DNA of 64,000 nt from Daphnia pulex. Taxonomy: Eukaryota; Arthropoda; Branchiopoda; Diplostraca; Daphniidae. The notes under the pieces were generated by a model. That model was not told the origin of the DNA and did no database searches. It worked only from the letters and a program-made list of their open reading frames with translations. Each line of letters starts with the position of its first letter. The stretch's first letter is position 1. Positions 1 through 64,000 of this stretch are shown here, piece after piece. A program made the position numbers and the translations under genes. Location: positions 6,473,501 to 6,537,500 of the forward strand of contig NC_060021.1 of the NCBI RefSeq assembly GCF_021134715.1. The letters run 5' to 3'.

Positions 1-1934
1 AAAAAAGTCGCTCCCTCCCCGGTTATTTGTGACTTTTTTTTTTTTGAAAAATGTGTTGCACTCGAGAGAGAGTCTGCCCGCGTCCGAGATTTATGGAAAT
101 GACCTTTTTCCATTTTACTCCGGCGGACGTTTTTCTTCTTTTTTAATTAGAAGGTTACAACAGCCAATGGCTCTTGTATACAATCGATAAAAGAAAATGA
201 ACATTGACTTTTGGTGGTGGTGGTGGTGGCCGGAATGGCGGAGGGTTTGAATCATCTGGGAGCATGTTTCGTGTCATACACACTCAAACAACCTTAAACT
301 GCCTGGAAGAAGAAGAAGAAGTGTGCTAGAGGGGGTGTGTGTAGGGGGGAGAAAGAAACTGGGGCCCATCCTGGCAAACACAGACGTTATTGTTATGGAA
401 GATAACATTGGTAGGCTCGGCCCATTTTTATTGGGGCCGCCGTTTTCCTTCGTCCAGGGTTCTGGCGTGGAGGGGGTTGGCCCACAACAACATCTCTCCT
501 CCTTTTTCACCCTCTACAACACGCAGAGCTTTTTTTCTTCGGTTGTACCAGTTGTAAGTATAAAGGAGGGTATATATATAGTCTATACTCTTCTTCTTCT
601 TCTTCTTCTACTTGTAGTCCCTTACTACCGGAAACGGGTGTGTGACCCGGTGTCACTGACCCGGGTGGAGGCCAACCCTCTCACTCCACATTTCTCAGAC
701 TCCATGTGTTTTCGCCTCCTCCCCTGTACTGGAGAGAGAAAGCGGCGTGTCCTCATCAATAAAAGTTAGAAAATAAAATAAAATAAAAAAACTGATGGAA
801 GCGAGAAATGTCTATTGTTTTGATGTGAAAGAGAATTTGGGGATGGATGACGACCAAAAAAAGTTTTTGAAAAAAAGAGAAAAGTTATTTCCACTTGTGC
901 TCCGGAAATGGAACTTTTGTCTATAAGCTAGACAAGGTTCATTGATTTGTCGGTTTACCGAATTCTCTACGTTTGTTTGTTTGTGTGTGTGTAGCCTTTT
1001 TTTTTATGATTATGTTTTTGGGAGTTGTGTGTTATTTACGGATCATTCGATCCGACCTACTTGCGGAGGAAGTTGTACACAACACCATTTTTTCCCCGTC
1101 GTGTCTAAACACACGGGGCCATAACAGCCCAGAAGAAGAAGAAGAAGAAAAAAGGTTTTGAACTGTGCCGTGAGAAGGTTCTTCTTGTTGGAGGTTTTTG
1201 TCTCTTGGCAGGAACTAAAGAAGATCTAAAAGAAGAAAAAAGGGGGTCGACCACCTATTATTATTACGGCGTTACCTTCTCCAAGAAGAAGAAGAAGAAG
1301 AAACCTTACGGTTGCAAAGGGTTATTCAATATCCGCACGCTAAATGGAGCGGCAAGGTTTCCCAACCGCAAAAACGGGAAGACGCACAAGCATTTTTCTT
1401 CTTCACTTTTTTTTTTCTTTTTTGGGGAGACGGGAGTCTCTCCCGTGTGTGTGCGGTCGTACAACTTCTTCCGTCGTGCGTGTTTTATTTTAGATTTTTT
1501 CGTTTCTTTGTTTGCCGCAGAAATAACAAGTCGGATGATGATGATGAAAAAAGAAATGAGAAAAATGGCGGGATGATTCGTTCGTTTCAACATTTTTGGA
1601 TGGCATCTCTGTATGGGTGCGTGTCTGTGTCTGTGTGTTCTTAATGACGTCGGAATGTGGAATGGATGGCATAGCTGCCCGTCACGATGAATGGACGATT
1701 GCATTGAAATTTCAATTTTTTCCTTTTTTTCTATTTGGCTTGCCAGGTTTTTATTTTCGCAGTCCTGGAACATTTTCAGACGTCACACCCCACCCTCCGT
1801 TTGTGTGTCTTGGAGAGCCACTCGGTGAGAAAAGGGGCGGTACCAAAGAGAGAGAGAAGGGGGGGAAAGGCGGAGGTTTGACATAGGAAGCCGGAAGGAG
1901 AATCCGGATGTTGGGGATAAGATGAGCGAATGTC
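1..1934. other. 5' flank of the SIPA1-like gene, simple-repeat rich
   Basis: No coding region is supported here. The stretch is full of short simple repeats: a GGT run near 211-229, CTT/TTC runs near 589-610, GAA runs near 1132-1150 and 1283-1302, and GT-rich patches near 978-994. Poly-T and poly-A tracts are frequent. The open frames in it are low-complexity translations of these repeats. It probably contains the promoter and possibly noncoding 5' exons of the gene starting at 1935, but I could not define a transcription start. Confidence 0.5.
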
Positions 1935-4900
1935 ATGTCGACAGTAACAGCGTCCTCCTCTTCTTCTTCCGCCTCTTCGACATCCATGGCGCCTTCACGC
2001 TCGGCCACTGCCAACTTGACGGCCAATAACAAAATGGAATTGGTCTCCACCGGAGAATCCGGCCCACCCGTTAGAATGTTTCATCCGACGACGACGGCTC
2101 CCCCGTCGACCCACCATCCCCAACAACAACAGCAGCAACAACAGCAACAACAACAGCAACAACAACCTCAGTCTCAGTCGCCTTACCGATTCGGAGCTCC
2201 CGACAGCCGAGCCTCGTACAGAGAACAGCGCGTGATGGGCAGCGGCCGCTCCATGACGGCTCACAATCATCCGTCCGGATCCAGCGGCGGCGTCAGCGGC
2301 GGCGGTGGTTCATCGTCGTCGTCATCATCATCGACCGGGCCGTGGCACCCGACCAACAATCATCACCAGTCGGGTTCTTCTGACGCCGGCCAAAAGCCCG
2401 GCCGCTCCTTCAGTTCCGGTATGGCGTCTCTGAGTCGCTCCAACGGCAGTCTGGCCGGCACCGCCAACAATTCAACTCATCCCGCCGCCTCCTCCTCCAA
2501 CAGCGAAACGGACGCCAACGGCAACAGCAAACCGCGTTCCAGAACTCAGGTACGGCTTCATCATCATCATCTCTCTCAATCTTTTTCTCATCCTTTTTTC
2601 TTCTTTCTAACTTTCCACCTTCAATCGAATTATTAAAACCAGCAAATCTCTTCCGCCTTCTGTCCCCTCCTCCTTATTAATTTCAATTTTCAAGTGGGCG
2701 GGGTTCCCGTGTGTCCGAATCCGATCAAAAAAAAACGACCAACCCACCCACCAAAATGCCTTTTCCCAGTCGATTTTGGGGGGAAAGAAAAAAGGCGGAA
2801 GAAGCCCCACCAAAATATTAAAAACATGAAGCAAAAAGGAGCCCAAAGAAAATCCGTCCCCATGCGCGTTAACTATGTGTGTGTGCGTTGTGTAAGCTTG
2901 TGTATTGTTATCGCTACTGCTGTCGTCTGTGTGTGTATGGTTATGCAAGCCCAAACACACAATCTCGACAGTCTAAAAAAATTTTTTTGGGGAGTTTGTG
3001 AGGATTTCCGGGCGAATGTTTTTATTTAGTTTTTGTTCTCTCTCCACCCCCCTATAGCCAAGTCACCGGATCTTTACTCGACCGGTTTCTCCTTTTTTCT
3101 TTTTTTTTTGTCTTTGTATCGAAATGCCAATGAAACCTTAACATTGCGTTTTAAGTTTTTTATTTTTTCCATATTCTGTGTGTGTGTGTTCTTTTGTTCT
3201 AGGGGAAACGAAAAAAAGGGCTGTCGTGGAATGACGTGAATCACGCAACCAAACACAGACAAAGGAAGATGAAAGGATAAATCCTCCATCTTTTTTTTCT
3301 GTACTAGACATTTCTCTTTTTCTCTCTAGAAAAAGGATGACTGGAAAAAAGAAAAAATGAACATTTATAAAACAAATTTTTCCAGTGGGGGGAAAAGAAA
3401 AAAAACAAGTGGGGATGGGAAATAACCGTGTGGCTTTGATTGAGGTTGGTCGGCGCAACGGGAAAAAATTTGAGACGCGGGGCGCGCTCATCTGATGAGA
3501 GAGAAATTCTTCCAACACATACATACGCAACAAAATCATTTTTAATTGCGACGGGAATTTTTTTTTCTTTTTTTTTTCTTTCTTCCCGCTCGGAGTTGGG
3601 GAAGGGAATAATAGGTTTTAATTTGAAGGAAAAAAAATTGCGCGCTGTTGTTGTTGTTGTTGTTCCCTGGAATTTCTCGGTCTCGCTTCCATCGTTGATA
3701 AGCGCGTCGAGACAACGAACCCAAATCCTAACGGAATTCTTTTTTCTTGATTTGTAATTTTGGTTGTTTTATTTTTCTGTCTGTTTCGAATGTTTTGTCC
3801 CGATTTGGAATAACGGATGAACGTGTTGTTGTTTTACCCATACACGCAGACTCCTGGGAACGTTGGAGGAGGGTCCTTGTCCGGATCGAGCGCAGCGGGA
3901 GGTGGTCCCCACGTCCTGCCGAGTCCCGTCAGTTCAAACGGTTCCGGCAAGCAGCAGCAGCAACAGCAGCGTCAGCGTGGCGATTTCGGCGGCAGTCACG
4001 GCTCACTGGACGCCCTGGCCAGCGGAGCCGAGCGCGAAAGCTTTTTCGCCCTACTGCGCGACCTCGGCGCCCAGAGCAGCGGAAGCGGAAGCAGCAGCAA
4101 TGGCAACGGCAGTCTGGTGCCCAGTCGCTCGTCGCCCGAAAGAGATTTGGACGATCCCGTTCACGCCAAACCGGTCGGATGCGCGCCCAGCCGGCTGGCC
4201 GAGCTGCTCAAGCCCAACTTTCATTCGACCAGGGCCGCCGTGACTAACACGCAATCGGAGCCAGCCGGAACGTCTCTACCGTTGCCCACTGGCTCTTACT
4301 CTTTGGCTGTCCAGCAACAACAGGCCGTCATGCTCCGGTAGGTTTTTATTTTTGAAAAGAAATCAACAAATGGATCATTGACAGCGCGGTCAATGTCTTT
4401 TCCGCCACTTTGTCCAGCACTTCTTCTTGCTTTTTGCACACAATCATTTCATTCATTTTCGTTTTTTTTTTTTTTTTTTTTAAATTCCCGTTCCGGAATA
4501 GGCGCAGCACGCCGGAGCCTCCAGTCGGAACAGGTGTCCAGCCACCGGTGAGCCGAAGCGCCACTCTGCCGGCGGATGCATCCAGTCCGAAACCCCGTTC
4601 CAAATTCCAGCGATTTTGGGACCGTGATCGTTCCAACAAGGAGCACAAACCCTCCAGCATTCCGGCGACGACGACAGCCATCGCCGCCTCGGTCGTGGCC
4701 GTCCAAACCGGCGCGTCTTCCTCCTCTTCGGCCAGCAACTCGACGTCGAGATCCGCATCGGAGCCGTCCATCTTTAAGCGGCTCCGCGGCGGCGGTGGCA
4801 ACGCGTCCAGCGGCAGCGGCTCTTCTTCGTCGTCCAATTCCAAGGGACTCAACGGGATCTCAGGATCGCCGGAACCGGATCTGTCGACGCTGGAGCGCGA

Positions 4901-7900
4901 CGCCAGCGACATGGAGGCCAGATTGGACGAGCGGCTCAAGCGCAAAGCCTTTGCCCATCACGACTGTCAGAGCATGAGCGTCAACTTGGGTTACGCCGCC
5001 CGGCTGCGCGGATTACTGGCCCAGCGCCGCAACACCACGACAGGAGCGTCGGCCGCCTCGATGGCGTCGGCCTCTTCTTCTTCCGCTTCGTCCAACTCCT
5101 CGTCGGCCATGGCCAATTCGTCGTCGCTGGCCGCCGCCGCCGCTTCGACCGGCTCGTCCGGCAGCCTGTCGAGCAGCGGCAAAGGCAAATTGAAGACGCA
5201 AATGAGTTTCCCTCCTCCGGCGGAAGTGGCGGTGGATGCCGTCCCGCCGACGGCGCCCGTCGACGAGGTGGACACGGGCGACGGCAAGAGCAACCAGCTG
5301 CTGCACAGTTGCCCGTTCTTCCGCAACGAGTTGGGCGGCGAGCCCGAGTGGTGCGTCGGCGTCTCGAGGTGTTCCAGCCCGCAGCTCCAGCAGCCGCAGC
5401 AGCAACACCCGTCGCCGACTCTCCTCCATCGTCCCATCAGCACATACGGTGTTAGCGTCCTGGAATTCCCGCCCGGCAAATCGCACTGGCGGCACGGCAT
5501 CTGCCCCTATCAGAAACAGCCGTCCGTCCTGGAACGCGGCGACCAGGGCGCCTTCTACTACGGCAACCATTTCTACGCCCAAGAACATCAAAATTGGTTT
5601 GGTAAGTTTATAAATTTTTATTTTTTTTTTTATTCCGGAAATGTCATAATTAACACCACCTTTGCAATCCATCCAGGAATGGACGAGAACCTTGGGCCGA
5701 TAGCCATTAGCATCCGCCGTGAGAAGATGTCGCCCAGCGAGAGCGAGTCCAGCAGCGGCCACCACCACAATCACCACAACCACCACCACAACACCCATCA
5801 CAGTCACCTCAAGGATCAGTACATTTACAGGATCATCATCCGGACCAGCGAGCTGGCCACTCTGCGTGGGACGGTCCTGGAGGAGGCCATCCCTTCGCTG
5901 AAGCCGCCCGGACCCAAAGGTCTCTCCCTGCGCGAAGTCCTGGACATGGTCTCGCCGGAAATCCACCTGCCTTGCCTGCGGCTGGCCATCCCGGGCCCCA
6001 CGACCGAGCAGCAGCTTCTCAAACTGGACCAGCAAGGATTGTCCAACCACTACAAGGTGGGCATCCTCTACTGCAAGGCCGGCCAGTCGACCGAGGAGGA
6101 AATGTACAACAACGAGGAGGGCGGCCAGGCGTTCGACGACTTCCTCAACCTGATCGGCCAGCGTGTCCGCCTGCGGGGCTTTGAAAAATACAAGGCCGGC
6201 CTGGACAACAAGATGGACTCTACGGGCCTGTACTCGCTGTATTCGCAGTACCAGGATCGCGAGCTCATGTTCCACGTCTCGTCGCTGCTGCCGTTCACGC
6301 CCAACAACCGGCAGCAGCTGTTGCGCAAGAGGCACATCGGCAACGACATTGTGACGATCGTCTTCCAGGAGCCGGGCGCCCTGCCTTTCACGCCCAAGAA
6401 CATCCGCTCGCAGTTCCAGCACGTTTTCATCATCGTCCGCGTCTTGCACCCGTGCACCGAGCACACGCAGTATCAGGTGGCCGTCAGCCGCTCCAAGGAG
6501 GTGCCCATCTTCGGGCCGCCCATCCCCGGCGGGGCCACTTTCCCCAAATCGCAGGCCTTTGTCGATTTCTTGCTGGCCAAAATCATCAACGCCGAACACG
6601 CGGCCCATCGCTCGCAAAAGTTCGCCACCATGGCCACGCGGACGCGCCAGGAATACCTCAAGGTGGGTTTGCCCAGCCGCGGCCCATTGATTTGGCGGGG
6701 GGGGGGGGGATCCGTTACTACCTAGTCGACCGCAGATTCTTTGTCGTCGTTGGTCGTCACAGTCAGCGATTCCATTTTGGGGGCTACAGAAACAAATTCC
6801 ACATCGGTTCAGAGCCCGAACAAAAAAGTCGATCTAGTGTAACACGGCCAGGATTAGATTTCACAAAACTGTTGCCCTGATTATGTCCGTCGCCCGTCAG
6901 ATCGAAGCCGCCCAAATGCGCATTCCTTTTCTTTCCTTTTTTCCTCATTTTTTGATTTTTGAAATATTTACCAGAAGACGAGGAGGGGGGGAGTTTGCAC
7001 GTTATTAACCTTGCCGGCTGGCTGGCTGGCTGGCGTTTTTCGGTGGGGGGGAAGTAGGAATGTTATTCAATAATTTCCGCTTGAATTAGTTGAAAGAGGT
7101 TTTTTTTTTGTTTCCGAGGAGGGCACAACAGCAACAGCATTGGTACTGTAACGGAGCTTTAAACCACGCAGAACGACTTCTTCTCCCGTTACCGGTGATT
7201 CTCCTTTCCACTCGACTGACTCGGGCTGATTGTGCCATCCTCTTAAAAGGGCAAAAGAGCAACGCAGGGTGGGGGGGATGTGGCAGAGGTCTCTGTAACG
7301 GTTATCGGTTGGGATTTTCTGTTGTGAAAAATGACTTCTTCTTCAATCTTTTTTGGGGTCGTAGCTTTCAGACGTTGCGACACCAATTTTTCAATAACCT
7401 TTTGTGTCTTTTTTGTTTTTGTTTTTCCAGGATTTGGCGACGAATTACGTGACGGGCAACACGTTGGATAGCGGATCAAAGTTCCCAATCTTGACGTTCA
7501 GCAGCCGCAAAAAGGAGCGCCTCAAACCGAAATTCTTCCCGGACGCCGTCCAGGCGGGTGCCATTTGCTGGCAAGTGTCGGTGGATGACTTTAGCGGCGG
7601 CGGCGGATCGGTCCGGCAGACTGACAGCTTGCTGGGCATCTCGGGCGACAGCCTCGTCCTCGTCGAAGAGAGCACCAAGGAATGCATCTGGGCCGTCTCT
7701 TGTAAAGCCATTCTGGGATGGACGTCGTCAACGTCCAGCATTAAACTCTATTACCATCAAGGTGCGTGGTCCAACGTTTTCCCTTTCTTTTTGTCTACAC
7801 CCCTGAGGGTTAAAAGATATTTTACACCCGTCTGGACGTCTTGTCTTTCGTTTTTTCCAGGCGAGTGCATCACCGTCCAGGGACGAGATTGCGAAGCGGA

Positions 7901-10329
7901 TGAGATCCCCGAAATTGTGGCCCGTCTGCACGCGGTCACGTCTGGCTGTGGCACGCGGGAGCTCTCGCTCCGCAGGAATGCCGTCGGGCAGCTAGGATTT
8001 CACGTCCAACCCGTAAGCGAATTGATAACATCTCACAAGTCACTCATCAGCGAAATTCAGCCTCTTTTGGCAATCAATCGGAAATGAAATTCGCCAATAA
8101 TAATTCAATGCTTCTCTCATTGGGTGCGTTCATGCAGGATGGATTGGTGACGGAAGTCGAGCCTCACGGGCCAGCCTGGCAGGTAAATGGAGACGACAGT
8201 CTCAAGGAATTTTGTGTCCACTTCTCCAATTGGAGAACGTCCTGAAATTCCATCGATATTTCATTTCGCATTTTTAACTTTTATCTTTTTTGTTTCGGTG
8301 TGTAGGCGAGTTTGCGCCAAGGCTTCCGGCTGGTGGAAATCTGCAAGGTGACGGTAGCGACGCTCAACCACGAGCAGATGGTGGACCTGCTGAAAACGTC
8401 GGCCATCGTCACGGTGACGGTCCTGCCGCCCGTCGATCCCAACACTCCCCGACAGGGTTGCACGCTCCAGAGCTGCTCCTACATCGTCGGAAGCATCGAC
8501 GGCGAGTACGACAACGTCGACGTGGCCGGCGAGGGGATGGAGAACGGTAACACGACGATTCGCAGTTCGGGAGCTGTCCAGCAGCAGTCGGTTTCGATCC
8601 ACAGCCGGCGGTTGCGCTACGAGCGCAGCGTCTCCCCGCCGCGATCCAGCAGCAGTTCGGGTTACGGCACGGGCAGTAGCTCTCGGTCATTCACAGTCCA
8701 GGGAGCCGCCGCCCTGGCCGCTTCGGCTGCCGCTGCCGCCGGCGGCCCGACCATCTCGGCCATCGTCTCGACTCACCCGGAAGGCACTTTGAAATCCACT
8801 TCCAGCGGTCACTCTAGCGACGATCCGTGGTACGATTTCATGCCCGAAGTGCTGGAAGCCGAACTGCTCAGCAACGGACCCGGTGGCTCCACCACTTCGC
8901 CTCCGCCCCTGCCGTCCAGACAGGGCCCTCCGCCGAGTCGGCTCCGTTCCGGACACAGCTGCGAAAACTTCACGCCTCCCGCCATTTCCGTCCACCAACC
9001 CTCGCCGGCCATGGAGAACCTCCAGTCGAGCAGGAGTCAAGATCCGATTTTCCCGCACGACGGGTCGTCGCCCGTCAAGAACCGGCCGACGGGACCGCCC
9101 AGCAGCGTCTATTCCACTCCGCCAACCAAAGTCAAGCCCATACTGGAGAGTCCCAGTCTGGTGGGCCGGATGAGCAACTACGAAGACCTGCGGAGGCTCC
9201 AGCAGACGACCAGCAGCTCTTCGGCCGCCCCGCAAGAAACCGCCGGCGGTAACAGTAATAAAGTCCGTCCGCTGAATCCGCCCGATTACCACCACGCCAT
9301 GCAGAGTCGTTTGGTGGCCCTCAAGACGCCCGACCAGCAGCACGGACCCAGTCGCAAATCGCCTTCGACGTCCACTTACGCTTCGCGGAGCGAGGACGAG
9401 CTGTCGGCCGGAAGCGCCAACAGTTTGTCGCCTCGCAGCCGCCGGAAGCACAGCAAGAGCAACGGAGCCGGAAATTTGACTCCGTCGAGCGGCAGCAGCC
9501 GGAATCAGAGCCCGCGGATGTTCGTCGAGGCCAAACTCAAGTCCAACGCCAACGGAAGCGTCTGCAGCGGCGGAAGTGGCGGAGGCAGCGGACAGAAGCG
9601 GTGCAGCACAAATCTCAAGGAAGAGCTGCTGAGGTTGATCAGCCCGGATGCGGTTGACGAAGTCTCAGCTGACATTGACTCATCCGTCATTGTCACTCAC
9701 GCTCGGCCGGCCAACGCCGTCCTCTCTTCCGCCAATTCATCCGTCCAGTCGGCCGACATGGCCGACCTTCCCGACTCGGAGGAGATGGACTGGTCCCGGT
9801 TGGTCCACGCCGCCGCCAGGGCCATCCAGGGCACCGCGTCCTCCATGGTCTCGGCTCCGGAAGACGTCGAAGATGATCTGATGGACGACGAGATCGAAGA
9901 GCCGACGCGAGACGGAAGTGACAACCAAGATTCGCTCACCTCTTGGATCGACGACGTGACGGAAAAATTACGCCTGGAAGCCGAGTCCGCCGATAGTCCT
10001 CCTGGAGGGTAAGTTTGGCTTAACTCAAAATTGATTGGCAATAAAATGGCGAAATATTTATTTTGTTTCGATTATTTTTTCCCATTTAAAGAATCGGTTC
10101 GACTCTGGTGATGGATAATGTAGTGCAATTGCGGATGAATCAACTGGAACAGCACGTTGGATCGCTAGAGAACCGGCTCCGCGGTGAGGAGGATCGTAGG
10201 CAAGCCCTCGAGGCGGAGATCCGCCGGTTGCGGGAAGCCAATTCTCGTCTTGCCGGCGAGTCGCAGACAGCCGCCCAGCAACTGAAGCGCTTTACTGATT
10301 GGTTCTTCCAAACTATCGAACGACCTTGA
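1935..10329 (+). CDS. SIPA1L: SIPA1-like Rap GTPase-activating protein (SPAR/SIPA1L family)
   Basis: Nine coding exons with GT-AG introns keep one frame: 1935-2549, 3850-4337, 4502-5601, 5677-6662, 7431-7761, 7861-8012, 8138-8182, 8306-10008 and 10092-10329, giving 1885 residues, close to vertebrate SIPA1L proteins (about 1,800). The N-terminal 370 residues are Ser/Gly-rich with a polyQ tract (nt 2120-2168). A His-rich run lies at nt 5758-5808. The RapGAP domain spans about residues 830-1060 and holds [11 protein letters not shown], whose Asn is the catalytic 'asparagine thumb' of the family. A PDZ domain follows (about 1205-1282, [20 protein letters not shown]), split by three introns, then a long Ser/Pro-rich linker and a C-terminal coiled coil (about 1808-1885). 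Members inactivate Rap1/Rap2 at the cell cortex and at synapses or junctions. The ATG at 1935 is the first that keeps the exon-1 frame; a further 5' exon cannot be excluded. No break is seen. Confidence 0.93.
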
Positions 10330-11170
10330 TTGAGTGATTGTGACTTACAGATAACCCAATTCAAAATTTTCGCGGCCTTATCCACTTACTGTACGTCAAA
10401 ACAAGAAATCACCACACACACACACACACACACTCCTCTTTCGTGTGGTGTGTGTGTGTCAATTGCAGTTCCCCTTTTATGTGGTCTTGAAAAATTTTGT
10501 CTAGCGCATTTTCTATCGGAAACAACTTTGTTTTTCAGATCAAATTCCTTTGGCCTTTTCCCACCAACATCAAACTTGTCTCTTCTTTATTCTTTCCCCA
10601 TTTTTTAAAAAATATTATGGCCATACTCTTTTCTTTCTTTTAATTTTTTTTTAAAGAACCAAAGTGTGTTTATTATTAATAACTATCATCCGTGAATGTT
10701 TCGTGTCTCTCTTTGTTTCATATAACTCCATCCATTTACCTGGGCCTTTGTGTACAAAATGTATTTCTTCATTTATATTAAATACTCTTCTTTTTGTTTT
10801 GTCTTGTCTTGCTCCTTCTTTTACAATTCCAGTAAAAGTTGGTTTCCTTTTGGCTTGCGAGGCAAACTCCAATGCTGTCCTGTCTTGTGTTTTACTTCTT
10901 AATATTGCGTCTCTCGTTATTTCCCCATCAGACTCGTCTTTGTTTTTTCTTTTGTATTTTTTCCCCTCCCTCGTCAGGGTTCTCTCACGTTCTACAAATT
11001 TTCTACTCTGCCTCCTCCCACGCCTTTTTACAGAGATTTGGTATTCTTTATAACTGCCCGACTCGTTCGAACAATCACTACTACACTCTGCCTTTTTTAT
11101 ACATACAAAAAAAAACTAAGTGAAATTTGTTGTTCGTTACCTCATACGGGGTAATGCAAAAAGGATCAAT
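10330..11170 (+). other. 3' UTR-like region with CA/GT microsatellites
   Basis: T-rich sequence directly after the SIPA1-like stop codon. A CA repeat at about 10411-10433 is followed by a GT repeat at about 10443-10460, so the transcript could fold back on itself there. Open frames here are T-rich low-complexity translations and are not supported as genes. Confidence 0.5.
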
Positions 11171-11355
11171 AATTCTAGCCGTTTTTATTACAAAATGTGT
11201 TTTTTTTTCTTCTGTTGTCTCCCATCGTCCGCGATACACCGAATCCGTCTCCTTCAGAAATAGTATTTGAAAGAGTTGTATTTACACATGATAATACAAT
11301 GGATTCGTTTCTTTTGCTTATATGCTCTGAATAAAAATGTGTACAGTGAAACAGT

Positions 11356-11666
11356 TTACAAGTGGCCACGTTTTGTTGCACATGACAAGCAGATGCTGCA
11401 TTCATCCCTGGAGTATCTGCAGAGAGATGGACAAAGTATCGTTTAAGTGATGCACAGGAATAATTTGAAGAAGTAAAACTTACGTCTGAATGGAGCACTT
11501 GCTGGGGTAAGGTGGCATTGGGGAAGGCACTGGGGTGGGCGCTGCCGGTTGCCCATCCGAATTTATGATGTTTGAGAATACTTGGGTAAATTTGTTGGTG
11601 GTTGTGTAGTTTCCAGTTGATTTGGTTTGGCCTTTGAGTCTTGAAAAAGGAGATTCAATGTCTTTC
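11356..11666 (-). CDS. Unidentified minus-strand terminal exons
   Basis: Two exon candidates read leftwards. The first (11666-11484) has an acceptor ending TTCCAG and a donor GACGTAAGT, and encodes about 60 residues beginning KDIESPFSRLKG and ending PPYPSKCSIQT. The second (11416-11356) follows a CTCTGCAG acceptor and reads YSRDECSICLSCATKRGHL before a TAA; the phases of the two agree. A short third exon around 11742-11768 looks possible, but I could not join it in frame. The 5' part of this gene would lie toward 12035, where the tandem array begins, so it may have been cut by the array breakpoint. I do not recognise the family. Confidence 0.35.
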
Positions 11667-12034
11667 CTGGAATTTAAAACAAGACATACTTGAATAGTCA
11701 TCTATCACAGTGGTAAATTAAAAAACAAAGAAAATTCTTACTGTAGGCAGCTTCATTAATGTTGGAAGCTGTACAAAGGCCTTGATAAGACAAAAATAAT
11801 TAAAGAATGGCTATAAATAATTCGAATATTGTGATGAGACTGATTACCGACAGTAGGTGACAGATCTCAGACTTGCGCCATTGATTACAGCAACGGGAAG
11901 AGAGAAAGGACGCCTAGGACGCCTATTAAAAATTCGAGTCATCATTGCTGCGCCGGCAAGGCAGCCGTTAGCGTTTAAATTAGTAAGTAGGAAATAGTCG
12001 GAAGTAGTAAGGAAGTAGGAATTAGTAAATAGGA

Positions 12035-13208
12035 TTAAATGATGTTCCACTCGCCGGCGGGCCTTTTGTAAGGTGACGTCCACATTACTACAAAGCGAAT
12101 AATAACGTCATTAAAATGGCGACGGAGATGAAACGAAAAACAGAAACGCGGACGAGAGACTCACTTGCTGCCCGTTCCTCTCTGCTGCAATTTCAACAAA
12201 GAAGGAGCTACGGCTTGGGCGACATCCAGCGGCTCTTCACCAGCCCCTTGGCTGTTGGGCCCTTGACACCGACGATCCTTGCGCATCCAACCAACTTTTC
12301 AAAATAAAAGAGAATAAATAACGCCAGTCACATAACAACTCGATTATGATCTCTCTCTCTCTCACTCACCTATTCCGAGTTTTTGGGAACTCTTCCGGCT
12401 GCTACGGTTGCTGATGACAGGGAAGCGCTGCTTCACTTTGGGTTCCTTCTCCCTGAACCTCTGGGCAGAGAGGGCGAGTGCGTGAACCACCGAGCCTTTG
12501 CGTATCAAATTCCTTTCGTCACTCCAGCCATCCATTTCACTGTGTTAACCACCACCCATCAAAGACGAGCGTTAGTAAGTACTCGATCCACAATATCGCG
12601 TTACGGCACCACGGCCGCCGGGAAAATCAATAGGCTTTCAAGGAAAGAGAGAAAAAATACCCTCGAGTCAAGTACTTACCTCGCATTCTTTTTGCCCTTC
12701 CGGTTCTTTTCCGAAGTCGTTTCGTCCACGACGAAGAAAGTGACAGGAGGCACCCCTCCGCAATCGTCTCTTGTCGATTGCAAACAATCCCTGGGGGGAA
12801 AAACAATTGAATTTTGGAATAAATTTGAATGAATTTCTCGGTTTCTTATACTTGAAATAGCCACTGTTTTCGGGCGGAGTGTCTTGCGGTTGTTCCAACG
12901 TGCGGCCGAATCCAACAGTCCACTGAGCAACACCCGCCGGAAGATTCCGCCGTGGACGTCTTTGATGTAGGCCAGCAATTGGCGAACATCGCAATACAGC
13001 GCCTTAAACCCAATCAATTATTATGAAGCCAAACAATTTCGATGAAATGTATCAGGATCAAAAACACTTACGACATTCTCGGATGACTTGAGGAATTTCA
13101 ACGAGGCCGTGAGTCGGGTGACGAACGGTTTGAAGATGCAATTGATGACGTGTCCTTCGATGGTCCGAGGGGAACCGAAATTGGGCACGTAACTCGTTCC
13201 AGTTTGTT
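12035..13208 (-). pseudogene. unc80: unc80 fragment, unit 1 (left-truncated)
   Basis: This is the 5'-side part of the unc80 segment found in full at 27914-33592. Exons read leftwards: about 13208-13072 (EGHVINCIFKPFVTRL), 13002-12855 (ALYCDVRQLLAYIKDVHGG, GIFRRVLLSGLLDSA), 12790-12680, 12539-12370, 12294-12165, and the beginning of an exon at 12087-12035. Human UNC80 has closely matching stretches (GLYCDIRQLVQFIKEAHG, FRRVALSALLDSAE). UNC80 is a large scaffold of the NALCN sodium-leak channel. The last exon is cut at 12035, where homology with 32426 stops. A 17-bp addition near 12744-12760, absent from the other units, breaks the frame of the third exon. It is a relic, not a gene. Confidence 0.85.
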
Positions 13209-13228
13209 CGACTCCCAAACGGGAGTCG
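13209..13228. repeat. Perfect 8-bp inverted repeat at the unc80 fragment edge
   Basis: CGACTCCC, a 4-base loop AAAC, then GGGAGTCG. It lies where recognisable unc80 coding sequence ends. No good splice acceptor for that exon is visible beyond it, so the exon seems cut at the hairpin. The same structure occurs at 33583-33602 and 53946-53965. Confidence 0.6.
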
Positions 13229-13376
13229 TTCAGTAGTATAGTTCAGGATAATTCTCAAAACCGGAAGTACGCGTACGTACAAATAAAAACATGAACTTTA
13301 CCACAAATTTGACGAGGATCACAAATATGTGGTTTTTTTGTGCTTCGAATGAATATTTACTGAACTACTGACTGAA

Positions 13377-13716
13377 ATGAGAAAACCAGAAGTAGAAAAA
13401 AAATCAGTTATCGAAAATTTAACAGGTGAGCTTTGTTGCTGGAATAGTTATCGTCGGTTTTCACTAAATATTTCAACAAAATAACTGTCGATTAATGCTT
13501 AAAAAGATGTTCAAAGTAACGGAAATTGACTGTTTTGACAGCTAAAATTATCGAAAAGCCATCTAGCGTTAGAAAAAAGAAACGCCCAAGTAAAACTTCG
13601 TTTGCGCGTAAGAAGGCCCTGATTTTGGAAAGTATTACACAGACAGAGTTTAACGCAACTAGACTATTATGAGATAACCTACGAAAATAAGTCAATTGTT
13701 GGGTACCTGGGCATAA
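13377..13716 (+). pseudogene. Small two-exon gene, unit 1 copy, broken
   Basis: Homologous to the intact 74-codon gene at 33751-34091. Exon 1 (13377-13425) and the splice sites AACAG|GTGAGC and TTTTGACAG|CT are preserved. In exon 2, TTA (Leu) has become TGA at 13670-13672, and one A is missing from the AAAAA run just downstream, which also shifts the frame. One further residue differs upstream (Ile instead of Asn). This copy cannot make the full product; units 2 and 3 can. Confidence 0.55.
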
Positions 13717-15094
13717 TCCTGTGGTGAGTGACTGCAGGTGTGTAACAGCGGACGGAGGTGATCACTGAAGTGGTCCAGAAACTCGCGAAGTCGCCAGTGA
13801 AGTCAAACAAATTGTGTTTAGAAGCAGTAAAGCTAGATGAGCATGCGTCACAAAGATAAGTGTGGAGAAGAACATTGGTGGAAGTCCTTCTTCGGTCATG
13901 GACAAAGGTCAGCATTGGCACAAGAATGTCCGTGCCAGGACCACACCATTCCATAAAGAAACTGCATGCTCTGTAAAAAAAAAAAATGATACATTAATGA
14001 AAATATAACAATGAAAAAATCAGATCAATCTTTACCTTTTCTAAGAAGCAAACTGAATTGTTATGATGAAAAAAACCGTAAAAATGGAATTCACAGCAAC
14101 CAACAGCATTACTCCAAATGTTGAGATACATCTCCTGATGCTAAAGAAAGTGTATGAATCATGAAGTATTGCAGTAATGTGGTAATAGGTGGTATTGATG
14201 CTTACCCTTATCCTATGGGTAATGAATTTAGTAAGGCATTTGACTTTCATCAAGCAGATCTGGTACCACGTTCATACAAATGGCAGGATATTCACTTCAC
14301 ATGCTTCATGTCTCTGAAACTCTAAGTGGGAATGGGACAAGGAAATTCTCATATAATTTTCAAATTTACACAAATTTACTTATCGAGAAATAAAACTTAC
14401 CTATCCTTTAGCTGGGTTGCCTTCTAAACAGAAGTAAACAAATGAATGACAACAAACATGCTGTTGCAGGGCACGCCATCAAAAATTGCAAGATTCAGAA
14501 AAGATCCTATGGTTCACACGGAAGGATACCTATGTTATAAGAAAATATGAATTGTAATGGTCTAGTAGCAGCAGAGACTACGAATTCGTAGTCTGTGGTA
14601 GCAGTAAAAATGGGGAAATACCTTATCTCGGCACATTTGTATTCCGCTACCTGTGGGTATCAAACATTAGTTTCAGCCTTTAGGCTTCTGACAGCATGGG
14701 TCTATTGGATGGAAAGTGACTGACAGTATGCATGTATGCATAATGCATCTAGAATTTGAAAGAAATAAGTTGGTACAGTATAAACAAAAGGAAGTTAGGT
14801 CAAAATAAACCTACATCAGATACGAAGTTCAATTTGGTAATTGAATCACAGGAATATAAGTATAAATAAGCTACAATTTGTTTCGGCCATTTTGGCTCGT
14901 TTAACGATGTAACAACAACAAGGGCAACACTAGCGACATCTGGTAATGAGTTTTTGAATCCTAAGTTGGTTCCTCAGTCACAGCTCATTGGAGTTCTATT
15001 GTCGCGTAGTATTGTCGGGTATTTTTGATAAAATATTGGGGTTCTAGTGTGGTTGTTTTCGTTGAAGTTCCAACGACAAGTGGGGGCTTCGTAT
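13717..15094. other. Spacer of unknown content with a perfect palindrome
   Basis: No gene is supported. A minus-strand open frame (13954-13679) begins EWCGPGTDILVPMLTFVHD and is also present at 34329 and 55736, but I do not recognise it. Several minus-strand donor-like signals (GGTAAG types near 14030, 14200 and 14395) suggest a spliced noncoding or decayed transcript. An 18-bp perfect palindrome centred on GAATTC lies at 14576-14593. The same spacer recurs at 34092-35459 and 55499-56866. Confidence 0.4.
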
Positions 15095-16360
15095 TTTTAT
15101 GCTGCTGTGGTTGTGGTGTACGCTTCAGTTGTGTAGTAGGCCGGTTCAGAGTAGTAGGCAGGGGCAGCCGTTGTATAATAAGGAGCCTCGGCGTAGTAAA
15201 CCGGAGCAGCAGTTGTGTAGTAAGGAGCTTCAGTGTAGTAAACTGGAGCAGCAGTGTAGTAGGAGCCTCAGTGTAGTATACAGGGGCGGCAGTTGTGGTG
15301 GTGTAGTAAGGAGCCTCGGTGTAGTAGACCGGTGCAGCAGTGGTGTAATACGGAGCCTCGGTGTAAGCTGGAGGAGCATAGTAGCATGGAGCAGCATAGG
15401 TTGTGGTATAAACTTCCGTGGAATAGTAGACCGGAACAGGAGTAGTGTAAACCGGAGGAGCATAGTAGCTTGGAGCGGCGTAGGTTGTGGTGTAAACCTT
15501 GGTGGTGTAGTAACTGGGCTCGGTGTAATAGGCAGGAGCAGCTGTGGTGTAGTAAACTATAGCAGGATTGGCGTAGTAGACTGGTTAAACATACGGCGCA
15601 ACTGTGGTGTAGACCGGAGGCGAGTACTAGCTACGCGCGGCATATGCAACTGTGGTAGTATAGTAGGTCTCAGTAGGGTAGTAAGCGTAGAAAACGACAA
15701 CAGTTGTAGTGTACGGGGCAACAGTCGGGTATGACTCCTAGAAACCACAGAATGTTTTAGCGACTTTAACACATTTATACTTATGATAACCTTACCTGAT
15801 AGTACGACGCCGGTGTTGTTGCTGGTGGACAATAACAAGGAGTCGTAGCATAATATGCTGGAGCCTGAGGAGTCTGCCTTTTCTTCTGGGCATTATAACC
15901 ATAATCAACCTGTAAATCCAAAACAATTGTTTAAGACAAAACTCTTGATTAGTTTCCGAACGGGGCTTACTGGGTAGTAGGAAGCAGGAAGTTGTGGTCG
16001 GTGGAGGAGAATAATACGTAGCCGACGTTGTGTAGCAGGATTCAGGTGCGGAGTAGACACTGCGGTTCATCTGATGACCATATCTACCCTATTTAGACAT
16101 TTAATCGTTTTTCCACAACAGGAATACTTGAAGTTTACTTAAATATGTCGGCACAGGTGTGGTGTAGTACTATGGTTCCTCGGTATAGTATTTAGGAGCT
16201 TCTGTGTAGTGCTTTGAAAGTTTGAAGTATAGGTGTAATTGGCCGACGGTAGGGCATGTCTTTGTTGATGCCGTTGATCATTCATCTCCGGACCGAGTTC
16301 AGGCATATAAGCTGATTGGGCATACTCGCAGCCAGCGAGACCAAGATCATGAAACAACAT
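15095..16360 (-). pseudogene. Secreted Tyr/Thr/Pro-rich repeat protein, copy A, decayed
   Basis: Read leftwards from about 16360, the product has a short N-terminal exon, two exons rich in YYTT and PPTTT, then a long exon of repeats such as YYTTAAPVYYTEAP. Such proteins are common in Daphnia and are usually annotated as adhesive-plaque-like or cuticular structural proteins. The copy is broken: an in-frame TAG follows YYTEEP near 16170, the signal-peptide region is out of frame because of a 2-bp difference from copy C, exon 2 changes frame before its donor, and the large exon contains further stops and frame changes. The + strand open frames over it are shadows of the repeats. Confidence 0.6.
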
Positions 16361-16770
16361 GCTAAAGAAACCTAAATAACCTGGTGAAACGAGCGAAAGT
16401 GAAAAGAAGAGGCTCTGAACAGAAGAAAAAAAAACACAGGAAGAAGAGGAAGAGAAAACGTCATGTCGAAATAAAGGACGAAAAAAGTTGGAAGAAGAGC
16501 GGATGCTTGACTCCTTAAAGTTAAAGTAAATGGCTGGGATTCCCCTTCACAAACACATTTGCAGCTGTTTTTTTTTTTTTAATTTCGTCCTTTCTCTAGA
16601 AAAATATATTCTCCATGCTGAGTAACCAAGCGTTCAGTTCAGACGGTAACAAAAGTACGGAAAATAACAAAAGGGAGAGTGTCGGGAATTTTTTCAAAAG
16701 TTTGGAATTTTGTAAATTAAACAATAAAATAAAGTTGAAAAGATTGCGACAAAAAAAGCCATCTTTGGGG

Positions 16771-18952
16771 TTAAACGGTGGGTTTAGACTTCGATCGTTT
16801 CTTTTTTCCTTTCTTGTTCGGCTCGGCGAGTTCCGAATCCAAGTCGGCAGACAACGATAGACTGACGTTCAAGGGATTCAGTTCCCGTTCTGAGAAAAAA
16901 TACTTGCGTAATTCAGCATCTGGCAAATCGTTTTCATTCAAATCGGGCGCATCCAAGATCGCTTCTTCTTCCGCGGTTAGTTCTTCCGATAAAAAAATTG
17001 AAAAAATAAAAACATTATAACCAAGGCGTAGGATAAAAGAGACAATTTCAAAAAAGAGAAGTTAAAACAATATAAACCTCTTGGTATAACAGGTGCAGTG
17101 ATGGGCTCATTGATCCTTGCCGTCTCTTCTTCCTGGTACAACGCTTCAATAGCAATATCTTGGAATTGAAAGATTTGCTCCAGATACTTGGGTATGTCGT
17201 TAGTGCATTTACCCTCTTTCTCAATCCAAGTCATGTGTTGGAAGAGCGGTAACAATTCCTTCGAAATTTGTAAGACACTCCTTTTGATGTGGTTGGCAGT
17301 TCCATCGCCGATGTCAAGGTTAGTTAACGTCAAATACTTCTGAAAATAGCCTTTCTTATTTGGTTCGATGAGTTCTTTGAATGGCACTTCGCTGTTGAAG
17401 TTCTTGTCATAATAATGACATGATTGCCATGCTAGGAAGCCTGCGGCGATGGTGATGATGCGACGGTCGAAACTTTGCTTGGTCCGCCGATCAAAAATTG
17501 AAACGATGTTGTTTGTGATGTTGTAGACCCGTTCAGTTATTTCCACAGACGACTTGAAAGGATCGTGGATTCTAAGGCTGGGTAGAACTGAACGGGCATG
17601 GTGGAGAACTACAGGGATGGATCTTGAACTTCCAGCTTCACATGTGGTTGTTGATTTGTTTGTGAGTTGAGGCGGTTCAGGCAACTCTTTGAGGTACCTT
17701 TCTAGTTTTTTCAGAGTAGCGCCAAGTTGATAATGAGTAACCGGAGGGGTTACATTTAGAACAGGTGCAATTTGCTTGATGGAAATGCCCTTCTCTTTTC
17801 GATATACAAAGATGAAGACAGCAGCTGCCGCTGTTGTAAGGTTGCGACGTCCTTTGAGATCTTGAAAAATATCCAGCATATGGTTTTTTAGGTGTTCAGC
17901 ATTAAATGCCCTGCAGAGTGTTTCGATGGTATCTACTCCTTCTTCTCTTCCCAGGAAGATGGAAGCCTTGGAAGATAAAACCTGCTTTCCCTGGACCCGT
18001 GCTCCAGAAACCACAGACTTGGGCCTGAAAAATTTGTAAATGTAGTCATCTAAAATTCAAGGAAATCTGGGTTTTTACCTCTCTTCTTCTTCAGACTCTT
18101 CGGACTCTTTAACAACTTTAAGTGCCTCAGCTTTTCCTTTGGGATGTTTTGGAAGCTTTTTTCCTCCAACTTTCACTTTGAGTCCAAGATCCAACTCAGC
18201 TTTTGTTCCCAGTAAGGTGGGAGACTTGGGAGAGAAAACCTCCTTTCCTTTGATTCGTGCTTCAGAAATCACCACATCAGTTTCAAGCCTAAAAAAAAAA
18301 TGTAGTCATGTGAAGTTCAAGGAAATTAGGGTTTTTACCTCTCTTTCTCTTCAGATCCTTTGGACTCTTCAGACTCTTTAACAAATTTACGTGCCTCCGC
18401 TTTTCCTTTGCGATGTTTTGGAAGTGGAACCTTATTTCCTCCAACTTCCACTACGAGTCCAGCATTCAATTCAGACTGTGCTCCCAGGAAGATGGAAGCT
18501 TTGGGAGAGAAAACCTTTTTTCCTTTGACCCGTGCTCCAGAAATTACCACAGTCTTGCACCTGAAAAAATAATTAAATGTAGTCGTGTGAAATTTAAGGA
18601 AATGGAGTTTTTTACCTCTCGTTATCTTCAGACTCTTCCAACTCTTCAGACTTTTCAAACTCTTCAGTCACTTCAATAACTTTAGGTGCCACAGCTTTTT
18701 TTTCGTGATGGTTTGAAAGTGGAATCCTTGTTTCTCCAACATTCACTGCAAAAAGAGATAAACATCACAATCAATGTACCAGTAACAAAGAACAGGTTGT
18801 AGATAAATTGAAACATTCCGATGCAAAACAACATAAACTTGCATGTAACCATGACATAACATAGCAACAACAGGAACTGACTTGGAACAGAAACAATACT
18901 CACTAGCTGGGAGGTTTCCATCTTTCACTTTAGCTTTCTCAGAGTCAGACAT
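16771..18952 (-). CDS. BRF2-like (TFIIB-related) protein, type A, unit 1
   Basis: Six exons join in one frame: 18952-18904, 18745-18616, 18560-18339, 18288-18079, 18024-17078 and 16982-16771, giving 589 residues. Exons 3 and 4 are two copies of one module of about 70 residues (VVISGARVKGKKVFSPK at the start, an acidic ESEE tail at the end); the core exon starts with the same motif. The core then resembles human BRF2, the TFIIIB subunit for type-3 Pol III promoters: two cyclin-like folds, the second with RRIITIAAGFLAWQS (human VITAATFLAWQS), and a C-terminal DLPDAELRKYFFS like the human DSEIEQYL segment. The usual N-terminal zinc ribbon (CxxC pairs) is not seen. Function as a Pol III factor is an inference from these matches. 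The first ATG (MSDSEKAKVK) was chosen because it lies in the exon with a clean donor. No break is seen. Confidence 0.72.
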
Positions 18953-19246
18953 TTTTCGTTTGTTCACTATAGAAAGACAAATGTGATTCTAATGGTCAAG
19001 AAATACAAGAGAACTGCGTAGCTACTTGAAGACAAAACTGACAAATCGCAAAAAGTTGCTTTCTATTCTGTCTTCTTCTCAATAGCTTTCCTCTAAAACA
19101 CTCGCTTGCCTTTGATATGTCGATTTTTGACGTAAAAAGTATTTCTTTTTTCCCGATTCTGTTTTCTACTGACTGTTGTTATTAACCTAACATGTTTTCA
19201 TTTTGGATTTCATGTTTTCATCCAAGACAGTTGAAATAACAAATAA

Positions 19247-19258
19247 GGTATCGATACC
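19247..19258. promoter_or_regulatory. DRE-type palindrome upstream of BRF2-like A
   Basis: GGTATCGATACC, a perfect 12-bp palindrome holding TATCGATA, the DREF element known from Drosophila housekeeping promoters. It lies about 300 bp upstream of the type A start codon. The same palindrome is kept at the same distance upstream of the other two intact BRF2-like genes (39610-39621 and 60727-60738). Confidence 0.5.
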
Positions 19259-19755
19259 AGCTGTTGTCTATCGGACTTGAATTGTAGTGCAGAGTTGCTA
19301 GATTTCTAAATTTCGTCAAGGAATAATTCTTGAATGCTAAAAAGGTAAATAAATACACAGGAAAATAATAAAAAGCTCCAGGAAAATATCGTTATTATGA
19401 AAATAAAAAAACTATTGAACGAGACAATGATCGAAATGACAGCACGTCGTGAGGCGATCGTTCATGAAGGCTAGAAATGAATGAGCTAATCAAGCTTCTG
19501 CTTGTTGGAATAAATTAGATCCGCTAGATTTGTTCCCTTATCTATTTAAATACTTTATCTTTTCTTTTCTTTTTAAAATGAAGTCGCTGGTGTTACTGTA
19601 CTGAGCAGCACCAGAGAGACTGGAGGTTGTTCAATGAAAGGTTTTGTGTGTGTGTGTGTGGACCGATGGTGTCGTATTCCCGCTTTAGCTGCGTCACGAG
19701 TCTGCTCAAGTCACCGAACAAATAATCAAAAGGGAGTGTAAAAAAAAGAGGAATG

Positions 19756-19763
19756 TATAAAAA
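19756..19763 (+). promoter_or_regulatory. Candidate TATA box for a + strand transcript
   Basis: TATAAAAA. A strong donor (ATCCAG|GTAAGC, GT at 20030) follows, which would end a noncoding first exon. Its partner could be the acceptor before 22414. Together with the minus-strand gene starting at 18952 this would make a divergent promoter region. It is repeated at 40119-40126. Confidence 0.35.
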
Positions 19764-21260
19764 CCCTACGTCCAGGAAGAGAGAAAGAGAAAGAATGAGA
19801 ACTTTGGTCGAAAGAGGAAACCTATGATGAAAGTCAGGAGGATCAAAGCACACGAGAAGCAAAAAGTTATCGGCAGTCTGTGTAGTTATACGACTGGGTG
19901 TAGAAGCCGCCAGCCAGCCAGCTAGCGAGCCCTTCTTTTTTCTCCCAACTGATAAAACTCACGTTCCACCGAGCCCTGCCACTTGAACGAAAGCCACAGC
20001 CCAGTTCACTCGTCTTTCTCTTCATCCAGGTAAGCGATTTCTCCCCCCACTTACCTTAGAAACTTTGACATTGTAGAAAAAAGAAGCTCCATTTTGTCGT
20101 CCAGACGTGTGAGATTCACGTGCTCGGAGACATAACAATAATACTACCCGTACATACGCGCTGTACACATTCGTGATGTATCATTCGCGGCGTGTTGAGT
20201 GATTATTTTTAGAGTTTAGCAGGTGAAGCTGGCTCGGAAAAATCCCGAGAGTCGGGAATCTCTATCGAGTGTTTTCGTGTGTGAGACTCGCTCGCCGTCC
20301 TTTCACTGTGTATATTTTTGCTTGATTATTCATGAAGGCAGGGTGCAGCTCTGTTTCAACAATTTTATATATTGGCTCTCATCCTTATTGTCATTGTTGT
20401 TTACTCCCGACCAGCAGAGCTCTCGCGTCTCACCTATCTACTTTTTCCTATTTTCGAAAGAAATGAAAACAGCGGAAAACAGAAGATGTCAAATATGTCT
20501 ATCAGTTAGAGGGACCACTGTTGATGCCAAAATCACAAAAGTGTGGTAGGGAATCTTGATCTTGTTATGTCGAAAATTATCAAAAGGAGAAAAGGTGAAA
20601 GAAGGTGAAAGAGAGAGAATTAAATAAGCCAGAAGAAGTTAACGAATACTGCCAGTGTTAATATTATTCCCGATAAAAGCGGATAAAAGTACGCCGAAAA
20701 AAGAAGCTTAATTAGCCTAATACCATAGCATTTGTTAAATGTTTCTTCAGCATTATTTTTAATATCACCTTTTTTCACTAGTTCGCAGTCAGCAGTCGCT
20801 TATAAAGTAGCCAGCTGGCGGTAATATTTTCAAAAATTTAATTAGGTACTCAATTAAAATCTATTCGGGTCGGGCGGCCATATTTTTTAGGGCGAAATAG
20901 GAACTAAACATTTTTATGAATAAAGTTAAGTGGCAAAAATATTGAATTCAAGGAATAACTGAAAGAATTTCTACCAAAATTCAATTAAGTTGGAAAAAAA
21001 AAGAAATTAAGAAAAATGAAGTTGCACAATTAACTGCCAGAATAGGATGTGGGTCGGCGGCCATCGACTATTGCCAGAACACTTTGGACGTGTGCATCTT
21101 TTTAAATTAATCGCAGATTTTTTTTCACGATGTGTGTTAAAATTTTACTAGTATCGATTAATCATCGATACACATGTCTGCTGAAATGGCTGAAATGCTG
21201 AAATTTAAAAACATTTTCTTTTTGATTTTATAATTATGTATAGTTATTACATATAAACAT
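19764..21260. other. A-B spacer, left part
   Basis: AT-rich noncoding sequence with the candidate first exon ending at 20029. The open frame at 20223-20549 has no features I can support. An imperfect inverted repeat (GTATCGAT, 5-base loop, ATCGATAC) lies near 21152-21172. The equivalent in the next unit is 40127-41623. Confidence 0.4.
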
Positions 21261-21560
21261 GGGGTGAGTGGGTGTATTGGTTAAGGCGTTAGGCCTAATT
21301 GGGGATAAGTGCAGAGGTGCACTTTGAGACCAGGGTTCGAACCCCTGGTATAACATTGTTGTTTGGCTATATACCCACTATGGCGCCACTGTGGCATCAG
21401 ATGTAATATCTACCCCGACCCCCGTGCTGGAGAGGGAACTCGGGAGAGTTGCTGAGGGATGTTTCGTCCAATAATCCTCAGCGCAAAAGGCGAATGAAAT
21501 GTGGAGTAATCGGAAACTGGCGCTGTTTATCTGGCAGAGCAAAGTGTCCTAAAATGCCTT
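21261..21560 (+). mobile_element. tRNA-derived SINE, unit 1
   Basis: The first 90 bases (21261-21350) resemble a class II tRNA of Leu/Ser type: an A-box-like TGGTTAAGGCGTTAGG, a long variable arm that pairs (GTGCA/TGCAC), and a B box GGTTCGAACCC inside a perfect T arm (CAGGG/CCCTG). The acceptor stem does not pair, which argues against a functional tRNA and for a SINE head. A tRNA-unrelated body follows; its 3' end is not clear and the end given is approximate. The next unit has the same element at 41624. Confidence 0.55.
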
Positions 21561-22419
21561 GTTCCGTCGTGTTGAATGAATGTGTGTAGCAAAAGTTGGG
21601 CGCAGCGCTCTATACGGGCTAGACGTATATCTTCAGTGATCATAAACGCATGGTTTCCACCGACAACTAATGTTGGCCGTGTCATGATATACCGCCGGGT
21701 GTATCATGTGGGCAACCTCTTGATAAATGCGATTATGTGAGGGATATTTGTGCTAGATTCAGATCCGTATATCCTGAGACGTATTATCTTATGTAAACCG
21801 TAGACTAGAGCTGGCCGTGGTGACCCAGTGCATACCACCCAACCCATTGCTATACTATGGAATTATCGTATACATTACATGTTCAAGCGATAATTAGTAT
21901 AACAAGCCCTACACACACACAATGGCGGATGCTCTCTCTCCTTGCTATTTCAAAGCAAAGTAGGGCGTGTATTTTTTTAATTCATTTGGTTTTCTAATTT
22001 TGACCGCCAGTTCAGAAAACAAAAAGTTTGATTCTGCCTTGGCAGCATAGACAACCTTGACCATCGACTATATAAGAAAAAGTAGCCATGTGAGGTGAAA
22101 GTTTCAGCACATTTTAATAGTTGTGACTCCCTTATGGTCAATTTTTCAAACATCACCGCATTCAAAAATGTCTATTCATTTTAAGGTCACATTTGAGTTT
22201 TGTTTTGTGGGCTGTTAAGTTTCAATTTATTGATTTCGCCAAGTAGGCTACTGGCTGTTGTCAAGCATTTTATATCTTACCGTAGCCTAGGGTAATTTAT
22301 AAATGTATTGGTAAATATATTTGAGAGAACTGGTGTGAATTTATCATTGAAAGTCGGCGATTGTTCTAAAAAAGTCTATATACAATCACTGTCATTTTAT
22401 TTTCGATTTCCAGTTAACT

Positions 22420-22781
22420 ATGCTGTTTGCCGGAATACGGGAACGGCAGTTTGGCGGCCAATGGACAGATAACAGAACATCCGCCTTCCTGCAACCATTT
22501 ATGTGCTCCGGCAAACCGGAGAATGGGTTGAAGTTGAAGAAGAAAAATCATCGAAATTCCAATGCAGAGACAGCAGCACACACTCCTGCTGGTAAGTGAA
22601 ATTTGCTTCATGCTTTCTCTAGATGACATCTAGATCTAGAGATCTAGTAGATGTGTTTGAACGGGCAAGTGTATGGTAGTATTATTTTTTTTCGCATCAA
22701 TGGTCAAAGATTTTATAATGGTCTCACCGGAAGTAAACGCGCTGCTAGTTTTTTTAATTATTTTTAGGTGCAGTTAAGTGA
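22420..22781 (+). CDS. Candidate small spliced ORF (61 residues), unit 1
   Basis: An exon after the acceptor GATTTCCAG opens 6 bases before an ATG at 22420 and runs to a strong donor CTGCTG|GTAAGT (end 22591). Joining to the acceptor TTTTTAG at 22767 continues the frame for four codons to TGA at 22779-22781. The product starts MLFAGIRERQFGGQW and is rich in Lys and Asn in its second half. With the noncoding exon that ends at 20029 this could be a real short gene, or a noncoding RNA with clean splice sites. I do not recognise the family. Confidence 0.35.
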
Positions 22782-25019
22782 GGCTCCAACTGAATGTTTG
22801 GATGTTAAGTTTTCTAGATTGCTTATATTATTTTGATGTTTTGGAACTTAAGCCGAGATTTTGCTTTTGATAAAGTATATTTAGTGATGCGGTTAGAATT
22901 TACGTTGTCAGGGTTACTAGTTCTTCTGATAGGATTTTTCTGATACTGATGGTGATTAAAACGGATCAAAATATTAATGGCTAATAGTCCTAGTCTTTGG
23001 GTTTTACACGATTTATGCATAGCAGCTTTAGGATATTTATTTTACCCCTTTTTCAGTAGGCCTACTTTAAGATTACTTAACACGTTAAGCATTTTGGTAA
23101 CGCATGGGACTCTGGGGAGCTTGCGTTGGCATTCGGCTGTTTAGCATTCGGCCACGATTGGTTGCGTCTATCCGTCGATCCAGAGCGTTGACCATCGGGA
23201 TCACGAATCTTTTTGGTGCATGTTGTTGGTATTGGAATGTTGCTGTTGCTGCCAAAGCCCATCCAGTAATACACTTTGACAAACCAATGGCCGTACGGAG
23301 CCTTCAAAATCAACTCCAACTTGGGCATCTTGACGCTCATCAACCTGCTGGATCACGAACAGCATCCCGATAGAAACTATATTTTTTCCAGGCTAAAAAA
23401 CGCTCCCACCTCTCAGTTATAGCCTACTATTATAGACAATAAAAAAATGAATATGAATTTATAAAAACTTTTGCGCGTAACAGGTATTGAACAACTGGCA
23501 TGGATGACTCAGATTCGTCCCCGACATCTTCTGTGAAACAAACTATATAAAATTAAAATATATTTTAAAATCTTACAACTCTATAAAATATGTTTTTGAA
23601 GATTTCTATTTGGAAATAAATTTTAAATCTAAATGATAATTAAAAAACGATAATTTATCCAATCACTGTTCATCTACAATAACCCGAACTTTATGTCACA
23701 GGATTCAAATCTTATTTCCCTGCGATTTCGAAAGTATATCGTCGGATAGACAGATACCACGTTTCGTATTAATACAGCCTCTAACCACCCCAAGGTACAA
23801 CTGCAGAAAGGTATACGGGCGGGCGTACTATAGATTTCACCATGTTAAACTGCTTGTTCAGACGCCTTAGCCATTAGGCTATACGAATGTCTAATAGAAT
23901 GTTATTTGTAATCATCCACTATCGTCCAACCATGTACGACTAGCGCAAAAAAAAATAACACAGGCCATCTAGCGGCAAAACTTTGGTTAATTTGATGAAA
24001 AAACGGGCTTAAATTTAAATTCAAACTAACTAATTCCGGTCAAATACTTTTTAGTGTGACAGATTTGAATAGCGGATCTTTGACGGAGGGAGCGTTCTGA
24101 AATCGGGGGATTCTCACCCAGTTGGACGTGATCGATAGGTGGCGTATTACTGAAAACGGATAGCCACCTGAGACTGGACGTCATTCGATCCGGCCTCGTC
24201 CATCCCGACGCGGATCTCAATCAATCCCATGGAGCTGAGCGACAGCGGATCCTTGTCCGTTTCCAGCAACCACAGGTGGAAGAGGTGGCCCGATTCACTT
24301 CGTGCCGATCATTTCCTGACAAGGGCGATGCTTAGCGCGGCTTAGCGCTCGGAATTTGGTCGACACTCAGGCCATTCTTCGTGACAGAGGAACCGGATCT
24401 GCTCACGGATTTTGCGTCAACATCAGTGAAACAAGTAAAAATATAAAATATCAGAAAAGTTAAATTTAAAATTTCCATTAATCAATATACCAAAACAGGA
24501 AGGACCCATCCTCTTTCACAGCGCTGAAGTAGGACCTTTGGAGAATAACGAGTCTCAACTGTTCATTTTGACTATTTCACCTGGGGAGAGTCACGGTCAC
24601 TGCAATAAGTACAACAATTTAAAACAATGTCTAGCAAAATTATACCACACTTCCGACTGAAGATCAACGAAGATCACAACGGTTAAGCCGTACTCAGCAG
24701 TAACGGTCGCCATCATGTAGTAAAGGAAATTCTGGGTCTTCCTACTAATATCGGAGAGGCCACGTTTCCATGAATCTATAAGCTTTCAGTTCTAAGTTGA
24801 TTAAATGTTTGTCTAATTACTTGACATGACTGAACAGCTGGATCTCTCCTTAAGTTTTGAATACAATCACCATAAGTTAATACCGATGGCAATAACATAA
24901 TCTATGACTATTAACATAAAGATTCTCTGAAAAAGATATTCGAAATAACAATTCCAGGGTAAAAAGTTTTACATTTTAGAGCTATTAATAGACGCATAGA
25001 CTGGAGGAGAATAATTGCT
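22782..25019. other. Spacer with decayed exon-like pieces and a tRNA-like relic
   Basis: No intact gene is seen. A + strand frame at 23286-23420 (PYGAFKINSNLGILTLINLL, then LDHEQ) has the spacing of a cadherin repeat end. A later + frame after an acceptor near 24500 (EGPILFHSAEVGPLENNESQ) is open for about 37 codons. Stops separate them, so this may be a dead cadherin-like gene; that is only a guess. A minus-strand tRNA-like piece (GCCTAATGGCTAAGGCG) lies near 23864-23882. The region from about 23400 to 24330 recurs in diverged form at about 61560-62530. The next unit has the whole stretch at 43145-45382. Confidence 0.35.
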
Positions 25020-26300
25020 AGGTGGAGCGTAAGTGGGAGCTTCGTATTTTTATGCTGCTGTGGTTGTGGTGTACGCCTCAGTTGTGTAGTAGGTCGGTTC
25101 AGAGTAGTAGGCAGGGACAGCCGTTGTATAATAAGGAGCCTCGGTGTAGTAAACCGGAGCAGCAGTTGTGTAGTAAGGAGCTTCAGTGTAGTAAACTGGA
25201 GCAGCAGTGTAGTAGGAGCCTCAGTGTAGTATACAGGGGCGGCAGTTGTGGTGGTGTAGTAAGGAGCCTCGGTGTAGTAGACCGGTGCAGCAGTGGTGTA
25301 ATACGGAGCCTCGGTGTAAGCTGGAGGAGCATAGTAGCTTGGAGCAGCATAGGTTGTGGTATAAACTTCCATGGTATACTAGACCGGAGCAGGAGTAGTG
25401 AACCGGAGGAGCATAGTAGCTTGGAGCGGCGTAGGTTGTGGTGTAAACCTCGGTGGTGTAGTAACTGGGCTCGGTGTAATAGGCAGGAGCAGCTGTGGTG
25501 TAGTAAACTGTAGCAGGATTGGCGTAGTAGACTGGTTAAACATACGGCGCAACTGTGGTGTAGACCGGAGGCGAGTACTAGCTACGCGCGGCATATGCAA
25601 CTGTGGTAGTATAGGTCTCAGTAGGGTAGTAAGCGTAGTAAACGACAACAGTTGTAGTGTACGGGGCAACAGTCGGGTATGACTCCTAGAAACCACAGAA
25701 TGTTTTAGCGACTTTAACACATTTATACTTATGATAACCTTACCTGGTAGTACGACGCCGGTGTCGTTGCTGGTGGACAATAACAAGGAGTCGTAGCATA
25801 ATATTCTGGAGCCTGAGGAGTCTGCCTTTTCTTCTGGGCATTATAACCATAATCAACCTGTAAATCCAAAACATTTGTTTAAGACAAAACTCTTGATTAG
25901 TTTCCGAACGGGGCTTACTGGGTAGTAGGAAGCAGGAAGTTGTGGTCGGTGGAGGAGAATAATACGTAGCCGACGTTGTGTAGTAGGATTCAGGTGCAGA
26001 GTAGACACTGCGGTTCATCTGATGACCATATCTACCCTATTTAGACATTTAATCGTTTTTCCACAACAGGAATACTTGAAGTTTACTTAAATATGTCGGC
26101 ACAGGTGTGGTGTAGTACTATGGTTCCTCGGTGTAGTATTTAGGAGCTTCTGTGTAGTGCTTTGAAGTATAGGTGTAATTGGCCGACGGTAGGGCATGTC
26201 TTTGTTGATGCCGTTGATCATTCATCTCCGGACCGAGTTCAGGCATATAAGCTGATTGGGCATACTCGCAGCCAGCGAGACCAAGATCATGAAACAACAT
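25020..26300 (-). pseudogene. Secreted Tyr/Thr/Pro-rich repeat protein, copy B, decayed
   Basis: Same organisation as copy A. The long exon reads YYTEAP/YYTTAAP repeats in several frames with internal stops. The TAG after YYTEEP and the frame-broken signal-peptide region are shared with copy A, so decay began before the copies separated. Small differences from A (for example a lost TAG repeat near 25613) tell the two types apart and help place the recombination point in unit 3. Confidence 0.6.
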
Positions 26301-26714
26301 GCTAAAGAAACCTAAACAACCTGGTGAAATGAGCGAAAGTGAAAAGAAGAGGCTCTGAACAGAAGAAAAAAAAACACAGGAAGAAGAGGAAGAGAAAACG
26401 TCATGTCGAAATAAAGGACGAAAAAAGTTGGAAGAAGAGCGGATGCTTGACTCCTTAAAAGTTAAAGTAAATGGCTGGGATTCCCGTTCACAAACACATT
26501 TGCAGCTGTTTTTTTTTTTTTAATTTCGTCCTTTCTCTAGAAAAATATATTCTCCATGCTGAGTAACCAAGCGTTCAGTTCAGACGGTAACAAAAGTACG
26601 GAAAATAACAAAAGGTAGAGTGTCGGGAATTTTTTCAAAAGTTTGGAATTTTGTAAATTAAAAAATAAAATAAAGTTGAAAAGATCGCGAAGAAAAAAAA
26701 AGCCATTTTTGGGG

Positions 26715-27913
26715 TTATACGGTGGGTTTGGACTTTGAACGTTTGTTTTTTCCTTTCTTGTTCGGCTCGGCGAGTTCCGAATCCAAGTCGGCAGACAACG
26801 ATAGATTGACGTTCAAGGGATTCAGTTCCCGTTCTGAGAAAAAATACTTGCTTAATTCAGCATCTGGCAAATCGTTTTCATTCAAATCGGGCGCATCCAA
26901 GATCGCTTCTTCTTCCGCGGTTAGTTCTTCCGATAAAAAAATTGAAAAAATAAAAACATTATAACCAAGGCATAGGATAAAAGAGACAATTTCAAAAAAG
27001 AGAAGTAAAAACAATATAAACCTCTTGGTATAACAGGTGCAGTGATGGGCTCATTGATCCTTGCCGTCTCTTCTTCCTGAAACAACGCCTCTATAGCAAC
27101 ATCTTTGAACTGCAAAATCCGTCCAAGGTATTTGGGTATGTCGTCCGTGCCTTTTCCCTCTTTCTCAATCCATGTCATGTGTTGGAAGAGCGGTAACAAT
27201 TCCTTCGAAATTTGCAAGACACTCCTTTTGATGTGTTTGGCAGTTACATCGCCGATGTCAAGGTAAGTTAACGTCAAATATTTCTGAAAATAGCCTGTCT
27301 TATTTGGTTCGATGAGTTCTTTGAATGGCACTTTGCTGTTAAAGTTCTTGTCATAATAATGACACGATTGCCATGCTAAGAAACCTGCAGCGATCGTTAT
27401 GATGCGACGGTCGAAACTTTGCTTGGTGCGCCGCTCGAAGACTGCAACGATGTTATCCGTGATGTTGTAGACCCGTTCAGATATTTCCACGGACGGTAGG
27501 AAAGGATCTTGTACTTTGAGTTTAGGAAGAACTGAACGGGCATGATGGAACACTACAGGGATTGAGCTTGAACTTCCAGCTTCAGATGTTCTTGTTGATT
27601 CTAACGAGGGTTGAGGCAGTGCGGGGAAATTCCCTTTGAGGTGCCTTTCAACTTTTTTCAGAATTGCGCCAAGTTTGTACAGTGTGACTGGAGGGGAAAC
27701 ATTAAGAACAGGCAAGATTTGCTTGATGGAGATTGGCTGACACTTCCTTCGGTACACAAGAATGAAAACAGCAGCTGCCACTGCAGTAAGGTTGGTTCGC
27801 TCTTTGAGAAGCATGAAAGTTTCCATCATTTCCTTTTCTAGGTGGCCAGCACTAAATTCCCTGCAAAGTGTTTCAATGGCATCGACTCCAACTTCTCTTC
27901 CCAGGAAGATGGG
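26715..27913 (-). pseudogene. BRF2-like, type B, 5'-truncated, unit 1
   Basis: The last exon (26926-26715) and most of the core exon (27913-27022) match the intact type B gene at 58542-60431. The core stops at 27913, just after the bases encoding PIFLGREVGVD, and is joined directly to unc80 coding sequence. The promoter, start codon and module exons are missing. The core exon remains open across the joint for 26 codons on the unc80 side (ALVLYCEDAVCMATYINAG), so a chimeric open frame exists, but no start of its own is evident other than an internal Met. Confidence 0.75.
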
Positions 27914-30900
27914 TTCGAACACGTTGCGGAACTGATGACCGGCATTGATGTAGGTGGCCATGCAGACGGCGTCTTCACAGTAGAGGACCAACGCTTGATG
28001 AAGTTGATCACGTTGATGAAGAGGTGGATGTCCCCCGAATAAGCAAAGTTGCCCACCATGGCTTCAAACATTTGTCGGATTAGTTTCACCCAGCTGAGCT
28101 TGTGCATGAAATCCCGAACGTACGCTGATGGATTGTGGATCTGGTTGGTCCGGTAGTCGACCAGGAAGTACTCGCGCTGTCTGTGCTCGTCGATAGAAAA
28201 GAAATCGAGCGATTCTTGCAATATCTGCGAAAATTGCGTGTCTTCCTGGATGGGGAACTGGGACGGAATGGCGCCGGAATCGGATTCGTTGGGCCCGTGA
28301 ACCACAATCTTCTTGGCAGATGGAACGTTGGCCGTGATCAGGATCGAAGCATCGCATTGCTCCTTGCGTAAAATCTGCTTGAGATCCTTAAACAACAAAC
28401 CCTGAACACTTGGCGCCACCTATGAAACAAATTTCAAATTCAATTTCTCCATTTCTACAACAATCGAGTCGTTTTATACGAATCTCACCATGGATAACAA
28501 GGATAAGGCATTGCCGACTAGATCCTGACTGCCCTCCATCGGAGTCCGGACGTAGAACATGATGTAGCCGATGAGATAATTGTGTAGAGTGAAGGCCGTC
28601 TGTTGCGGCAGGTAGGCAACAAAGCGCAAAAGGCGGCGCAAAATAGCGAACATCTCGTCCTGTTTTTCACGAGTCAATCGTTCCAGGATGTGGCGCAGGA
28701 AAAGGGCAGTATCTTCCACCAAACACGAATGCAGTACCTTATTTTTTTTTCAACAGAAAATTATTATTTTTATTTTCAAAATGATTTTTAAAACTGGCGG
28801 GCAATACCTGATTAGCCAAATCGCAGACGGCCACGCCATCTGGCGTTAGAACGGAATCGTCCAAAAGGTCGACGATGGGGACGATAGCCGAGCACAAACA
28901 CGACGGGAAAAGAAACTGAGCCGATTGTAAAGGCTGACCAGAAGTCCGGCTTTGCTGTTGGGCTTCATCATCTGCTAAAATTTGTTTGGAAAACATTTTT
29001 CAAATTTTTAAAATGTTAATTTTTTTAAAAACGTGTTCAACTATTTACTACCATCGTCATGATCGTCTGCTCCGACGTGATGAAGCGCCGGTTCGTAAGA
29101 CGCTTGGATCGTGACGGGAACGGCGCTAATGCGGAAATTTTCCCGCTCGCTGCATTTGCGATCCTCTTCGTCTTTGAGAGCCGATTCGACCAGTTCAGTT
29201 TGTTGTTTCTTCCACGTCTTGGTGGCCGTCACCAGCGAGCGGTGCGTGTCTTGGTTGAGCGTGACTTCCTGGACTCTGGTGCGGACGTGTGGCATCCAGG
29301 GAGGATCGACCACCGGCAGAGATTCCACACCGATCCTGGGCGATGGCAAGGTGAACTCAATGGCATGTGGTGGCACTTTGAATGAGTGAGCAGCGCCTTC
29401 TTCCATCCGCGGCCAGACTTGATACCTCGACCGCCATAAAACTTGAAATCTGATCATTAGGATAAAAAATTAAACGACTGTTACTAAACTTTCCTGATTT
29501 CGCCCTAATAAATAGACGTTACTTGAGAAGTGCTTTGAATCGTTCAATTGGATCTGGATGTCTCAAACTTCCGTTGAGTAGGAGGGTTATGGGTTCCGGA
29601 CAGCGGACGGCCGACAGGATAAACATGGCGGCAGCCGCGGCAACCGTTTCCTTTTGGACGTCCAGGAGCAGTTCCCAGGCGATCGGGATAATGTCGAGAA
29701 ATGCCTCGTCGTTCATGATGGTGGCACTTTTGATGGGAACCAATAGCGGAGCTTGGAAAAGATTCATCACCTGAGAAGAATCCAAAGGGAATTCATTCAT
29801 AATTCATCTGGAATTGGCCGAAAATTTTCCAGTTGATTTTATACCTGGAATTTGATGTATTTCACCATGGGGTGATCCTCCTTTTTCTTGGATTTATTCT
29901 CGTCGCCATCGCTTTCGTTGGGAAAGTGTTTGCTCTGGAGTCCCATGACTTTGTTGCGGTCCCATTGGTCGTGTTCGATTTGGTTGCGTGACAAGGTGGC
30001 CGATGAACTGTGGCAAGAACTCGCCTTTGACAGCAAATCGTTGGTGGATCTGTCATTAACAATCCCGTCAATATTTCCCCCGCACGAATAAAATCTTTTG
30101 TGACAATCCCTCACCTTTCTTTCTTGTTGGCGACACTTTCTCTTCGCCTCAAAGGAGATCCTGGTCTGCTCTGGGCTCCTTTTGAGGCTTTTTCCTTTTT
30201 GTCGTGGTCCTTGTGATGTCGAGACTTTTTACTGAAACTCAGAAATTCCACGACTTCCTGGTGTTGCGGCTCGTCGCCGTAAATCTTCCGGACGCTACTC
30301 AGCATCCGGCTGCAGGCCCGGCTCTGTCTGCGGAAGCACCGGGGGTGGCACACGTGTTGATGTTGGCATTGGTAGTAGAACGAATTGGACAGCAACAAAA
30401 CCGACTGGATGGAAAAGAAAGTTTTTAAAACTCACGGAACAAGTTCACATTAAACTTATGGAAATCCATTTTACTCGGAGCCAAGGCATTCCACGAGTAG
30501 AGATTCCTTCCTCGATGTCGGCTGCACCGTCGCTGGGACTTTCGTGTTGGCCGTCGTCGCTGAGGATTCCGGGACTCTCTTCCCCCGAGATGTCGTGATC
30601 CATCGGTACGTCCGAGATGTCACTACGATCCGATATCGACGAGACTTTTCGCTTCGAGCGGATCGAATCCGATCGCTTGATGGATTCGGCGTCGGATTGG
30701 TCGCCACCGCGGCGGGACTCGCGATGACTCCGTCTCAGTTTCAAACTCCTACTCCTCCGCTTGAAAGATCCCGTGTTGCTCATGGTGCTCCGTCGGAGTA
30801 GATACGGCCGTCCTTGAGCCAGCCGTCGGTTGCGTTTCTCTTCCATCGCATCATCCCCTGGAAATTGGTCTAGGTTTTACAAAACTGCTGTAACAAATTC

Positions 30901-33592
30901 AGGAAATGAAATGACAAACCTGAAACGTGAGGGTCGTGTTGCTGCTGTCAAGCGATTCATCGTCTGGTTCGTGAAGGACGAAACTGATTTTGCGTTCCCC
31001 TGGAACTCCGCCAATTGAATGCCCGTCTCCGGTGATGGATTGGAGACTCTGAGCGGAATTCTGAGACTGGCCCATGGAAGACAGGGCCATACTCCAACGT
31101 CGTCCACCTGCTGGATTGCTGGCCGGCGTCGCGATGGAAGTGGTGGCCAAGGCTAACGATCCCGATCCTCCCGTTCCACCGGTTGAATGGTGAGTGAAAG
31201 ATTCGCCACTGGAAATGACAACGGCACCGGAAGGAGCTCCGCCACTAGCCGGATTGCCGCCGCGTGTTTGCTCATTAAACGAAGAGCCGGAAGCGACAAT
31301 GAGGCTACCGCCCGTGTTGTTTCCGCCGCCCGTTTTACTGGTGGCGTCGTTGCTCCGCAGTGAAACGCGCGTGGAGCGGGGAAGGCGACGGTAGGAATCC
31401 CGCAGGAAAGCCGTGATTTCATAGAGGAGCATACAGGCAGCCAAACGTAATGGCCAGGGGAAGTCTCGCCCGGAAGGGTTAACACTCGCTACAATTTGAA
31501 AATGATAAAAAGACAATCAATTATGAATGACGAATAATTTATTCAACGACAAAAAACTCAATTACCTTCAACTAGAAAGTCTTCATTCTCTTCGTCCTCG
31601 ATGAGAATTCGTTGACGTTGTTCATCCATGGCGTGGGCGTCGTAGTCTTCGCAACAAAGCGCATCATCAATCAGAATTTCTTCCAACCGGACTCCGATTG
31701 CCTGTAAAACAATTTTGGGTGGGGGGGATTACAAATTGATTCGGGAGAAAAAATCCGAGTGGGCGGAATTAAGGGAAAACGAACCTCGGCCCAGGAGAAA
31801 AACATTCGACCACCCAATCGTTGGAGAATGTGCGTTCGCCTCTGCCCTGATGGAGTTCCACGGTTAGATAAAGGCCCCGACGGTCGATAGAACGGCAAAT
31901 TCAACTTCATCCAAGACGGCCACTGTCCGCGGTTGCAGCGGTTGACAAAATGGGCGCACTCGAACAGAAAAGCGGCTCGAGCGATCACCGGACGGTGATT
32001 GTGGCTGCGTGCACAGAGAGGGAAAGAGAAAAACACACACAAAAATCAATAAATGCAAATCAAAATCCTTTGCGTGGGAATTTTGTTTTTCCTACCAAAT
32101 CGAGAACGGCAGCGATAAGGTTGGCATCGGGTATGGCCCCTGGTTGACAAGCTTCCAAAAGGAAACTCAATCGAAGCATTCCATCGTAAATGGCCGGCCC
32201 TGAAACCATTTTCCTTTCCCTGGGAATGACCACAAACATTTCTCTTCCATTTCCATCCATCTCGGGTGAATTCCGCCGACTCTGATCTTTTGAAAAGAAA
32301 TCAAAAAAAGTCGTAAAAAAAGAAATGAAAAGGTATCGATTTCATTTTTTTCTTCTATTCAAACTCACCTGGTGTCGCTTCACGGCTGATGATTTGCCGT
32401 CGGCTCTTGCCAAAACCGATCCGCGTTAAATGATGTTCCACTCGCCGGCGGGCCTTTTGTAAGGTGACGCCCACATTACTACAAAGCGAATAATAACGTC
32501 ATTAAAATGGCGACGGAGATGAAACGAAAAACAGAAACGCGGACGAGAGACTCACTTGCTGCCCGTTCCTCTCTGCTGCAATTTCAACAAAGAAGGAGCT
32601 ACGGCTTGGGCGACATCCAGCGGCTCTTCACCAGCCCCTTGGCTGTTGGGCCCTTGACACCGACGATCCTTGCGCATCCAACCAACTTTTCAAAATAAAA
32701 GAGAATAAATAACGCCAGTCACATAACAACTCGATTATGATCTCTCTCTCTCTCACTCACCTATTCCGAGTTTTTGGGAACTCTTCCGGCTGCTACGGTT
32801 GCTGATGACAGGGAAGCGCTGCTTCACTTTGGGTTCCTTCTCCCTGAACCTCTGGGCAGAGAGGGCGAGTGCGTGAACCACCGAGCCTTTGCGTATCAAA
32901 TTCCTTTCGTCACTCCAGCCATCCATTTCACTGTGTTAACCACCACCCATCAAAGACGAGCGTTAGTAAGTACTCGATCCACAATATCGCGTTACGGCAC
33001 CACGGCCGCCGGGAAAATCAATAGGCTTTCAAGGAAAGAGAGAAAAAATACCCTCGAGTCAAGTACTTACCTCGCATTCTTTTTGCCCTTCCGGTTCTTT
33101 TCCGAAGTCGTTTCGTCCACGACGAAGAAAGTGACAGTCGTCTCCTGTCGATTGCAAACAATCCCTGGGGGGAAAAACAATTGAATTTTGGAATAAATTT
33201 GAATGAATTTCTCGGTTTCTTATACTTGAAATAGCCACTGTTTTCGGGCGGAGTGTCTTGCGGTTGTTCCAACGTGCGGCCGAATCCAACAGTCCACTGA
33301 GCAACACCCGCCGGAAGATTCCGCCGTGGACGTCTTTGATGTAGGCCAGCAATTGGCGAACATCGCAATACAGCGCCTTAAACCAAATCAATTATTATGA
33401 AGCCAAACAATTTCGATGAAATGTATCAGGATCAAAAACACTTACGACATTCTCGGATGACTTGAGGAATTTCAACGAGGCCGTGAGTCGGGTGACGAAC
33501 GGTTTGAAGATGCAATTGATGACGTGTCCTTCGATGGTCCGAGGGGAACCGAAATTGGGCACGTAACTCGTTCCAGTTTGTTCGACTCCCAA
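27914..33592 (-). pseudogene. unc80: unc80 internal fragment, unit 2
   Basis: About 18 exons read leftwards and cover roughly the middle of UNC80 (about residues 850-2250 of the human protein, from memory). Landmarks: 33592-33446; 33376-33229 (GIFRRVLLSGLLDSA); 32287-32096 (FLLEACQPGAIPDA); 32006-31785 (FLFECAHFVNRCNRG); 31490-30921 (PLRLAACMLLYEITAFLRD, GERKISFVLHEP); 30400-30117; 29770-29522 (IPIAWELLLDVQ); 29453-29054 (YQVWPRMEEGA); 28420-28014 (GLLFKDLKQILRKEQCDA). Most exons are open with normal splice sites. The 3' end is damaged: after YVRDF about 100 residues expected in the family are absent, a small indel after NVINF shifts the frame near 28015, and coding stops at 27913 in the joint with the BRF2-like gene. 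Neither the start nor the last third of unc80 is in the window. Confidence 0.88.
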
Positions 33593-33750
33593 ACGGGAGT
33601 CGTTCAGTAGTATAGTTCAGGATAATTCTCAAAACCGGAAGTACGCGTACGTACAAATAAAAACATGAACTTTACCACAAATTTGACGAGGATCACAAAT
33701 ATGTGGTTTTTTTGTGCTTCGAATGAATATTTACTGAACTACTGACTGAA

Positions 33751-34091
33751 ATGAGAAAACCAGAAGTAGAAAAAAAATCAGTTATCGAAAATTTAACAGG
33801 TGAGCTTTGTTGCTGGAATAGTTATCGTCAGTTTTCACTAAATATTTCAACAAAATAACTGTCGATTAATGCTTAAAAAGATGTTCAAAGTAACGGAAAT
33901 TGACTGTTTTGACAGCTAAAATTATCGAAAAGCCATCTAGCGTTAGAAAAAAGAAACGCCCAAGTAAAACTTCGTTTGCGCGTAAGAAGGCCCTGAATTT
34001 GGAAAGTATTACACAGACAGAGTTTAACGCAACTAGACTATTATTAGATAACCTACGAAAAATAAGTCAATTGTTGGGTACCTGGGCATAA
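33751..34091 (+). CDS. Small basic protein, two exons (74 residues), unit 2
   Basis: Exon 1 (33751-33799) starts ATGAGAAAACC; the donor is AACAG|GTGAGC and the acceptor TTTTGACAG. Exon 2 (33916-34091) ends in TAA. The product is Lys/Arg-rich in the middle (SSVRKKKRPSKTSFARKK) and predicted helical at the end (FNATRLLLDNLRKISQLLG). It lies next to the right edge of the unc80 fragment and runs opposite to it. Reasons to take it as real: clean splice sites, phase agreement, and an intact frame in two units against a broken one in unit 1. I do not recognise the family. Confidence 0.45.
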
Positions 34092-35459
34092 TCCTGTGGT
34101 GAGTGACTGCAGGTGTGTAAGAGCGGACGGAGGTGATCACTGAAGTGGTCCAGAAACTCGCGAAGTCGCCAGTGAAGTCAAACAAATTGTGTTTAGAAGC
34201 AGTAAAGCTAGATGAGCATGCGTCACAAAGATAAGTGTGGAGAAGAATGTTGGTGGAAGTCCTTCTTCGGTCATGGACAAAGGTCAGCATTGGCACAAGA
34301 ATGTCCGTGCCAGGACCACACCATTCCATAAAGAAACTGCGTGCTCTGTAAAAAAAAATGATACATTAATGAAAATATAACAATGAAAAAAGCAGATCAA
34401 TCCTTACCTTTTCTAAGAAGCAAACTGAATTGTTATGATGAAAAAAACGTAAAAATGAAATTCACAGCAACCAACAGCATTACTCCAAATGTTGAGATAC
34501 ATCTCCTGATGCTAAAGAAAGTGTATGAATCATGAAGTATTGCAGTAGTGTGGTAATAGGTGGTATTGATGCTTACCCTTATCCTATGGGTGATGAATTT
34601 AGCAAGGCATTTGACTTTCATCAAGCAGATCTGGTACCACGTTCATACAAATGGCAGGATATTCACTTCACATGCTTCATGTCTCTGAAACTCTAAGTGG
34701 GAATGGGACAAGGAAATTCTCATATTATTTTCAAATTTACACAAATTTACTTATCGAGAAATAAAACTTACCTATCCTTTAGCTGGGTTGCCTTCTAAAC
34801 AGAAGTAAACAAATGAATGACAACAAACATGCTGTTGCAGGGCACGCCATCAAAAATTGCAAGATTCAGAAAAGATCCTATGGTTCACACGGAAGGATAC
34901 CTATGTTATAAGAAAATATGAATTGTAATGGTCTAGTAGCAAAAAGACTACGAATTCGTAGTCTGTGGTAGCAGTAAAAATGGGGAAATACCTTATCTCG
35001 GCACATTTGTATTCCACTACCTGTGGGTATCAAACATTAGTTTTAGCCTTTAGGCTTCTGACAGCATGGGTCTATTGGATGGAAAGTGACTGACAGTATG
35101 CATGTATGCATAATGCATCTAGAATTTGAAAGAAATAAGTTGGTACAGTATAAACAAAAGGAAGTCAGATACGAATCAGATACGAAGTTCAATTTGGTAA
35201 TTGAATCACAGGAATATAAGTATAAATAAGCTACAATTTGTTTCGGCCATTTTGGCTCGTTTAACGATGTAACAACAACAAGGGCAACACTAGCGACATC
35301 TGGTAATGAGTTTTTGAATCCTAAGTTGGTTGCTCAGTCACAGCTCAAATTATTGGAGTTCTATTGTCGCGTAGTATTGTCGGGTATTTTTGATAAAATA
35401 TTGGGGTTCTAGTGTGGTTGTTTTCGTTGAAGTTCCAACGACAAGTGGGGGCTTCGTAT
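34092..35459. other. Spacer of unknown content, unit 2
   Basis: Counterpart of 13717-15094, differing by scattered substitutions and small indels (for example a TAAATT addition near 35345). The palindrome is at 34946-34963. No gene is supported. Confidence 0.4.
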
Positions 35460-36723
35460 TTTTATGCTGCTGTGGTTGTGGTGTACGCTTCAGTTGTGTA
35501 GTAGGCCGGTTCAGAGTAGTAGGCAGGGGCAGCCGTTGTATAATAAGGAGCCTCGGTGTAGTAAACCGGATCAGCAGTTGTGTAGTAAGGAGCTTCAGTG
35601 TAGTAAGCTGGAGCAGCAGTGTAGCAGGAGCCTCAGTGTAGTATACAGGGGCGGCAGTTGTGGTGGTGTAGTAAGGAGCCTCGGTGTAGTAGACCGGTGC
35701 AGCAGTGGTGTAATACGGAGCCTCGGTGTAAGCTGGAGGAGCATAGTAGCTTGGAGCAGCATAGGTTGTGGTATAAACTTCCATGGTATACTAGACCGGA
35801 GCAGGAGTAGTGAACCGGAGGAGCATAGTAGCTTGGAGCGGCGTAGGTTGTGGTGTAAACCTTGGTGGTGTAGTAACTGGGCTCGGTGTAATAGGCAGGA
35901 GCAGCTGTGGTGTAGTAAACTATAGCAGGATTGGCGTAGTAGACTGGTTAAACATACGGCGCAACTGTGGTGTAGACCGGAGGCGAGTACTAGCTACGCG
36001 CGGCATATGCAACTGTGGTAGTATAGTAGGTCTCAGTAGGGTAGTAAGCGTAGAAAACGACAACAGTTGTAGTGTACGGGGCAACAGTCGGGTATGACTC
36101 CTAGAAACCACAGAATGTTTTAGCGACTTTAACACATTTATACTTATGATAACCTTACCTGATAGTACGACGCCGGTGTTGTTGCTGGTGGACAATAACA
36201 AGGAGTCGTAGCATAATATGCTGGAGCCTGAGGAGTCTGCCTTTTCTTCTGGGCATTATAACCATAATCAACCTGTAAATCCAAAACAATTGTTTAAGAC
36301 AAAACTCTTGATTAGTTTCCGAACGGGGCTTACTGGGTAGTAGGAAGCAGGAAGTTGTGGTCGGTGGAGGAGAATAATACGTAGCCGACGTTGTGTAGTA
36401 GGATTCAGGTGCGGAGTAGACACTGCGGTTCATCTGATGACCATATCTACCCTATTTAGACATTTAATCGTTTTTCCACAACAGGAATACTTGAAGTTTA
36501 CTTAAATATGTCGGCACAGGTGTGGTGTAGTACTATGGTTCCTCGGTATAGTATTTAGGAGCTTCTGTGTAGTGCTTTGAAAGTTTGAAGTATAGGTGTA
36601 ATTGGCCGACGGTAGGGCATGTCTTTGTTGATGCCGTTGATCATTCATCTCCGGACCGAGTTCAGGCATATAAGCTGATTGGGCATACTCGCAGCCAGCG
36701 AGACCAAGATCATGAAACAACAT
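35460..36723 (-). pseudogene. Tyr-rich repeat protein, copy A, unit 2, decayed
   Basis: Nearly the same as the copy at 15095-16360, with the same stop after YYTEEP and the same frame breaks. A few substitutions separate it from unit 1; its right half appears unchanged, its left half (about 35460-35820) less so. Confidence 0.6.
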
Positions 36724-37133
36724 GCTAAAGAAACCTAAATAACCTGGTGAAACGAGCGAAAGTGAAAAGAAGAGGCTCTGAACAGAAGAAAAAAAAACAC
36801 AGGAAGAAGAGGAAGAGAAAACGTCATGTCGAAATAAAGGACGAAAAAAGTTGGAAGAAGAGCGGATGCTTGACTCCTTAAAGTTAAAGTAAATGGCTGG
36901 GATTCCCCTTCACAAACACATTTGCAGCTGTTTTTTTTTTTTTAATTTCGTCCTTTCTCTAGAAAAATATATTCTCCATGCTGAGTAACCAAGCGTTCAG
37001 TTCAGACGGTAACAAAAGTACGGAAAATAACAAAAGGGAGAGTGTCGGGAATTTTTTCAAAAGTTTGGAATTTTGTAAATTAAACAATAAAATAAAGTTG
37101 AAAAGATTGCGACAAAAAAAGCCATCTTTGGGG

Positions 37134-39315
37134 TTAAACGGTGGGTTTAGACTTCGATCGTTTCTTTTTTCCTTTCTTGTTCGGCTCGGCGAGTTCCGAA
37201 TCCAAGTCGGCAGACAACGATAGACTGACGTTCAAGGGATTCAGTTCCCGTTCTGAGAAAAAATACTTGCGTAATTCAGCATCTGGCAAATCGTTTTCAT
37301 TCAAATCGGGCGCATCCAAGATCGCTTCTTCTTCCGCGGTTAGTTCTTCCGATAAAAAAATTGAAAAAATAAAAACATTATAACCAAGGCGTAGGATAAA
37401 AGAGACAATTTCAAAAAAGAGAAGTTAAAACAATATAAACCTCTTGGTATAACAGGTGCAGTGATGGGCTCATTGATCCTTGCCGTCTCTTCTTCCTGGT
37501 ACAACGCTTCAATAGCAATATCTTGGAATTGAAAGATTTGCTCCAGATACTTGGGTATGTCGTTAGTGCATTTACCCTCTTTCTCAATCCAAGTCATGTG
37601 TTGGAAGAGCGGTAACAATTCCTTCGAAATTTGTAAGACACTCCTTTTGATGTGGTTGGCAGTTCCATCGCCGATGTCAAGGTTAGTTAACGTCAAATAC
37701 TTCTGAAAATAGCCTTTCTTATTTGGTTCGATGAGTTCTTTGAATGGCACTTCGCTGTTGAAGTTCTTGTCATAATAATGACATGATTGCCATGCTAGGA
37801 AGCCTGCGGCGATGGTGATGATGCGACGGTCGAAACTTTGCTTGGTCCGCCGATCAAAAATTGAAACGATGTTGTTTGTGATGTTGTAGACCCGTTCAGT
37901 TATTTCCACAGACGACTTGAAAGGATCGTGGATTCTAAGGCTGGGTAGAACTGAACGGGCATGGTGGAGAACTACAGGGATGGATCTTGAACTTCCAGCT
38001 TCACATGTGGTTGTTGATTTGTTTGTGAGTTGAGGCGGTTCAGGCAACTCTTTGAGGTACCTTTCTAGTTTTTTCAGAGTAGCGCCAAGTTGATAATGAG
38101 TAACCGGAGGGGTTACATTTAGAACAGGTGCAATTTGCTTGATGGAAATGCCCTTCTCTTTTCGATATACAAAGATGAAGACAGCAGCTGCCGCTGTTGT
38201 AAGGTTGCGACGTCCTTTGAGATCTTGAAAAATATCCAGCATATGGTTTTTTAGGTGTTCAGCATTAAATGCCCTGCAGAGTGTTTCGATGGTATCTACT
38301 CCTTCTTCTCTTCCCAGGAAGATGGAAGCCTTGGAAGATAAAACCTGCTTTCCCTGGACCCGTGCTCCAGAAACCACAGACTTGGGCCTGAAAAATTTGT
38401 AAATGTAGTCATCTAAAATTCAAGGAAATCTGGGTTTTTACCTCTCTTCTTCTTCAGACTCTTCGGACTCTTTAACAACTTTAAGTGCCTCAGCTTTTCC
38501 TTTGGGATGTTTTGGAAGCTTTTTTCCTCCAACTTTCACTTTGAGTCCAAGATCCAACTCAGCTTTTGTTCCCAGTAAGGTGGGAGACTTGGGAGAGAAA
38601 ACCTCCTTTCCTTTGATTCGTGCTTCAGAAATCACCACATCAGTTTCAAGCCTAAAAAAAAAATGTAGTCATGTGAAGTTCAAGGAAATTAGGGTTTTTA
38701 CCTCTCTTTCTCTTCAGATCCTTTGGACTCTTCAGACTCTTTAACAAATTTACGTGCCTCCGCTTTTCCTTTGCGATGTTTTGGAAGTGGAACCTTATTT
38801 CCTCCAACTTCCACTACGAGTCCAGCATTCAATTCAGACTGTGCTCCCAGGAAGATGGAAGCTTTGGGAGAGAAAACCTTTTTTCCTTTGACCCGTGCTC
38901 CAGAAATTACCACAGTCTTGCACCTGAAAAAATAATTAAATGTAGTCGTGTGAAATTTAAGGAAATGGAGTTTTTTACCTCTCGTTATCTTCAGACTCTT
39001 CCAACTCTTCAGACTTTTCAAACTCTTCAGTCACTTCAATAACTTTAGGTGCCACAGCTTTTTTTTCGTGATGGTTTGAAAGTGGAATCCTTGTTTCTCC
39101 AACATTCACTGCAAAAAGAGATAAACATCACAATCAATGTACCAGTAACAAAGAACAGGTTGTAGATAAATTGAAACATTCCGATGCAAAACAACATAAA
39201 CTTGCATGTAACCATGACATAACATAGCAACAACAGGAACTGACTTGGAACAGAAACAATACTCACTAGCTGGGAGGTTTCCATCTTTCACTTTAGCTTT
39301 CTCAGAGTCAGACAT
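37134..39315 (-). CDS. BRF2-like protein, type A, unit 2
   Basis: Same six-exon, 589-residue gene as at 16771-18952, shifted by exactly 20,363 bases; every open-frame translation I compared is identical. Exons: 39315-39267, 39108-38979, 38923-38702, 38651-38442, 38387-37441 and 37345-37134. Two module exons precede the cyclin-fold core. Either the copies are very recent, they are kept alike by gene conversion, or one is an assembly duplicate. Confidence 0.72.
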
Positions 39316-39609
39316 TTTTCGTTTGTTCACTATAGAAAGACAAATGTGATTCTAATGGTCAAGAAATACAAGAGAACTGCGTAGCTACTTGAAGACAAAA
39401 CTGACAAATCGCAAAAAGTTGCTTTCTATTCTGTCTTCTTCTCAATAGCTTTCCTCTAAAACACTCGCTTGCCTTTGATATGTCGATTTTTGACGTAAAA
39501 AGTATTTCTTTTTTCCCGATTCTGTTTTCTACTGACTGTTGTTATTAACCTAACATGTTTTCATTTTGGATTTCATGTTTTCATCCAAGACAGTTGAAAT
39601 AACAAATAA

Positions 39610-39621
39610 GGTATCGATACC
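39610..39621. promoter_or_regulatory. DRE-type palindrome, unit 2
   Basis: GGTATCGATACC upstream of the unit 2 type A gene, at the same spacing as in unit 1. Confidence 0.5.
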
Positions 39622-40118
39622 AGCTGTTGTCTATCGGACTTGAATTGTAGTGCAGAGTTGCTAGATTTCTAAATTTCGTCAAGGAATAATTCTTGAATGC
39701 TAAAAAGGTAAATAAATACACAGGAAAATAATAAAAAGCTCCAGGAAAATATCGTTATTATGAAAATAAAAAAACTATTGAACGAGACAATGATCGAAAT
39801 GACAGCACGTCGTGAGGCGATCGTTCATGAAGGCTAGAAATGAATGAGCTAATCAAGCTTCTGCTTGTTGGAATAAATTAGATCCGCTAGATTTGTTCCC
39901 TTATCTATTTAAATACTTTATCTTTTCTTTTCTTTTTAAAATGAAGTCGCTGGTGTTACTGTACTGAGCAGCACCAGAGAGACTGGAGGTTGTTCAATGA
40001 AAGGTTTTGTGTGTGTGTGTGTGGACCGATGGTGTCGTATTCCCGCTTTAGCTGCGTCACGAGTCTGCTCAAGTCACCGAACAAATAATCAAAAGGGAGT
40101 GTAAAAAAAAGAGGAATG

Positions 40119-40126
40119 TATAAAAA
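40119..40126 (+). promoter_or_regulatory. Candidate TATA box, unit 2
   Basis: Copy of the TATAAAAA at 19756, followed by the same donor (CAG|GTAAGC, GT at 40393). Confidence 0.33.
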
Positions 40127-41623
40127 CCCTACGTCCAGGAAGAGAGAAAGAGAAAGAATGAGAACTTTGGTCGAAAGAGGAAACCTATGATGAAAGTCAG
40201 GAGGATCAAAGCACACGAGAAGCAAAAAGTTATCGGCAGTCTGTGTAGTTATACGACTGGGTGTAGAAGCCGCCAGCCAGCCAGCTAGCGAGCCCTTCTT
40301 TTTTCTCCCAACTGATAAAACTCACGTTCCACCGAGCCCTGCCACTTGAACGAAAGCCACAGCCCAGTTCACTCGTCTTTCTCTTCATCCAGGTAAGCGA
40401 TTTCTCCCCCCACTTACCTTAGAAACTTTGACATTGTAGAAAAAAGAAGCTCCATTTTGTCGTCCAGACGTGTGAGATTCACGTGCTCGGAGACATAACA
40501 ATAATACTACCCGTACATACGCGCTGTACACATTCGTGATGTATCATTCGCGGCGTGTTGAGTGATTATTTTTAGAGTTTAGCAGGTGAAGCTGGCTCGG
40601 AAAAATCCCGAGAGTCGGGAATCTCTATCGAGTGTTTTCGTGTGTGAGACTCGCTCGCCGTCCTTTCACTGTGTATATTTTTGCTTGATTATTCATGAAG
40701 GCAGGGTGCAGCTCTGTTTCAACAATTTTATATATTGGCTCTCATCCTTATTGTCATTGTTGTTTACTCCCGACCAGCAGAGCTCTCGCGTCTCACCTAT
40801 CTACTTTTTCCTATTTTCGAAAGAAATGAAAACAGCGGAAAACAGAAGATGTCAAATATGTCTATCAGTTAGAGGGACCACTGTTGATGCCAAAATCACA
40901 AAAGTGTGGTAGGGAATCTTGATCTTGTTATGTCGAAAATTATCAAAAGGAGAAAAGGTGAAAGAAGGTGAAAGAGAGAGAATTAAATAAGCCAGAAGAA
41001 GTTAACGAATACTGCCAGTGTTAATATTATTCCCGATAAAAGCGGATAAAAGTACGCCGAAAAAAGAAGCTTAATTAGCCTAATACCATAGCATTTGTTA
41101 AATGTTTCTTCAGCATTATTTTTAATATCACCTTTTTTCACTAGTTCGCAGTCAGCAGTCGCTTATAAAGTAGCCAGCTGGCGGTAATATTTTCAAAAAT
41201 TTAATTAGGTACTCAATTAAAATCTATTCGGGTCGGGCGGCCATATTTTTTAGGGCGAAATAGGAACTAAACATTTTTATGAATAAAGTTAAGTGGCAAA
41301 AATATTGAATTCAAGGAATAACTGAAAGAATTTCTACCAAAATTCAATTAAGTTGGAAAAAAAAAGAAATTAAGAAAAATGAAGTTGCACAATTAACTGC
41401 CAGAATAGGATGTGGGTCGGCGGCCATCGACTATTGCCAGAACACTTTGGACGTGTGCATCTTTTTAAATTAATCGCAGATTTTTTTTCACGATGTGTGT
41501 TAAAATTTTACTAGTATCGATTAATCATCGATACACATGTCTGCTGAAATGGCTGAAATGCTGAAATTTAAAAACATTTTCTTTTTGATTTTATAATTAT
41601 GTATAGTTATTACATATAAACAT
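40127..41623. other. A-B spacer, left part, unit 2
   Basis: Counterpart of 19764-21260 with no difference noticed. No gene is supported apart from the candidate noncoding exon ending at 40392. Confidence 0.4.
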
Positions 41624-41923
41624 GGGGTGAGTGGGTGTATTGGTTAAGGCGTTAGGCCTAATTGGGGATAAGTGCAGAGGTGCACTTTGAGACCAGGGTT
41701 CGAACCCCTGGTATAACATTGTTGTTTGGCTATATACCCACTATGGCGCCACTGTGGCATCAGATGTAATATCTACCCCGACCCCCGTGCTGGAGAGGGA
41801 ACTCGGGAGAGTTGCTGAGGGATGTTTCGTCCAATAATCCTCAGCGCAAAAGGCGAATGAAATGTGGAGTAATCGGAAACTGGCGCTGTTTATCTGGCAG
41901 AGCAAAGTGTCCTAAAATGCCTT
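41624..41923 (+). mobile_element. tRNA-derived SINE, unit 2
   Basis: Copy of the element at 21261, carried along by the tandem duplication and not an independent insertion. The tRNA-like head is 41624-41713; the 3' end is approximate. Confidence 0.55.
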
Positions 41924-42782
41924 GTTCCGTCGTGTTGAATGAATGTGTGTAGCAAAAGTTGGGCGCAGCGCTCTATACGGGCTAGACGTATATCTTCAGT
42001 GATCATAAACGCATGGTTTCCACCGACAACTAATGTTGGCCGTGTCATGATATACCGCCGGGTGTATCATGTGGGCAACCTCTTGATAAATGCGATTATG
42101 TGAGGGATATTTGTGCTAGATTCAGATCCGTATATCCTGAGACGTATTATCTTATGTAAACCGTAGACTAGAGCTGGCCGTGGTGACCCAGTGCATACCA
42201 CCCAACCCATTGCTATACTATGGAATTATCGTATACATTACATGTTCAAGCGATAATTAGTATAACAAGCCCTACACACACACAATGGCGGATGCTCTCT
42301 CTCCTTGCTATTTCAAAGCAAAGTAGGGCGTGTATTTTTTTAATTCATTTGGTTTTCTAATTTTGACCGCCAGTTCAGAAAACAAAAAGTTTGATTCTGC
42401 CTTGGCAGCATAGACAACCTTGACCATCGACTATATAAGAAAAAGTAGCCATGTGAGGTGAAAGTTTCAGCACATTTTAATAGTTGTGACTCCCTTATGG
42501 TCAATTTTTCAAACATCACCGCATTCAAAAATGTCTATTCATTTTAAGGTCACATTTGAGTTTTGTTTTGTGGGCTGTTAAGTTTCAATTTATTGATTTC
42601 GCCAAGTAGGCTACTGGCTGTTGTCAAGCATTTTATATCTTACCGTAGCCTAGGGTAATTTATAAATGTATTGGTAAATATATTTGAGAGAACTGGTGTG
42701 AATTTATCATTGAAAGTCGGCGATTGTTCTAAAAAAGTCTATATACAATCACTGTCATTTTATTTTCGATTTCCAGTTAACT

Positions 42783-43144
42783 ATGCTGTTTGCCGGAATA
42801 CGGGAACGGCAGTTTGGCGGCCAATGGACAGATAACAGAACATCCGCCTTCCTGCAACCATTTATGTGCTCCGGCAAACCGGAGAATGGGTTGAAGTTGA
42901 AGAAGAAAAATCATCGAAATTCCAATGCAGAGACAGCAGCACACACTCCTGCTGGTAAGTGAAATTTGCTTCATGCTTTCTCTAGATGACATCTAGATCT
43001 AGAGATCTAGTAGATGTGTTTGAACGGGCAAGTGTATGGTAGTATTATTTTTTTTCGCATCAATGGTCAAAGATTTTATAATGGTCTCACCGGAAGTAAA
43101 CGCGCTGCTAGTTTTTTTAATTATTTTTAGGTGCAGTTAAGTGA
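42783..43144 (+). CDS. Candidate small spliced ORF (61 residues), unit 2
   Basis: Copy of 22420-22781: coding 42783-42954 joined to 43131-43144, with the same splice sites and frame. Confidence 0.35.
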
Positions 43145-45382
43145 GGCTCCAACTGAATGTTTGGATGTTAAGTTTTCTAGATTGCTTATATTATTTTGAT
43201 GTTTTGGAACTTAAGCCGAGATTTTGCTTTTGATAAAGTATATTTAGTGATGCGGTTAGAATTTACGTTGTCAGGGTTACTAGTTCTTCTGATAGGATTT
43301 TTCTGATACTGATGGTGATTAAAACGGATCAAAATATTAATGGCTAATAGTCCTAGTCTTTGGGTTTTACACGATTTATGCATAGCAGCTTTAGGATATT
43401 TATTTTACCCCTTTTTCAGTAGGCCTACTTTAAGATTACTTAACACGTTAAGCATTTTGGTAACGCATGGGACTCTGGGGAGCTTGCGTTGGCATTCGGC
43501 TGTTTAGCATTCGGCCACGATTGGTTGCGTCTATCCGTCGATCCAGAGCGTTGACCATCGGGATCACGAATCTTTTTGGTGCATGTTGTTGGTATTGGAA
43601 TGTTGCTGTTGCTGCCAAAGCCCATCCAGTAATACACTTTGACAAACCAATGGCCGTACGGAGCCTTCAAAATCAACTCCAACTTGGGCATCTTGACGCT
43701 CATCAACCTGCTGGATCACGAACAGCATCCCGATAGAAACTATATTTTTTCCAGGCTAAAAAACGCTCCCACCTCTCAGTTATAGCCTACTATTATAGAC
43801 AATAAAAAAATGAATATGAATTTATAAAAACTTTTGCGCGTAACAGGTATTGAACAACTGGCATGGATGACTCAGATTCGTCCCCGACATCTTCTGTGAA
43901 ACAAACTATATAAAATTAAAATATATTTTAAAATCTTACAACTCTATAAAATATGTTTTTGAAGATTTCTATTTGGAAATAAATTTTAAATCTAAATGAT
44001 AATTAAAAAACGATAATTTATCCAATCACTGTTCATCTACAATAACCCGAACTTTATGTCACAGGATTCAAATCTTATTTCCCTGCGATTTCGAAAGTAT
44101 ATCGTCGGATAGACAGATACCACGTTTCGTATTAATACAGCCTCTAACCACCCCAAGGTACAACTGCAGAAAGGTATACGGGCGGGCGTACTATAGATTT
44201 CACCATGTTAAACTGCTTGTTCAGACGCCTTAGCCATTAGGCTATACGAATGTCTAATAGAATGTTATTTGTAATCATCCACTATCGTCCAACCATGTAC
44301 GACTAGCGCAAAAAAAAATAACACAGGCCATCTAGCGGCAAAACTTTGGTTAATTTGATGAAAAAACGGGCTTAAATTTAAATTCAAACTAACTAATTCC
44401 GGTCAAATACTTTTTAGTGTGACAGATTTGAATAGCGGATCTTTGACGGAGGGAGCGTTCTGAAATCGGGGGATTCTCACCCAGTTGGACGTGATCGATA
44501 GGTGGCGTATTACTGAAAACGGATAGCCACCTGAGACTGGACGTCATTCGATCCGGCCTCGTCCATCCCGACGCGGATCTCAATCAATCCCATGGAGCTG
44601 AGCGACAGCGGATCCTTGTCCGTTTCCAGCAACCACAGGTGGAAGAGGTGGCCCGATTCACTTCGTGCCGATCATTTCCTGACAAGGGCGATGCTTAGCG
44701 CGGCTTAGCGCTCGGAATTTGGTCGACACTCAGGCCATTCTTCGTGACAGAGGAACCGGATCTGCTCACGGATTTTGCGTCAACATCAGTGAAACAAGTA
44801 AAAATATAAAATATCAGAAAAGTTAAATTTAAAATTTCCATTAATCAATATACCAAAACAGGAAGGACCCATCCTCTTTCACAGCGCTGAAGTAGGACCT
44901 TTGGAGAATAACGAGTCTCAACTGTTCATTTTGACTATTTCACCTGGGGAGAGTCACGGTCACTGCAATAAGTACAACAATTTAAAACAATGTCTAGCAA
45001 AATTATACCACACTTCCGACTGAAGATCAACGAAGATCACAACGGTTAAGCCGTACTCAGCAGTAACGGTCGCCATCATGTAGTAAAGGAAATTCTGGGT
45101 CTTCCTACTAATATCGGAGAGGCCACGTTTCCATGAATCTATAAGCTTTCAGTTCTAAGTTGATTAAATGTTTGTCTAATTACTTGACATGACTGAACAG
45201 CTGGATCTCTCCTTAAGTTTTGAATACAATCACCATAAGTTAATACCGATGGCAATAACATAATCTATGACTATTAACATAAAGATTCTCTGAAAAAGAT
45301 ATTCGAAATAACAATTCCAGGGTAAAAAGTTTTACATTTTAGAGCTATTAATAGACGCATAGACTGGAGGAGAATAATTGCT
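43145..45382. other. Spacer with decayed exon-like pieces, unit 2
   Basis: Counterpart of 22782-25019, including the cadherin-like frame at 43649-43783 and the tRNA-like relic near 44227-44245. No intact gene. Confidence 0.35.
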
Positions 45383-46663
45383 AGGTGGAGCGTAAGTGGG
45401 AGCTTCGTATTTTTATGCTGCTGTGGTTGTGGTGTACGCCTCAGTTGTGTAGTAGGTCGGTTCAGAGTAGTAGGCAGGGACAGCCGTTGTATAATAAGGA
45501 GCCTCGGTGTAGTAAACCGGAGCAGCAGTTGTGTAGTAAGGAGCTTCAGTGTAGTAAACTGGAGCAGCAGTGTAGTAGGAGCCTCAGTGTAGTATACAGG
45601 GGCGGCAGTTGTGGTGGTGTAGTAAGGAGCCTCGGTGTAGTAGACCGGTGCAGCAGTGGTGTAATACGGAGCCTCGGTGTAAGCTGGAGGAGCATAGTAG
45701 CTTGGAGCAGCATAGGTTGTGGTATAAACTTCCATGGTATACTAGACCGGAGCAGGAGTAGTGAACCGGAGGAGCATAGTAGCTTGGAGCGGCGTAGGTT
45801 GTGGTGTAAACCTCGGTGGTGTAGTAACTGGGCTCGGTGTAATAGGCAGGAGCAGCTGTGGTGTAGTAAACTGTAGCAGGATTGGCGTAGTAGACTGGTT
45901 AAACATACGGCGCAACTGTGGTGTAGACCGGAGGCGAGTACTAGCTACGCGCGGCATATGCAACTGTGGTAGTATAGGTCTCAGTAGGGTAGTAAGCGTA
46001 GTAAACGACAACAGTTGTAGTGTACGGGGCAACAGTCGGGTATGACTCCTAGAAACCACAGAATGTTTTAGCGACTTTAACACATTTATACTTATGATAA
46101 CCTTACCTGGTAGTACGACGCCGGTGTCGTTGCTGGTGGACAATAACAAGGAGTCGTAGCATAATATTCTGGAGCCTGAGGAGTCTGCCTTTTCTTCTGG
46201 GCATTATAACCATAATCAACCTGTAAATCCAAAACATTTGTTTAAGACAAAACTCTTGATTAGTTTCCGAACGGGGCTTACTGGGTAGTAGGAAGCAGGA
46301 AGTTGTGGTCGGTGGAGGAGAATAATACGTAGCCGACGTTGTGTAGTAGGATTCAGGTGCAGAGTAGACACTGCGGTTCATCTGATGACCATATCTACCC
46401 TATTTAGACATTTAATCGTTTTTCCACAACAGGAATACTTGAAGTTTACTTAAATATGTCGGCACAGGTGTGGTGTAGTACTATGGTTCCTCGGTGTAGT
46501 ATTTAGGAGCTTCTGTGTAGTGCTTTGAAGTATAGGTGTAATTGGCCGACGGTAGGGCATGTCTTTGTTGATGCCGTTGATCATTCATCTCCGGACCGAG
46601 TTCAGGCATATAAGCTGATTGGGCATACTCGCAGCCAGCGAGACCAAGATCATGAAACAACAT
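45383..46663 (-). pseudogene. Tyr-rich repeat protein, copy B, unit 2, decayed
   Basis: Copy of 25020-26300 with the same stops and frame breaks. Confidence 0.6.
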
Positions 46664-47077
46664 GCTAAAGAAACCTAAACAACCTGGTGAAATGAGCGAA
46701 AGTGAAAAGAAGAGGCTCTGAACAGAAGAAAAAAAAACACAGGAAGAAGAGGAAGAGAAAACGTCATGTCGAAATAAAGGACGAAAAAAGTTGGAAGAAG
46801 AGCGGATGCTTGACTCCTTAAAAGTTAAAGTAAATGGCTGGGATTCCCGTTCACAAACACATTTGCAGCTGTTTTTTTTTTTTTAATTTCGTCCTTTCTC
46901 TAGAAAAATATATTCTCCATGCTGAGTAACCAAGCGTTCAGTTCAGACGGTAACAAAAGTACGGAAAATAACAAAAGGTAGAGTGTCGGGAATTTTTTCA
47001 AAAGTTTGGAATTTTGTAAATTAAAAAATAAAATAAAGTTGAAAAGATCGCGAAGAAAAAAAAAGCCATTTTTGGGG

Positions 47078-48276
47078 TTATACGGTGGGTTTGGACTTTG
47101 AACGTTTGTTTTTTCCTTTCTTGTTCGGCTCGGCGAGTTCCGAATCCAAGTCGGCAGACAACGATAGATTGACGTTCAAGGGATTCAGTTCCCGTTCTGA
47201 GAAAAAATACTTGCTTAATTCAGCATCTGGCAAATCGTTTTCATTCAAATCGGGCGCATCCAAGATCGCTTCTTCTTCCGCGGTTAGTTCTTCCGATAAA
47301 AAAATTGAAAAAATAAAAACATTATAACCAAGGCATAGGATAAAAGAGACAATTTCAAAAAAGAGAAGTAAAAACAATATAAACCTCTTGGTATAACAGG
47401 TGCAGTGATGGGCTCATTGATCCTTGCCGTCTCTTCTTCCTGAAACAACGCCTCTATAGCAACATCTTTGAACTGCAAAATCCGTCCAAGGTATTTGGGT
47501 ATGTCGTCCGTGCCTTTTCCCTCTTTCTCAATCCATGTCATGTGTTGGAAGAGCGGTAACAATTCCTTCGAAATTTGCAAGACACTCCTTTTGATGTGTT
47601 TGGCAGTTACATCGCCGATGTCAAGGTAAGTTAACGTCAAATATTTCTGAAAATAGCCTGTCTTATTTGGTTCGATGAGTTCTTTGAATGGCACTTTGCT
47701 GTTAAAGTTCTTGTCATAATAATGACACGATTGCCATGCTAAGAAACCTGCAGCGATCGTTATGATGCGACGGTCGAAACTTTGCTTGGTGCGCCGCTCG
47801 AAGACTGCAACGATGTTATCCGTGATGTTGTAGACCCGTTCAGATATTTCCACGGACGGTAGGAAAGGATCTTGTACTTTGAGTTTAGGAAGAACTGAAC
47901 GGGCATGATGGAACACTACAGGGATTGAGCTTGAACTTCCAGCTTCAGATGTTCTTGTTGATTCTAACGAGGGTTGAGGCAGTGCGGGGAAATTCCCTTT
48001 GAGGTGCCTTTCAACTTTTTTCAGAATTGCGCCAAGTTTGTACAGTGTGACTGGAGGGGAAACATTAAGAACAGGCAAGATTTGCTTGATGGAGATTGGC
48101 TGACACTTCCTTCGGTACACAAGAATGAAAACAGCAGCTGCCACTGCAGTAAGGTTGGTTCGCTCTTTGAGAAGCATGAAAGTTTCCATCATTTCCTTTT
48201 CTAGGTGGCCAGCACTAAATTCCCTGCAAAGTGTTTCAATGGCATCGACTCCAACTTCTCTTCCCAGGAAGATGGG
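47078..48276 (-). pseudogene. BRF2-like, type B, 5'-truncated, unit 2
   Basis: Copy of 26715-27913. The core exon is joined to unc80 between 48276 and 48277, at the same base as in unit 1, so both joints come from one event. Module exons, start and promoter are absent. Confidence 0.75.
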
Positions 48277-51200
48277 TTCGAACACGTTGCGGAACTGATG
48301 ACCGGCATTGATGTAGGTGGCCATGCAGACGGCGTCTTCACAGTAGAGGACCAACGCTTGATGAAGTTGATCACGTTGATGAAGAGGTGGATGTCCCCCG
48401 AATAAGCAAAGTTGCCCACCATGGCTTCAAACATTTGTCGGATTAGTTTCACCCAGCTGAGCTTGTGCATGAAATCCCGAACGTACGCTGATGGATTGTG
48501 GATCTGGTTGGTCCGGTAGTCGACCAGGAAGTACTCGCGCTGTCTGTGCTCGTCGATAGAAAAGAAATCGAGCGATTCTTGCAATATCTGCGAAAATTGC
48601 GTGTCTTCCTGGATGGGGAACTGGGACGGAATGGCGCCGGAATCGGATTCGTTGGGCCCGTGAACCACAATCTTCTTGGCAGATGGAACGTTGGCCGTGA
48701 TCAGGATCGAAGCATCGCATTGCTCCTTGCGTAAAATCTGCTTGAGATCCTTAAACAACAAACCCTGAACACTTGGCGCCACCTATGAAACAAATTTCAA
48801 ATTCAATTTCTCCATTTCTACAACAATCGAGTCGTTTTATACGAATCTCACCATGGATAACAAGGATAAGGCATTGCCGACTAGATCCTGACTGCCCTCC
48901 ATCGGAGTCCGGACGTAGAACATGATGTAGCCGATGAGATAATTGTGTAGAGTGAAGGCCGTCTGTTGCGGCAGGTAGGCAACAAAGCGCAAAAGGCGGC
49001 GCAAAATAGCGAACATCTCGTCCTGTTTTTCACGAGTCAATCGTTCCAGGATGTGGCGCAGGAAAAGGGCAGTATCTTCCACCAAACACGAATGCAGTAC
49101 CTTATTTTTTTTTCAACAGAAAATTATTATTTTTATTTTCAAAATGATTTTTAAAACTGGCGGGCAATACCTGATTAGCCAAATCGCAGACGGCCACGCC
49201 ATCTGGCGTTAGAACGGAATCGTCCAAAAGGTCGACGATGGGGACGATAGCCGAGCACAAACACGACGGGAAAAGAAACTGAGCCGATTGTAAAGGCTGA
49301 CCAGAAGTCCGGCTTTGCTGTTGGGCTTCATCATCTGCTAAAATTTGTTTGGAAAACATTTTTCAAATTTTTAAAATGTTAATTTTTTTAAAAACGTGTT
49401 CAACTATTTACTACCATCGTCATGATCGTCTGCTCCGACGTGATGAAGCGCCGGTTCGTAAGACGCTTGGATCGTGACGGGAACGGCGCTAATGCGGAAA
49501 TTTTCCCGCTCGCTGCATTTGCGATCCTCTTCGTCTTTGAGAGCCGATTCGACCAGTTCAGTTTGTTGTTTCTTCCACGTCTTGGTGGCCGTCACCAGCG
49601 AGCGGTGCGTGTCTTGGTTGAGCGTGACTTCCTGGACTCTGGTGCGGACGTGTGGCATCCAGGGAGGATCGACCACCGGCAGAGATTCCACACCGATCCT
49701 GGGCGATGGCAAGGTGAACTCAATGGCATGTGGTGGCACTTTGAATGAGTGAGCAGCGCCTTCTTCCATCCGCGGCCAGACTTGATACCTCGACCGCCAT
49801 AAAACTTGAAATCTGATCATTAGGATAAAAAATTAAACGACTGTTACTAAACTTTCCTGATTTCGCCCTAATAAATAGACGTTACTTGAGAAGTGCTTTG
49901 AATCGTTCAATTGGATCTGGATGTCTCAAACTTCCGTTGAGTAGGAGGGTTATGGGTTCCGGACAGCGGACGGCCGACAGGATAAACATGGCGGCAGCCG
50001 CGGCAACCGTTTCCTTTTGGACGTCCAGGAGCAGTTCCCAGGCGATCGGGATAATGTCGAGAAATGCCTCGTCGTTCATGATGGTGGCACTTTTGATGGG
50101 AACCAATAGCGGAGCTTGGAAAAGATTCATCACCTGAGAAGAATCCAAAGGGAATTCATTCATAATTCATCTGGAATTGGCCGAAAATTTTCCAGTTGAT
50201 TTTATACCTGGAATTTGATGTATTTCACCATGGGGTGATCCTCCTTTTTCTTGGATTTATTCTCGTCGCCATCGCTTTCGTTGGGAAAGTGTTTGCTCTG
50301 GAGTCCCATGACTTTGTTGCGGTCCCATTGGTCGTGTTCGATTTGGTTGCGTGACAAGGTGGCCGATGAACTGTGGCAAGAACTCGCCTTTGACAGCAAA
50401 TCGTTGGTGGATCTGTCATTAACAATCCCGTCAATATTTCCCCCGCACGAATAAAATCTTTTGTGACAATCCCTCACCTTTCTTTCTTGTTGGCGACACT
50501 TTCTCTTCGCCTCAAAGGAGATCCTGGTCTGCTCTGGGCTCCTTTTGAGGCTTTTTCCTTTTTGTCGTGGTCCTTGTGATGTCGAGACTTTTTACTGAAA
50601 CTCAGAAATTCCACGACTTCCTGGTGTTGCGGCTCGTCGCCGTAAATCTTCCGGACGCTACTCAGCATCCGGCTGCAGGCCCGGCTCTGTCTGCGGAAGC
50701 ACCGGGGGTGGCACACGTGTTGATGTTGGCATTGGTAGTAGAACGAATTGGACAGCAACAAAACCGACTGGATGGAAAAGAAAGTTTTTAAAACTCACGG
50801 AACAAGTTCACATTAAACTTATGGAAATCCATTTTACTCGGAGCCAAGGCATTCCACGAGTAGAGATTCCTTCCTCGATGTCGGCTGCACCGTCGCTGGG
50901 ACTTTCGTGTTGGCCGTCGTCGCTGAGGATTCCGGGACTCTCTTCCCCCGAGATGTCGTGATCCATCGGTACGTCCGAGATGTCACTACGATCCGATATC
51001 GACGAGACTTTTCGCTTCGAGCGGATCGAATCCGATCGCTTGATGGATTCGGCGTCGGATTGGTCGCCACCGCGGCGGGACTCGCGATGACTCCGTCTCA
51101 GTTTCAAACTCCTACTCCTCCGCTTGAAAGATCCCGTGTTGCTCATGGTGCTCCGTCGGAGTAGATACGGCCGTCCTTGAGCCAGCCGTCGGTTGCGTTT

Positions 51201-53955
51201 CTCTTCCATCGCATCATCCCCTGGAAATTGGTCTAGGTTTTACAAAACTGCTGTAACAAATTCAGGAAATGAAATGACAAACCTGAAACGTGAGGGTCGT
51301 GTTGCTGCTGTCAAGCGATTCATCGTCTGGTTCGTGAAGGACGAAACTGATTTTGCGTTCCCCTGGAACTCCGCCAATTGAATGCCCGTCTCCGGTGATG
51401 GATTGGAGACTCTGAGCGGAATTCTGAGACTGGCCCATGGAAGACAGGGCCATACTCCAACGTCGTCCACCTGCTGGATTGCTGGCCGGCGTCGCGATGG
51501 AAGTGGTGGCCAAGGCTAACGATCCCGATCCTCCCGTTCCACCGGTTGAATGGTGAGTGAAAGATTCGCCACTGGAAATGACAACGGCACCGGAAGGAGC
51601 TCCGCCACTAGCCGGATTGCCGCCGCGTGTTTGCTCATTAAACGAAGAGCCGGAAGCGACAATGAGGCTACCGCCCGTGTTGTTTCCGCCGCCCGTTTTA
51701 CTGGTGGCGTCGTTGCTCCGCAGTGAAACGCGCGTGGAGCGGGGAAGGCGACGGTAGGAATCCCGCAGGAAAGCCGTGATTTCATAGAGGAGCATACAGG
51801 CAGCCAAACGTAATGGCCAGGGGAAGTCTCGCCCGGAAGGGTTAACACTCGCTACAATTTGAAAATGATAAAAAGACAATCAATTATGAATGACGAATAA
51901 TTTATTCAACGACAAAAAACTCAATTACCTTCAACTAGAAAGTCTTCATTCTCTTCGTCCTCGATGAGAATTCGTTGACGTTGTTCATCCATGGCGTGGG
52001 CGTCGTAGTCTTCGCAACAAAGCGCATCATCAATCAGAATTTCTTCCAACCGGACTCCGATTGCCTGTAAAACAATTTTGGGTGGGGGGGATTACAAATT
52101 GATTCGGGAGAAAAAATCCGAGTGGGCGGAATTAAGGGAAAACGAACCTCGGCCCAGGAGAAAAACATTCGACCACCCAATCGTTGGAGAATGTGCGTTC
52201 GCCTCTGCCCTGATGGAGTTCCACGGTTAGATAAAGGCCCCGACGGTCGATAGAACGGCAAATTCAACTTCATCCAAGACGGCCACTGTCCGCGGTTGCA
52301 GCGGTTGACAAAATGGGCGCACTCGAACAGAAAAGCGGCTCGAGCGATCACCGGACGGTGATTGTGGCTGCGTGCACAGAGAGGGAAAGAGAAAAACACA
52401 CACAAAAATCAATAAATGCAAATCAAAATCCTTTGCGTGGGAATTTTGTTTTTCCTACCAAATCGAGAACGGCAGCGATAAGGTTGGCATCGGGTATGGC
52501 CCCTGGTTGACAAGCTTCCAAAAGGAAACTCAATCGAAGCATTCCATCGTAAATGGCCGGCCCTGAAACCATTTTCCTTTCCCTGGGAATGACCACAAAC
52601 ATTTCTCTTCCATTTCCATCCATCTCGGGTGAATTCCGCCGACTCTGATCTTTTGAAAAGAAATCAAAAAAAGTCGTAAAAAAAGAAATGAAAAGGTATC
52701 GATTTCATTTTTTTCTTCTATTCAAACTCACCTGGTGTCGCTTCACGGCTGATGATTTGCCGTCGGCTCTTGCCAAAACCGATCCGCGTTAAATGATGTT
52801 CCACTCGCCGGCGGGCCTTTTGTAAGGTGACGCCCACATTACTACAAAGCGAATAATAACGTCATTAAAATGGCGACGGAGATGAAACGAAAAACAGAAA
52901 CGCGGACGAGAGACTCACTTGCTGCCCGTTCCTCTCTGCTGCAATTTCAACAAAGAAGGAGCTACGGCTTGGGCGACATCCAGCGGCTCTTCACCAGCCC
53001 CTTGGCTGTTGGGCCCTTGACACCGACGATCCTTGCGCATCCAACCAACTTTTCAAAATAAAAGAGAATAAATAACGCCAGTCACATAACAACTCGATTA
53101 TGATCTCTCTCTCTCTCACTCACCTATTCCGAGTTTTTGGGAACTCTTCCGGCTGCTACGGTTGCTGATGACAGGGAAGCGCTGCTTCACTTTGGGTTCC
53201 TTCTCCCTGAACCTCTGGGCAGAGAGGGCGAGTGCGTGAACCACCGAGCCTTTGCGTATCAAATTCCTTTCGTCACTCCAGCCATCCATTTCACTGTGTT
53301 AACCACCACCCATCAAAGACGAGCGTTAGTAAGTACTCGATCCACAATATCGCGTTACGGCACCACGGCCGCCGGGAAAATCAATAGGCTTTCAAGGAAA
53401 GAGAGAAAAAATACCCTCGAGTCAAGTACTTACCTCGCATTCTTTTTGCCCTTCCGGTTCTTTTCCGAAGTCGTTTCGTCCACGACGAAGAAAGTGACAG
53501 TCGTCTCCTGTCGATTGCAAACAATCCCTGGGGGGAAAAACAATTGAATTTTGGAATAAATTTGAATGAATTTCTCGGTTTCTTATACTTGAAATAGCCA
53601 CTGTTTTCGGGCGGAGTGTCTTGCGGTTGTTCCAACGTGCGGCCGAATCCAACAGTCCACTGAGCAACACCCGCCGGAAGATTCCGCCGTGGACGTCTTT
53701 GATGTAGGCCAGCAATTGGCGAACATCGCAATACAGCGCCTTAAACCAAATCAATTATTATGAAGCCAAACAATTTCGATGAAATGTATCAGGATCAAAA
53801 ACACTTACGACATTCTCGGATGACTTGAGGAATTTCAACGAGGCCGTGAGTCGGGTGACGAACGGTTTGAAGATGCAATTGATGACGTGTCCTTCGATGG
53901 TCCGAGGGGAACCGAAATTGGGCACGTAACTCGTTCCAGTTTGTTCGACTCCCAA
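48277..53955 (-). pseudogene. unc80: unc80 internal fragment, unit 3
   Basis: Copy of 27914-33592 at an offset of 20,363; all exon translations compared are the same, including the 3' damage (missing segment after YVRDF, frame break after NVINF). Because the defects are shared they arose before the array expanded. As in unit 2, it lacks the N-terminal and C-terminal thirds of UNC80. Confidence 0.88.
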
Positions 53956-54109
53956 ACGGGAGTCGTTCAGTAGTATAGTTCAGGATAATTCTCAAAACCG
54001 GAAGTACGCGTACGTACAAATAAAAACATGAACTTTACCACAAATTTGACGAGGATCACAAATATGTGGTTTTTTTGTGCTTCGAATGAATATTTACTGA
54101 ACTACTGAC

Positions 54110-55145
54110 TAGTGATGGCAACCTAGTTTTTTTTGAAAACTAGGTATTACTATTACTAAATACCTAGTATTTTAGAAAAAGTAGGTATTACTAGGTTATT
54201 ATACCTAGTATCAAAATAAATTCAACTAGGTATCGGGAAAAAAAACTAGGTTTTTACTATTACTAGGTATAAACTAGGTAACTAGGTAAAGTACCTAACT
54301 AGGTAAAAATACCTAGTTACCTAGTTACCTAGTTTGGATATTTCTCTGTTTATACTTCCAAATTACATAAAAAACACAAATACAACAACTTGCAACTGAA
54401 TTTTTTCTTTTTATTGCAATTTCTGTCCCGCTAAGATCAATGATAGGATAGAAAGGACTAACGACTAAGCGATAAGAACGGAAATTGAAAATTAGAGACT
54501 GAGAATTCAGATTCAGAAGTCAAAGTTTTTGTTGAATCGGCAAAGTGTTTGCGATTCTACCAAGACAGGGGAGACATTTCTTTTCTTGCCTTTGCAAGAA
54601 CGACCACTACACGAAAAAAGACGCTCTGCAGAGGCAGAAGTAGCTGGCATGACGAGATACTGCAAAGCAATCGGCGACAACTTAGGAAATCTCCCAGACT
54701 TTTCTCTCCAGAAAACGAAGGGGTCCACTTCCTCATGAAAATCTCCTTTGTTTAGTGTTTCAGTTTTAGTTTTTCAGTGATTCAGGATTTCAGTCTACCG
54801 TAAACCATACGTTTGACTTTGAATTCAAGAAACAATGGCTGCCGGCCGGGCCTGTGATTTCTGATGCCTGTCTAGTGTCTACCAGAAACGACCAGAAAGC
54901 AGAGAAGCTTACTACAATTAAATAAAAGCATAGTTGCCATTTATTTGACAATGCTGCAAAAAAATGGAAAATACCTAGGTAATTACCTAGGTAATCATTT
55001 TTCAAAAACTAGGTATTACTATTACTAGGTATACCTAGTAATAGATTTTTTCCCGAAAACTAGGTAAAAGTAGCTGAAAAAAAACTAGGTATTACTAGGT
55101 AACTAGGTAATACTAGGTATTACTAACCTAGTAATGCCACCACTA
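54110..55145 (-). mobile_element. hAT-type DNA transposon, deleted copy, 1,036 bp
   Basis: Terminal inverted repeats TAGTGATGGCA and TGCCACCACTA match at 10 of 11 positions. The element is flanked by an exact 8-bp duplication CTACTGAC (54102-54109 and 55146-55153), the size typical of hAT insertions. Units 1 and 2 have one CTACTGAC and no insert (GAACTACTGACTGAAATG), so this is a clean empty/filled-site comparison. Both subterminal zones are packed with CTAGGTA motifs in both orientations (54124-54333 and 54973-55131). A remnant of transposase lies inside. The insertion is 4 bases from the start codon of the small gene at 55158. Confidence 0.88.
54513..54728 (-). pseudogene. hAT transposase C-terminal (dimerisation) remnant
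   Basis: About 70 codons include LSPIALQYLVMPATSASAE followed by RLFS, the conserved hAT C-terminal dimerisation motif (family form: LA..YL..PATSA.SER.FS). The DDE-type catalytic part and the DNA-binding BED finger are missing, so this copy cannot move itself. Confidence 0.82.
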
Positions 55146-55157
55146 CTACTGACTGAA

Positions 55158-55498
55158 ATGAGAAAACCAGAAGTAGAAAAAAAATCAGTTATCGAAAATT
55201 TAACAGGTGAGCTTTGTTGCTGGAATAGTTATCGTCAGTTTTCACTAAATATTTCAACAAAATAACTGTCGATTAATGCTTAAAAAGATGTTCAAAGTAA
55301 CGGAAATTGACTGTTTTGACAGCTAAAATTATCGAAAAGCCATCTAGCGTTAGAAAAAAGAAACGCCCAAGTAAAACTTCGTTTGCGCGTAAGAAGGCCC
55401 TGAATTTGGAAAGTATTACACAGACAGAGTTTAACGCAACTAGACTATTATTAGATAACCTACGAAAAATAAGTCAATTGTTGGGTACCTGGGCATAA
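55158..55498 (+). CDS. Small basic protein, two exons (74 residues), unit 3
   Basis: Identical open frame to 33751-34091: exon 1 55158-55206, exon 2 55323-55498. The hAT element ends 12 bases before the ATG, counting its target duplication, so the upstream region of this copy is separated from the coding part by about 1 kb. Coding capacity is intact; expression may differ from unit 2. Confidence 0.45.
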
Positions 55499-56866
55499 TC
55501 CTGTGGTGAGTGACTGCAGGTGTGTAAGAGCGGACGGAGGTGATCACTGAAGTGGTCCAGAAACTCGCGAAGTCGCCAGTGAAGTCAAACAAATTGTGTT
55601 TAGAAGCAGTAAAGCTAGATGAGCATGCGTCACAAAGATAAGTGTGGAGAAGAATGTTGGTGGAAGTCCTTCTTCGGTCATGGACAAAGGTCAGCATTGG
55701 CACAAGAATGTCCGTGCCAGGACCACACCATTCCATAAAGAAACTGCGTGCTCTGTAAAAAAAAATGATACATTAATGAAAATATAACAATGAAAAAAGC
55801 AGATCAATCCTTACCTTTTCTAAGAAGCAAACTGAATTGTTATGATGAAAAAAACGTAAAAATGAAATTCACAGCAACCAACAGCATTACTCCAAATGTT
55901 GAGATACATCTCCTGATGCTAAAGAAAGTGTATGAATCATGAAGTATTGCAGTAGTGTGGTAATAGGTGGTATTGATGCTTACCCTTATCCTATGGGTGA
56001 TGAATTTAGCAAGGCATTTGACTTTCATCAAGCAGATCTGGTACCACGTTCATACAAATGGCAGGATATTCACTTCACATGCTTCATGTCTCTGAAACTC
56101 TAAGTGGGAATGGGACAAGGAAATTCTCATATTATTTTCAAATTTACACAAATTTACTTATCGAGAAATAAAACTTACCTATCCTTTAGCTGGGTTGCCT
56201 TCTAAACAGAAGTAAACAAATGAATGACAACAAACATGCTGTTGCAGGGCACGCCATCAAAAATTGCAAGATTCAGAAAAGATCCTATGGTTCACACGGA
56301 AGGATACCTATGTTATAAGAAAATATGAATTGTAATGGTCTAGTAGCAAAAAGACTACGAATTCGTAGTCTGTGGTAGCAGTAAAAATGGGGAAATACCT
56401 TATCTCGGCACATTTGTATTCCACTACCTGTGGGTATCAAACATTAGTTTTAGCCTTTAGGCTTCTGACAGCATGGGTCTATTGGATGGAAAGTGACTGA
56501 CAGTATGCATGTATGCATAATGCATCTAGAATTTGAAAGAAATAAGTTGGTACAGTATAAACAAAAGGAAGTCAGATACGAATCAGATACGAAGTTCAAT
56601 TTGGTAATTGAATCACAGGAATATAAGTATAAATAAGCTACAATTTGTTTCGGCCATTTTGGCTCGTTTAACGATGTAACAACAACAAGGGCAACACTAG
56701 CGACATCTGGTAATGAGTTTTTGAATCCTAAGTTGGTTGCTCAGTCACAGCTCAAATTATTGGAGTTCTATTGTCGCGTAGTATTGTCGGGTATTTTTGA
56801 TAAAATATTGGGGTTCTAGTGTGGTTGTTTTCGTTGAAGTTCCAACGACAAGTGGGGGCTTCGTAT
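55499..56866. other. Spacer of unknown content, unit 3
   Basis: Counterpart of 34092-35459 with no difference noticed. Palindrome at 56353-56370. No gene supported. Confidence 0.4.
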
Positions 56867-58117
56867 TTTTATGCTGCTGTGGTTGTGGTGTACGCTTCAG
56901 TTGTGTAGTAGGCCGGTTCAGAGTAGTAGGCAGGGGCAGCCGTTGTATAATAAGGAGCCTCGGTGTAGTAAACCGGATCAGCAGTTGTGTAGTAAGGAGC
57001 TTCAGTGTAGTAAGCTGGAGCAGCAGTGTAGCAGGAGCCTCAGTGTAGTATACAGGGGCGGCAGTTGTGGTGGTGTAGTAAGGAGCCTCGGTGTAGTAGA
57101 CCGGTGCAGCAGTGGTGTAATACGGAGCCTCGGTGTAAGCTGGAGGAGCATAGTAGCTTGGAGCAGCATAGGTTGTGGTATAAACTTCCATGGTATACTA
57201 GACCGGAGCAGGAGTAGTGAACCGGAGGAGCATAGTAGCTTGGAGCGGCGTAGGTTGTGGTGTAAACCTTGGTGGTGTAGTAACTGGGCTCGGTGTAATA
57301 GGCAGGAGCAGCTGTGGTGTAGTAAACTGTAGCAGGATTGGCGTAGTAGACTGGTTAAACATACGGCGCAACTGTGGTGTAGACCGGAGGCGAGTACTAG
57401 CTACGCGCGGCATATGCAACTGTGGTAGTATAGGTCTCAGTAGGGTAGTAAGCGTAGTAAACGACCACAGTTGTAGTGTACGGGGCAACAGTCGGGTATG
57501 ACTCCTAGAAACCACAGAATGTTTTAGCGACTTTAACACATTTATACTTATGATAACCTTACCTGGTAGTACGACGCCGGTGTCGTTGCTGGTGGACAAT
57601 AACAAGGAGTCGTAGCATAATATTCTGGAGCCTGAGGAGTCTGCCTTTTCTTCTGGGCATTATAACCATAATCAACCTGTAAATCCAAAACATTTGTTTA
57701 AGACAAAACTCTTGATTAGTTTCCGAACGGGGCTTACTGGGTAGTAGGAAGCAGGAAGTTGTGGTCGGTGGAGGAGAATAATACGTAGCCGACGTTGTGT
57801 AGTAGGATTCAGGTGCGGAGTCTAGACACTGCGGTTCATCTGATGACCATATGTCCATATCTACCCTATTTAGACATTTAATCGTTTTTCCACAACAGGA
57901 ATACTTGAAGTTTACTTAAATATGTCGGCACAGGTGTGGTGTAGTACTATGGTTCCTCGGTGTAGTATTTAAGAGCTTCTGTGTAGTGCTTTGAAGTATA
58001 GGTGTAATTGGCCGACGGTAGGGCATGTCTTTGCTTATGCCGTTGATCATTCATCTCCGGACCGAGTTCAGGCATAGAAGCTGATTGGGCATACGCAACC
58101 AGCGAGACCAAGATCAT
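56867..58117 (-). pseudogene. Tyr-rich repeat protein, A/B hybrid copy (C), decayed
   Basis: The left part matches copy A of unit 2; the right part matches copy B, with the switch between 57271 and 57328. At the right end this copy has an intact secretory start: ATG at 58117 reads MILVSLVAYAQSASMPELG, a likely signal peptide, whereas A and B carry 2 extra bases there. It still has the stop after YYTEEP, and an 8-bp insertion near 57847-57854 and a further change near 57822 that adds a stop in the next exon. It is therefore also a pseudogene. Confidence 0.6.
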
Positions 58118-58541
58118 GAAACAACATTCTAAAGAAACCTAAACAACCTGGTGAAATGAGCGAAAGTGAAAAGAAGAGGCTCTGAACAGAAGAAAAAAAA
58201 ACACAGGAAGAAGAGGAAGAGAAAACGTCATGTCGAAATAAAGGACGAAAAAAGTTGGAAGAAGAGCGGATGCTTGACTCCTTAAAAGTTAAAGTAAATG
58301 GCTGGGATTCCCCTTCACAAACACATTTGCAGCTGTTTTTTTTTTTTTAATTTCGTCCTTTCTCTAGAAAAATATATTCTCCATGCTGAGTAACCAAGCG
58401 TTCAGTTCAGACGGTAACAAAAGTACGGAAAATAACAAAAGGTAGAGTGTCGGGAATTTTTTCAAAAGTTTGGAATTTTGTAAATTAAAAAATAAAATAA
58501 AGTTGAAAAGATCGCGAAGAAAAAAAAAGCCATTTTTGGGG

Positions 58542-60431
58542 TTATACGGTGGGTTTGGACTTTGAACGTTTCTTTTTTCCTTTCTTGTTCGGCTCGGCGA
58601 GTTCCGAATCCAAGTCGGCAGACAACGATAGATTGACGTTCAAGGGATTCAGTTCCCGTTCTGAGAAAAAATACTTGCTTAATTCAGCATCTGGCAAATC
58701 GTTTTCATTCAAATCGGGCGCATCCAAGATCGCTTCTTCTTCCGCGGTTAGTTCTTCCGATAAAAAAATTGAAAAAATAAAAACATTATAACCAAGGCAT
58801 AGGATAAAAGAGACAATTTCAAAAAAGAGAAGTAAAAACAATATAAACCTCTTGGTATAACAGGTGCAGTGATGGGCTCATTGATCCTTGCCGTCTCTTC
58901 TTCCTGAAACAACGCCTCTATAGCAACATCTTTGAACTGCAAAATCCGTCCAAGGTATTTGGGTATGTCGTCCGTGCCTTTTCCCTCTTTCTCAATCCAT
59001 GTCATGTGTTGGAAGAGCGGTAACAATTCCTTCGAAATTTGCAAGACACTCCTTTTGATGTGTTTGGCAGTTACATCGCCGATGTCAAGGTAAGTTAACG
59101 TCAAATATTTCTGAAAATAGCCTGTCTTATTTGGTTCGATGAGTTCTTTGAATGGCACTTTGCTGTTAAAGTTCTTGTCATAATAATGACACGATTGCCA
59201 TGCTAAGAAACCTGCAGCGATCGTTATGATGCGACGGTCGAAACTTTGCTTGGTGCGCCGCTCGAAGACTGCAACGATGTTATCCGTGATGTTGTAGACC
59301 CGTTCAGATATTTCCACGGACGGTAGGAAAGGATCTTGTACTTTGAGTTTAGGAAGAACTGAACGGGCATGATGGAACACTACAGGGATTGAGCTTGAAC
59401 TTCCAGCTTCAGATGTTCTTGTTGATTCTAACGAGGGTTGAGGCAGTGCGGGGAAATTCCCTTTGAGGTGCCTTTCAACTTTTTTCAGAATTGCGCCAAG
59501 TTTGTACAGTGTGACTGGAGGGGAAACATTAAGAACAGGCAAGACTTGCTTGATGGAGATTGGCTGACACTTCCTTCGGTACACAAGAATGAAAACAGCA
59601 GCTGCCACTGCAGTAAGGTTGGTTCGCTCTTTGAGAAGCATGAAAGTTTCCATCATTTCCTTTTCTAGGTGGCCAGCACTAAATTCCCTGCAAAGTGTTT
59701 CAATGGCATCGACTCCAACTTCTCTTCCCAGGAAGATGGGAGTCTTAGGAGAGAAAACCTCCTTTCCTTCAACCCGTGCTCCAGAAATCACCACAGTTTT
59801 GGGCCTGAAAAAAATAAGTCAATTTAGTCATGAAAAATTTAAGGAAATGAGGGCTTTTACCTCTCTTCTTCTTCGGACTCTTCAGCAAATATAGCTGCCT
59901 CAGCTTTTCCTTTGTGATGTTTTGGAAGCTTTTTTCCTCCAACTTTCACTGGGAGTCCAACATCCAACTCAGCTTTTTTTCCCAGTGAGGTGGAAGCCTT
60001 GGGAGAGAAAACCTTTCCTTTTACTCGTGCTCCAGAAATTACCACAGTCTTGCACCTGAAAAAATAAGTAAATGTAGTTGTGTGATATTTTAGGAAATGA
60101 AGGTTTTTACCTCTCGTTATCTTCAGACTCTTCCAACTCTTCAGACTTTTCAAACTCTTCAGACACTTCTTCGTGATGGTTTGAAAGTGGAATCCTTGTT
60201 CCTCCAACATTCACTGCAAAGAGAGATAAACATCACAATCAATGTACCGGTAACACAGAACAATGAGAACAACAGGTTGTAGATAAATTGAAACATTCCG
60301 ATGCAAAACAACATAAACTAGCATGTAACCATGACGTAACATAGGAACAACAGGAACTGACTTGAACAGAAACAATACTCACTAGCTGGGAGGTTTCCAT
60401 CTTTCACTTTAGCTTTCTCAGAGTCGGACAT
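58542..60431 (-). CDS. BRF2-like protein, type B, only intact copy
   Basis: Five exons join in frame: 60431-60383, 60213-60111, 60055-59861, 59804-58849 and 58753-58542, giving 504 residues. It has a single module exon (VVISGARVKGKVFSPK) before the core, against two in type A. The core resembles BRF2 with two cyclin-like folds, FLAWQS in the second, and DLPDAELSKYFFS near the C-terminus. No zinc ribbon is visible. By eye the first half of the core is about two thirds identical to type A and the second half about 90%. It is the untruncated counterpart of the two B fragments at 26715 and 47078, and so marks the original right edge of the array. Role in Pol III initiation is inferred from the family. 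Confidence 0.72.
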
Positions 60432-60726
60432 TTTTCGTTTGTTCACAATAGAAAGACGAATGTGATTCTAATGGTCAAGAAATACAAGAGAGCTGCGTAG
60501 CTACTTGGAGACAAAACTGACAAATCGCAAAAAGTTGCTTTCTGTTCTATCTTCTTCTCAATTTCTTTACTCTAAAACACTCGCTTGCCTTTGATATCTC
60601 GATTTTTGACGTAAAAAGTATTTCTCTTTTCCCGATTCCGTTTTCTACTGACTGTTGTTTTTAACCTAACATTTTTTCATTTTGGATTTCATGTTTTCAT
60701 CCAAGACAGTTGGAAATAACAAATAA

Positions 60727-60738
60727 GGTATCGATACC
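60727..60738. promoter_or_regulatory. DRE-type palindrome upstream of BRF2-like B
   Basis: GGTATCGATACC about 300 bp upstream of the type B start, kept although the surrounding sequence has several substitutions relative to type A. Confidence 0.5.
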
Positions 60739-62857
60739 AGCTGTTGTCTATCGGACTGAAATGTAGTGCAGAGTTGCAAGATTTCTAAATTTCGTCAGGG
60801 AATAATTCTTGAATGCTAAAAAGGTAAACTGGTAAATAAATACACAGGAAAATAATAAAAAGCTCCAGGAAAATATCGTTATTATGAAAATAAAAAACTA
60901 TTGAACGAGACAATGATCGAAATGACAGCACGTCGTGACTCGTGAGGCGATCGTTCAAGAGGGCCAGAAATAAATGAGCTAATCCAGCTTCTGCCTGATG
61001 GAATACATTAGATCCGCTAGATTTGTTCCCTTATCTATTTAAATATTTTCTCTTTATTCGAGTCGGAATCTCTTAAGTGTTTTCGTGTGTGAGACTCACT
61101 CGCCGTCCTTTCACGGTATATATTTCCGACGTGTTAAAACCGTATCGAGTAACGTACGCTCTAATTGTGTAATAATAATCGTTTTTCGTCTTGGTGAAAA
61201 CAGAAAAAACGGAGGGAGGGGGGGAGAACTTGTTTCGTTCGTTTTACCGATCAGAGTTTCTTATTCCTTTGGTAAGTGTCGTCGTGCTTCCGGCATGTTG
61301 TTCTGACGACAAAACTCGCGAGAAAAGCTGGGAGCGTTCGGGTCCGCGTCAAAAGAAGTTCTTCAAAAAAATAGTGAACAGAGCCAACGATGAAATGACA
61401 AATTAAAGAATTCCCCGATTCTATTCTTAGAAAGATTCAAACAAAAACAAACGTGACCTACTGGCTGGTGTAGACTGTGCTCTGGGAGCTTGCATGCTAG
61501 TAGTATTACACTAGTATACTGAGAGGTGGGGGGCTGGGGGCGAACTTTTATAATTAGTTTGGAAAAAATATATTTTCTACATATCTAATTGTGGTTTCGG
61601 ACGAATTCGGCAAAAAGTCATGGAACGCCAAATAGTTTTGCTATTGGGTAGGCCTAATAACAAAAAAAAAATCGTTTAAAAAACTTTTGTGTGTACCAGG
61701 TTTTGAACCACTGGGCATGGATGAATATCTCAGATTCATCCCCGTCATCTTCTGTGAATGTGAAACAAACTTTATAAAATAAATCTAATTTTTAACATTT
61801 TACAACTCTATCATAAATGTTTTTGAAAACATTTCAATTTGGAAAAAATTTTTAAATCTAAATATAATAATTAAAAAACGATAATTTATCCAGTCACAGT
61901 TCATCTACAGTAACCCGAACTTTATGTCTCAGGATTCAAATCTTATTTCCCTGCGATTTCGAAAGTATATCGTCAGATAAACAGATACCACGTTTCGTAT
62001 TAATGCAGCCTCTAACCACCCCAAGGTACAACTGCAGAAAGGTATACGGGCGGGCGTACTATAGATTTCACCATGTTAAACTGCTTGTTCAGACGCCTTA
62101 GCCATTAGGCTTTACGAATGTCTAATAGAATGTTATTTGTAAGCATGCACTATCGTCCAACCATGTACGAATAGCGCAAAAAAATAACACAGACCATCTA
62201 GCGGCAAAACTTTGGTTAATTTGATGAAAAAATGGGCTTAAATTTAAATTCAAACTAATTCCGGTCAAATACTTTTTAGTGTGACAGATTTGAATGGCGG
62301 ATCTTTGACGAAGGGAGCGTTCTGAAATTGGGGGATTTTGGGATAGGTGGCGATTTGCAGGCGGAGAGCCACCTGAGACGGGACGTTATTCGATCCGGCC
62401 TCGTCCATCCCGATGCGGATCTCAATCAATCCCGAAGACCTGAGCGACGGCGAATCCTTGTCCCGAGCCTTGTCCGTAGCAACCACTGGTGGAAGAGGCC
62501 GAAAGAGGTGGCCTGATTCCATCATCAGGGCGGCATCAGGGTGGCCACCACGACACCATTCGCACTCGGATTAACGCGGAAGGCGGACGGCTGCTTGATG
62601 CCTCAGGCTGTAGATGACCTCGGCTCTTTAATTTGACTCTGAAGAACGGAATCGGAAAAAAGAAATACTTTCTGCGCCAAGCCAACCAACAAATAACACG
62701 TCAGAGGCCAGCGAGTCATTCAGAGGAAAGAAATTCTATGTTCCTATATGAGTCTGAATACAAAACGTCCAAGGAGTGTCAGTGAATTTGTAGCTTATTA
62801 CCTGATGTATATTTTAATTTATTTCTCTTTTTTATCTCAATTCATTCTAGAGCTGAC
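60739..62857. other. Degenerate, shortened copy of the A-B spacer
   Basis: The part up to about 61130 resembles 19260-20310, and about 61560-62530 resembles 23400-24330, with substitutions throughout. The roughly 3 kb between them in type A, including the SINE and the small spliced ORF, is missing and replaced by about 430 bp of other sequence. Open frames at 61085-61406 and 62265-62525 have no features I can support. Confidence 0.4.
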
Positions 62858-63457
62858 GTGGATCAGCATTTGGCCTATGTTCACGGCCCGTCGATGCTGA
62901 GAGGATCCGACCTGGCATCCATCGACAGGACAAACGGTCCCGGCAAATTAAACCGATCGCCACCCGTTCTCCATCATCACTGGGAGGTGGGAGGAAAAGC
63001 CCAGAGAATGGATTGGCTCAGCTGTCAAGACAATCAAGCACGATTTGCATTTTTTCGGCCACATACGCTTCATGTAGACGTCGAAGCCAAACAGATCGGC
63101 CCCGAATTGGTTCATTTGACTGGGCACTTTGCTGGTGCGTTGCGTCTTGGTTCAGACCGTGACGCCCAGCATTGCTGCGCCATTCACTTAATGAGTATTA
63201 CGTCGATTGTACGCCTCTCCAACTGCTGTGGCACTTCACTGTTAAAAAACTTCCCAACTATTTCGGGGTTAAAGTTAAACGCCCTAAATTCTCGGCAACT
63301 GAGATCTGGGGTTCCCAAACCCGAAAAATTTGTATCGTATCGCAATACGAAACGTTCGGGGTTGTACAGAAGACAAATAAAAGATTCGACCACGGCCAGT
63401 ATCGAACCTTCAACCTTTGACTTGCTAGCTCACCTCGCTAACCACTATACCAATTGA
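62858..63457 (+). other. 199-codon open frame of unknown nature
   Basis: A + strand frame stays open for 199 codons (DQHLAYVHGPSMLRGSDLAS near its start). It follows a T-rich tract and CATTCTAG, which could be a splice acceptor. The minus strand also has long open stretches here, so the coding strand is unclear. The last 70 bases overlap a tRNA-like repeat, which argues against the 3' part being coding. I do not recognise it. Confidence 0.25.
63387..63457 (-). mobile_element. tRNA-like SINE head
   Basis: Read leftwards: CAATTGGTATAGTGGTTAGC (A-box region) and, 30 bases on, GGTTCGATACT (B box). The layout resembles a tRNA of Asp/Glu type, but the stems pair poorly. It is a different SINE family from that at 21261. 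Confidence 0.45.
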
Positions 63458-64000
63458 CTTAATACTCTGTTAAATATTTATGAATTACATTTGTATTTTC
63501 TGTACGTAATGACTTAGAAAAGTTTTATAGTCTTTGTTAGTATAGAAAATAAGAGTTAGAGGGTAGCGGGCGTGTTTGTCGAGAATACTAGCACTTAGAC
63601 TACGTTTTCAGAAATCGATATAATTTTTAAGGAAAGGGATGCATGCTTGGAAATATTTCAAGTTGGAAAATTGATCTACTTGACAAGTAGTTTGCAAATA
63701 CTTTGATTAATATAAAAATGAATAAACTATAAAAATTTTAAATGTACTTGAAATAATTCTATCGCTGCTGCATAGTTTATAGAAAAGCTGAACTTGTCAC
63801 TATGTCTCTGCCGGTTGCCGACGGGATTACTTTGCTAATCATGACTAAAATCTATGTCCCAAGTATGCTTATATATTATGCACTCCCTAAATGTCTGGCC
63901 ATGCCCAAAAATTTGGGGGTAATTTTCCCCAAATATCTGTAGTTAAAGTTGAAAAAATGAAAGTGGTACGTAAAACCCCAGAATTTTCGAAAAAAGTCAA
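63458..64000. other. AT-rich sequence, nothing recognised
   Basis: No open frame of note, no repeat or RNA gene that I can see. Confidence 0.5.

Follow-up and report, generated by a model that had tools for sequence, protein, structure and literature searches.

A probable recent tandem segmental duplication with a recombinant middle unit and putative chimeric DAP1::TFIIB-like genes in Daphnia pulex

Within a window of 64,000 nucleotides of the Daphnia pulex genome, a two-unit array has probably become a three-unit array by one recent unequal exchange, which would have followed an earlier assembly of the unit and several gene fusions. This reading is drawn from the sequence. The core of the array is a 20,363-bp block present twice, in direct orientation and in immediate succession. 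The first copy, D1 (15450-35812), differs from the second, D2 (35813-57219), by one substitution in the 20,363 aligned positions, noncoding DNA included, and D2 exceeds D1 only by a private hAT-like insertion of 1,044 bp. When the segment 12035-33747 was aligned with 32426-54110 the identity was 99.66%, and all 34 substitutions and 10 indel events fell within 12079-16036. From there on, 16037-33747 and 36400-54110 are free of differences over 17,711 bp at an offset of 20,363, which rules out a chance repeat. At 16036, unit 1 has a base shared by none of the three other copies compared. The recurrence at exactly +20,363, the diverged left 4 kb of unit 1 and the private transposon of unit 3, as proposed in the earlier note on this DNA, therefore hold.

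In its sequence the middle unit combines unit 1 with unit 3. From 32426 to 35921 it carries the sequence of unit 3, the insertion aside, and from 35813 rightward that of unit 1, with the exception of site 16036. The switch between both types falls within a tract of 109 bp (35813-35921), which is identical in unit 1 (15450-15558) and unit 3 (57220-57328) and thus common to both parents. Read in this way, the mosaic is the apparent footprint of a single unequal exchange by which two diverged units gave rise to three. The earlier note had not described the recombinant nature of the middle unit. The starting locus would have comprised unit 1 and a partial unit 3, with a divergence ranging along their length from well under 1% to over 20%. 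Both units would have mispaired within the segment of a tyrosine-rich gene, and a non-allelic exchange inside the 109-bp identical tract would have given a three-unit array whose middle unit was copied from unit 3 in its left part and from unit 1 in its right part. After the exchange, one base change in unit 1 and the jump of a hAT-like element into unit 3 would account for the remaining differences. The young segmental amplification that had been suggested is supported by these sequence data, and a single exchange can putatively be defined from the mosaic together with the identity of D1 and D2. Tandem segmental duplication is an already known kind of event. As in other recent cases produced by non-allelic homologous recombination, the copies are direct, in register and nearly identical, and the switch lies inside the homology of pre-existing copies; there is no difference in kind, and what distinguishes this locus is that its recombinant middle unit is unusually readable. 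If the duplication is real, its age would be roughly 5,000-11,000 generations (limits about 140-59,000).

It could also be considered that the animal has two units only, and that the assembler passed from the unit-3 left end of one haplotype into unit 1 of the other haplotype, so that one unit was written twice. The lone substitution in 20,363 bp is compatible with this, as a false copy also shows near-perfect identity; site 16036 and the insertion, the sole differences, could be heterozygous, and a haplotype switch within the same 109-bp tract would yield an identical mosaic. However, the window contains no N and the joint is in register, the join would have had to pass through a mere 109 identical bases within a 99% repeat some 4 kb long, and two haplotypes of outbred Daphnia, in which diversity is about 1%, should show many more differences than one in 20 kb. 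We consider such an artefact rather improbable, and the exchange would have taken place in the animal rather than in the assembler. A simple haplotype duplication placed serially is disfavoured because only one substitution, instead of spread differences, was found.

The limits of the unit had to be revised. While the 20,363-bp repeat was confirmed in the sequence, the unit as previously delimited was not, since the boundaries proposed at 27914 and 48276 are older junctions of an UNC80 fragment. Position 12035, taken as the start of the array, is merely the cut point of the leftmost copy of this fragment and not the start of a unit, because the UNC80 fragment spans the supposed boundary at 32426. 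Unit 3 proved to be partial, because past 59740 the similarity is of only 87-88%: in this old diverged flank (59712-62498), the values correspond to 59712-61055 against 18194-19562 and to 61675-62498 against 23458-24285 of unit 1.

The neuronal channel-scaffold fragment mentioned in the earlier note was rightly recognized, and it corresponds to UNC80. All the UNC80 sequences are on the minus strand: a truncated copy, leftmost in the array (12035-13224; 93.9% identity to C8:13407560-13408752) and two identical copies at 27916-33598 and 48279-53961 (90-95% to C8:13402648-13408752). Pfam matches above the cut-off were obtained for PF20262 (3.6e-59) and, in three open reading frames, for PF19424 (5.7e-61, 1.1e-17, and 8.7e-7). 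The fragment is a piece of 5.7 kb and not an intact full-length UNC80; in its first copy a 382-bp stretch with coding sequence is absent and the last exon has a 5-bp insertion. The only literature match for UNC80 with Daphnia appears to concern balancing selection in Drosophila.

Next to the UNC80 copies there is an arm of a dispersed repeat (13237-15008, 33614-35373 and, interrupted, 53977-56780), whose other copies are often inverted pairs. The interruption in unit 3 includes the private insertion located after 54100 (54101-55144, counting the 8-bp target duplication, CTACTGAC, once and with an edge ambiguity of up to 10 bp). The target duplication and the short inverted ends (TAGTGATGGCA and TGCCACCACTA) were identified by eye, and full-length copies with 99% identity are located at C5:10035655 and C12:4059754. 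We presume that this element of about 1 kb belongs to the hAT superfamily, and it is taken as non-autonomous.

The arrangement of the UNC80 ends bears on whether the middle unit arose by replication-based copying with template switching, or by gene conversion, instead of crossing-over. The junction of the TFIIB-like part with UNC80 has no evident homology (AAGATGGG/TT/CGAACACG), the other UNC80 end abuts a point at which other copies of the dispersed repeat have their palindromic centre, and such copying may have acted earlier at the locus. For the middle unit this origin seems unlikely, as a switch inside shared homology, with both flanks kept and exactly one period added, is what unequal crossing-over predicts.

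The tyrosine-rich repeat gene in which the exchange would have occurred is a relic (15131-16379, minus strand) whose matches are spread over more than one frame. Related segments lie at 25084-26319, 35496-36742, 45447-46682, and 56903-58146, and a related open frame at C5:6407344-6408399. Among the four copies examined, those beside the genes named A1, A2, and U3 below have matches in several frames, and that beside B1 in one frame only. The structural-protein relics reported previously are thus supported for this gene in three of four copies; the TFIIB-like genes are apparently intact.

These TFIIB-like genes, all on the minus strand, include three predicted chimeras with DAP1. Gene A1 (16980-18952; 552 aa as read) has exons at 18952-18904, 18745-18616, 18560-18339, 18288-18079, and from 18024 to the first stop at 16980. 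Gene A2 (37343-39315) has the same predicted protein, and U3 (58751-60431; 467 aa as read) has exons at 60431-60383, 60213-60111, 60055-59861, and from 59804 to the first stop at 58751. In two further and mutually identical genes, B1 (26921-28063; open frame of 380 aa) and B2 (47284-48426), an UNC80 exon is found in place of the DAP1 half. The DAP1-derived segment (17965-20531 on the minus strand, 38328-40894, and 59748-61055) comprises 5′ UTR, exons and upstream DNA, with 69-90% identity to C5:6394474-6396297 inverted, a relative about 90 kb away. The 5′ UTR and the start codon of the chimeric genes are homologous to those of DAP1, and their DAP1 exons are composite and repeated (275-bp repeat). 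In the models the joined exons are separated by GT-AG introns and are in frame, and all three are open to the first stop; splice sites of the last intron were not found by script. Neither the DAP1 5′ half nor the fused gene models appeared in the earlier note, and no literature was found combining DAP1, chimeric gene, and Daphnia.

Both chimeric proteins gave matches to the DAP domain (PF15228) above the cut-off (1.1e-6 and 7e-7; 1e-8 for the parent piece), covering positions 1-68 and 1-70 of the 98 of the profile. The predicted chimeras are not DAP1 proteins, because the match stops short and the DNA diverges from that of the parent ahead of the conserved C-terminal part (the parent ends in INFIQQPRKQ), which they lack. 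A genome search with the last exon of the parent DAP1 matched only the parent, although it also missed the partial exons of the array. As to the older history, the unit would have been assembled through DNA-level duplications, in which a TFIIB-like gene acquired the DAP1 5′ half in frame and the UNC80 piece later took the place of the DAP1 half in one copy. Chimeric genes arising by partial gene duplication are known from Drosophila and other organisms. The array resembles them in that a 5′ half taken from one gene is joined in frame to the main part of a second, with introns retained, whereas it differs in the partners, DAP1 and TFIIB-like, in the repeated composite DAP1 exons and in the amplification of the fusion copies themselves.

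The TFIIB-like part is underlain by a C7-related DNA segment (16375-17960, minus strand; 74-85% DNA identity), with four further copies at 26321-27910, 36738-38323, 46684-48273, and 58148-59737. Pfam TFIIB matches in A were below the cut-off (E 0.0031 and 0.0049); B, U3, and C7 gave none. By fold, TFIIB, Brf2, and cyclins matched equally well, and only over residues 22-126 of a model with a mean pLDDT of 41.7. The zinc-ribbon family had no match in the two chimeric proteins and only one with E 0.085 in the upstream open frame at C7. A PDB sequence search with the B open frame and a three-sequence profile gave no meaningful match, and hhalign of a three-sequence profile against the Brf1-like exon of the genome at C2:12548655, a name which we assume, gave a probability of 0.15%. 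As for the Pol III factor paralogs previously proposed, the sub-threshold Pfam and tied fold matches point no further than to a cyclin core of the TFIIB superfamily; nothing here separates Pol III from Pol II, and the comparison with the Brf1-like exon gave no match. Elsewhere in the window, tRNA-Pro (ggg) predictions by ARAGORN at 21271 and 41634 were unsupported, with no Rfam match at gathering scores, and a search for the SIPA1L tail (SPAR_C) had no match and its controls were likewise blank, so it was uninformative.

The whole array could be neutral debris with frames open only through the youth of the copies, in agreement with the broken UNC80 piece and with three of the four examined tyrosine-rich copies being out of frame. 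This appears unlikely, since the TFIIB-like parts of A and U3 are both open despite a dS of 0.39-0.40, with dN of 0.11-0.12 and dN/dS of 0.29. Neutral simulations with substitutions only left 0 of 2,000 runs stop-free in either lineage when the divergence was set near the synonymous value, and 19 of 2,000 when the raw value was used. For the DAP1-derived part of A1 and U3 the dN/dS was 0.63, with few sites and an ambiguous alignment of two composite exons against one. The DAP1::TFIIB-like genes are candidates for expression and probably still make protein. More tentatively, and with considerable doubt, they may form a selectively kept family, its copy number just raised by tandem duplication, in which a TFIIB-like cyclin-core protein has exchanged its normal N-terminus for the N-terminal half of DAP1, together with the DAP1 5′ UTR and repeated exons. 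If so, a chimeric protein without the polymerase-recruiting ribbon could compete at promoters. Automatic annotation of the region could report partial or fused genes as UNC80, DAP1, or transcription factors. Should the duplication be real, copy-number growth would be seen here shortly after it took place, the point of exchange being confined to 109 bp. The locus would also show a gene fusion seemingly under selective retention during amplification, in which a second partner, UNC80, has replaced the first.

Self-comparison of the window, which spans C5:6473501-6537500, gave 99.66% identity between 12035-33747 and 32426-54110, and a base-by-base list confined the differences between both stretches (34 substitutions and 10 indels) to 12079-16036, past which 17,711 bases followed without any difference. 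As seen in the sequence, the repeat is real and very clean. When its three successive units were aligned three ways, omitting the 1,044-bp hAT-like insertion private to the partial unit 3, the odd copy in the variable columns was unit 1 in 77, unit 3 in 464 and unit 2, the middle one, in 2, both at the alignment end. All unit-1-odd columns except one lay left of 15450, and the unit-3-odd columns lay right of 15558 with the exception of 10 at the border of the insertion. As a consequence of this split, unit 2 is of the unit 3 type on the left and of the unit 1 type on the right, and its switch point falls within the 109 bp of 15450-15558 (35813-35921 in unit 2). The first copy of the duplicated block, D1, occupies 15450-35812 and the second, D2, which bears the insertion, 35813-57219; over 20,363 aligned bp they showed a single mismatch, at 16036, and the single 1,044-bp insertion. 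The edges at 27914 and 48276 that the earlier note had given to the units are older TFIIB-like/UNC80 junctions and not those of the recent event.

The array would most simply have been made when two older units underwent a single recent unequal exchange, the main rival being a haplotype switch by the assembler instead of an exchange in the animal. Site 16036 has C in unit 1 and T in the three other copies compared, so this C is most simply a new mutation of unit 1. If substitutions accrue at the 2.30e-9 to 4.53e-9 per site per generation that PMC12926508 gives for D. pulex, one difference corresponds to about 10,700 to 5,400 generations, with 95% limits of roughly 140 and 59,000. In addition, the 8-bp target duplication at the unit 3 insertion and its two further full-length copies (99%) in the genome compared (133.19 Mb, 13 contigs) indicate that the insertion is a recent jump. 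A 24-base LdhB qPCR primer designed on D. pulex (PMC4117593) had exactly one perfect match in that genome and 0 in the controls, which makes the D. pulex complex its likely source.

Divergence between units 1 and 3 runs as a gradient, from 3 substitutions in about 1.2 kb of UNC80 and about 1% in the repeat arm to the TFIIB-like gene, where as many as 59 of 247 sites differ; B and U3 are 98.9% alike, against 93% for A and B. This pattern suggests repeated conversion or exchange within the array. Rightward beyond 59740 the copy match declines to 87%, so that unit 3 joins an old paralogous cassette. The sole other match found for the left flank (10651-11963) was C5:6543161-6545982, right of the array and in the same direction (77-95%), which points to a still older duplication. 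Also left of the array, the ORF at 4356-6725, named SIPA1L-like in the earlier note, has a Rap_GAP domain; its C-terminal end was not located. A tRNA-Pro (ggg) called by ARAGORN at 21271-21355 and again at 41634 is not supported by Rfam.

The UNC80 piece (27916-33598) matches C8:13402648-13408752, a locus whose frames, followed by eye, read as UNC80 far past both ends of the match; ORFs of the array also match UNC80 in Pfam. Its differences from the C8 gene are chiefly synonymous and noncoding, as if it were a recent copy of a diverged working allele. They amount to 208 of 5,655 aligned sites and 30 internal indels, one of them a 382-bp loss. In ten approximate exon spans, placed by eye and giving rough counts, 47 changes were synonymous and 23 nonsynonymous (pS 0.068, pN 0.010); one new stop lay at a span's edge. 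Had the piece been unconstrained since the C8 split, its branch alone should carry about 78 nonsynonymous changes, taking both branches as equally long (Poisson P 1.8e-13). On this rough reckoning, most of the divergence therefore probably arose in a donor that still worked as UNC80, for example a diverged allele. The adjoining repeat is dispersed over many sites, where it often forms inverted pairs; here it is present as a single arm (13237-15008) that meets UNC80 at the point where other copies carry the palindromic centre CTGAACTATAGTTCAG. The array also holds a tyrosine-rich gene related to C5:6406669-6409246, which is open over 352 codons; among the four of five copies examined, in low-complexity alignments, more than one frame was matched in A1, A2 and U3 and a single frame in B1.

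In the TFIIB-like genes B1 and B2 the UNC80 piece stands in place of the expected DAP1 half. Their frame runs on into one UNC80 exon, in that exon's own frame, and both are expected to be truncated because a 5-bp insertion upstream shifts this exon relative to the C8 gene. A1, A2 and U3, on the minus strand, each begin with a 5' UTR, start codon, exon 1 and exon 2 of DAP1 type, followed by composite DAP1 exons (one in U3, two in A1 and A2; the 275-bp tandem repeat at 17949-18570 is this exon plus intron, repeated) and by a last long exon in which DAP1 sequence passes into TFIIB-like sequence. All introns between modelled exons are GT-AG, and the three chimeric models are open for 552 (A1), 552 (A2) and 467 aa (U3). 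These lengths run to the first stop. The C7 relative has a further C-terminal exon, conserved in all five array copies, for which a script did not find splice sites, so the modelled C-termini are provisional. That TFIIB-like relative (C7:9517041-9518009) shares 62% protein identity, and 74-85% DNA identity across a longer stretch; the DAP1 relative (C5:6394474-6396297; Pfam DAP, 1e-8) lies inverted some 90 kb to the left of the array. For the TFIIB-like part, dN/dS was 0.29 (A-B, A-U3), 0.33 (A-C7) and 0.38 (B-C7, U3-C7), with a single nonsynonymous difference between B and U3; for the DAP1-derived part it was 0.63 (A1-U3, few sites). In simulations of neutral substitution, none of 2,000 runs kept both lineages free of stops when the divergence was set near the synonymous value, and 19 of 2,000 did so when it was set to the raw value. 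The event itself is ordinary in kind, and its interest is raised by the DAP1::TFIIB-like fusion that it amplified.
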